A stretch of 34,834 nucleotides of DNA, from assembly GCA_947631395.1 (NCBI GenBank), contig CANRLF010000021.1:1-34834 (forward strand). Direction: 5' to 3'. Positions 1 to 34,834 of this stretch are shown here, piece after piece; the stretch's first letter is position 1; each line of letters begins with the position of its first letter. This stretch comes from an uncultured Oscillospiraceae bacterium (GTDB taxonomy: Bacteria > Bacillota > Clostridia > Oscillospirales > Oscillospiraceae). Made by a program: the position numbers and the translations under genes. The notes under the pieces are model-generated. The model did no database searches. It saw only the letters and a program-made list of their open reading frames with translations, and was not told the DNA's origin.

Positions 1-204
1 AAGCAGAAGAAGCGCGACTACCGCAAGCTCTGGATCACCCGTATCTCCGCCGGCTGCAAGATGAACGGCATGAACTATTCCACCTTTATGCACGGCCTGA
101 AGAAGGCGGGCATCGAGATGAACCGCAAGATGCTCTCCGAGACCGCCATCCACAACCCCGAGGCGTTCACGCAGCTGTGCGCGACCGCAAAAGCCGCACT
201 TTAA
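1..204 (+). CDS. rplT: 50S ribosomal protein L20, C-terminal part
   Basis: The first 67 codons visible end at a TAA at 202-204. The reading frame contains [20 protein letters not shown] and ends with a segment carrying [12 protein letters not shown], which are hallmark C-terminal sequences of ribosomal protein L20. L20 binds 23S rRNA and is needed early in 50S assembly. The start lies outside the window, so roughly the first half is missing. In Firmicutes this gene is normally last in an infC-rpmI-rplT operon. The strong terminator directly after the stop codon agrees with an operon end here. Identification is from conserved sequence and is very secure. Confidence 0.97.
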
Positions 205-220
205 AATCAAATCAAATCGA

Positions 221-250
221 AAAACACCGCCCCTTAAGGCGGTGTTTTTG
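221..250 (+). terminator. Intrinsic terminator after rplT
   Basis: An 11-bp perfect stem (221-231 with 238-248, AAAACACCGCC) closes a 6-nt loop and runs into a T-rich tract. The A-run on its left side means it may also terminate the convergent L,D-transpeptidase gene on the minus strand. Confidence 0.9.
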
Positions 251-265
251 TGTTTGTGTGGATAT

Positions 266-1987
266 TCAGTGGATCACGACCTTGGTGCCCTCGGTTATGT
301 TTTCGAGCATCCAGTAGGCGTCCTCGTCGTACATGCGGACGCATCCGGCGCTGATGGGGAAGCCGATACGGTCGTCGACAAGTCGCGTGTGGGAGGGGTT
401 CCAGAGGCGGGAGTGGAAGGCGTAGCCTGAGCCCACATTGAAGCGGACAACCGGGCGGACTATGTAGCTTCCGTGGTTCCAGCCGTTGGGCTGGGAGTAC
501 CAGACAGTGTACTCGCCCACCGGAGTGCCGCTGCCGGAGGCGCCGGTGCCGCAGAGGAAGGTCTTTTCCAGTACCCAGTTGCCCTTTGAGCCGCGGAACA
601 CGTTTACGCGCTGATATGTGAGGTTCACCCACACGAGCCTGTCGGTGGCGCTCTCGTAGCCCTTGGCGTTGACGAATGCAGTCTTTGTGTTGTCGTCGTA
701 GTCGTGGGTCATGGCCCATTCAAGGGTCCTGTCGCCGGCGTATTTGTGGGTGACGGTGGCCAGGGCCTCCTCGGCGGATATGCCCACACGCTCGTCGATG
801 GTGCCGGTGACGGTCTGATCTCCACGGCGGAGCCTGAGCTCCACGCTGGCGACGCCGCTGGCGGGGATCGGGTCGAGCTTCACGCTGAAGTCGAGCTTCG
901 TGCCCTCCGGGCCAAGGGAGACGCGGCCGGCGCGCATGGGCTTGCCGTTCACGCACCACACGGCGGAGCATATGGAGGGGATGTCGTTGCTGACGGTGGC
1001 GCTGACGCTCACCTGGCCCTTGGCGCTGCCGGTGTCAACGAGCTCGATCCTGGCGTTTTTGAGGACGTTGGACAGGTCGCTGACGTGGAGGGGGACCGCG
1101 CCGGTGATCATCTCGTCGTCGCCGGAGGCGTTCTTGCCGGTGACGGCCAGGCGAACGACGGAGGACTCGGTGACGGCGTCGTCAAATATGAGGTTCGGGT
1201 CCGCCCTCAGCTCGGTTTTCTCAGGGCCCACGGTGAGCTTGCCGTTCCCCACGGGGAAGTCGTTCACGTACCAGGTGTACCGGCAGTCGAGCTTAAAGGG
1301 GTTTGTGAGCTCCGCCCGGAGGGGCAGGGGGTCGCCGGCGGCGATGGTCTCGGGGACTTGGAGCTCCATGTCCAGATCTCCGAGGCCCGTGGGGCGCTGA
1401 TCGGTGTCGCTTCCGGCGGTGAGACCGCAGTCGGAGCGGTAGGTGCGGCGGACGAGGCTGTCGACGGAGCCGCTACCGGTGACGGAGCAACCCACGCCGC
1501 CGAGGACCAGATCCCCGATCCTGGAGTCCGCCCGGATGACGTTGCCCTGGCCCTGGAGCTCCACGTCGCTGACGGGGGAGGTGAATACGGTGACGGAGCA
1601 GTCGCGGCTGTCCTGAGTAAGGCTCAGGCTGTCCACACGGCCGCCCCAGGGGACGACGGCGGTGTTGCCCTGGCCGGAGACGGTCACGGAGCTCACGCCG
1701 GAGGCCACGGTGACGGTCTTTCCGGAGCCGCTGATCACGAGGTTGTCCACCCCGCCGCAGATACGCACGTTTTTCGGGGACGCCTCGTCGATAACGAGGG
1801 TGCCGATGCCGCCGGCGTTGACGACGGCGTTCTCGCCGGACGCCTTCAGCGTCAGGGTGTCGGCGCGGACGCTCCTGTCCACGACGGCCGTGTCCGCCGG
1901 GGCGGCGAGGGCCGTGGCGGAAAGGGCCACCGCGGACAGCGCAAGGAGCGCAGATATGTATATTGAGAGCTTTATCCGGGTCTTCAT
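266..1987 (-). CDS. Secreted L,D-transpeptidase (YkuD) with repeat-rich N-terminus
   Basis: This 573-residue exported protein should form 3-3 cross-links in peptidoglycan or attach proteins to it. Residues 1-29 are a typical signal peptide (basic start, long Leu/Ala core, ALAAP). Residues about 35-180 are short repeats of the form V-x-L-x-I-x-G-x-G, alternating small and aliphatic residues like a beta-solenoid. Residues about 205-405 look like two Ig-like beta domains, each with a Cys and a WYVN/WCVN motif. The catalytic YkuD domain fills about 430-573: His525, then SAGCVRM with nucleophile Cys549 and Arg551. The active-site motif makes the family call secure; the N-terminal architecture is read from pattern only. 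A purine-rich stretch precedes the ATG. The gene has its own promoter and a 5' stem-loop. Confidence 0.9.
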   Translation of the reverse strand: MKTRIKLSIYISALLALSAVALSATALAAPADTAVVDRSVRADTLTLKASGENAVVNAGGIGTLVIDEASPKNVRICGGVDNLVISGSGKTVTVASGVSSVTVSGQGNTAVVPWGGRVDSLSLTQDSRDCSVTVFTSPVSDVELQGQGNVIRADSRIGDLVLGGVGCSVTGSGSVDSLVRRTYRSDCGLTAGSDTDQRPTGLGDLDMELQVPETIAAGDPLPLRAELTNPFKLDCRYTWYVNDFPVGNGKLTVGPEKTELRADPNLIFDDAVTESSVVRLAVTGKNASGDDEMITGAVPLHVSDLSNVLKNARIELVDTGSAKGQVSVSATVSNDIPSICSAVWCVNGKPMRAGRVSLGPEGTKLDFSVKLDPIPASGVASVELRLRRGDQTVTGTIDERVGISAEEALATVTHKYAGDRTLEWAMTHDYDDNTKTAFVNAKGYESATDRLVWVNLTYQRVNVFRGSKGNWVLEKTFLCGTGASGSGTPVGEYTVWYSQPNGWNHGSYIVRPVVRFNVGSGYAFHSRLWNPSHTRLVDDRIGFPISAGCVRMYDEDAYWMLENITEGTKVVIH

Positions 1988-2014
1988 CGCGAAATACTCA
2001 TCCTCTTCCTTGTT

Positions 2015-2066
2015 TTAAGGCGACGGGAGTAGAACCCGCGTGCGGGTCCGGCTCCCGTCGCCTTAA
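2015..2066 (-). promoter_or_regulatory. Perfect 15-bp stem-loop at 5' end of L,D-transpeptidase mRNA
   Basis: Positions 2015-2029 and 2052-2066 are exact reverse complements (arm TTAAGGCGACGGGAG). The loop holds a second small hairpin (ACCCGC/GCGGGT, 2034-2047). From the promoter at 2074-2102 the predicted start of transcription falls right beside the outer arm, so the mRNA would begin with this structure. No T-run follows on the minus strand, so it is unlikely to be a simple terminator. A stabilising 5' hairpin or an attenuator are possible readings. Confidence 0.6.
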
Positions 2067-2073
2067 CCTGTTT

Positions 2074-2102
2074 ATTTTATAAAATTTTACTGCTCAAGTC
2101 AA
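2074..2102 (-). promoter_or_regulatory. Sigma-A promoter for L,D-transpeptidase
   Basis: On the minus strand a TTGACT -35 box (2097-2102) and a TAAAAT -10 box (2074-2079) are separated by exactly 17 nt. Confidence 0.75.
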
Positions 2103-2248
2103 TACATCATATAAATATTCTTTTAAAGCGGCGGCCAAAAGGGCCTTTTGGGCGGGTTTGGGGCAACGGACGATACGGATATATTTTTCGGATGTTCCGG
2201 ACGGGGGCGGAAAATTTGGCGAATACTCAGGGCCGTGGATAAAAGGGG

Positions 2249-2277
2249 TTGACGGCTGGGGAATTTTACGCTATTAT
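2249..2277 (+). promoter_or_regulatory. Sigma-A promoter of the pectin/uronate cluster
   Basis: TTGACG (2249-2254) and TATTAT (2272-2277) are spaced by 17 nt, about 75 nt before the esterase start. Confidence 0.7.
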
Positions 2278-2351
2278 AAGCACAGGAATGGACATTTCGG
2301 AAAGTGGCATGGATAAAACGGGCCAAAAGGGCCCGCAAGGAGATGACCGAT

Positions 2352-3203
2352 ATGATAAACGAGAAATTTGACATATACGGGAAAACCGGGCTTTCGCGTC
2401 CTGAGGGCGCCGCCGGAGTTCTGACGGCTTACGTGCCGGAGGGGCCGGCAATGGCCGGGGTGGCCAGGAGATCCAGACCGGCGGTGCTGATACTGCCCGG
2501 CGGGGCCTACGAGTGGTGCTCCGAGCGGGAGTCCGAGCCCATAGCCCTGAAGTTCGTGTCCGCCGGGTGGGCGGCATTTGTGCTGAGCTACTCCTGCGCG
2601 CCCCATGCCTTCCCCACATCCCTCAGGGAGGCGGCGGCGTCCATGGTGTACATACGCCGGAACGCCGACAGGTACGGGGTGGACCCGGATATGGTGGCGG
2701 CCATAGGCTTCTCCGCCGGGGGGCACCTTTGCGGGACGCTGGGGACCATGTACGACGCGCCGGAGGTCCGGGACATAGAGGGCCGGATAAGGCCGGACGC
2801 CCTGGGGCTATGCTACCCCGTGGCGGTGAGCTGGGGCAGGACCCACGACAAGAGCTTTGAGAACATATCCGGCGGCGACAGGGCCCTGAGAGACAGGCTG
2901 AGCCTTGATAAGCTGGTCCGGCCGGACATGCCCCCGACGTTTATCTGGCACACCAGGGACGACCAGGCCGTGCCCTGCCGCAACAGTCTGGTGACCGCCA
3001 CGGCCATCGAGGAGGCGGGAGTGCCCTTCGCCCTGCATATCTACGCCCACGGAAGTCACGGCCTCAGCACCGCGGACGCCCGGTCGAACCCGAGCTTCGC
3101 CGTACCCGAGTCCAGCGGCGACACGGTGGGCTGGATGGACGTGATGCTGGGATTTTTCGCCGAGCGCGGACTGCGCGTACATGACATGGAGGCGGACGAA
3201 TGA
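2352..3203 (+). CDS. Alpha/beta-hydrolase esterase (acetylxylan/pectin acetylesterase-like)
   Basis: This 283-residue cytoplasmic alpha/beta-hydrolase resembles the BD-FAE/acetyl-esterase group. The oxyanion-hole segment LPGGAYEW lies near residues 48-55, the nucleophile elbow GFSAGG places Ser at 121, an acidic residue sits in HTRDDQAV (Asp203/204), and the catalytic His is in HGSHG (His233 or His236). It probably removes acetyl groups from plant sugar fragments, inferred from its uronate-degradation neighbours; the true substrate is unknown. The start at 2352 is preferred because AAGGAG (2337-2342) stands 9 nt before it; an in-frame GTG at 2304 has no such site. Its stop overlaps the ATG of the AraC gene by 4 nt, so the two are translationally coupled. 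Confidence 0.85.
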   Translation: MINEKFDIYGKTGLSRPEGAAGVLTAYVPEGPAMAGVARRSRPAVLILPGGAYEWCSERESEPIALKFVSAGWAAFVLSYSCAPHAFPTSLREAAASMVYIRRNADRYGVDPDMVAAIGFSAGGHLCGTLGTMYDAPEVRDIEGRIRPDALGLCYPVAVSWGRTHDKSFENISGGDRALRDRLSLDKLVRPDMPPTFIWHTRDDQAVPCRNSLVTATAIEEAGVPFALHIYAHGSHGLSTADARSNPSFAVPESSGDTVGWMDVMLGFFAERGLRVHDMEADE

Positions 3204-3982
3204 ATACTATCCTCTACGTGGGCGAGCACCCAAAGACCTACGACGTGACAGATCACAACCACGAGGAGTGCGAGCTGGTGTACTGCACCGGCGGATACGG
3301 GACCTTCACCTTTGACGGCGGGGACCACATATCCTACGGCGAGGGGGATCTGGTCGTAATACCCCCCAGGACGCCCCACGCCAACACCTCCGAGGAGGGA
3401 TTTACGAATATACACATGCGCATGGCCTCGCCGGCATTTCACAGCAAGAGCCCGTTCCTGGTCCACGACGACGACGGGCAGTTCCGGTTTGCCTTCAACG
3501 AGGCGAAATATTACTATCAGGCGGACATCACAAAAAGGGAGCTGGTGCTGGAGGCCCTGGGGGACCTTATCGCAAGCTACATGATGGTGCACCTTTCAAA
3601 CAGCGGCTTTTCCGAGCCCGTGGAGCAGATACGGGTGGCGATAATGCACAGCTACACCCAGCCGGACTTCGCCCTGGACGCCGCCATAAGGAAGCTACCG
3701 TTCCACTACGACTACCTCCGGAAGCTCTTTAAAAAGGAGGTGGGCGTGACGCCGCTGGAGTATATGACGAGCCTAAGAATGAAAAAGGCGGAAAGTATGC
3801 TGTCCTCCGTATGGAGCAGGGATTACTCGGTGGCGGAGGTGGCGGAGATGTGCGGGTACTCAGATCCACTGTATTTCTCACGGGTGTTCAACAAGCACTA
3901 CGGCAGGTCGCCCTCGGCCTTCGCCAAGGAGTACCGCCGCCGGGCCATGGACCGGGCCGCCGCGGAACGGTCCGAGCCGTGA
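3200..3982 (+). CDS. AraC-family transcriptional regulator (cupin plus AraC HTH)
   Basis: This is a 260-residue regulator with a cupin-like sensor domain (about residues 15-95, with HNHEECELVY and VVIPPRTPH motifs) and a C-terminal AraC double helix-turn-helix (about 157-250). The second HTH contains VAEVAEMCGYSDPLYFSRVF, close to the family signature. Such proteins usually bind a sugar in the cupin and activate nearby catabolic genes. The position inside the pectin cluster, overlapping the esterase by 4 nt and just before a strong promoter at 4025-4053, suggests that it controls the downstream isomerase-kduI-GH105 genes. The effector, perhaps an unsaturated uronate, is inference. Confidence 0.93.
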   Translation: MNTILYVGEHPKTYDVTDHNHEECELVYCTGGYGTFTFDGGDHISYGEGDLVVIPPRTPHANTSEEGFTNIHMRMASPAFHSKSPFLVHDDDGQFRFAFNEAKYYYQADITKRELVLEALGDLIASYMMVHLSNSGFSEPVEQIRVAIMHSYTQPDFALDAAIRKLPFHYDYLRKLFKKEVGVTPLEYMTSLRMKKAESMLSSVWSRDYSVAEVAEMCGYSDPLYFSRVFNKHYGRSPSAFAKEYRRRAMDRAAAERSEP

Positions 3983-4024
3983 GGCGCTCGTCCGTTTTGT
4001 GAATATCTTCTGTCGGAATTTATA

Positions 4025-4053
4025 TTGAACAGGCTAATCTGCTGTTGTATAAT
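4025..4053 (+). promoter_or_regulatory. Strong internal promoter of the uronate genes
   Basis: TTGAAC (4025-4030) and a perfect TATAAT (4048-4053) are separated by 17 nt. It lies between the AraC gene and the isomerase and so splits the cluster into a regulator part and a catabolic part. Confidence 0.8.
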
Positions 4054-4121
4054 GATAAAAACGGCTGTAATTTTGTGCAATGGTCATAAAATTCGGGCCA
4101 AAAAGGGGAGGGCTTTTTGAA

Positions 4122-4967
4122 ATGAAGCTTTGCATACGCGGGCACGATCTGGGCGTTAAGGGCACCGGCGACATCATCCGGAGGCTCCGGGAGCTGGACA
4201 TAGACGGCCTGCAGCTCGTGTGCTACAAATCCTATGACGACATACCCTATGCCCCCGGCGGCCTGACTGACGGGCGGGCGGCGGAGATCGGCGGGGCCCT
4301 CAAGGACGCCGGAGTGGCGGTGCCGCTGGTGGGGGCGTATTTCAATCAGGCCCACCCGGACAGGGACAAGGCGAAAAAGGGCTTTGACGTATTTGCCGAC
4401 TACCTTGGGAAGCTGAAGGCCCTGGGCGGGGGATATGTGGGCAGTGAGACGGGCTCATATAACGGCGACCCGTGGATCTACCACCCGCTGAACCGCAGGC
4501 CGGAGGCATATGACCAGGTGGCGGAGGTCTTTGGGCGCCTGGCGGACATCGCCGCGGAGAAGGGCGTGGGCATAGCCATGGAGGGGGCGGCGGGACATGT
4601 CTGCTGGAACCCCGACGTACTGTGCCGGGTCATCAGGAAAATGGACCGGCCCAACGTGAAGGTGATTTTTGACCTATATAATTACATGGACTACGGCAAC
4701 CAGTTCGACTATCTGGACATACTGGACAGGGGACTGGAGCTCTTTGGCCGGGACATACTGCTCTTCCACATGAAGGACTGCCTGCTCAACACCGAGGGCG
4801 CCGCCCCGAAGCAGGTGGGCTTCGGCCGGGGGGACCTGGACAAGGAGGCCATACTTCGGCGCATAAAGGCCGTGAACCCCGACTCCGTGCTGGTGCTGGA
4901 GGGCACTGTCGGCGAGGACATAGAGTTCGCCGTCAGGACCATAAGGGATATATGGGCGCGGGTGTGA
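4122..4967 (+). CDS. Sugar phosphate isomerase/epimerase (xylose isomerase-like TIM barrel)
   Basis: This 281-residue protein belongs to the AP-endonuclease-2/xylose-isomerase-like TIM-barrel superfamily. Likely metal ligands sit at the ends of strands: Glu154 (AMEGAAGH), Asp184 (FDLYNYMD), His216 (FHMKDC) and Glu260 (LVLEGTVG). Such enzymes interconvert ketoses and aldoses or epimerise them. Here it probably handles a uronate or a rhamnose/galacturonate-derived sugar, which is inference from context. The ATG at 4122 is chosen because AAAGGGGAGGG lies about 9 nt upstream; an in-frame ATG at 4080 has no binding site. A promoter at 4025-4053 precedes it, and kduI follows 53 nt later. Confidence 0.85.
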   Translation: MKLCIRGHDLGVKGTGDIIRRLRELDIDGLQLVCYKSYDDIPYAPGGLTDGRAAEIGGALKDAGVAVPLVGAYFNQAHPDRDKAKKGFDVFADYLGKLKALGGGYVGSETGSYNGDPWIYHPLNRRPEAYDQVAEVFGRLADIAAEKGVGIAMEGAAGHVCWNPDVLCRVIRKMDRPNVKVIFDLYNYMDYGNQFDYLDILDRGLELFGRDILLFHMKDCLLNTEGAAPKQVGFGRGDLDKEAILRRIKAVNPDSVLVLEGTVGEDIEFAVRTIRDIWARV

Positions 4968-5020
4968 GAGCCCTTTTTTGACCGAAAAACATTTTTAATT
5001 TACATATCAGGAGGTACGAT

Positions 5021-5863
5021 ATGAATATCAACTTTGATGTGCGCTACGCAAACCATCCGGATGACTCTAAGCACTATGACACCGCGGAGCTTCGCAGGCA
5101 CTATCACATCTCCAACATCTTTGAGGCGGATTCCATCAACCTGACCTACTCACATCAGGACCGCATCATCGCCGGGGGCATCATGCCCGTGAACGAGGAC
5201 CTGGTACTGGGGTCCTTCAAGGAGCTGGCGGCGCCATACTTCCTGGAGCGCCGGGAGCTCGGGGCTATCAACATCGGCGGCCCGGGCGTCATGGTCCTGG
5301 ACGGCGTGGAGTACAAGGTCGGCACAAAGGACGGCATCTATGTGGGCATGGGCACCAAGGAGCTGGTGTTCAAGTCCGTTGACAAGTCGAACCCCGCCAA
5401 GTTCTATGTCAATTCCAGCCCCGCCCACCGCACCTGCCCCACGGTGCTCATCCCCATGGAGAAGGCCCGCTACAACCATCTGGGCAGTCAGGAGACGGTG
5501 AACGAGCGCATCCTTCGCCAGTACATCCACCCCGCCGTGTGCGAGAGCTGCCAGCTTTCCATGGGCATGACGGCCCTTCTCCCGGGCAACGTATGGAACA
5601 CCATGCCCAGCCACACCCACGAGCGCCGCATGGAGGTCTATATGTACTTTGAGGTCGCCCCCGACCAGTGCGTATTCCACATGATGGGCCAGCCCCAGGA
5701 GACGAGGCACCTCGTCATGCACAACGAGGAGGCCGTCATATCCCCCAGCTGGTCTATACACTCCGGCGTGGGCACCGCCAACTACACCTTCATCTGGGGC
5801 ATGTGCGGCGAAAATCAGGACTTCGACGACATGGACGGCATCCCCACTCAGGATCTGAAATAA
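5021..5863 (+). CDS. kduI: 5-dehydro-4-deoxy-D-glucuronate isomerase
   Basis: This 280-residue cupin enzyme converts 5-dehydro-4-deoxy-glucuronate, the spontaneous product of unsaturated galacturonate, to 2,5-diketo-3-deoxygluconate in pectin catabolism. Length matches the E. coli enzyme. The four zinc ligands are in place: His198 and His200 (PSHTHERR), Glu205 and His247 (SWSIHSGVG). The C-terminal IWGMCGENQ is also typical of the family. AGGAGG stands 7 nt upstream of the ATG. The companion dehydrogenase (kduD), kinase and aldolase are not in this window. The GH105 hydrolase that supplies the substrate follows directly, which supports the pathway assignment. Confidence 0.96.
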
Positions 5864-5925
5864 TCGTCCTATGACGCCCCGGCGCTGAGGCGAGGGGAAG
5901 AATAACGCTTTTAGGAGGGCATTAG

Positions 5926-7068
5926 ATGAACACTATTGAACGCTATGTGGAGCGTGTCATGGCGGACTCCACCCCCAGTACGCCGCTGTGGAACATCGAG
6001 AAGATAAAGGAGGGCAAGATCAACGGCTGGAACTACATCGACGGCTGTATGATGATTTCCCTTTTGAACCTCTACGCCATAACCGGCGAGAAGAGGTACT
6101 TTGACTTCGTGGACAACTTCATCGACTTCTACGTCCACGAGGACGGCACCATGCTTGGCTATGACGAGGGCGACTATAACCTGGACAACATCTGCGAGGG
6201 GAGAGTGCTCTTTGACCTGTACAACGCCACGGGCAAGGAGAAATACCGCAAGGCCATAGAGATACTCCACGGCCAGCTCCTCCGCCAGCCGCGCACCGAC
6301 GAGGGCAACTTCTGGCACAAGGCCATATATCCAAATCAGGTCTGGCTGGACGGCCTGTATATGGCGCAGGTGTTTTACACCCGCTACACCACGGAGTTTG
6401 AGGACTGCGCCGGTTATGACGACATCCGCCGCCAGTTCCACACCGTCCGTGAGAAGATGTTCGACCCGGAGACGGGCCTTTACCGCCACGGCTACGACGC
6501 CTCCAAAAAGGCGTTCTGGGCCGGCGAGGACGGCAAGTCCAAAAACCCCTGGCTCCGGTCACTGGGGTGGTTCGCCGCGGCGCTGGTGGACGTGATAAGC
6601 TACATCGCCCCGGGACATGACGACTTCAAGGGCGAGATGATCGCCATAGCCCGGGAGCTTGCCCAGAACCTCATACCCTATATCGACTCCAAATCGGGTA
6701 TGCTCTATCAGGTCCCCAACCAGGTCGGCCGGGAGGGCAACTACCCCGAGACCTCCGGCAGCGCAATGGTGGCCTACTTCTTCCTGAAGGGCGCGCGCCT
6801 TGGGATACTGGACTATAACTGCTGTCCCAGGGGCGAGGCCATATTCCAGTCCATCTGCGACAGGTACCTCACCGAGCGGGACGGCAAGCTGAACCTTGGC
6901 GGCATATGCCTTGTGGCCGGGCTCGGCCCCGAGAACAACCGCCGCCGCGACGGCTCCTTTGAGTACTATATCTCCGAGCCTATCGTCGAGAACGACGCCA
7001 AGGGAGTGGCGCCCTTCCTCATGTGCTACACCGAGCACCTTTTGAGCCACGAGCTGGACGAAGAATAA
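5926..7068 (+). CDS. GH105 unsaturated rhamnogalacturonyl/uronyl hydrolase
   Basis: This 380-residue protein matches glycoside hydrolase family 105 (YteR/YesR type), an alpha/alpha-barrel enzyme that removes the unsaturated uronic acid left by pectate or rhamnogalacturonan lyases. The general acid region NQVWLDGLYMA places Asp at 142 and a second conserved acidic site YNLDNIC at Asp87, close to the Asp143/Asp88 pair of Bacillus YteR. There is no signal peptide, so it acts in the cytoplasm on imported oligosaccharides. TAGGAGGG lies just before the ATG. Its product feeds KduI, encoded immediately upstream. Structured repeat copy A starts 4 nt after the stop codon. Confidence 0.94.
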   Translation: MNTIERYVERVMADSTPSTPLWNIEKIKEGKINGWNYIDGCMMISLLNLYAITGEKRYFDFVDNFIDFYVHEDGTMLGYDEGDYNLDNICEGRVLFDLYNATGKEKYRKAIEILHGQLLRQPRTDEGNFWHKAIYPNQVWLDGLYMAQVFYTRYTTEFEDCAGYDDIRRQFHTVREKMFDPETGLYRHGYDASKKAFWAGEDGKSKNPWLRSLGWFAAALVDVISYIAPGHDDFKGEMIAIARELAQNLIPYIDSKSGMLYQVPNQVGREGNYPETSGSAMVAYFFLKGARLGILDYNCCPRGEAIFQSICDRYLTERDGKLNLGGICLVAGLGPENNRRRDGSFEYYISEPIVENDAKGVAPFLMCYTEHLLSHELDEE

Positions 7069-7071
7069 CTT

Positions 7072-7192
7072 TGTCGAAAAAGGCCTGACGGCCTTTTCCG
7101 ACAGAGATACGCGTGGACCCGGGATTTGAAATCGGAATTTCAAATCCCGGGTCCTGCTGTCAAATTTCCGAGGCACATGTCCTTGGAAATTT
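7072..7192 (+). repeat. Structured interspersed repeat, copy A (three hairpins)
   Basis: Hairpin 1: 7072-7085 with 7090-7103 (arm TGTCGAAAAAGGCC, one mismatch). Hairpin 2: 7115-7132 with 7137-7154, 18 bp perfect, loop CGGA. The linker CTGCTGTCA follows. The third hairpin, equivalent to hairpin 4 of the other copies, is 7162-7173 with 7181-7192 (arm AAATTTCCGAGG, one G-U pair), loop CACATGT. Hairpin 3 of copies B and C is absent here. Hairpin 2 is identical to that of copy C except for one loop base. The element lies directly after the GH105 stop; hairpin 1 may serve as its terminator. Confidence 0.8.
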
Positions 7193-7281
7193 TGATTATG
7201 TCCAAATTCTATTTTGTGTTCCTGTTCAAAATCGTGCGTAAGCGTACCTGATGAGCGATAGATTTCTTCACGATCGTGTGC

Positions 7282-7287
7282 TATAAT
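7282..7287 (+). promoter_or_regulatory. Possible -10 box of the C39-like gene
   Basis: A perfect TATAAT lies 46 nt before the start of the AT-rich gene. The hexamer 17 nt upstream does not resemble a -35 box, so the promoter is only tentative. A nearby dyad (ATCGTGCG at 7232-7239 and CGATCGTG at 7271-7278) could be a regulatory site. Confidence 0.45.
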
Positions 7288-7333
7288 TTCTGCGTCGTAA
7301 AAAAAGATAGATTTTAGAGGTTGAAATGTATCT

Positions 7334-8134
7334 ATGAAGTATATGACGTTCAATTCATCATGTTCTTATGCGGGGATCGCAAATCTTTTGTCGTTCTATG
7401 GGATAGATACCGAGGACAGAACGATCGCGCTTGAGATGGGACTGCCGTTTTTGTTTGACTACGAGGATGGATGTTATTTATCGGGGCCAATGCTTCAGGG
7501 CGCAAAATGGTTCAATCTCTATTTAAAGCCTATCGGTTATACCATGACGGAAAAAGAGGTGGATAAAGAACAACTTTGCGATCATCTTCGTGATTTACAG
7601 TATGCCATGATGGGCATTTATGTAAGCGAGAGAAATAAACACGCTGTTGTATACACAGGGATCAAAGACGGCAAATTCTGTATGCTCAATAACAAATGGG
7701 AGCAGTCTGATGAGCCTGATACGCTGTTGTTTTCAGAACAGGAGCTTTTGCGGCGAGTCGATGAAAAAGTCATGGTGGCCGTTTTGAACAAGTCCGCTTG
7801 TGAAACCGTTAAAGCTGAGTGGATGGCAAAGCACTCTATAGCTGTCCTTCAGTCGTTGGCGAAAGAAATTGCCGACTTCTGTTCACGGGAAAGATCCTCA
7901 ATGGATATTCGGTCGTCTATGAAAACTCTGTTCCGCGCAATTCTGCTTGATGGGATTACAATGCTGGATCTGATTGGGGAAACTCAGATCAGTCAAAAGC
8001 TGAAAATCGTGCAAGGTCAATTTATGAACGCCGTAAAGGAAAACAAACCCATACAGCTCGACCAACGTCTTGATATGGAGCTGTTAAATTCTGCTATTAC
8101 AGAATATATCGACTTAATTCGCGTTCATGCGTAA
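7334..8134 (+). CDS. AT-rich orphan, C39/papain-like cysteine peptidase-like protein
   Basis: This 266-residue protein is not confidently recognised. Its first half resembles C39-like or BtrH N-terminal domains: Cys10 in SSCSYAGIANLLSFYGID, where a helix follows the nucleophile, then His103 in KHAVVYTGIKDGKF and Asn119/Asn120 in MLNNKW, giving a plausible Cys-His-Asn set. Residues about 155-266 are helical and charged, with no membrane segment or signal peptide. Codon use is clearly richer in A and T than in all neighbours, which suggests horizontal acquisition. The best ribosome site, AGAGG at 7316-7320, is 13 nt from this ATG and nearer an ATG at 7326 that opens only three codons. There are no same-strand partner genes. 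A protease, acyltransferase or toxin-like role is speculative. Confidence 0.65.
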   Translation: MKYMTFNSSCSYAGIANLLSFYGIDTEDRTIALEMGLPFLFDYEDGCYLSGPMLQGAKWFNLYLKPIGYTMTEKEVDKEQLCDHLRDLQYAMMGIYVSERNKHAVVYTGIKDGKFCMLNNKWEQSDEPDTLLFSEQELLRRVDEKVMVAVLNKSACETVKAEWMAKHSIAVLQSLAKEIADFCSRERSSMDIRSSMKTLFRAILLDGITMLDLIGETQISQKLKIVQGQFMNAVKENKPIQLDQRLDMELLNSAITEYIDLIRVHA

Positions 8135-8311
8135 ACGATGTATGTATTGGGTATTTCGCAAAACCTTTTATCATGTAAACCCGGCTTCATCGCACAGGGG
8201 TGGCATGGTATTATACGCGCCGTTGAATAAACATTCATCCCAGCCGTGGGTCCGATACTCCGGGAGCACAAAATAGAGGGAGCTTGATTAGTTGCGCTGA
8301 GGAGAGGCGGG

Positions 8312-8629
8312 TCAGAATATGCCCTTATTGTACTTTTTCTGTGTCGAAACGAGAAGTACTGTTCCGATTATAAGTCCCGCGAAGAGCAGGGCTATGGAGG
8401 CGATGAGGAGAGGGGGCGAGGTGCCGAAAAGAGCCGTGACGCCGCTCAGGAGGGGGCCCAGGGACATAACGAGAAGGGCCCTTCCGAAGGATTTACCGTA
8501 GGCGGACTTATCCGTGACGTTTTTTTGATGGTAGTCGTGTATAAGCTCAGTCCTGCCCCGGTATATCTCCACACCGAACCCGGCAAGAAGCGCCGCGCCA
8601 AGGAACATTATTATAGCGTAGATCGCCAT
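8312..8629 (-). CDS. Small membrane protein, DUF3784-like
   Basis: This 105-residue protein has three predicted membrane segments (about residues 3-22, 48-67 and 74-95). A polar loop after the first contains YRGRTELIHDYHQKNV and DKSAYGKSFG, which I recognise as typical of DUF3784 membrane proteins of Firmicutes. The function is unknown. A strong ribosome site (AAGGAGGG) and a well-formed promoter (8658-8686) support expression as a single gene. It is divergent from queH, and no functional link to its neighbours is evident. Confidence 0.75.
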   Translation of the reverse strand: MAIYAIIMFLGAALLAGFGVEIYRGRTELIHDYHQKNVTDKSAYGKSFGRALLVMSLGPLLSGVTALFGTSPPLLIASIALLFAGLIIGTVLLVSTQKKYNKGIF

Positions 8630-8657
8630 GACAGATCCCTCCTTCCGTTACGGCATT

Positions 8658-8686
8658 ATTATACAGCGCCCGGCGGGGGAGGTCAA
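8658..8686 (-). promoter_or_regulatory. Sigma-A promoter of the DUF3784-like gene
   Basis: On the minus strand TTGACC (8681-8686) and TATAAT (8658-8663) are separated by 17 nt. Confidence 0.8.
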
Positions 8687-8704
8687 CGGGTTTTCGGGGG
8701 GTGC

Positions 8705-8733
8705 TTGCGTTTTTGGGGATGGGGGAGTAAAAT
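8705..8733 (+). promoter_or_regulatory. Probable promoter of queH
   Basis: TTGCGT (8705-8710) and TAAAAT (8728-8733) are separated by 17 nt, 27 nt before the queH start codon. Confidence 0.6.
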
Positions 8734-8760
8734 GTGGGTATTGGAAACGGAGGGGAGAGG

Positions 8761-9357
8761 ATGAGGGTGGATTTTAATAAGATGTTTGAGGAGCTGACGG
8801 AGGGGCTTGGGGGGAGAAGGCCGAGGCTGCTGTTGCACTCCTGCTGCGCGCCGTGCACAAGCGCGGTGCTGGAGAGGGTGCACCCGTTTTTTGACGTGAC
8901 GCTATACTATTTCAACCCCAACACCCACCCCGCGGAGGAGTATGAGAAGCGGGGGGCGGAGCTGCCGAAGCTGTTGCGGGCAGGGGGATATGAGGACGTG
9001 GAGATAATATGGGGGGAATACGACCCTATGGTCTTTTTTGACGCCGTCAAGGGGCTGGAGGGGGAGCCCGAGGGCGGGGCCCGGTGCGAGAGGTGCTTCG
9101 ACACGCGACTTTCCGGTACGGCGGCGAAGGCGCGGGAGCTGGGATTTGAATATTTCGGCACTACGCTCACGGTGAGCCCGCACAAGGACGCGGAGGTCAT
9201 AAACCGGGTGGGCCTGGGGCTTTCGGAGGAGTACGGCGTGGCCTGGCTTCCGGCGGATTTCAAAAAGCGGGACGGGTATCTGCGGTCCATAAGGCTGTCA
9301 CGGGAGTACGGCCTTTACAGGCAGTGCTATTGCGGGTGCGTGTTTTCAGCCGATTAA
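8761..9357 (+). CDS. queH: Epoxyqueuosine reductase QueH
   Basis: This 198-residue protein is the non-cobalamin epoxyqueuosine reductase of the DUF208 family, which carries out the last step of queuosine synthesis in tRNA anticodons. Conserved cysteines are present: HSCCAPC (Cys28, Cys29, Cys32), CERC (Cys109, Cys112) and CYCGC (Cys189, Cys191, Cys193); family members use such cysteines for an iron-sulfur/iron centre. GTTLTVSPHKD and FKKRDGY are also characteristic. The ATG at 8761 is chosen because GGAGGGGAGAGG is directly upstream; an in-frame GTG at 8734 has none. QueT follows behind a preQ1-type riboswitch, which fits a queuosine salvage operon. Confidence 0.95.
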   Translation: MRVDFNKMFEELTEGLGGRRPRLLLHSCCAPCTSAVLERVHPFFDVTLYYFNPNTHPAEEYEKRGAELPKLLRAGGYEDVEIIWGEYDPMVFFDAVKGLEGEPEGGARCERCFDTRLSGTAAKARELGFEYFGTTLTVSPHKDAEVINRVGLGLSEEYGVAWLPADFKKRDGYLRSIRLSREYGLYRQCYCGCVFSAD

Positions 9358-9417
9358 TGCAGAAATTTTATTAATTCTTTTTTCTACCCCTTGCGAAGTA
9401 TGTATTGTTATGGTAAT

Positions 9418-9492
9418 ATACCTCCGACAGGTTTCCACACCCTGTCCAGGCGCGGGTCGCACGCGTCTTCTAAAAACAAAAAATGGAGGTAT
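9418..9492 (+). promoter_or_regulatory. preQ1 riboswitch (class III-like) controlling queT
   Basis: P1 pairs 9418-9425 (ATACCTCC) with 9485-9492 (GGAGGTAT); the right arm contains the Shine-Dalgarno sequence of queT, so forming P1 hides it. P2 pairs 9426-9431 (GACAGG) with 9441-9446 (CCTGTC), closing a pyrimidine/A loop TTTCCACAC. A small GC hairpin (about 9449-9466) and an A-rich stretch (TAAAAACAAAAAAT) follow, suitable for a pseudoknot. The position before queT fits a preQ1 sensor. The loop resembles what I recall of the class III aptamer of Faecalibacterium-like bacteria; the class call is from memory. Translational control is inferred from the geometry. Confidence 0.6.
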
Positions 9493-9499
9493 CTTAACA

Positions 9500-10024
9500 A
9501 TGGATGGCAAATTTCCCGTTCGCAAGCTTGCCGTCGCCGCGGTAACGGCGGCGATGTACACGGCGCTGAGCTATGTGGCCTACACGCTCAACCTGGCCTT
9601 CGCGCCGGTGCAGTTCAGGCTTTCCGAGGCCCTGACGCTCCTGCCGTTCCTGTTCCCGGAGACGGCCTGGGGGCTGTTCGTGGGGTGTATACTTACTAAT
9701 CTGCTGAGCCAGTACGGCGCGGTGGACATAGTTTTCGGGTCCCTGGCGACGTTGATCGCCGGGCTCTGGACGGCCAGATGCCGCAACAAATGGACGGCGG
9801 CCGTCCCGCCGGTGGTCTGCAACGGGCTTATCGTCAGCGCGGTCATCGCCTACGCCCAGTCAGGCTTCGGGCCGGCCTTCATATCGGCGTGGGGCGTGAA
9901 TATTTTGACTGTTACCGGGGCCGAGGCGGTGCTGTGCTTCGCCCTTGGAGTTATACTCGTGACGGCCCTTGAAAAAAGCGGCGTCGCGAAAAGGCTGGGC
10001 GCCCGGGCGCCTGAGGCCGTATAG
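9500..10024 (+). CDS. queT: Queuosine precursor transporter QueT
   Basis: This 174-residue integral membrane protein belongs to the QueT (COG4708) family of ECF-type substrate-binding subunits that import preQ1 or other queuosine precursors. About five to six hydrophobic segments can be seen, and FAPVQFRLSEALTLLPFLFP is a family hallmark. The ATG at 9500 lies 10 nt after GGAGG, which is sequestered in the riboswitch stem. No terminator is visible between queH and queT, so both may be on one transcript with the riboswitch controlling queT translation. The energising ECF ATPases are not in this window. Confidence 0.93.
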   Translation: MDGKFPVRKLAVAAVTAAMYTALSYVAYTLNLAFAPVQFRLSEALTLLPFLFPETAWGLFVGCILTNLLSQYGAVDIVFGSLATLIAGLWTARCRNKWTAAVPPVVCNGLIVSAVIAYAQSGFGPAFISAWGVNILTVTGAEAVLCFALGVILVTALEKSGVAKRLGARAPEAV

Positions 10025-10050
10025 AAAAAGTTTCCTGTGAGGTGAGTGAG

Positions 10051-10920
10051 ATGAAGGTCAAAAAGGCTGTGATACCGGCGGCGGGGCTGGGCACAAGGAT
10101 GCTCCCCGCCACAAAGACCATACCCAAGGAGATGCTTCCCCTTGTGGACAAGCCGGTTTTGCAGTATATAATCGAGGAGGCGGTGGACTCCGGCATTGAG
10201 GATATACTTATCGTCACCAACCGCTCCAAGTCGGCTATGGACGACTATTTTGACTACTACCCGGAGCTGGAGCACCGGCTCATAAGCTCCGGAAAGGAGC
10301 ACATGGCCCATGAGCTCCGGGCCGTGGCGGATATGGCGAATTTCTTCTACGTCCGCCAGCGGGAGACGAGGGGCCTGGGCCACGCCATCGCCAGGGCCAG
10401 GCGCTTCATCGGCGACGAGCCCTTCGCGGTGCTGTTGGGCGACGACATAATGATGTCGAAAAAGCCGGTGCTGAAGCAGCTCATCGAGGCGGCGGAGAAG
10501 TATGACTGCTCCTGCGTGGGCGGACAGGCCGTATCCGACGAGGCGCTCCCGGCGTACTGCACCACGGACCTTGCACATGTGGAGGGGCGGGTCTACGACG
10601 TGAGGCACATCATAGAAAAGCCCCGGCCGGAGGAGGTCATGTCCAACTTCGCCATTTTGGGCCGGTATGTGCTGACGCCGGACATATTCGACATACTTGA
10701 CGCACTGCCCCCCGGGCGCAACGGCGAGATACAGCTGACCGACGGCCTGGCGGAGCTGTGCCACCGCCAGCGCATGGTATATGTGGACTTTGAGGGCCGG
10801 CGGTACGACACCGGCAGTCTGACGGGCTTTTTGGAGGCCACGCTGGACTTCGCGCTCCTCCATGAGGAGACGGGCCGGTGGCTGAGAGATTACATCAAGA
10901 ACAAGGCCGCGGAGCTCTGA
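10051..10920 (+). CDS. galU: UTP-glucose-1-phosphate uridylyltransferase
   Basis: This 289-residue nucleotidyltransferase makes UDP-glucose from UTP and glucose-1-phosphate for envelope glycans. The N-terminus VKKAVIPAAGLGTRMLPATK contains the nucleotide-binding GxGTRxxP motif and the conserved KEMLPLVDKP. VLLGDDIM carries the metal-binding aspartates, and later HIIEKPRPEE and the GEIQLTD motif are also typical. The ATG at 10051 is preferred over a GTG at 10042 because GAGGTGAG precedes it at good spacing. It is followed 24 nt later by a polysaccharide deacetylase and an ATP-grasp gene, consistent with a cell-surface polysaccharide unit. Confidence 0.95.
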   Translation: MKVKKAVIPAAGLGTRMLPATKTIPKEMLPLVDKPVLQYIIEEAVDSGIEDILIVTNRSKSAMDDYFDYYPELEHRLISSGKEHMAHELRAVADMANFFYVRQRETRGLGHAIARARRFIGDEPFAVLLGDDIMMSKKPVLKQLIEAAEKYDCSCVGGQAVSDEALPAYCTTDLAHVEGRVYDVRHIIEKPRPEEVMSNFAILGRYVLTPDIFDILDALPPGRNGEIQLTDGLAELCHRQRMVYVDFEGRRYDTGSLTGFLEATLDFALLHEETGRWLRDYIKNKAAEL

Positions 10921-10944
10921 GCTGACGGCGTTAGGAGGCGGACC

Positions 10945-12222
10945 ATGGGACTGTATGATCTGGCGCGGAAGGTGAACGCGAAGCGCAAGGCGCTGATAAA
11001 GGCCCGGGACGGCTTTGTGCCGTCGCCCGTGCGGCGGATCGGGCAGGCCTGCCCGCCACGAGACAGACGTCTCGTGGCAATGACCTTTGACGACGGACCG
11101 GACGCGCTGACGGTGGAGGGCCGGGACCGGGGGCTCACCCAGGTGATACTGGATGAGCTCAAGGAGTACGACGCCAAGGTGACATTTGACGTCATCGGCT
11201 CCACGGCGGACAACTACCCCGACGAAAAGGGGGAGCTGGGGACATTCATGTGGAGCGGCAGGGCATTTGACCACTACCCCAAATTCGGGGCAGACGGGCT
11301 GGCCGGGGCCAAGAACAGGCCGGAGCTAATAAGGGCGATACTTGACGGCGGCCACGAGATCTCAAACCACGGCTCCACCCACCGGCTGTTCGGACGGATG
11401 AGGGCCGTTTACGGCCAGAGGCACCATTTTGAGACCTTAGATCAGGTGGTGGGCGATCTTGAGGACCTGCACGGGTACCTTGAGCGGGAGTTCGGCTACA
11501 CCATGCGCCTTGGACGGCCCGCCCACTATATAGACAAGATCCCAGACGGGGCCAGCGCCTATGACGCGTACAGGATAATGGGCTACAACTATATGGCGGC
11601 GAGCTTCGACGGCGCCGGTTGGCAGCCGCTGGCCTCCTATGACCTGGAGGTCGACGCTATGGTAAAGCCACTGGAGAACGCCCTCCGGGCCGACCCGGAG
11701 AGCCTGAACGGGAAGATAATATTCCAAAAGGACGGCTCCAACATGGCAGAGCGCACACCCATCGCCGACGCCCTTCCGAGACAGCTCCGGCTCCTTCAGG
11801 ACGCGGGGTATCAGGTGGTGCCGGTGTCGGCGCTTTTGGAGGTGTCGCCCTTTGAGGATATGGACCCGGCCTCGGAGGAGGCGGAGAGCGTGAAATACCT
11901 GCTTTCCCGGGGCAGGGCGCCGGGATATAAGAACAACACCTTCCACGGCGAGAGGAACGTGACCGCCGGGGAGCTGTATATGATGCTCGCGGACCCCGAG
12001 GCACTGAGGGCCCGGAGGGCCATGAGCCCAAGGGAGCTCATGGCCGCCGCCGAGGCGGCATCCCCGGTGAAGCTGGGCGGCATCAGCGGCAGGGATCTGC
12101 TACGCGCGGCGGAGAAGCTTGGCGTCACGGTGGACGAGGGGCCGCTGAAGGACGCGGCCGCCGTCAGGCGCTCCGACGCCGCCGTATACGCGGCGCGGTT
12201 GCTGAGGGGCCTTTCGAAATGA
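10945..12222 (+). CDS. Polysaccharide deacetylase (NodB/CE4 domain) with C-terminal extension
   Basis: In this 425-residue protein the NodB deacetylase domain occupies about residues 42-300. Motif 1 TFDDGPD is at 47-53 and motif 2 HEISNHGSTH at 137-146, giving the metal site Asp/His/His; LGRPAHY probably represents motif 3. CE4 enzymes remove N- or O-acetyl groups from glycans. The family normally acts outside the cell, yet no signal peptide or membrane segment is visible. Residues about 345-425 are helical and end with SDAAVYAARLLRGL, somewhat like an SLH or other envelope-associated module. TAGGAGG precedes the ATG. Its stop overlaps the start of the ATP-grasp gene by 4 nt. Confidence 0.88.
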   Translation: MGLYDLARKVNAKRKALIKARDGFVPSPVRRIGQACPPRDRRLVAMTFDDGPDALTVEGRDRGLTQVILDELKEYDAKVTFDVIGSTADNYPDEKGELGTFMWSGRAFDHYPKFGADGLAGAKNRPELIRAILDGGHEISNHGSTHRLFGRMRAVYGQRHHFETLDQVVGDLEDLHGYLEREFGYTMRLGRPAHYIDKIPDGASAYDAYRIMGYNYMAASFDGAGWQPLASYDLEVDAMVKPLENALRADPESLNGKIIFQKDGSNMAERTPIADALPRQLRLLQDAGYQVVPVSALLEVSPFEDMDPASEEAESVKYLLSRGRAPGYKNNTFHGERNVTAGELYMMLADPEALRARRAMSPRELMAAAEAASPVKLGGISGRDLLRAAEKLGVTVDEGPLKDAAAVRRSDAAVYAARLLRGLSK

Positions 12223-13376
12223 AGCGGGCGATAGTCACGGACCTGCGCTACCGCATGGCCCTGGCTCCGGTCAGGACCCTGGCCGCCGCGGGCTATGAGG
12301 TCACGGGGGTCGAGACCGACGACATAGACCCAAAGATCGCCATCGGCTTTTACTCAAAGAGCCTTACGGACAAGGTATTTCTCCCGAAAGAGGGGTTCGG
12401 ACGGGCGCTTTTGGAGCTGTGCATTAAAAAGGGCGGCAAAAAGCCGGTGCTGGTGCCGGTGGGAAGGGCGGCCATCGACGCCTGCCGGAGGGTCCCGGAG
12501 CTGGCCGACGCCGCGGACTTCATAGTCCCGTCCGGCGCGGCCATGGAGCTTTCCGACGACAAGTGGCGGCTCAAGTGCCTTGCCGATAAGCTGGGCGTAC
12601 CCACGCCGGCCACCACGGCGCTGTCGGAGCACAGGGACATTGAGGAGCTGGCCGGGAGCGCCAAGTATCCGGCCTTTGTTAAATTCCGCAACGGGGAGCT
12701 CATGGGCCTCAAGCCCGCGGAGCGTTACCGCATCGTGGCCGGGCCCGAGGAGCTTTTACGGGTATATCCGCTTATGGCCGCCCGGGACCCGGATCCCATT
12801 GTGCAGGAGCGGGTCACGGGCCGGGACGTGGGTATAGCCTGCGTCACGGACAGGAACGCGGAGCTTGTGGACTACATCTGCTATGAGTCGCTGAGGGAGT
12901 TTCCCGCCTCCGGCGGGCCCACATGCCTTGCCAGGACCGTCAGCTCACCGGCGATGGTCCGGTACGCCAGGAGGCTTTTAAAGGCCCTGGACTTTACGGG
13001 CATATCCATGCTGGACTTCAAGGGCAGTATAGAGGAGCCGGAGCTGTTGGAGCTCAATCCCCGGGTGTGGGGCAGCGCAAATATTTGCGACACCGCCGGT
13101 TCCACGCTGTTTTTGAGCTACGCCAGGGCCGCCGCCGGGGAGGAGCTGCCTCCGGCGGGGCCGGAGCTTTCATACCGGGAGGGCGTGACCATGCGCTTCT
13201 CCCCGCAAAACGCCGCGTCCTTCATATCCCGCCTGAGAGCCGGAGCGCCACTGCTCTCAACAGCCGTGGAGTACATCCGCACGGCCCTTGACAGGTCCGT
13301 TAAGGACGGCTTCAATATCCCCGGCGACCGCGGGCCGTACAGACGGTATATTCTAAACCTTCTCTCCGGAAAATGA
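12219..13376 (+). CDS. ATP-grasp domain ligase
   Basis: This 385-residue ATP-grasp enzyme has a Rossmann-like pre-ATP-grasp domain (residues 1-105), an ATP-binding region with KYPAFVKFRNGE and IVQERVTGRDVGIACV, and a catalytic core with LDFKGSIEEPELLELNPRVW, where ELNPR supplies the Mg-binding Glu and Asn. ATP-grasp ligases join a carboxylate to an amine or similar nucleophile through an acyl-phosphate. Pairing by 4-nt overlap with a polysaccharide deacetylase suggests that one enzyme exposes an amine that the other acylates, but this is speculation. The stop codon sits exactly in the loop of the terminator 13361-13395. Confidence 0.85.
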   Translation: MKRAIVTDLRYRMALAPVRTLAAAGYEVTGVETDDIDPKIAIGFYSKSLTDKVFLPKEGFGRALLELCIKKGGKKPVLVPVGRAAIDACRRVPELADAADFIVPSGAAMELSDDKWRLKCLADKLGVPTPATTALSEHRDIEELAGSAKYPAFVKFRNGELMGLKPAERYRIVAGPEELLRVYPLMAARDPDPIVQERVTGRDVGIACVTDRNAELVDYICYESLREFPASGGPTCLARTVSSPAMVRYARRLLKALDFTGISMLDFKGSIEEPELLELNPRVWGSANICDTAGSTLFLSYARAAAGEELPPAGPELSYREGVTMRFSPQNAASFISRLRAGAPLLSTAVEYIRTALDRSVKDGFNIPGDRGPYRRYILNLLSGK

Positions 13377-13395
13377 TTTTCCGGAGAGATTTTTG
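13361..13395 (+). terminator. Intrinsic terminator overlapping the ATP-grasp stop codon
   Basis: The 13-bp perfect stem 13361-13373 with 13377-13389 (TCTCTCCGGAAAA) has the stop codon TGA as its 3-nt loop. Five T follow at 13390-13394. Confidence 0.92.
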
Positions 13396-13424
13396 TTGAC
13401 AGGGGAGGGGGGCGGTGGTATAAT
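13396..13424 (+). promoter_or_regulatory. Consensus promoter of the metY transcript
   Basis: A perfect TTGACA (13396-13401), a 17-nt spacer, an extended -10 (TGG) and a perfect TATAAT (13419-13424). The -35 box begins 2 nt after the T-run of the previous terminator. This is the closest match to consensus in the window. Confidence 0.93.
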
Positions 13425-13432
13425 ACGAATTA

Positions 13433-13452
13433 ACCTACTTTAGAAGTAGGTA
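13433..13452 (+). promoter_or_regulatory. Dyad at the metY transcription start, possible operator
   Basis: ACCTACTT (13433-13440) and AAGTAGGT (13444-13451) are inverted around TAG. The dyad lies about 8 nt beyond the -10 box, where a repressor would block initiation. With such a perfect promoter, repression, for example by a sulfur-responsive regulator, is plausible. The regulator is not identifiable. Confidence 0.5.
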
Positions 13453-13473
13453 ATGATGAAAGGGAGCGAACCC

Positions 13474-13575
13474 ATGACCTTTGAGCTTCTGTCCCGGCTG
13501 CGGGAGAATTTCAGATTTGGACGAATGTGTACCTTGTACGCGGGCGGATGCCGTTCCGCGACGTTTTCCTGTTGA
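13474..13575 (+). CDS. Small Cys-containing leader ORF upstream of metY
   Basis: This 33-codon frame (MTFELLSRLRENFRFG, then RMCTLYAGGCRSATFSC) starts with ATG 8 nt after GGGAG and ends with TGA 38 nt before metY. It contains three Cys codons, the last just before the stop. It lies on the transcript made by the consensus promoter. A peptide with Cys in front of a sulfur-assimilation gene suggests translation-dependent sensing of cysteine, but no terminator hairpin is evident in the short spacer. It could also be an independent small protein. An in-frame ATG at 13453 would add seven residues. Confidence 0.5.
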   Translation: MTFELLSRLRENFRFGRMCTLYAGGCRSATFSC

Positions 13576-13613
13576 CCAACTATATATAAAATATTCGAAA
13601 AGAGGTACACATC

Positions 13614-14894
13614 ATGTCAAACTATAAATTCGAGACTCTTCAGCTCCACGTGGGGCAGGAGCAGGCCGACCCCGCTACGGACTCCCGGGCGGTGCCCATA
13701 TACCAGACCACCAGCTACGTGTTCCACAACTGCCAACACGCGGCGGACAGGTTCGGGCTTGCCGACCCCGGCAATATATACGGGCGGCTCACCAACTCCA
13801 CTCAGGACGTGCTGGAAAAGCGCGTGGCGGCTCTGGAGGGCGGCGTGGCGGCTCTCGCCGTTGCCTCCGGCGCGGCGGCTATCACATACGCAATCGAGGC
13901 GCTGACGCAGAAGGGCGACCACATCGTGGCGCAAAAGACCATCTACGGCGGGAGCTACAACCTGCTGGCCCACACGTTGCCCCTCTATGGCGTGGAGACC
14001 ACGTTTGTGAATATACACGACCTTTATGAGGTCACGTCGGCCATAAGGCCAAACACAAAGGCCATTTTTATTGAGACGCTGGGCAATCCCAACTCCGATA
14101 TTCCGGACATAGACGCGGTGGCAAAGATAGCCCATTCCCACGGTATCCCCCTTGTAATTGACAACACTTTCGGCACGCCGTATCTCATCCGGCCCATAGA
14201 GCACGGCGCGGACATCGTGGTGCATTCGGCCACGAAGTTCCTGGGCGGCCATGGTACGACACTGGGCGGTATAATCGTGGACTCGGGGAAATTTGACTGG
14301 AAGGCGTCCGGCAAATACGCGCCCATCGCGGAGGCAAACCCCAGCTACCACGGCATATCCTTTGTGGACGCGGTGGGGCCGGCGGCGTTCGTCACGTACA
14401 TACGGGCGATTTTGCTCCGGGACACCGGAGCGACGATAAGCCCATTCAATGCCTTCCTGCTTTTGCAGGGCATCGAGACGCTGTCCCTGAGGCTTGAGCG
14501 GCACGCGGAGAACACGAAGAGGGTGGTGGAGTATCTGGCCAATCATCCGCTGGTAGCCAAGGTCAATCACCCGAGCCTTCCGGACCACCCCCAGCATGAG
14601 CTTTATAAGAAGTACTTCCCCCAGGGCGGCGGGTCCATATTCACCTTTGAGATAAAGGGCGGCAAGGAGGCGGCGTTCAGGTTCATCGACAGCCTTGAGA
14701 TATTCTCTCTCCTCGCCAACGTGGCGGACGTGAAGTCACTGGTGATACACCCCGCCTCCACCACCCACAGCCAGCTCTCCGAGTCTGAGCTTACTGACCA
14801 GGGCATCACCCCGGGCACCATACGCCTCAGTATCGGCACGGAGCACATCGACGACATAATAGCCGATCTGGAAAAGGGCTTTGCCGCAGTGTAA
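13614..14894 (+). CDS. metY: O-acetylhomoserine sulfhydrylase (PLP enzyme)
   Basis: This 426-residue Cys/Met-metabolism PLP enzyme converts O-acetylhomoserine plus sulfide to homocysteine. The length and the N-terminus (ETLQLHVGQEQADPATDSRA) match the O-acetylhomoserine/O-acetylserine sulfhydrylase branch rather than shorter cystathionine synthases. YGRLTNSTQDVLE is the conserved substrate/PLP region, and the Schiff-base lysine is Lys208 in SATKFLGGHGTTLGG. The C-terminal LVIHPASTTHSQLS is also diagnostic. AAGAGG precedes the ATG. It is transcribed alone from the promoter at 13396-13424 and ends at a bidirectional terminator. Confidence 0.95.
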   Translation: MSNYKFETLQLHVGQEQADPATDSRAVPIYQTTSYVFHNCQHAADRFGLADPGNIYGRLTNSTQDVLEKRVAALEGGVAALAVASGAAAITYAIEALTQKGDHIVAQKTIYGGSYNLLAHTLPLYGVETTFVNIHDLYEVTSAIRPNTKAIFIETLGNPNSDIPDIDAVAKIAHSHGIPLVIDNTFGTPYLIRPIEHGADIVVHSATKFLGGHGTTLGGIIVDSGKFDWKASGKYAPIAEANPSYHGISFVDAVGPAAFVTYIRAILLRDTGATISPFNAFLLLQGIETLSLRLERHAENTKRVVEYLANHPLVAKVNHPSLPDHPQHELYKKYFPQGGGSIFTFEIKGGKEAAFRFIDSLEIFSLLANVADVKSLVIHPASTTHSQLSESELTDQGITPGTIRLSIGTEHIDDIIADLEKGFAAV

Positions 14895-14904
14895 GAGGTT
14901 CGTT

Positions 14905-14949
14905 AAAAAATCCCCCGGGCGTCCCATTTTGGGAGCCCGGGGCTTTTTT
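14905..14949. terminator. Bidirectional terminator between metY and ktrA
   Basis: A long GC stem (14913-14920 with 14935-14942, arm CCCCGGGC, plus an inner TCCCA/TGGGA) has an A-run on the left and a T-run on the right. It can end metY on the plus strand and ktrA on the minus strand. Confidence 0.92.
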
Positions 14950-14965
14950 GTGTTGTGGCGTCGCC

Positions 14966-15619
14966 TTATCTCGATTTTCCGGCGAGCTTGAATACGTCGG
15001 TGGCTTTGCCCATTACCATTATGTGGTCGCCCTCCTGAAAGACGTAACCGGTGCCGGGGGTGGCGAGTATGGAGTCGCCCTGCTTTATGGCGATGATGTT
15101 GACGTTGTGCTTTTTGCGCACGTCCACGCCCACGATGGTGTTGCCGATCCAGGAGGCGGGTGTGTTTATCTCGTACATCGCCACGTCCTCGGTGAGGGGG
15201 ATGAAGTCAAAGATGTTGTCGGAGTTATACCTGACGGCCACGCGCTCGGCGATCTCGCGCTCGGGGTATATGACCTCGGAGGCGCCGATCTGCTTTAAAA
15301 GCTCCTCCTGGATGTCCTGAGTGGTCTTTGAGATCACCCGCCGGGCCCCGTGGCGCTTCAAAAGGGCCGTTATGACGAGGGAGGACTGGAAGTCCTCACC
15401 GGTGGTGACAAAGCACAGGTCGAAGTTCTCCACGCCCAGGGACGCCACCACCGGCTCCCTGGTGCAGTCGCCGATGGAGCACTCGGTGAAGCGGTTTGCC
15501 ATGAGCTCCACCTGTTCCGGGTCCTTGTCCACTATCATCACGTCGTTGCCCATGTCCTGCATCCTGACGGCCAGGTGCCTTCCGAAACGGCCGAGGCCGA
15601 TGACGAGAACTGACTTCAT
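14966..15619 (-). CDS. ktrA: Potassium uptake regulatory subunit (RCK: TrkA-N and TrkA-C)
   Basis: This 217-residue cytoplasmic regulatory subunit of a Ktr-type potassium transporter starts with a Rossmann fold, VLVIGLGRFGRHLA, whose GxGxxG motif binds nucleotide. Conserved acidic residues follow (VDKDPEQVE, IGDCT). The TrkA-C domain covers about residues 135-217. In this family, ATP/ADP or NAD binding to an octameric ring gates the membrane subunit. TAAGGAGG lies directly upstream of the ATG. It begins 18 nt after the end of ktrB, so the two form an operon driven from 17014-17042. Confidence 0.94.
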   Translation of the reverse strand: MKSVLVIGLGRFGRHLAVRMQDMGNDVMIVDKDPEQVELMANRFTECSIGDCTREPVVASLGVENFDLCFVTTGEDFQSSLVITALLKRHGARRVISKTTQDIQEELLKQIGASEVIYPEREIAERVAVRYNSDNIFDFIPLTEDVAMYEINTPASWIGNTIVGVDVRKKHNVNIIAIKQGDSILATPGTGYVFQEGDHIMVMGKATDVFKLAGKSR

Positions 15620-15637
15620 ATGAATACCTCCTTATTG

Positions 15638-16975
15638 TCAGCCGACAATGATCTTCCCGACGGGCTGACGCGTCGGAGAGGGGGGCTGGGCCCCGGTTAT
15701 GGCCATAGCCATGGAAAGGCCGCCGATGCGGCCGGCGAACATCAGGACGGTCAATATGAGCTTGGCCGCGACGCCGAGGAAGGGCGTGACGCCCATGCTC
15801 AGGCCCACCGTGGCGATGGCGGATATGACCTCAAAGGCCGAGTCCCGCAGGGACAGGGACTCCACCGCGCACAGGGCCATGGTGGCGACGGCGCTGACGG
15901 CGACGTATATGAGCAGTATGGCCGTGGCCTGACGGACGGTGTCGTCGTCGATGGACCTGTTGAAGGCCACGGGCCGGGATTTTCTTATGGAGGCCAGGGT
16001 GCAGATGAGCACCACCGCCACCGTGGTGGTCTTTATACCTCCGGCGGTGGAGCCGGGGGAGCCGCCGATGAGCATGAGTATCATGGTCAGGAGCGCGCCG
16101 GCGTCGGTGAGGGTAGCCATGGGCACCGAGGCGAAGCCCGCGGTGCGGGGGGTCACGGCCTGAAACAGGGCCAGGAGCAGCTTGTCCCCGAAGCCGGCGC
16201 CGGCGAAGGCGCCGAACCACTCAAGGCCCAGGAACAGGAGGGTCGGGATAAGAATCAGCGCCCCGGTCATGGCCAGGACGACCTTTGAATGGAACTTCAT
16301 GTGCTTTATACGAAACCGGGAGGTGATGAGGTCGTCCCAGACGATGAAGCCAAGGCCACCAAGGATTATAAGCGCCGCCACGGTCAGCACGACGAGCGGG
16401 TCCGTGGCGAAGGCCGAAAGGCTCGCCCCGCCGCGGAAATCCCCGAGGACGTCAAAGCCGGCGTTGCAGAAGGCGGATACGGAGTGAAAGACTGCGTACC
16501 ATATCCCCCGGCCCCAGCCGAAGAGGGGAATGAAGCGTATGGCTAAGAGCACGGCGCCGGCGGACTCGAAGATCAGGGTGCCGAGGAATATCCGGTGGAC
16601 AAGCTTCACCACGCCGGAGTAGCTGTCGTTCCCCGCGGCCTCCATGAGCATACGGGTGTCGGAGAGGCTGGCGCGCTTGCGCACCGCGGAGAAAAACCCG
16701 GTGATGATGGTCATGGCCCCTAAGCCCCCGATCTGGATGAGCAGGAGGATCACCGCCTGGCCCGCGCCGCTCCAGTATCCGGCGGTGTCCACCACCGCAA
16801 GGCCCGTCACGCAGGCGGCGCTGGTGGCGGTGAACAGGGCGTTCACGAAGGGCGTCCACTGGCCGCTCCGGGAGCAGAAGGGCAGGGCAAGCAGTCCGGC
16901 GCCGAGGATTATGACGGTTATGAAGCTAAGCACCACCGCCCGGACGGGTGAAAGGCGCTTTATCCTGCGGGCCAT
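15638..16975 (-). CDS. ktrB: Potassium uptake membrane subunit (TrkH/KtrB family)
   Basis: This 445-residue membrane protein has the four-fold M1-P-M2 layout of KtrB/TrkH potassium translocators. The four pore-loop segments are recognisable: TATSAACVTGLAVVDT, FHSVSAFCNAGFD, FQAVTPRTAGFASVP and ISAIATVGLSMGVT, each with the conserved glycine of the selectivity filter. With KtrA it imports K+, and in this family usually depends on Na+. GGGAGGTGAG precedes the ATG. A strong promoter lies just upstream. No riboswitch-like leader is visible in the roughly 30-nt 5' region. Confidence 0.94.
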   Translation of the reverse strand: MARRIKRLSPVRAVVLSFITVIILGAGLLALPFCSRSGQWTPFVNALFTATSAACVTGLAVVDTAGYWSGAGQAVILLLIQIGGLGAMTIITGFFSAVRKRASLSDTRMLMEAAGNDSYSGVVKLVHRIFLGTLIFESAGAVLLAIRFIPLFGWGRGIWYAVFHSVSAFCNAGFDVLGDFRGGASLSAFATDPLVVLTVAALIILGGLGFIVWDDLITSRFRIKHMKFHSKVVLAMTGALILIPTLLFLGLEWFGAFAGAGFGDKLLLALFQAVTPRTAGFASVPMATLTDAGALLTMILMLIGGSPGSTAGGIKTTTVAVVLICTLASIRKSRPVAFNRSIDDDTVRQATAILLIYVAVSAVATMALCAVESLSLRDSAFEVISAIATVGLSMGVTPFLGVAAKLILTVLMFAGRIGGLSMAMAITGAQPPSPTRQPVGKIIVG

Positions 16976-17013
16976 CCGCTCACCTCCCTGAAGTAATAAA
17001 GTAAATTAAAGTT

Positions 17014-17042
17014 ATTATATACCAATACATGAGACCCGTCAA
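17014..17042 (-). promoter_or_regulatory. Sigma-A promoter of ktrBA
   Basis: On the minus strand TTGACG (17037-17042) and TATAAT (17014-17019) are separated by 17 nt. Confidence 0.85.
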
Positions 17043-17120
17043 GAACAACCGTCAAATAGGGGCCGCCGGAGAGGACTGGGTCCTTCCGACGGGCGAGGGT
17101 TTAAGGTGACTTGCGTCGCC

Positions 17121-17615
17121 TTATTTCATCAGTCTGGCGATCATTGCCCGGAGGGCCTGGGCGTGGCGGCGCTCCCGGGCGGAGAGGTCGTACAGCGTCT
17201 CCCGGAGCTTGCCGTCGGGGAGGCCGGCGGCAAGGGAGGCGTAATCCCGGGAGCTCTCCAGCTCCGCGGCGTGGGCGTCCCTGAGGGCCGCCATAAGGTA
17301 GGGGGCGCTGGGGCGGCTTTTCGCCGGGGCAAAGGTGTCGCCGGTCAGGAGGAAATACTCCGTTTGGAGCTGTCTGCCCGTGGCGGCCTCCTCACGGCTG
17401 AGGGCCGAGAGCTCCCGGGACTGCCCGGTGCCACGGGTTTTCCCGGCCAGGAGGGAGTACATCCCCTCAGCGGCCCGGGCCCGGTCCATGGCTCCCCTGA
17501 GGGCCGCCCGCAGGTCCTCGGAGCGCCGCTCCTCCAGGTCCCCGGGGGCCTCCGGGGCGACCCGGCCCCACACGCGGCCTATGGCGGCGGTGTCGATCTT
17601 TTCATACATGTCCAT
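17121..17615 (-). CDS. Ferritin-like/rubrerythrin-like small protein
   Basis: This 164-residue, almost entirely helical protein resembles ferritin-like domain proteins common in Clostridia. A first helix pair carries EGMYSLLAGKTRG and LSREEAATGRQLQTEYFLL, and a second carries LRDAHAAELESSRDYASLA and ARERRHAQALRAM. The ERRHAQ segment fits the ExxH metal motif, and several other Glu lie at helix positions that could bind iron. The first half lacks an obvious ExxH, so the diiron site may be degenerate. An oxidative-stress or iron role is possible. AAAGGA precedes the ATG by about 9 nt. It stands behind the terminator of the next minus-strand gene. Confidence 0.65.
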   Translation of the reverse strand: MDMYEKIDTAAIGRVWGRVAPEAPGDLEERRSEDLRAALRGAMDRARAAEGMYSLLAGKTRGTGQSRELSALSREEAATGRQLQTEYFLLTGDTFAPAKSRPSAPYLMAALRDAHAAELESSRDYASLAAGLPDGKLRETLYDLSARERRHAQALRAMIARLMK

Positions 17616-17680
17616 GCTTCACATCCTTTATTACGTGTTCCCCCGGGACATTATATGCCGGCTCCAACGCCCCGGACAGC

Positions 17681-17711
17681 AAAAAAGCGCCGCCCCGATA
17701 AAGGGCGGCGC
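17681..17711 (-). terminator. Intrinsic terminator of the trigger-factor-like lipoprotein gene
   Basis: A 9-bp GC stem (17687-17695 with 17703-17711, arm GCGCCGCCC) runs on the minus strand into six T (17681-17686), 21 nt after the stop codon. Confidence 0.92.
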
Positions 17712-17731
17712 GAGACAGATTTTGCGGCTTG

Positions 17732-18706
17732 TCACTCAACGTGGCTGAGGATAAATTCTATGACCTTGTCCTGGAGGATGGTGAATTTTACATACGGCAG
17801 GCCGTATACCTCCACGTGGCCCTCGAACTGGCGCTGGGTTATGTCCTCGTCGGTGGCGGTCACGCCCTCCTGCTCGGCCACGGCCTGGAATATGAGGTTC
17901 CAGGTGGAGCGGGACTGGGCCTGGGAGTCAACGTACTCCTCGGCGGAGGAGCTGCCGTAATAGGAGGCCAGCGCATCAGCGTCCATGCCGTTCTGGGCGG
18001 CCTGGATCTTCAGGATCTCCATGAGCTGGGACTTCGTCGTGCCGGTGACGCTGTCGGGGACGGCGTCGCACTCGGCCGCGGTGAGGTAGGCGCCGACGTT
18101 ATAGTTATCCAGGACGTCCTTCACGGACGCGCCCGCGCCGGCCATATACTGGGCCATGCCGTCTCTGCCGTCAAAGCCCATGGCAGTGGCCGACTCGTCG
18201 GTCACGTCCCAGATGTAATTTACGGTTATGTTAAAGGTGGCGTCCTTCCCGGCCAAGCTCGTCTCGCCGTAATTATCCGGGAAGGTGACCTCGATGTCGA
18301 AATTCTCACCGGGCTTGTGGCCGATTATCTGCTGGAGGAAGTCGTCGATGTAGCTGGTGACGCCGATTATGACGTCCGTGCCCATGCCCTGGGTGCTCCC
18401 GCCGGAGAACTCCACGCCGTCGGTGCTTCCCACGTAGTCGATGTTCACAAAGTCCCGGTCCTCCACGGCCCTGTCGGTGACCTGTGGCAGGGACACGAAG
18501 GTAATAGAGCCGATGTCCGGGAGCGTCACGTTGTCAAGGGCCCTCACGCCCTGAAAATATCCGTTTTCGTCAAGGCCCTCGGAGAACACGGTGTACTCGG
18601 AGCCGTCGCCGCCGTCCTCGTCGTCCGCTTTCTTCTCCCCGCAGGCGGCCAGGGCGAATATCATCGCCAGGGCCAGTATCGCGCAGATGAGCTTCCGTAT
18701 GTTCAT
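17732..18706 (-). CDS. Trigger-factor-like FKBP peptidyl-prolyl isomerase lipoprotein
   Basis: This 324-residue protein starts with a lipoprotein signal (MNIRKLICAILALAMIFALA, lipobox LAAC) followed by an acidic linker. Residues about 80-165 form an FKBP domain like that of trigger factor (DFVNIDYVGSTDGVEFSGG, then GHKPGENFDIEVTFPDNYG). The helical remainder resembles the trigger-factor C-terminal arm. It is therefore an extracytoplasmic folding factor anchored to the membrane, a functional counterpart of PrsA. It is divergent from secA, which supports a role after secretion. The start at 18706 is the only one giving a signal peptide and has GAGG 8 nt upstream. Confidence 0.85.
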   Translation of the reverse strand: MNIRKLICAILALAMIFALAACGEKKADDEDGGDGSEYTVFSEGLDENGYFQGVRALDNVTLPDIGSITFVSLPQVTDRAVEDRDFVNIDYVGSTDGVEFSGGSTQGMGTDVIIGVTSYIDDFLQQIIGHKPGENFDIEVTFPDNYGETSLAGKDATFNITVNYIWDVTDESATAMGFDGRDGMAQYMAGAGASVKDVLDNYNVGAYLTAAECDAVPDSVTGTTKSQLMEILKIQAAQNGMDADALASYYGSSSAEEYVDSQAQSRSTWNLIFQAVAEQEGVTATDEDITQRQFEGHVEVYGLPYVKFTILQDKVIEFILSHVE

Positions 18707-18737
18707 TTTCGTTACCTCGCTATAATGGTCTGAAAAG

Positions 18738-18743
18738 ATTATA
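18738..18743 (-). promoter_or_regulatory. Probable -10 box of the lipoprotein gene
   Basis: A perfect TATAAT on the minus strand lies 31 nt before the start codon, with TG just upstream. No good -35 box is seen at 17 nt. Confidence 0.5.
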
Positions 18744-18804
18744 CATAATCGCCATCCGGCAAATGTGAACATTCTGTAAATCCGCTTTGCGGGTAATTTT
18801 CTTC

Positions 18805-18833
18805 TTTTTTTATTTGAAAAAGTGTGATATAAT
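18805..18833 (+). promoter_or_regulatory. Extended -10 promoter of secA
   Basis: A perfect TATAAT (18828-18833) is preceded by TGA, giving an extended -10. The -35 position (18805-18810) is only a T-run, so the extended -10 probably carries recognition. Confidence 0.65.
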
Positions 18834-18908
18834 GTACCGATAAAAGCCCGGCGTGGCCGGGGGGCGGGTATACTGCCGCCAAAACAACGCGATGAAAGGT
18901 ATTTTGAA

Positions 18909-21716
18909 ATGGGACTCATCACAAAGATGTTCGGTACGCGCTCCGAGCGCGAGATAAAAAAGCTCATGCCACAGGTCCAGAAGATAGAGGCGCTGGAGGA
19001 GCCCATGAGGGCTTTGACGGACGCGCAGCTCCGGGAAAAGACCGAGGAATTTAAAAGCCGCTACGCCGCCGGGGAGACGCTGGACGACCTTCTGCCGGAG
19101 GCCTTCGCCGTCTGCCGTGAGGCGTCCTCAAGGGTCCTGGGTATGCGGCATTTCCAGGTACAGCTCATCGGCGGCATCGTCCTCCACCAGGGCAGGATAG
19201 CCGAGATGAAAACCGGCGAGGGCAAGACCCTTGTGGCGACGCTTCCCGCTTACCTCAACGCCATAGCCGGGCGGGGGGTGCACATAGTCACGGTGAATGA
19301 CTACCTGGCAAGGCGCGACTCGGAGTGGATGGGCAAGGTCTACCGCTTCCTGGGGCTGAAGGTGGGGCTCATCGTCCACGGCCTTACCAACGCCCAACGG
19401 CGGGCGGCCTACGCCGCGGACATAACCTACTGCACGAATAACGAGCTGGGCTTTGACTACCTTCGGGACAACATGGCCATATACAAGCAGAACATGGTCC
19501 AGCGTGGCCACGCCTTCGCCATCGTGGACGAGGTGGACTCCATCCTCATCGACGAGGCCCGGACACCCCTCATAATCTCCGGCCGGGGGGACGAGTCCAC
19601 GGACCTCTACCGCCAGGCCGACGAGTTTGTGAGCCGCCTTCGGAAAAAGGTCTTTGCCACCACCGACGAAAAGCAGGAGATGTCGGACGTGGACGCGGAC
19701 TACATCGTGGACGAGAAGGCCCGGACAGCGACCCTCACCGAGAGGGGCGTGGCCAAGGCCGAGGAGCACTTCGGACTTGAAAATTACTCAGACATCGAGA
19801 ACGCCACCCTGTCACACCACATAAATCAGGCCCTGAAGGCCCACGGCATAATGAAGCGCGACGTGGACTACGTGGTCAGGGACGGGGAGATCATAATCGT
19901 CGACGAGTACACCGGCCGGCTCATGTTCGGGCGGCGCTACTCCGAGGGCCTCCACCAGGCCATAGAGGCCAAGGAGCACGTGGACGTCCAGAGCGAGAAC
20001 AAGACGCTGGCCACGATCACCTTCCAGAACTTCTTCCGGCTTTACGACAAGCTGTCGGGCATGACGGGCACGGCCCTCACCGAGGAGGAGGAATTTGGGG
20101 CCATATATAACCTGGACATTGTGGAGATCCCCACAAACAAGCCCCTCATGCGCCAGGACGACCCGGACGTGGTCTATAAAAACGACGTGGGCAAGAATAG
20201 GGCGATCATCAAGCAGATAGTCGACTGCCACGAAAAGGGCCAGCCGGTGCTGGTGGGCACCGTGTCCATCGAGAAGAGCGAGTATTTATCAAAGCTTTTG
20301 TCCCGAGCCGGTGTGAAGCACAACGTGCTGAACGCCAAGAACCACGAGCGTGAGGCGGAGATAATCGCCCAGGCCGGGGCCTTCGGGGCGGTGACCATAT
20401 CGACAAACATGGCCGGACGCGGCACGGATATAATGCTGGGCGGCAACCCGGAGTTCATGGCCAGGGCGGACCTCAGAAAGGCCGGAGTCCCCGACGAGAT
20501 AATCGCCGAGGCCGTGGGCTACGCCGAGACGGACAACGAGGAGATAAAGAGCGCCCGCGAGGAGTACGCGCGACTGCTGGCAAAGCACAAGGCCGTGACG
20601 GACGCGGAGGCCGACCGGGTACGGGCCGTGGGCGGGCTCTTCGTCCTGGGCACGGAGCGCCACGAGTCACGGCGTATAGATAACCAGCTCCGGGGCCGGT
20701 CAGGCCGCCAGGGGGACCCGGGCGAGACGAAGTTCTTCCTGGCCACCACCGATGACCTTATGCGGCTTTTCGGCGGGGACAGGATAACGGGGCTAATGGA
20801 GACCCTGAAAATAGACGAGGACATGCCCATCGACCAGAGGATCCTCTCCGGGGCCATCGAGAACGCCCAGAAGAGGGTTGAGAGCCAGAACTTCCAGTCC
20901 AGAAAGCACGTGCTGGAGTATGACGACGTGATGAACACCCAGCGGGGCGTCATATACGAGCAGCGCCGCCGCGTGTTGGACGGCGAGGACGTCAGCGGCA
21001 ATATCAGAAATTGGTTCAGGGAGGTCATAGCCTCCGCCGTGGTGTCCGGCATGGCGCCGGAGGACGCCGAGGGCTCCAGGCACCACGAGGGGACCGTGAC
21101 CCTGACGAGGGATAAGCTGAAGGCCATAGCCGCGCCGTACATGGGGCTTTTCGTGACGGCCGCGGACATCTCCGGCCTTTCCGACGACAGCATAGCCGCC
21201 ATGGGCCCGGAGGAGCTCACGGACTGGCTGACGGAGAGGGCAAACGCCGTCTATGACGCCCGTGAGAAGGAATTTGGCACGGTGGAGGGCTCCGACCAGC
21301 CGCTTATGCGGGAGGTGGAGCGGGTCATACTCCTGCGCGTGGTGGACGAGTACTGGATGGACCACATCGACGCCATGGACGACCTCAGACAGGGCATACG
21401 CCTGAGGGCATACGCCCAGGTGAACCCGGTAGACGAGTATAAGCGGGAGGGCGGCGAGATGTTCGACGCCATGATAATGGGCATCCGCGAGGAGGTAGTC
21501 CGCCGGGTGTTCACCGTCCGCGTCCGCAAGGAGTCGCCCATCGAGCGCAAGAGCGTGTCCAGGACCGTGTCCACCGCCGCCAACGTGGGCGGGGACAGGA
21601 CAGTGAAAAAACAGCCCGCGAGAGTCGTGAAGATCGGCCGCAACGACCCCTGCCCCTGCGGGAGCGGCCTTAAATGGAAAAAGTGCACCTGCAAGGAGTA
21701 CCACCCCGAGGACTGA
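18909..21716 (+). CDS. secA: Preprotein translocase ATPase SecA
   Basis: This 935-residue motor ATPase drives unfolded preproteins through SecYEG. Walker A is MKTGEGKT (100-107), and [19 protein letters not shown] contains Walker B and the start of the preprotein-binding region. [10 protein letters not shown] and [10 protein letters not shown] belong to the second nucleotide-binding fold, and the arginine-rich motif [20 protein letters not shown] follows. The C-terminus [14 protein letters not shown] is a zinc-binding SEC-C motif that binds SecB or ribosomes. Length is normal for a full SecA. GAAAGG lies about 12 nt upstream of the ATG. It is divergent from the extracytoplasmic foldase gene. 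Confidence 0.98.
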
Positions 21717-21765
21717 GCTCCGCGGCGGAGGTGGCAGGTGAGCGTTGGCTGAGCTTGAGGTTTCT

Positions 21766-22563
21766 ATGTTTTCTGAGATAAGCAAAAACGGCCTTGTCTA
21801 TATGGCCGCGCCAAACATCCCCTTCTCCCACGGCTTCACCACCAGATACGGCGGCGTGAGCCGGGGCGCGTTTGAGAGCCTCGACCTGGGCGAGAACCGG
21901 GGGGACGAGCCGGAGCGCGTCAGGGAGAATTTCCGCCGGGTGAAGGCGGCCCTGGGGATAGATAAGCTGTGCTTCACCCACCAGATACACGAAAATAAGG
22001 TGCGCTATGTTACAGGCGCCGACGCCCGGGAGCCGGGGGACGACACGCCGCCGGACTGCGACGGGCTGGTGACGGACGAGGAGGGCCTGGCGCTCATAAT
22101 ATTCATCGCCGACTGCGCGCCCATACTGCTGTGCGACCCGGAAAGGCACGTTATAGCCGCGGCCCACGCCGGCTGGCGGGGGACGGTGGCGGACATAGCC
22201 GGTGAGGCCGTCAGGGCAATGGAGGGGCTGGGCTGTGACCCGGCCGGTATCCGGGCCGCCATAGGGCCGTGCATCTCCAGGTGCTGTTTCGAGACGGGCC
22301 CAGAGGTGCCGGAGGCGGTGACGGCTGTCCTGGGAAAAGAGGGGCGGGAGTACATAGACGGCTCCGAGCGTGACGGGGGCAAATTTTTCGTGGACCTCAA
22401 GGGCGTGAACCGGGCGCTTCTCATAAGGGCCGGTCTCAGGCCGGAAAACATATGCGTATCCGACGAGTGCACCGTCTGCGAAAGCGATAAATACTGGTCC
22501 CACCGGGTCACCGGCGGGCTCCGCGGCTCCCAGGCCGCCATCATAGTAAACAGGAGAGCGTGA
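21766..22563 (+). CDS. pgeF: Peptidoglycan editing factor (PgeF/YfiH, laccase-domain family)
   Basis: This 265-residue protein is of the Cu-oxidase_4/YfiH family, now regarded as a purine-nucleoside enzyme or peptidoglycan editing factor. Zinc-site residues are visible: His75 (THQIHENKV), Cys117 (ADCAPILL) and His134 (AAHAGWRGT). The segment GPCISRCCFETGPEV is also conserved. I prefer the ATG at 21766, with GAGG 5 nt upstream; a TTG at 21745 with GCAGGTGAG nearby would add seven residues. It follows secA by 49 nt, and a binding lipoprotein gene begins 2 nt after its stop. Confidence 0.92.
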   Translation: MFSEISKNGLVYMAAPNIPFSHGFTTRYGGVSRGAFESLDLGENRGDEPERVRENFRRVKAALGIDKLCFTHQIHENKVRYVTGADAREPGDDTPPDCDGLVTDEEGLALIIFIADCAPILLCDPERHVIAAAHAGWRGTVADIAGEAVRAMEGLGCDPAGIRAAIGPCISRCCFETGPEVPEAVTAVLGKEGREYIDGSERDGGKFFVDLKGVNRALLIRAGLRPENICVSDECTVCESDKYWSHRVTGGLRGSQAAIIVNRRA

Positions 22564-22565
22564 AC

Positions 22566-24143
22566 ATGGGCCGAAAAAAGAGAATTTTATTTGTAGCTCT
22601 GGCCCTGGCCGTCGCGCTGAGCTCCTGCGCGGTCCAGGCCCCCACAGTGGAGGACGACGGGCCCGAGCCCACCGATCCGTCGGAGCCCACAAGGCCCCAG
22701 GACCCGGACCGGGAGGGCTACACCGAGGCCGACAGCCTCTTCTCCGTAAACTACGACCCGGACTCCTCGCTCAATCCGCTGACGACCACAAACAAGTATA
22801 ACGAACAGCTGATGGGGCTTATATATGAGGGGCTTTTCACCCTGACCCCACAGCTCGAGGCCGAGCCCGTGCTGTGCCAGGACTGCTCCACCGAGGACGG
22901 GTTGACCTACACACTGTCACTGCGCTCCGGCGTCATGTTCCACGACGGCTCACAGCTGTCGGCGGAGGACGTGGCCTACTCACTGACCTCCGCCAGGAGC
23001 TCGGAGAAGTTCTCCACGCGGCTTTCGGACATAAGCTCCGTCAGCGCCACGGAGGAGGGAGAGGTGAAGATCCAGCTCAAGCGGGCAAACTATCAGTTGC
23101 CGAAGCTTTTGGACGTGCCAATAATAAAGTCCGGCACCGCCGCTGAGGCAGTGCCGCCCGGCACCGGGCCATACACCATGTCCGGCGGGGTGCTGACGGC
23201 CTTTACCGGCCACCGGGAATACGACGGCGACAGCCTGACACACATATATCTGCGCCAGGTCCCGGAGGAGGAGCTGGCCGAGAACTTCTCAGCACGCAAT
23301 CTGGACCTGCTGTGCTGTGACCCAACCGGCACCGCCACACTGAACATCCACATGGTCCACGAGAACCGCTATTACGATACCTCGAACCTCGTCTATCTGG
23401 GCTTCAACTGCCGGAGGACCGTGGCGGGGGATCAGCTGGTGCGGCGGGCCATACTGCGGCTCATAGACCGGGACGGCATAGTGAGCGACGTGTACAATAG
23501 CCGCGTGACGGCCGCGCCATTTATCTTAAGCCCGGTGCTGGGCCTGTATACCGACGCCGACACCGCGGGCTACGGCTTCTCCAAGGCGGATTTCGACAGG
23601 CTCGCGGTTGTGGCGGATATTGCGGACGAGAACGCCGACGGCTTTCTTGAGAGGGCCGGGGAGCCCTTTACATTGAGGTTCATCGTGAACACGGAGTCGC
23701 CCTACAAGGTCCAGGCCGCCAGGAAGATAACCACGGACCTTAGAAGCGCCGGCTTCAACGTGACGCTGGACGTGCTGACATACAGCCAGTTCACCTCGGC
23801 CCTGAGCGCCGGGAATTTCGACATATACATGGGCGAGGCGCGGCTCCGGGCGGACCTGGACATGACGGGCCTCTTCGCCGGGAAGCTCAATTACGGCAAG
23901 ATAAGCGACAGCGAGTACTCAAGGCTCATAAACGAGTACCTGGCGGCCCCAGAGGGGGAGGCGCGCGTCGCGGCGGCAAAGGCACTGGACATCTACGCCG
24001 CCGAGGACGTGGCGATAATACCCATCTGCTACAAGCGTTACTCCGTTCTGACCCACGTTGGCGTCGTATCCGACGCCCGCCCCAGCCAGTCGTGCCTGTA
24101 CACAGGCGTCCTTCAGTGGACCATCGACCCCGGCAAGAGATGA
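22566..24143 (+). CDS. Oligopeptide-type ABC transporter substrate-binding lipoprotein (SBP family 5)
   Basis: This 525-residue lipoprotein has signal peptide MGRKKRILFVALALAVALSS followed by lipidated Cys21, then a Pro/Asp/Glu-rich linker. The mature part matches solute-binding family 5: DPDSSLNPLTTTNKYNEQL at the start, LRSGVMFHDGSQLSAEDVAYSL in the middle and FVNTESPYKVQAARKITTDL later. It should capture peptides or similar ligands outside the membrane. No permease or ATPase genes are adjacent, so it is an orphan that must share a transporter or have a sensory role. AGGAG precedes the ATG; a GTG at 22560 overlapping the pgeF stop is an alternative. Confidence 0.9.
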   Translation: MGRKKRILFVALALAVALSSCAVQAPTVEDDGPEPTDPSEPTRPQDPDREGYTEADSLFSVNYDPDSSLNPLTTTNKYNEQLMGLIYEGLFTLTPQLEAEPVLCQDCSTEDGLTYTLSLRSGVMFHDGSQLSAEDVAYSLTSARSSEKFSTRLSDISSVSATEEGEVKIQLKRANYQLPKLLDVPIIKSGTAAEAVPPGTGPYTMSGGVLTAFTGHREYDGDSLTHIYLRQVPEEELAENFSARNLDLLCCDPTGTATLNIHMVHENRYYDTSNLVYLGFNCRRTVAGDQLVRRAILRLIDRDGIVSDVYNSRVTAAPFILSPVLGLYTDADTAGYGFSKADFDRLAVVADIADENADGFLERAGEPFTLRFIVNTESPYKVQAARKITTDLRSAGFNVTLDVLTYSQFTSALSAGNFDIYMGEARLRADLDMTGLFAGKLNYGKISDSEYSRLINEYLAAPEGEARVAAAKALDIYAAEDVAIIPICYKRYSVLTHVGVVSDARPSQSCLYTGVLQWTIDPGKR

Positions 24144-24158
24144 CCGGAATAAATAGAA

Positions 24159-24192
24159 AGGGAGGATGAGGGCTTGGGCCCTCTAAGACGAC
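24159..24192 (+). promoter_or_regulatory. Distant Shine-Dalgarno and hairpin before cdd
   Basis: GGGAGG (24160-24165) lies 27 nt before the cdd ATG, too far for normal initiation. A 6-bp hairpin (24168-24173 with 24178-24183, arm GAGGGC) lies between. Folding would bring the site to about 11 nt from the ATG. A short in-frame ORF (ATG 24166, stop 24184) also occupies this space. Confidence 0.45.
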
Positions 24193-24585
24193 ATGACGGA
24201 CAGAGAGCTTATAAACGAGGCCATAGAGGCCTCCCGCCACGCCTACGCCCCCTACTCAAAGCACCGTGTCGGCGCGGCGCTGGAATGTGACGACGGCACC
24301 GTCGTGCTTGGCTGTACCGTGGAGAACGCAGATTTGGGCGTGTCCATGTGCGCCGAGCAGTCGGCGGTCTGCGGCGCCGTGGCCCGGGGACGTACCGATT
24401 TCCGGCGGATAGCCATTTACTCCAAGGAGAGCTCCGACTATCTGACGCCCTGCGGCACGTGCAGGCAGATACTCAGCGAGTTTTCTCCGGAGATGGAGGT
24501 CCTGTGCGTCCGCTCCGACGGGCGGTATGTCAGCTACAAGCTCCGGCACCTCCTGCCGGCCGCCCCCGGGAGAGACAGATATTGA
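24193..24585 (+). CDS. cdd: Cytidine deaminase
   Basis: This 130-residue homotetramer-type cytidine deaminase salvages cytidine and deoxycytidine to uridine forms. The zinc site is intact: Cys53 and catalytic Glu55 in MCAEQSA, Cys87 and Cys90 in TPCGTCRQ. The N-terminal substrate region YAPYSKHRVGAAL is typical. The family usually reads CAERTA; here it is CAEQSA, a modest change at the position after the catalytic Glu. The start is fixed by an in-frame stop at 24184-24186. Only a distant Shine-Dalgarno sequence is available. It lies between the binding lipoprotein and ychF without a visible terminator. Confidence 0.95.
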   Translation: MTDRELINEAIEASRHAYAPYSKHRVGAALECDDGTVVLGCTVENADLGVSMCAEQSAVCGAVARGRTDFRRIAIYSKESSDYLTPCGTCRQILSEFSPEMEVLCVRSDGRYVSYKLRHLLPAAPGRDRY

Positions 24586-24623
24586 AAGCCCCCGGTATCG
24601 GGGTGAAAATAAAGGAGACAGCT

Positions 24624-25721
24624 ATGAAATTAGGCATCGTGGGACTGCCGAATGTGGGCAAGTCCACTCTTTTCAACGCCATAACCAACGCCGGAGCGGA
24701 GGCGGCCAACTACCCGTTCTGCACCATCGAGCCCAACGTGGGCACCGTGGCCGTGCCGGACGGGCGTCTGGACTTTCTGGCGGACATGTACAAGCCGAAG
24801 AAATATACCCCCGCGGTCATAGAGTTCGTGGACATCGCGGGTCTGGTCCGGGGCGCGTCGAAGGGCGAGGGCCTGGGCAACAAGTTTTTGGAGAACATCC
24901 GCCGCACCGACGCCATCGTCCATGTGGTGCGGTGCTTTGACGACGACAACGTCATCCACGTGGAGGGCGGCGCGGACCCCATCCGGGACATAGACATCAT
25001 TGACCTGGAGCTCATCATGGCGGACCTTGAGCTTGTCACCCGGAGGCTGGACAAGGTCCAGAAGGCCGCCAAGGGCGGGGACAAGAGGTACAGGCACGAG
25101 GCGGAGCTCTTCGAGGCCCTGCAAAAGCACCTGGACGCCGGCAAGTCCGCCAGGAGCTTCGAGGTGGGCGGCGACGAGGACGCGGCGCTGCTGGCCTCGG
25201 CGGATCTGCTGTCCCTAAAGCCGGTGATCTACGCCGCCAATATGGACGAGGCGGGCATAGCGGATCTGGAGAACAGCGCCTATTATAAGGCCGTAAGGTC
25301 CCGGGCCGACGCCGAGGGCGCTCAGGTCCTGCCCATCTGCGCCAAGACGGAGCAGGAGCTGACGGAGCTTTCGGAGGAGGAGCGGGCCATGTTCCTGGAG
25401 GACCTGGGGCTGTCCGAGTCCGGCCTTGACAGGCTCATCAAGTGCTCATATGAGCTGCTGGGCCTTATAAGCTTCCTCACCGCCGGTTCCGACGAGTGCC
25501 GGGCCTGGACCATCACCCGGGGCACGAAGGCCCCACGGGCGGCGGGGAAGATACACTCAGACTTCGAGCGGGGCTTCATCCGGGCGGAGATCGTGGCCTT
25601 TGAGGATCTGAGGGCCTGCGGCTCCATGGCCGCCGCCAAGGAAAAGGGCCTCGTCAGGTCCGAGGGCAAGGAATATGTCATGCGCGACGGCGACGTGACA
25701 TTGTTCCGCTTCAACGTATAA
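24624..25721 (+). CDS. ychF: Redox-regulated ATPase/GTPase YchF (Obg family)
   Basis: This 365-residue P-loop NTPase of the Obg superfamily prefers ATP and associates with ribosomes. G1 is GLPNVGKST at residues 7-15, followed by NYPFCTIEPNVG, and G3 lies in FVDIAGLVRGASKGEGLGNK. The altered G4 motif NMDE, in place of NKxD, explains the loss of guanine specificity in this family. The C-terminal TGS domain contains the segments AWTITRGTKAPRAAGKIHSD and GFIRAEIVAFEDL. AAAGGAG sits 6 nt before the ATG. Its stop codon overlaps the next ATG by one base. Confidence 0.97.
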   Translation: MKLGIVGLPNVGKSTLFNAITNAGAEAANYPFCTIEPNVGTVAVPDGRLDFLADMYKPKKYTPAVIEFVDIAGLVRGASKGEGLGNKFLENIRRTDAIVHVVRCFDDDNVIHVEGGADPIRDIDIIDLELIMADLELVTRRLDKVQKAAKGGDKRYRHEAELFEALQKHLDAGKSARSFEVGGDEDAALLASADLLSLKPVIYAANMDEAGIADLENSAYYKAVRSRADAEGAQVLPICAKTEQELTELSEEERAMFLEDLGLSESGLDRLIKCSYELLGLISFLTAGSDECRAWTITRGTKAPRAAGKIHSDFERGFIRAEIVAFEDLRACGSMAAAKEKGLVRSEGKEYVMRDGDVTLFRFNV

Positions 25722-26437
25722 TGGAGCGGAAAAAACGTATCGACGCCATTGACGCCGCCCGGGGGCTGGCGCTGGTGCTGATGGTGATCCACCACTTCCT
25801 AATCGACCTTGTAAATCTGTGCGGCGCGCCCATGTGGATATTCTCAAACCCGGTATTTGACGTACTGCACTACATTTTCGCGGGGCTTTTTATCTTCCTG
25901 GCCGGCCTGTGCTGTCGGTTTTCCCACAGCAACCTGCGCCGGGGGGTCATATGCTTTGCCATAGCCATGGTGATAACCGTGGTGTCGAGCCTTCCCATCA
26001 TAAATGACCCCATACGCTTCGGGGTCCTCCACCTGCTGGGCTTTTCCATGATATTCTTCGCCCTGACCCATAGGGCCTGGGACGCCATACCCCGGAAGGT
26101 GGCGCCGGTCATATACGTGCTGATGACCGTGGCCTCCGCCTATCTCGTGGCACACACCTCCATCGGCAACGCCGCCCGGTGGCTCTTCCCCTTCGGATGG
26201 ACCTACAAGGGCTTTTACACCGCCGACTGGTTCCCAATCTTCCCGTGGCTCTTCGTGTTCCTTATAGGCACCTGGGCGGGACTGTATGTCACGGAGCGCA
26301 AGCTGCCGGAGCGGTTTTACACCTTCACCTGCCCTGTTCTGCCCCAGATCGGCCGCCGGAGCCTTTTAATCTATGTGCTCCACCAGCCAATACTGTACGG
26401 CGCGATCTACGCGGTGAAGCTTATATTCAAGATATAA
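25721..26437 (+). CDS. DUF1624/heparan-N-acetyltransferase-like membrane protein
   Basis: This 238-residue integral membrane protein has about six to seven membrane segments. The N-terminus RIDAIDAARGLALVLMVIHHF matches DUF1624 (HGSNAT-like acyltransferase catalytic domain), whose conserved His (here in the IHHF segment) is thought to take part in transferring an acetyl group across the membrane. The C-terminal RRSLLIYVLHQPILYG is the other family hallmark. The acceptor is unknown; envelope glycan is possible. The start overlaps the ychF stop (TAATG), so translation is coupled. Terminator palindrome and structured repeat copy B follow. Confidence 0.88.
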   Translation: MERKKRIDAIDAARGLALVLMVIHHFLIDLVNLCGAPMWIFSNPVFDVLHYIFAGLFIFLAGLCCRFSHSNLRRGVICFAIAMVITVVSSLPIINDPIRFGVLHLLGFSMIFFALTHRAWDAIPRKVAPVIYVLMTVASAYLVAHTSIGNAARWLFPFGWTYKGFYTADWFPIFPWLFVFLIGTWAGLYVTERKLPERFYTFTCPVLPQIGRRSLLIYVLHQPILYGAIYAVKLIFKI

Positions 26438-26450
26438 CAAAATATAACAA

Positions 26451-26478
26451 AAACGGACCGGAAATTTCCGGTCCGTTT
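26451..26478 (+). terminator. 28-nt perfect palindrome after the DUF1624 gene
   Basis: AAACGGACCGGAAATTTCCGGTCCGTTT read inward from both ends forms a perfect palindrome (arm AAACGGACCGGAAA). An A-rich tract lies before it and T residues end it, so it can work as a terminator. An identical 28-nt copy lies at 26684-26711. Confidence 0.7.
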
Positions 26479-26483
26479 GAGAC

Positions 26484-26655
26484 TGTCGAAAAAGCCCTGA
26501 CGGGCTTTTTCCGACAAGGGGAACGTGCGGGCAATTTTCTCCGAATTTTGCGAAATTCAGAGAAAATTGCCCTGCTGTCGCCCTGCGCGCGCCCCGAAGG
26601 GGCACACTTGGGCGACAAAAGGGATTTTTTCCGATGCACATGTCGTCGGAAAAAA
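26484..26655 (+). repeat. Structured interspersed repeat, copy B (four hairpins)
   Basis: Hairpin 1: 26484-26497 with 26502-26516, arm TGTCGAAAAAGCCC. Hairpin 2: 26529-26548 with 26553-26572, 19 of 20 bp paired, sequence unrelated to copies A and C although size and loop length match. Hairpin 3: TGTCGCCC 26576-26583 with GGGCGACA 26610-26617, enclosing GCCCC/GGGGC (26591-26603). Hairpin 4: 26625-26636 with 26644-26655, loop CACATGT. Linkers ACGTGCGG, CTGCTGTC, GGCACACTTG and GACAAAAGGGA are shared with copy C. It lies between convergent genes and is flanked by identical palindromes. Confidence 0.82.
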
Positions 26656-26683
26656 TATAAAATTTGAGTTTTTTGACAAGATG

Positions 26684-26711
26684 AAACGGACCGGAAATTT
26701 CCGGTCCGTTT
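26684..26711 (-). terminator. Second copy of the 28-nt palindrome, after ybaB
   Basis: Identical to 26451-26478 and 205 nt away. It lies 20 nt beyond the ybaB stop on the minus strand, where it can serve as the ybaB terminator. Confidence 0.7.
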
Positions 26712-26731
26712 TCTGCCAAAAAGGTTATGCG

Positions 26732-27085
26732 TTAAAATCCGAGGCCGAGGCCGCCGGTGAGCTTGCCCATGGCGGAGCTCATCTCCGCGCCGGCCTTGTT
26801 CAGGGCCTCGTTCACCGCGGCTATCACGGTGTCGGCGATTATCTCCACGTCCTCGGCGCCGGCGGCATCGATGACCGCGTCGGGGTCGATCTCCAGCTTC
26901 AAAAGCTCCTTTCTGCCGTTGACCGTGGCCGTGACCATGCCGCCGCCGGCGGAGGCGGTGAACTCCCGCTCCTCCACCTCCTGCTGCATACGGAGCATGT
27001 CCTGCTGCATCTTCTGGGCCTGCTTTATCATGTTCATGTTCATCCCGCCGCCCATGCGGCCGCCGGGAAATCCGCCCTTTGCCAT
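26732..27085 (-). CDS. ybaB: Nucleoid-associated protein YbaB/EbfC
   Basis: This 117-residue DNA-binding protein has a Gly/Met-rich N-terminus (KGGFPGGRMGGGMNMNM), a helix with IKQAQKMQQDMLRMQQEVEE, and the strand core GGGMVTATVNGRKELLKLEIDP, all standard for YbaB/EbfC. The protein dimerises and binds DNA. GAGGAGG lies upstream of the ATG. The gene starts 21 nt after the dnaX stop, the classic dnaX-ybaB(-recR) order; recR does not follow here, because the transcript meets a palindrome and repeat copy B. Confidence 0.95.
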   Translation of the reverse strand: MAKGGFPGGRMGGGMNMNMIKQAQKMQQDMLRMQQEVEEREFTASAGGGMVTATVNGRKELLKLEIDPDAVIDAAGAEDVEIIADTVIAAVNEALNKAGAEMSSAMGKLTGGLGLGF

Positions 27086-27106
27086 ATGTTTTACCTCCTC
27101 ATGTTT

Positions 27107-28789
27107 TTATTTGAATTTGACGATACCCTCAAATTTTTTCAGCTCCTCCAGCCTGTCGCGGCCCGGCTCGGCGGGGGCCGACTCCGGCATACCCTCGGCG
27201 ACGCTGACGGCGAGGCTCCTGCCGAGTCTGGCGGTGGCGGCCTGGGCCACGGCCGTTTTCACGGCGGCCGAGTCCACCATCATCTTCACGAAGGCGTTCT
27301 TCGCGTGGAGGATAAGGCCGCCGCCCATGACCTCCGGCACCAGGTTGTCGCGGTTTGAAAGGAAGGTGTAGGCCACGCCGTCTATCTTCCCGTTGCAGGC
27401 CCCCAGCACGTCGCCCCACCAGTCACCACCGGACGCCGGGGCGGGGGACCTCGCGGGGACATCCTTTATCTCCGGCCGCTCCGGCGGCTCCGGCTTGGAG
27501 ACCGCCGACTGGGGCGGGAGCTCCGGCTCGACCGGCCCCTCCGGTGGGGCGTCCGCGTCCTCCCACGGGGGAGGGCCGTCGTCGGCGGATGTTGGGCTGA
27601 CAGGCGGTTCCGGTGCCCGGACGGGTTCGACTGGCGCGGAGGGCTCCGGAACTGTGTTCGCCGTCGCCGCCGGGGCGGGGTCGTAGCCCTCAGGCGTCCG
27701 GTATGAGCCCGCGAGCCTTCCGGAGAGCTTCACAAGGCATATCTCCGCCCGGACACGCTTGTCCGAGGCGTCGCGCATACCCTCAACGGCCTCCTGGAGC
27801 GTTTCGGACGCCGCCAGCAGCCGCCCGGTGTCGATGCCGCCCGACAGCTCCGAGAGCCTCCTGGCGCCGATGGCGCCGGACAGCATGGCTCGGCTCCCCC
27901 GTGGGGCTACCCGGACCATCAGCATATCCCGGACCAGGCTGAGCAGATTTCCCAAAAGGGCGGCGGGCTCCGCCCCGTCAAAATACGCCCTGTCGAAGAG
28001 CTCCAGCGCCCCGGCGGCGTCGTCTTTACGAAGGGCCTCCCAGAGCTTTGCCGTGTTCTCCGCGCCCATAAGACCAACGGACCGCAATACCGCCTCCTCG
28101 TCCACCGTGTCGGAGCTCACGCACTGGTCAAGGAGGGACAGGGCGTCGCGCATGGACCCGTCGGCCAGCCTTGCCAATAGGGCCGCCGCGCCGTCGGTGA
28201 GGCCGAGCTTTTCCTGATCCGCCACAAATCTCAGGCGCTTTTCGATGTTCTCCGGCATTATCCGGTGGAAGGAGAAGTGCTGACACCGGGAGAGGATGGT
28301 GGCCGGTACCTTCCGGAGCTCCGTGGTGGCGAGGATGAACACCAGATGCTCCGGCGGCTCCTCCAGTATCTTCAAAAGGGCGTTGAAGGCCGGTGTAGAC
28401 AGCATGTGTACCTCGTCGATGATGTACACGCGCTTTTTCGACTGGGCGGGAGAGTATATGGCCTCCTCCCTGATGGCCCTGATGTTGTCCACGCCGTTAT
28501 TTGACGCCGCGTCTATCTCCGCCACGTCCAAAATAGCCCCGGACTCGATGCCCCTGCAGGAGTCGCACTCGTTGCACGGGTCGCCGTTCACCGGGTGCTC
28601 GCAGTTCAGGGCCCTGGCGAGTATCTTGGCGCAGGTGGTCTTGCCCGTGCCGCGCGTCCCCACGAACAGATAGGCGTGGGAGGTCCGCCCGGAGGCCACC
28701 TGCCGGCGCAGGGTCTCGGTGACATGCTCCTGCCCGACCACGTCCTCAAAGGTCCGGGGCCGGTATTTGCGGTACAGAGCCTGATACAT
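27107..28789 (-). CDS. dnaX: DNA polymerase III subunits gamma/tau
   Basis: This 560-residue clamp-loader ATPase starts MYQALYRKYRPRTFEDVVGQ. Walker A is GTRGTGKT (44-51), the zinc module has Cys63, Cys72, Cys75 and Cys78, and the DEAD-like box is IIDEVHML (123-130). LSRCQHFSFHRI is sensor 1/arginine-finger territory. Domain III follows, then a long Pro/Glu/Ala-rich linker (about 385-465) and a tau-like C-terminal domain. The frame stays open upstream for about 64 codons, but that stretch lies in the ffs RNA gene and its terminator. The ATG at 28789, with GGGAGGG upstream, is therefore the start. Confidence 0.97.
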   Translation of the reverse strand: MYQALYRKYRPRTFEDVVGQEHVTETLRRQVASGRTSHAYLFVGTRGTGKTTCAKILARALNCEHPVNGDPCNECDSCRGIESGAILDVAEIDAASNNGVDNIRAIREEAIYSPAQSKKRVYIIDEVHMLSTPAFNALLKILEEPPEHLVFILATTELRKVPATILSRCQHFSFHRIMPENIEKRLRFVADQEKLGLTDGAAALLARLADGSMRDALSLLDQCVSSDTVDEEAVLRSVGLMGAENTAKLWEALRKDDAAGALELFDRAYFDGAEPAALLGNLLSLVRDMLMVRVAPRGSRAMLSGAIGARRLSELSGGIDTGRLLAASETLQEAVEGMRDASDKRVRAEICLVKLSGRLAGSYRTPEGYDPAPAATANTVPEPSAPVEPVRAPEPPVSPTSADDGPPPWEDADAPPEGPVEPELPPQSAVSKPEPPERPEIKDVPARSPAPASGGDWWGDVLGACNGKIDGVAYTFLSNRDNLVPEVMGGGLILHAKNAFVKMMVDSAAVKTAVAQAATARLGRSLAVSVAEGMPESAPAEPGRDRLEELKKFEGIVKFK

Positions 28790-28807
28790 GTTATCCCTCC
28801 CGTTACC

Positions 28808-28834
28808 GAAAAAGCCCGGACTCCCCGGGCTTTT
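28808..28834 (-). terminator. Intrinsic terminator of the SRP RNA gene
   Basis: On the minus strand a GC hairpin (arm AAAAGCCCGG, loop GAGT region) ends in a T-run, directly after the SRP RNA closing stem and 20 nt before dnaX. Partial readthrough could feed dnaX. Confidence 0.85.
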
Positions 28835-28840
28835 CCAATA

Positions 28841-29150
28841 GGCGCTATTGGGCAATGGGGGACCGCGAACCTGCCTTTGGCCAGTACGATATACCCGGTA
28901 CGCCAGGGTCCGACTCAGAGCCGGCAGCCTCGCGGCACACGCCGGGTTCCGCTTAATGCTGCTCGGTTCCCCGCCTGACATGGTTCACGGGCCGACGTTG
29001 CGTGAGACCGACTCATCAACGCCGTCCCCTGACGGCAGACGGCACATCGCATGACCGGGGGCAGGGATTCATCCCCGCTGTAGCGGCTTGCGGGTTACAG
29101 GGCACCGCTATCTCCCCAACTATCGCAGTCCCCCATCGCGCAATAACGCC
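28841..29150 (-). ncRNA. ffs: Signal recognition particle RNA, large bacterial type
   Basis: This is a 310-nt RNA of the Bacillus type with an Alu domain. The 5' end (complement of 29150) and 3' end (complement of 28841) pair over more than 20 nt (GGCGTTATTG with CAATAGCGCC, then GATGGGGGAC with GTCCCCCATT). Near the 5' end the Alu-domain segments GGGGAGATAGCGGTGCCCTG and TAACCCGCAAGCCGCT match the Bacillus scRNA closely. The S domain is recognisable from GTGAACCATGTCAGG, the GGAA tetraloop and GAGCAGCATTAAGCGGAACC, where Ffh binds. It pairs with Ffh to target membrane proteins. Promoter and terminator bracket it exactly. Confidence 0.95.
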
Positions 29151-29155
29151 TTATT

Positions 29156-29184
29156 ATTATACACCATATGTGGAGAAATAGCAA
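29156..29184 (-). promoter_or_regulatory. Promoter of ffs
   Basis: On the minus strand TTGCTA (29179-29184) and TATAAT (29156-29161) are separated by 17 nt; the RNA 5' end follows about 6 nt later. Confidence 0.8.
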
Positions 29185-29488
29185 CAAAATTTTGAGGGGG
29201 GGACTCGTCCCCGCCGTGCGGGTTGCCCCTCCTCTCTGAGGAGGGGGTGGGGGGAGGAGTCTGGGAGTACGGACTCCCCTCAGTCTCGCTGCGCTCGACA
29301 GCTCCCCTCAGAGAGGGGAGCCTAATTTAAAAGGTTTGCGGCTTCGCCGCATAATTATTCGCGCCGAAGGCGCAACCTTTAACTTCTTAACCTCCCCGAC
29401 GTTCGGGGAGGTGGCCCCGCGGGGCCGGTAGGGTCGAGGCCGAAGTATTTGCGCACGCCTACACCCTCGATCCCTCAGTCGCCTGCGG

Positions 29489-29546
29489 GCGACAGCTCCC
29501 CTTACGAAGGGGGAGCTTAAGAGAACAAGGATGCGCCTTGCGGCGC
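29489..29546 (+). repeat. 58-nt direct repeat, unit 1
   Basis: Identical to 29701-29758 (offset 212 nt). It contains the hairpin AGCTCCCC/GGGGGAGCT and ends with a GCGCC/GGCGC hairpin. Confidence 0.9.
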
Positions 29547-29700
29547 AAATAAATATGCGGCGAAGCCGCAAACCGCTTATAGAAGTCCCCTCCTCGTAGG
29601 AGGGGGGTAGGGGGGAAGCGAGGCCGAAGGGATTTGCCAGGGCCCGGAAATAGAAAGGTGCGGCAAAGATCGATACCCTCGACCCTTCAGTCGCCTGATG

Positions 29701-29758
29701 GCGACAGCTCCCCTTACGAAGGGGGAGCTTAAGAGAACAAGGATGCGCCTTGCGGCGC
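29701..29758 (+). repeat. 58-nt direct repeat, unit 2
   Basis: Exact second copy of 29489-29546. Similarity continues past both ends (preceding CAGTCGCCTG, following TGCGGCGAAGCCGCAAACC), so the real unit is longer, about 100 nt. Confidence 0.9.
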
Positions 29759-29851
29759 GATTAAATGTGCGGCGAAGCCGCAAACCTTTTTTGGGGGCGG
29801 GTGGGTGGGAATTTAGATTAGCGCCGTGAGGCGCAACATTTTTTTGCGGGT

Positions 29852-29892
29852 GGAAAAAAACAAGCCCCGCCGTGCGGATCGCGCGGCGGGGG
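29852..29892 (-). terminator. Terminator of the rpsF-ssb-rpsR operon
   Basis: On the minus strand CCCCGCCG pairs with CGGCGGGG (29884-29891 with 29865-29872), followed by CTTG and a run of seven T. Confidence 0.9.
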
Positions 29893-29913
29893 GTCCTCTT
29901 TATCAAGGTGGGC

Positions 29914-30168
29914 TCAGTCGGTCACGTAGGGCAGGAGGGCGATTTGGCGCGCCTGCTTGATGGCGGTGGTGAGCTGACGCTGATGCATGGCGCAGGTACC
30001 GGTGGCGCGGCGGGGAAGGATCTTGCTGCGCTCGGAGAGGTACCGGCGGAGCTTGGCGGTGTCCTTGTAGTCGATATACTGGCACTTGTCCACGCAGAAC
30101 TGGCAGACCTTGCGGCGCTTGCGGGCCTGGGCGGGACGAGCGGGACGGGCTTCTCTCTCGTTAGTCAT
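29914..30168 (-). CDS. rpsR: 30S ribosomal protein S18
   Basis: This 84-residue protein shows the S18 hallmarks [20 protein letters not shown] and the C-terminal [19 protein letters not shown]. It binds 16S rRNA with S6 in the platform of the small subunit. A Cys cluster, [10 protein letters not shown], near the N-terminus could bind zinc, as in the Cys-containing (C+) versions of S18. AGGAGG lies 8 nt before the ATG. It is the last gene of the standard rpsF-ssb-rpsR operon. Confidence 0.97.
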
Positions 30169-30216
30169 TGTCTTAACCTCCTTTTTTAAGGGTTATTAAA
30201 GGGATGTCATTCATTT

Positions 30217-30741
30217 TCAGAAGGGCAGGTCGCCGTCGTCATCGGTGAGATCGGCGAAGTCGGAGCCGGTGGAGCCGTAGCTCCCCTGGCCGCCGTAGCT
30301 GCTGCCCTGAGCGTAGCCGGAGCCGTTGCCGTAGCTGCCGGAGTTACCGCCGTAGCTGCCCGTGGGGGCGGGCTCGGCGTAGGAGCGGTTGTAGCCGCCC
30401 TGCTGGCTGTCGCCGTCGCGTCTGGAGTCGCCGAAATAGATATTGTCGGCCACGACCTCGGCACTGCGGCGCCTGTTGCCCTCCTTGTCCTGCCACTCCC
30501 TGATCTGGAGACGGCCGGACACCACGGCCATACGGCCCTTGGCGAAATACTTGCTGACGAACTCGGCTGTGTTGCGCCAGGCCACGATGTCGATGAAATC
30601 GGTCTGGCGGTCGCCGTTCTCGTTGCGGCCAAAGTCCCTGTCAACAGCCAGGGAGAAGCTGGCCACGGGAACGCCGGCCTGAGTGCGCCGGAGCTCCGGG
30701 TCGCGGGTAAGACGGCCCATGAGGATGATGTGGTTCAGCAT
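30217..30741 (-). CDS. ssb: Single-stranded DNA-binding protein
   Basis: This 174-residue SSB has an OB-fold in residues about 1-110 (MLNHIILMGRLTRDPELR, FIDIVAWRNTAEFVSKYFAKG and GRLQIREWQDKEGNRR), a Gly/Ser/Tyr/Gln-rich low-complexity linker (about 115-160) and the conserved acidic tip ending DDDGDLPF, which recruits repair and replication partners. AAGGAGG is just upstream. Its place between rpsF and rpsR is the typical Firmicute arrangement and couples it to ribosomal protein expression. Confidence 0.98.
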   Translation of the reverse strand: MLNHIILMGRLTRDPELRRTQAGVPVASFSLAVDRDFGRNENGDRQTDFIDIVAWRNTAEFVSKYFAKGRMAVVSGRLQIREWQDKEGNRRRSAEVVADNIYFGDSRRDGDSQQGGYNRSYAEPAPTGSYGGNSGSYGNGSGYAQGSSYGGQGSYGSTGSDFADLTDDDGDLPF

Positions 30742-30753
30742 CTTCCTGCCTCC

Positions 30754-31050
30754 TTATTCCGGCCGAACGGTGACCAGAGCGCGCATGACGCCCTCAGTGA
30801 TGCCGAGCACGCGGTAGAGCTCCGCGGGGAACTCCGGGGCGGACTCGAACTTCACGAGCACATAATAGCCCTCGGGCTTGTCGTTGATGAGATAGGCGAG
30901 CTTCCTCTTTCCCCACTCCTCAACTTCGCCAAGGGTGCCGTTCTGCTCGACGAGGGTCTTGAACTTCTCCACGATGGCGGCGGTGTCCTCCTCGCTGAGG
31001 TCCGGGTCGATGATGTAAAGAAGCTCATACTTTTCCGTTGTCTTTGCCAT
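30754..31050 (-). CDS. rpsF: 30S ribosomal protein S6
   Basis: This 98-residue protein starts MAKTTEKYELLYIIDPDLSE, continues with GEVEEWGKRKLAYLINDKPEGYYVLVKFES and ends near MRALVTVRPE, all diagnostic of S6. It binds 16S rRNA as a dimer with S18. The start at 31050 is fixed by AAGGAGG about 9 nt upstream. It is the first gene of the operon with ssb and rpsR, transcribed from 31136-31163. Confidence 0.97.
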   Translation of the reverse strand: MAKTTEKYELLYIIDPDLSEEDTAAIVEKFKTLVEQNGTLGEVEEWGKRKLAYLINDKPEGYYVLVKFESAPEFPAELYRVLGITEGVMRALVTVRPE

Positions 31051-31077
31051 GTTTTTGCACCTCCTTTTGGACTTATG

Positions 31078-31128
31078 GCCTCCGGGCAATCGGAGGCAAG
31101 GTTAGAGCGCCCCGCTTATGGGGGCAAG
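31078..31128 (-). promoter_or_regulatory. Leader hairpins of the rpsF operon
   Basis: Two hairpins stand in the leader: GCCCCC/GGGGC (about 31106-31128) and GCCTCCG/CGGAGGC (31078-31084 with 31091-31097, containing CCG). Many rpsF leaders carry an S6:S18-binding structure with a CCG element, so autoregulation is plausible. The match to that motif is not verified. Confidence 0.4.
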
Positions 31129-31135
31129 CCTTTAA

Positions 31136-31163
31136 ATTATACATGATTTTCCGATATTGTCAA
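31136..31163 (-). promoter_or_regulatory. Promoter of rpsF-ssb-rpsR
   Basis: On the minus strand a perfect TTGACA (31158-31163) and a perfect TATAAT (31136-31141) are separated by 16 nt. Confidence 0.88.
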
Positions 31164-31216
31164 GGGTAAATTCCCGTAAATTAATAATAACTCCCTCAAA
31201 TTTGACCTTTATTATG

Positions 31217-31245
31217 TTGCTTTTATCGGCTTTCACTGGTATAAT
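31217..31245 (+). promoter_or_regulatory. Promoter of tldD-tldE
   Basis: TTGCTT (31217-31222), a 17-nt spacer with an extended -10 (TGG), and a perfect TATAAT (31240-31245). Confidence 0.8.
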
Positions 31246-31277
31246 TGTCGCAACTGATTTTTCAAAGGAGGTCCAGT

Positions 31278-32708
31278 ATGAAATTACGCGACAGCGTGTA
31301 TCTGGAAAAAAAGCGGCCGCTTTTTGAAAAGCTCCTTGGGGAGCTTTTGGCAAAATACCCCTTCGCATCTATTTTGGCACAGGACGCGGCGGAGAAGTCG
31401 TGCAGGGTATCCCGCAGGCTCACGAACGTGTCCGCCGGGGGGACATTTTCCGCCCGGGGCTTTGTGGTGAAGGTATATGACGGGAGCCACTGGTCGGAGC
31501 ACTCCTTCAACGAGATCTCCGAGGATCTGCTCCCCGGGATACTCGGCGAGGTGGAGGCCACGGCGGCGATGTCGGAGGCGGTCCTGCCGGAGGGCGTAAA
31601 GGAGCGGGTCTACTCCGCCCCCGGAGCCGGGAAGCTCACCTTCAGCGGAAGTACCGATTACGAGGTGGACCCGGACGGGCTGGGGGACGAGGAGATAGTC
31701 GCAAGGCTCACGGCCATCCGCGACAGGGGGCTGGCCTGCTCCGACAGGCTCATCGACTGCCAGGCCAGCGTGACATGGAACAAGAGCCACAAGCTGTATC
31801 TGGCCCCGGACAGGGACCTTACACAGAACGTCATGTGGACAACGGGCTCGGTGGTGGCCATCGCCAGCCGCGGCCAGGAGATAAAGTTCAGCCACAAGGG
31901 CTACTCCGTCCTCGGCGGCGCGGAGCTCATGGAGGACATGGGCGGCGAGGTGGAAAAGACCGCCGCCACCGTGCTGGAGCTCCTTGAGAGCGAGCCGCTG
32001 ACTCCCGGCGAGTATGAGTGCGTCTGCACCCCGGAGGTGACGGGCATGATCGTCCACGAGGCCTTCGGCCACGGCGTGGAGATGGACATGTTCGTGAAAA
32101 AGCGGGCCCTGGCGGAAAAATACGTGGGCGAGTATGTGGCAAGCCCCCTGGTGACAATGCACGACGGGGCGTCGGTGGTGCCGGAGACGGGCAGCTACTT
32201 CTTCGATGACGAGGGCACCATGGCCCACGACACCGTTATAATCGAAAAGGGCGTACTGAAGCGGGGCATATCCGACTACCTCTCCGCCATGACCCTGGGC
32301 ACCGAGCCCACGGGCAACGGGAGAAGGGAGAGTTACCGCCGGAAGGCGTACACCCGCATGACCAACACATATTTCGAGCCGGGCACGGACAGCGTGGAGG
32401 ACATGATCGCCTCCGTCAAGGACGGCCTTCTGCTCTGCGAGCCCTCCAGCGGCATGGAGGACCCGAAAAACTGGGGCATCCAGTGCATGGTCAGCTACGC
32501 CCGGGAGATAAAGGACGGCAAGCTCACGGGACGCGTATTCTCGCCCATCGTGCTCACCGGGTACGTGCCGGACCTTTTAAAGTCCATCACCATGATGAGC
32601 GGCAAGCTGGAGCTTGGCGGCGGCGGAATGTGCGGCAAGGGCTATAAGGAGTGGGTCAAGGTATCCGACGGCGGCCCGTGGATAAAGGCCCGGATAAGGC
32701 TTGGTTAA
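31278..32708 (+). CDS. tldD: Metalloprotease TldD
   Basis: This 476-residue protein is the catalytic subunit of the TldD/TldE metalloprotease, which cuts unfolded peptides one or a few residues at a time; in some bacteria it matures modified peptides or clears antitoxins. The zinc motif is HEAFGH (260-265) in VHEAFGHGVEMD. A late cysteine in GGGGMCGKGY may be the third zinc ligand. AAAGGAGG lies upstream of the ATG. It is followed 12 nt later by its partner. No precursor peptide gene was found nearby, so a general proteolytic role is more likely. Confidence 0.95.
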   Translation: MKLRDSVYLEKKRPLFEKLLGELLAKYPFASILAQDAAEKSCRVSRRLTNVSAGGTFSARGFVVKVYDGSHWSEHSFNEISEDLLPGILGEVEATAAMSEAVLPEGVKERVYSAPGAGKLTFSGSTDYEVDPDGLGDEEIVARLTAIRDRGLACSDRLIDCQASVTWNKSHKLYLAPDRDLTQNVMWTTGSVVAIASRGQEIKFSHKGYSVLGGAELMEDMGGEVEKTAATVLELLESEPLTPGEYECVCTPEVTGMIVHEAFGHGVEMDMFVKKRALAEKYVGEYVASPLVTMHDGASVVPETGSYFFDDEGTMAHDTVIIEKGVLKRGISDYLSAMTLGTEPTGNGRRESYRRKAYTRMTNTYFEPGTDSVEDMIASVKDGLLLCEPSSGMEDPKNWGIQCMVSYAREIKDGKLTGRVFSPIVLTGYVPDLLKSITMMSGKLELGGGGMCGKGYKEWVKVSDGGPWIKARIRLG

Positions 32709-32720
32709 GGAGGCGGACTT

Positions 32721-33995
32721 ATGATAAACAGGATAATCGGGGCCCTGGGGGCCGAGGGTATAGATACGTGGGCGATAACCGAGAGGACGTCCCACTCCTG
32801 CGAGACATTTTTCGTGCGGAGGAACATGGACTTAAAGCGCCGCACGAGCCTTACGGATTACTCAGTCACGGTATACAGGGAGCTTGACCGCGACGGCGCA
32901 AAGCTCCTGGGCTCCTCCTCCGTGCCCGTGTACCCGGGGATGGACGTGGAGGAGGTCCGGGCGGCCCTACGGGAGGCGTATTTCGCCGCCTCCGTGGCGG
33001 GGAACCAGTACTATGAGCTCATAGAGGGCGCCGGGGAGGACAAGGTCCCCTCCGCCAGCGCCTTTGCCAAAATGTCCGTGGAGGAGGCGGCCAGGGCCGT
33101 GGGCGAGGCCCTTTTCGCCCCGGATACGGGGGACGACGTGTTCATAAACTCCGCTGAGATATTCGCCGTGAAGCGGTCCACACGGGTCGTAAACTCCCGG
33201 GGCGTGGACGTGAGCTGGGACACCTGCGAGGTACGGGGCGAGTTCGTCACCCAGTGCCCGGCGCCCCAGGACGTGGAGATATACCACAGCTTCGCCTACG
33301 CCGAGCCCGACGCCGACGCCCTCAGCGCCAAGGTGGAGGAGGCCCTGCGCCAGACCCGGGACCGGGCCGCGGCCAAGGAGCCGCCGAAGGCCGGCACATA
33401 CACGGTCATACTTTCAGGCGACAATATGCGGGAGCTCTTTGACTACTATGTAAGCCGCTCCGCCGCCGCCGCGGTGTACCAGCACTACTCAGATTACGCG
33501 GTGGGCAAGAACGTCCAGGGCCAGGACGTCACCGGCGATAAGCTGACCATCGACCTTACGGACGGCGAGCCCTACGACGCCGAGGGAATAAGGCTCACTG
33601 ACCGTCCGCTTCTGGAGGACGGCGTCGTCAGGACCATCCACGGCGGGGCGAGATTTTCAAGCTACCTGGGCATCGAGCCCACGGGCAGCTTCGGCGGGAT
33701 CCGCGTCCGGCCGGGGACCGCGCCGCTCTCGGAGCTCATGTCCCGGCCGCACCTGCGGGTGGTGACCTTCTCGGACTTCCAGATGAACGCCATGTCCGGC
33801 CACTTCGCCGGTGAGATACGCCTGGGATACCTCTTCGACGGCGAAAAGACCGTCCCCGTCACCGGCGGCTCCATCAACGGCAGTATCCTTGAGGCCCAGA
33901 GGACGATGAGGCTATCAAGCGAGCTATACGTGACTCCGACCTACACCGGCCCCCTGGCCGTCGCCCTGGACGAGGTGCAGGTGGCGGGAACCTAA
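32721..33995 (+). CDS. tldE: TldE/PmbA-type partner of TldD
   Basis: This 424-residue protein of the PmbA/TldE branch of the TldD superfamily lacks the HExxxH zinc motif, as expected for the non-catalytic subunit. Conserved stretches are VNSRGVDVSW, the segment around YVSRSAAAAVYQHYSDYAVG, and the C-terminal GEIRLGYLFDGEKTVPVTGGSINGS, read in two parts. It forms a heterodimer with TldD, making a cavity for extended peptides. TAAGGAGG precedes the ATG. Structured repeat copy C begins 4 nt after its stop. Confidence 0.93.
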   Translation: MINRIIGALGAEGIDTWAITERTSHSCETFFVRRNMDLKRRTSLTDYSVTVYRELDRDGAKLLGSSSVPVYPGMDVEEVRAALREAYFAASVAGNQYYELIEGAGEDKVPSASAFAKMSVEEAARAVGEALFAPDTGDDVFINSAEIFAVKRSTRVVNSRGVDVSWDTCEVRGEFVTQCPAPQDVEIYHSFAYAEPDADALSAKVEEALRQTRDRAAAKEPPKAGTYTVILSGDNMRELFDYYVSRSAAAAVYQHYSDYAVGKNVQGQDVTGDKLTIDLTDGEPYDAEGIRLTDRPLLEDGVVRTIHGGARFSSYLGIEPTGSFGGIRVRPGTAPLSELMSRPHLRVVTFSDFQMNAMSGHFAGEIRLGYLFDGEKTVPVTGGSINGSILEAQRTMRLSSELYVTPTYTGPLAVALDEVQVAGT

Positions 33996-33999
33996 TATT

Positions 34000-34173
34000 T
34001 GTCCGGGAAAGGCCGTTGGGCCTTTCCCGGACAAGGGGGGAGACGTGCGGACCCGGGATTTGAAATTGGAATTTCAAATCCCGGGTCCTGCTGTCACGCC
34101 GCGCGCGCCGCCGGAGGCGGCACACTTGCGTGACAAAAGGGATTTTTTCCGAGGCGCATGTCCTCGGAAAAAA
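34000..34173 (+). repeat. Structured interspersed repeat, copy C (four hairpins)
   Basis: Hairpin 1: 34000-34014 with 34019-34033, perfect, arm TGTCCGGGAAAGGCC. Hairpin 2: 34049-34066 with 34071-34088, 18 bp perfect, same as copy A. Hairpin 3: TGTCACGC 34092-34099 with GCGTGACA 34128-34135, enclosing GCCGCC/GGCGGC (34107-34121). Hairpin 4: 34143-34154 with 34162-34173, perfect 12 bp, loop CGCATGT. Same orientation as A and B, again straight after a plus-strand gene. Confidence 0.82.
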
Positions 34174-34183
34174 TATTTTATTT

Positions 34184-34209
34184 GCCCCCCGTTCGGGGGA
34201 ACGGGGGGC
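34184..34209 (-). terminator. Terminator of the CBS-domain gene
   Basis: An 11-bp perfect stem (34184-34194 with 34199-34209, arm GCCCCCCGTTC) with loop GGGG lies 21 nt beyond the stop on the minus strand. The following AAATAAAATA is not a clean T-run, so efficiency is uncertain. Confidence 0.6.
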
Positions 34210-34230
34210 GGAAATGCGCGGGATGGGTTT

Positions 34231-34659
34231 TTATCGCTCCTGGATATTTGATGAGATCTCTGTCAGGGCGTGGGCGGCTTCCATGTCGCAGGCGGTCACA
34301 CGGGCAAGGTCGCCGAGGGCGAGAATGCCAACGAGCTTGCCGTCCTCGGTCACCGGGAGTCTGCGGACCTGGCCGCGGGACATGAGCTCGCCGGCGCGGG
34401 AGGTGTCCTCCTCCGGCGACACGGTGATGACGGAGCGGGACATGATCTCGCGGACGGATGTGAGCTCCGGGTCCTCCCCGGGGGCCACGCACCTGAGGAC
34501 GATGTCCCTGTCGGTGACCACGCCCTGGACGTGGCCGTCGGAGGCGCAGACGGGCAGGGAGCCGATGTTGTGGCGGCTCAGGAGCCGCGCGGCGAGAGAG
34601 ACGCTCTCGTCGGGAGAGACGGACACGATCTCCTTTTGCATGATGTCGGATACCTTCAT
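34231..34659 (-). CDS. CBS-domain pair protein
   Basis: This 142-residue protein consists of two CBS domains and nothing else. The first begins MKVSDIMQKEIVSVSPDESV and contains GSLPVCASDGHVQGVVTDRD; the second has VREIMSRSVITVSPEEDTS and VRRLPVTEDGKLVGILALGD. CBS pairs bind adenine nucleotides and regulate partner enzymes or transporters; stand-alone forms are common in Firmicutes and their partner is rarely known. The ATG at 34659 is preferred because AAGGAG lies 8 nt upstream; a GTG at 34668 is an in-frame alternative. It has no operon partner in the window. Confidence 0.93.
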   Translation of the reverse strand: MKVSDIMQKEIVSVSPDESVSLAARLLSRHNIGSLPVCASDGHVQGVVTDRDIVLRCVAPGEDPELTSVREIMSRSVITVSPEEDTSRAGELMSRGQVRRLPVTEDGKLVGILALGDLARVTACDMEAAHALTEISSNIQER

Positions 34660-34724
34660 ATTCAGCACTCCTTATGGCGTTATACTGATATTTTCGCCAG
34701 GAGCGCCGCGGGTTATACAGGCTG

Positions 34725-34753
34725 TTGCGCCGGGACGGAAAAAATGATATAAT
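34725..34753 (+). promoter_or_regulatory. Promoter of the RNA at the window end
   Basis: TTGCGC (34725-34730), a 17-nt spacer ending in TGA, and a perfect TATAAT (34748-34753), giving an extended -10. Confidence 0.75.
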
Positions 34754-34759
34754 GCCCCC

Positions 34760-34834
34760 AAAGGGTGCGCCAGTTCGGTGCAGGTAATATAGTCCGGTGG
34801 AAGTCCGGACCCGGTAAAGCGTAGCGAGCAGCCG
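34760..34834 (+). ncRNA. 5' part of a structured RNA (riboswitch or group II intron-like), truncated
   Basis: Just after the promoter come two clear hairpins: GCGCC/GGTGC around AGTTC (34767-34781 region), and GTCCGG/CCGGAC around TGGAAGT. Then a stretch with AAAGCGTAGCGAGCAGCCG runs off the window. The phrase GTGCGCC followed by GGTGCA and GGTGGAAGTCC resembles the first bases of domain I in bacterial group II introns. The CCGG-TGGAAGT-CCGG element also resembles part of cobalamin riboswitches. A promoter 12 nt upstream favours a leader RNA or independent ncRNA. The class cannot be decided from this fragment. Confidence 0.45.

Follow-up and report, generated by a model that had tools for sequence, protein, structure and literature searches.

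REP, RUP and SPRITE are interspersed intergenic palindromes, and in the attC sites of integrons the arms vary while their pairing is kept, because it is the folded single-stranded DNA that is recognised. SPRITE is described as terminator-like, and prokaryotic MITEs as short, multicopy sequences with terminal repeats, target duplications and ends in common with an insertion sequence (IS) of the same genome, the target duplications of QMITE2 being 7-9 bp (PMC10969869). Within the IS1182 family, IS1272 targets palindromes; the model described for it has both a duplicating and a replacing pathway for the target stem-loop, the four insertions near genes described there lie immediately downstream of them, and the new insertions reported there had replaced the stem-loop and had no target duplications (PMC5678879).

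Here we characterize a small DNA element that is common among gut bacteria, starting from a window of 34,834 nt (the whole stretch of DNA analysed, contig CANRLF010000021.1 of an uncultured Oscillospiraceae bacterium). It shares with prokaryotic MITEs, as described in PMC10969869, all of the features listed above, but its target duplications are 17-39 nt long and palindromic, its structured core is found order-wide and its stems show DNA-type compensation. Like REP, RUP and SPRITE it is intergenic and palindromic; unlike them it has a fixed order of four to five hairpins with linkers, and IS1182-type ends. The attC sites offer an analogy of possible working only, the element instead having DDE-type ends and occurring as dispersed single copies. 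With IS1182 and IS1272 it has palindromic targets in common, and the source genome itself encodes an IS1182 transposase, in an IS with similar ends. However, the element has no transposase, its hairpins were not seen in that IS (locus L036), and it mostly duplicates the host hairpin, whereas new IS1272 insertions are reported to replace the stem-loop (PMC5678879). We found no description of the element in the open-access literature; it forms a new MITE family that spans the order, contains several hairpins, duplicates palindromes and shows DNA-type covariation. Very probably, this family is non-autonomous, is moved in trans by IS1182-family transposases, has a folded-DNA core and later takes over terminators.

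Copies in the window, the genome and its relatives

A sequence-only reading of the window had placed three copies (A, B and C) of a hairpin repeat at 7072-7192, 26484-26655 and 34000-34173; these positions were confirmed, and the reading is also correct on how the stems of hairpins 1, 3 and 4 (HP1, HP3 and HP4) change (Table 1). Copy A, however, has linker 1 in the form ACGCGTGG, not ACGTGCGG, and lacks HP3. The HP4 loop C(A/G)CATGT, read as constant, is so inside the window, yet among the 162 loops of the wider set 64 have a T..C type, 62 of the 64 being TACATGC. A pseudoknot between the linker ACGTGCG and the HP4 loop was dropped, as by eye it fits CGCATGT loops only (42 of 162).

Table 1. 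Parts of the three element copies and their flanks in the window.
Copy	Feature	Position	Strand	Remark
A	Hairpin 1	7072..7103	+	Terminator-like core AAAAAGGCC..GGCCTTTT; stop codon 7066-7068, 3-nt gap
A	Linker 1	7109..7116	+	Variant ACGCGTGG
A	Hairpin 2	7115..7154	+	40-nt palindrome
A	Hairpin 4	7162..7192	+	Loop CACATGT; no HP3
B	Left copy of host palindrome	26451..26478	.	Duplicated, 28 nt
B	5' end	26479..26493	+	GAGACTGTCGAAAAA, IS1182-type
B	Hairpin 1	26484..26516	+	
B	Linker 1	26523..26530	+	ACGTGCGG
B	Hairpin 2	26529..26572	+	
B	Hairpin 3	26576..26617	+	Internal loop CGCGC/CACAC
B	Hairpin 4	26624..26656	+	Loop CACATGT
B	3' end	26669..26683	+	TTTTTTGACAAGATG, one mismatch to TTTTTTGACAAGCTG, IS1182-type
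B	Right copy of host palindrome	26684..26711	.	28 nt, identical to left copy
C	Hairpin 1	33999..34034	+	Stop codon 33993-33995, 3-nt gap
C	Linker 1	34043..34050	+	ACGTGCGG
C	Hairpin 2	34049..34088	+	
C	Hairpin 3	34092..34135	+	
C	Hairpin 4	34142..34174	+	Loop CGCATGT

The element occupies at least 51 distinct places in the source genome (E <= 1.1e-9): scoring 150 of 1317 first-look candidates with the model gave 77 matches, of which the best 51 are distinct places, while among the 26 weaker ones are shadows that the palindromes cast on the opposite strand. The element was also matched in genomes of the genus (31 of 34, with 80 candidates scored per genome), the family (70 of 150, with 18) and the order (23 of 197, with 13, the core being patchily spread); copy counts from these searches are lower bounds set by the candidates scored and also include opposite-strand shadows. 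The carriers include a cultured species, Pseudoflavonifractor gallinarum (L162). At about 125-205 nt, the element is short and has many copies, as befits a MITE, and its core comprises four hairpins in the genus and, as read, five in other genera.

In keeping with the first impression that no described family has this architecture, the only Rfam match in the window at gathering score is to SRP RNA elsewhere, with none to the element and none to group II intron families. Class C group II introns target terminators. At relaxed thresholds, the best match at six loci of other genera was to naRNA4, which reached 37.5 bits (gathering score 59.5; E 0.0012) on the minus strand at the L079 copy.

Ends, target duplications and the putative IS1182 partner

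Complete copies are bounded by inverted repeats that resemble the ends of a complete IS1182-family IS found in this genome. The element's ends are about 15 nt long (5' GAGACTGTCGAAAAA, 3' TTTTTTGACAAGCTG); across the genome, the 3' end is found at 11 sites without and at 11 sites with one mismatch, against 0 for the reversed control. One such site bounds the complete IS at L036, which has a duplicated palindrome outside it; its transposase scores 378.8 bits against the IS1182 model NF033551 (cut-off 270) and contains the Pfam domains DDE_Tnp_1_6 and DUF772. Counted by eye, the element ends agree with those of this IS in 15/15 and 12/15 bases, and the assembly contains only one copy of this IS. 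Among the 22 sites of the end motif, at least that at L042 falls within a gene and seems to match by chance.

Of the 53 two-ended copies of the genus, 37 are flanked by direct repeats 17-39 nt long that adjoin the element and outscore 99.5% of 1033 mismatched pairs; 36 of these 37 duplicated flanks are palindromic, compared with 76 of 1000 random 28-mers. In other genera, the flank repeat exceeded every mismatched pair in 20 of 57 copies, 18 of the 20 being palindromic. Both sets show the target site duplication that marks a MITE; at copy A, inspection by eye revealed no duplicated flank. Furthermore, when orthologous genes of relatives were compared by eye, the copy was absent, reduced to a remnant (L250) or present in the opposite orientation, at L237 with its own duplicated hairpin; none of the compared loci, where the downstream genes often differ, was a strictly empty site that has the same hairpin. 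The IS1182-like ends and duplicated host palindrome therefore identify a MITE-type mobile element, so that the IS-derived MITE, which the sequence-only reading had named as an outcome that would speak against its interpretation, is what was found. The element apparently inserts beside hairpins that follow genes, and duplicates these hairpins.

IS1182 elements with like ends and a like insertion habit are present in three genomes: the flanking repeats at L036 (source genome) and L276 (genome G014) are palindromic and 21-31 nt long, that of L276 being an exact palindrome of 31 nt, and that of L275 (G098) spans 17 nt and corresponds to a single palindrome arm. The rest of the 28 loci inspected for IS1182, several of them fragments, showed no such flanking repeat. 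The presence of IS1182 does not pair one to one with the element, since G086 has the strongest IS1182 match yet no element match, and G150 has at least 18 element matches with no IS1182 match.

Terminal inverted repeats in common with an autonomous IS are confined to the two-ended copies (53 of 166 genus-type copies); one or both recognised ends are missing from 113 of the 166, and just 9 of the 57 copies from other genera fit the 3'-end pattern, the end classes being assigned by regular expressions. The end-less class is not pure, because at least three members (L312, L321 and L324) keep mutated yet recognisable 3' ends, and these have duplicated hairpins. Such a scarcity of ends, together with the patchy order-wide spread of the core and its DNA-type pairing (see below), would suit a core that is an older mobile unit in its own right, recognised in folded single-stranded form by a different enzyme and only later supplied with IS1182-type ends. 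This seems unlikely, as the palindromic duplications in 20 of 57 copies of other genera are themselves IS1182-style.

Position relative to genes

All three window copies follow plus-strand genes, as had been stated for the repeat in general, but in the wider set the orientation depends on end class. With codon-scored genes from home-made gene calling, the upstream gene lies on the same strand in 43 of 50 end-less copies, in 17 of 25 that retain the 5' end alone, in 4 of 6 that retain the 3' end alone and in 16 of 24 two-ended copies; within tandem gene pairs, two-ended copies gave 3 same-strand and 6 opposite cases, which are small numbers. This count supersedes an earlier one, based on longest ORFs from home-made gene calling with classes pooled, in which tandem pairs gave 8 same and 5 opposite in this genome and 29 and 23 at named loci. 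End-less copies mostly touch the stop codon of the same-strand gene, as if HP1 had replaced the gene's terminator.

Covariation and pairing

Across the 35 full copies of the source genome (33 distinct rows), 98.4% of cells are paired and 29 of 48 pairs show two-sided change; 0 of 500 shuffles reached the covariation score, in a test where the structure was derived from the alignment tested. The covariation reported from the three copies is thus real and far beyond chance, and selection for pairing is, as proposed at the outset, the likeliest cause of the stem changes. Compensation builds up stepwise. With growing distance, one-sided and two-sided changes stand at 64:23 (distance 1-2), 30:37, 18:51 and 6:16. 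Mean HP2 pairing is 0.959 in end-less copies (n=62) vs 0.952 in two-ended copies (n=53); because copies with decayed linkers could not be parsed, the HP2, mismatch-event, HP2-pairing and distance analyses favour well-kept copies. The HP2, mismatch-event and distance analyses also required at least 80% pairing, with G·T and A·C treated alike; 124 HP2 sequences were parsed, 92 were unique and 84 were used. The equal HP2 pairing in end-less copies is not explained by transposition alone.

Stems that are well paired and wobble-free, even in end-less copies, might also result from neutral palindrome correction, in which template switching during replication copies one arm onto the other, so that perfect stems need no selection. 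However, the host hairpins duplicated alongside the element differ mostly one-sidedly (20 one-sided vs 2 two-sided differences in 75 pairs, collected with looser cut-offs than in the duplication test and possibly including chance pairs), although this is not far from the element's own ratio at distance 1-2. It also speaks against such correction that linker 3, unused in copy finding, has a mean identity of 0.87 vs 0.43 for the HP2 arms, and that the HP4 arms are conserved (0.84); the linker-1 value of 0.82 is too high, half of that linker's bases being set by the search pattern. We consider neutral correction distinctly unlikely.

RNA or DNA fold

Covariation is usually taken to prove a functional RNA. 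A structured RNA (a 3'-UTR element or small RNA), with its fold selected and spread by recombination, would fit the strong covariation, the conserved linker 3, internal loop and HP4 loop, and the location of most end-less copies behind a same-strand gene. However, stem mismatch events number 34 G·T vs 44 A·C in the element (16 vs 18 in end-less copies) and 30 vs 3 in the SRP RNA of the genus; by the SRP method, the element gives 10 vs 7 (Fisher p = 2e-6 and 0.02 for 34/44 and 10/7, respectively, against 30/3). By our own yardstick, a G-U excess with SRP RNA as control, the element shows none. HP1 and HP4 each contain one inherited A·C mismatch, which the opposite strand shows as G·T, and counts of minus-strand cells do lean to G·U (38 vs 10 A·C), as an RNA would; by events the figures are 12 vs 10, so that a minus-strand RNA preference is excluded only by event counts, the cell counts being compatible with it. 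Moreover, two-ended copies lack a same-strand preference, by the small tandem-pair numbers above, and sit behind a host hairpin that would probably stop transcription. A selected RNA is, in our judgement, very unlikely. Since the covariation comes without a G-U signature, RNA tests alone are not decisive, and the pattern suggests that the hairpins are kept as DNA shapes, not RNA. The initial reading thus holds for the repeat family, its covariation and its further copies, but the element is an IS-related MITE and lacks the G-U signature of RNA.

A model for the element and its implications

We propose that an IS1182 transposase, acting in trans, would cut at the ~15-nt ends given above, and that the element would be joined to the base of a palindromic hairpin of the host, in most cases one that follows a gene, with the hairpin copied on both sides. 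As the arms compensate without RNA-type wobble, the core is most likely kept as folded DNA, either a cruciform or single-strand hairpins, and this fold is probably the structure used in transposition. A copy may later lose its ends, and HP1 may then take over, or directly replace, the gene's terminator, a role to which its position and orientation point; this would leave copies like A and C, which lie at stop codons in a set orientation. More tentatively, the hairpins under selection might form a substrate that is recognised by shape, whether by an IS1182-type (DDE) transposase or by some host factor, and the element might spread from terminator to terminator, copying the host hairpin and finally replacing it. 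Part of a lineage's terminators would then be domesticated mobile elements.

Because the element lacks a wobble preference by events and the control RNA of the same genus shows a clear one, the count of G·T vs A·C could serve in motif discovery as a simple test of whether a fold is RNA or DNA. In addition, the family provides a large natural data set on how IS1182-type transposases duplicate or replace hairpins behind genes, and on how mobile DNA may rewrite gene 3' ends in gut bacteria. With copy C as a single query, 72,556 plasmid records gave 0 matches; among viral contigs, two stretches match one HP4 pattern.

Element architecture and copy number

Three copies of a single element are present in the window. 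Its four hairpins (HP1 to HP4) follow a fixed order and are joined by linkers, as laid out for the complete copy B in the table. Copy A is missing HP3. Neither a 3' end of the copy B type nor a duplicated flank was seen in copies A and C, and in both of these copies the stop codon is followed by 3 nt and then by HP1. The left flanking palindrome of copy B, read on the minus strand, was picked out as terminator-like.

Organization of copy B and its flanks (window positions)
Feature	Position	Sequence or character
Complete element	26479-26683	
5' end		GAGACTGTCGAAAAA
HP1		core terminator-like
Linker after HP1		ACGTGCGG
HP2		long palindrome
Linker HP2-HP3		CTGCTGTC
HP3		internal loop CGCGC/CACAC
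Linker HP3-HP4		ACAAAAGGG
HP4		7-nt loop
3' end		TTTTTTGACAAGATG
Identical flanks	26451-26478 + 26684-26711	28-nt palindrome AAACGGACCGGAAATTTCCGGTCCGTTT

The sequence-only reading had claimed a repeat family with covarying hairpins, and we were able to confirm this observation in the source genome. A DNA search gave 66 matches, including shadows (opposite-strand matches to the same palindromes). We fetched 35 further stretches and aligned 35 full copies, omitting seven partial, interrupted or deleted matches, copy A among these. Two-sided change was found at 29/48 consensus pairs, pairing was kept in 98.4% of cells but fell to 38-61% when the partner was shifted by 1-3 columns, and the covariation score was reached by none of 500 shuffles. 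The search model R1 gave 77 matches in this genome, the best 51 of which (E <= 1.1e-9) are distinct places. The copy number is probably too low, because assembly contigs terminate within the element (loci L037 and L039, on contigs C5 and C20).

Further copies, on which the claim of a family depended, also occur in relatives. R1 matched 31/34 genomes of the genus, with at least 40 matches in 19 of the 34 and 0 to 15 in each of genomes G001-G012 (shadows included, at most 80 candidates per genome scored). Matches were found in 70/150 genomes and 57/106 genera of the family, and in 23/197 genomes of the order, 10 of these from five other families. The HP3-linker-HP4 layout, in some cases altered, was recognized by eye in nine copies read from four of these five families. 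In other genera, HP2 may be absent or of a different kind, and the 3' end is often preceded by a fifth hairpin, with linker AACTCTGCGAGGC. Among the named records listed, the HP4 motif occurs in Oscillospiraceae, other clostridial MAGs, Intestinimonas, Pseudoflavonifractor gallinarum and rumen Ruminococcaceae; it is also on two viral-contig stretches (L221 and L222). The named records suggest that the window, too, belongs to Oscillospiraceae. The copy at L079 (98-182, minus strand) has a sub-threshold Rfam match to naRNA4 (37.5 bits vs. a gathering threshold of 59.5, E 0.0012).

Relationship to IS1182

The sequence-only reading had opposed its repeat family to an IS-derived MITE. The element is in fact a MITE related to IS1182, as its ends and duplications show, of an unusual, widespread and multi-hairpin kind, but the repeat family and its covariation stand. 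No published description of it was found in the open-access literature searched. In the genome, the 3' end motif is found exactly at 11 sites and with one mismatch at 11 more; its reversed control has none. One such site, at L036, marks the edge of a full insertion sequence (CAGCTTGTCAAAAAAG ... TTTTTTGACAGACTG); GGGAATACTGTATGTATTCCC is duplicated outside its ends, and NCBIfam assigns its transposase to IS1182 with 378.8 bits (cut-off 270). Read reversed, the element ends match those of this insertion sequence at 15/15 and 12/15 bases. Among 28 IS1182 loci examined in the family, several of them fragments and one (L277) the same insertion sequence as L036, two more (L276 and L275) have like ends and flanking repeats.

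In the 35-copy set, 11 copies with recognized ends have true flanks that outscore all 1190 mismatched pairs, and 23 copies do not. Copy L013, without recognized ends, has 53-nt direct-repeat flanks that also outscore all 1190; this repeat is not a simple hairpin and exceeds the other duplications (17-39 nt) in length. Both ends were recognized in 53/166 genus-type copies of an enlarged set. Of these 53, 37 are flanked by an adjoining direct repeat of 17-39 nt that scores above 13, a cut-off at the 99.5% point of 1033 mismatched pairs (maximum 16); the repeat is palindromic in 36/37 vs. 76/1000 random 28-mers. In other genera, flank repeats were found at 20/57 copies and are palindromic in 18, and only 9/57 copies match the 3'-end pattern used here. 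Where relatives carry the gene that lies upstream of copy B or C, the copy is absent, or there is an HP4 remnant (L250) or an opposite-orientation copy (L237, L252, L253 and L258), which at L237 has its own duplicated hairpin. As the downstream gene is often different, the compared loci are not strict empty sites.

Relative to codon-scored genes, copies without recognized ends have a same-strand upstream gene in 43/50 cases, and the median gap is -3 nt (in the start convention used, HP1 touching the stop codon); the values for two-ended copies are 16/24 and 37 nt. Within tandem gene pairs, the former are co-oriented in 18 cases and opposed in 6, the latter in 3 and 6; convergent pairs account for 25/50 and 13/24, respectively. 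Judging from its sequence and place, HP1 may act as a terminator. The model put forward for IS1272 has a pathway that duplicates the target stem-loop and another that replaces it (PMC5678879). In terms of that model, the young, two-ended class would resemble products of duplication, and the old class either products of replacement or copies that have lost the outer hairpin and in which HP1 has taken over.

Probable selection for pairing

Between selection and arm-to-arm correction, the data are most simply explained by selection that acts on pairing in DNA. For nearest HP2 pairs, one-sided to two-sided changes stand at 64:23 at distance 1-2 and then, with growing distance, at 30:37, 18:51 and 6:16 (distance 11-16); this falling ratio indicates that compensation accumulates stepwise. 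Duplicated host hairpins have 20 one-sided vs. 2 two-sided stem changes (75 pairs). Linker 3, which played no part in finding copies, has a mean identity of 0.87 over 172 copies, and the 5' arms of HP4 and HP2 have 0.84 and 0.43. HP2 is equally well paired in copies without recognized ends (0.959, n=62) and two-ended copies (0.952, n=53), which counts against a role in transposition alone.

If RNA pairing is selected, G-U intermediates are expected to exceed A-C, while in DNA both are mismatches. Counting distinct-context events over 176 distinct genus-type elements (126 unique HP2 hairpins), we found 24 G·T vs. 28 A·C in HP2 and 34 vs. 44 in HP1, HP2 and HP4 together (p = 0.31), divided into 18 vs. 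27 in copies with recognized ends and 16 vs. 18 in those without. An SRP RNA control (28 genus loci, 27 distinct; MAFFT/RNAalifold alignment, counted by pair and mismatch type) gave 30 G-U vs. 3 A-C. By the same method, with RNAalifold biased in favour of G-U, the 35 element copies gave 10 vs. 7 on the plus strand and 12 vs. 10 on the minus strand. Minus-strand cell counts point the other way (38 G·U vs. 10 A·C), but most of this excess comes from a single inherited site in HP1 and another in HP4, each counted as one event. The covariation thus looks DNA-type.

Across the genus, the first and last bases of the HP4 loop are coupled (C..T in 96/162, T..C in 64/162, two exceptions); on the opposite strand, these bases would be mismatched as A·G or G·A.

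Modules and neighbouring repeats

HP3 and HP4 each come in two types, and all four combinations are present among the 35 copies, as read from the alignment; copies therefore probably recombine through their linkers. Linker-to-linker deletions are also seen, in copy A and L041. The HP3 loop of several copies (L021, 3086-3224; L030, about 3060-3200; also L102, L120 and L170) contains a second repeat, about 100-150 nt long (..TCGTCGCTGA..GCCGC..CTCCTCTCCCC..GGGGACCCC), which is a nested insertion of another family. Another local repeat family, at 29289-29786 of the window, consists of 112-nt direct repeats (94% alike) with a 30-nt unit CTGCGGGCGACAGCTCCCCT.. and inverted arms of 69-81 nt, and adjoins the large SRP RNA gene (28863-29128, minus strand).
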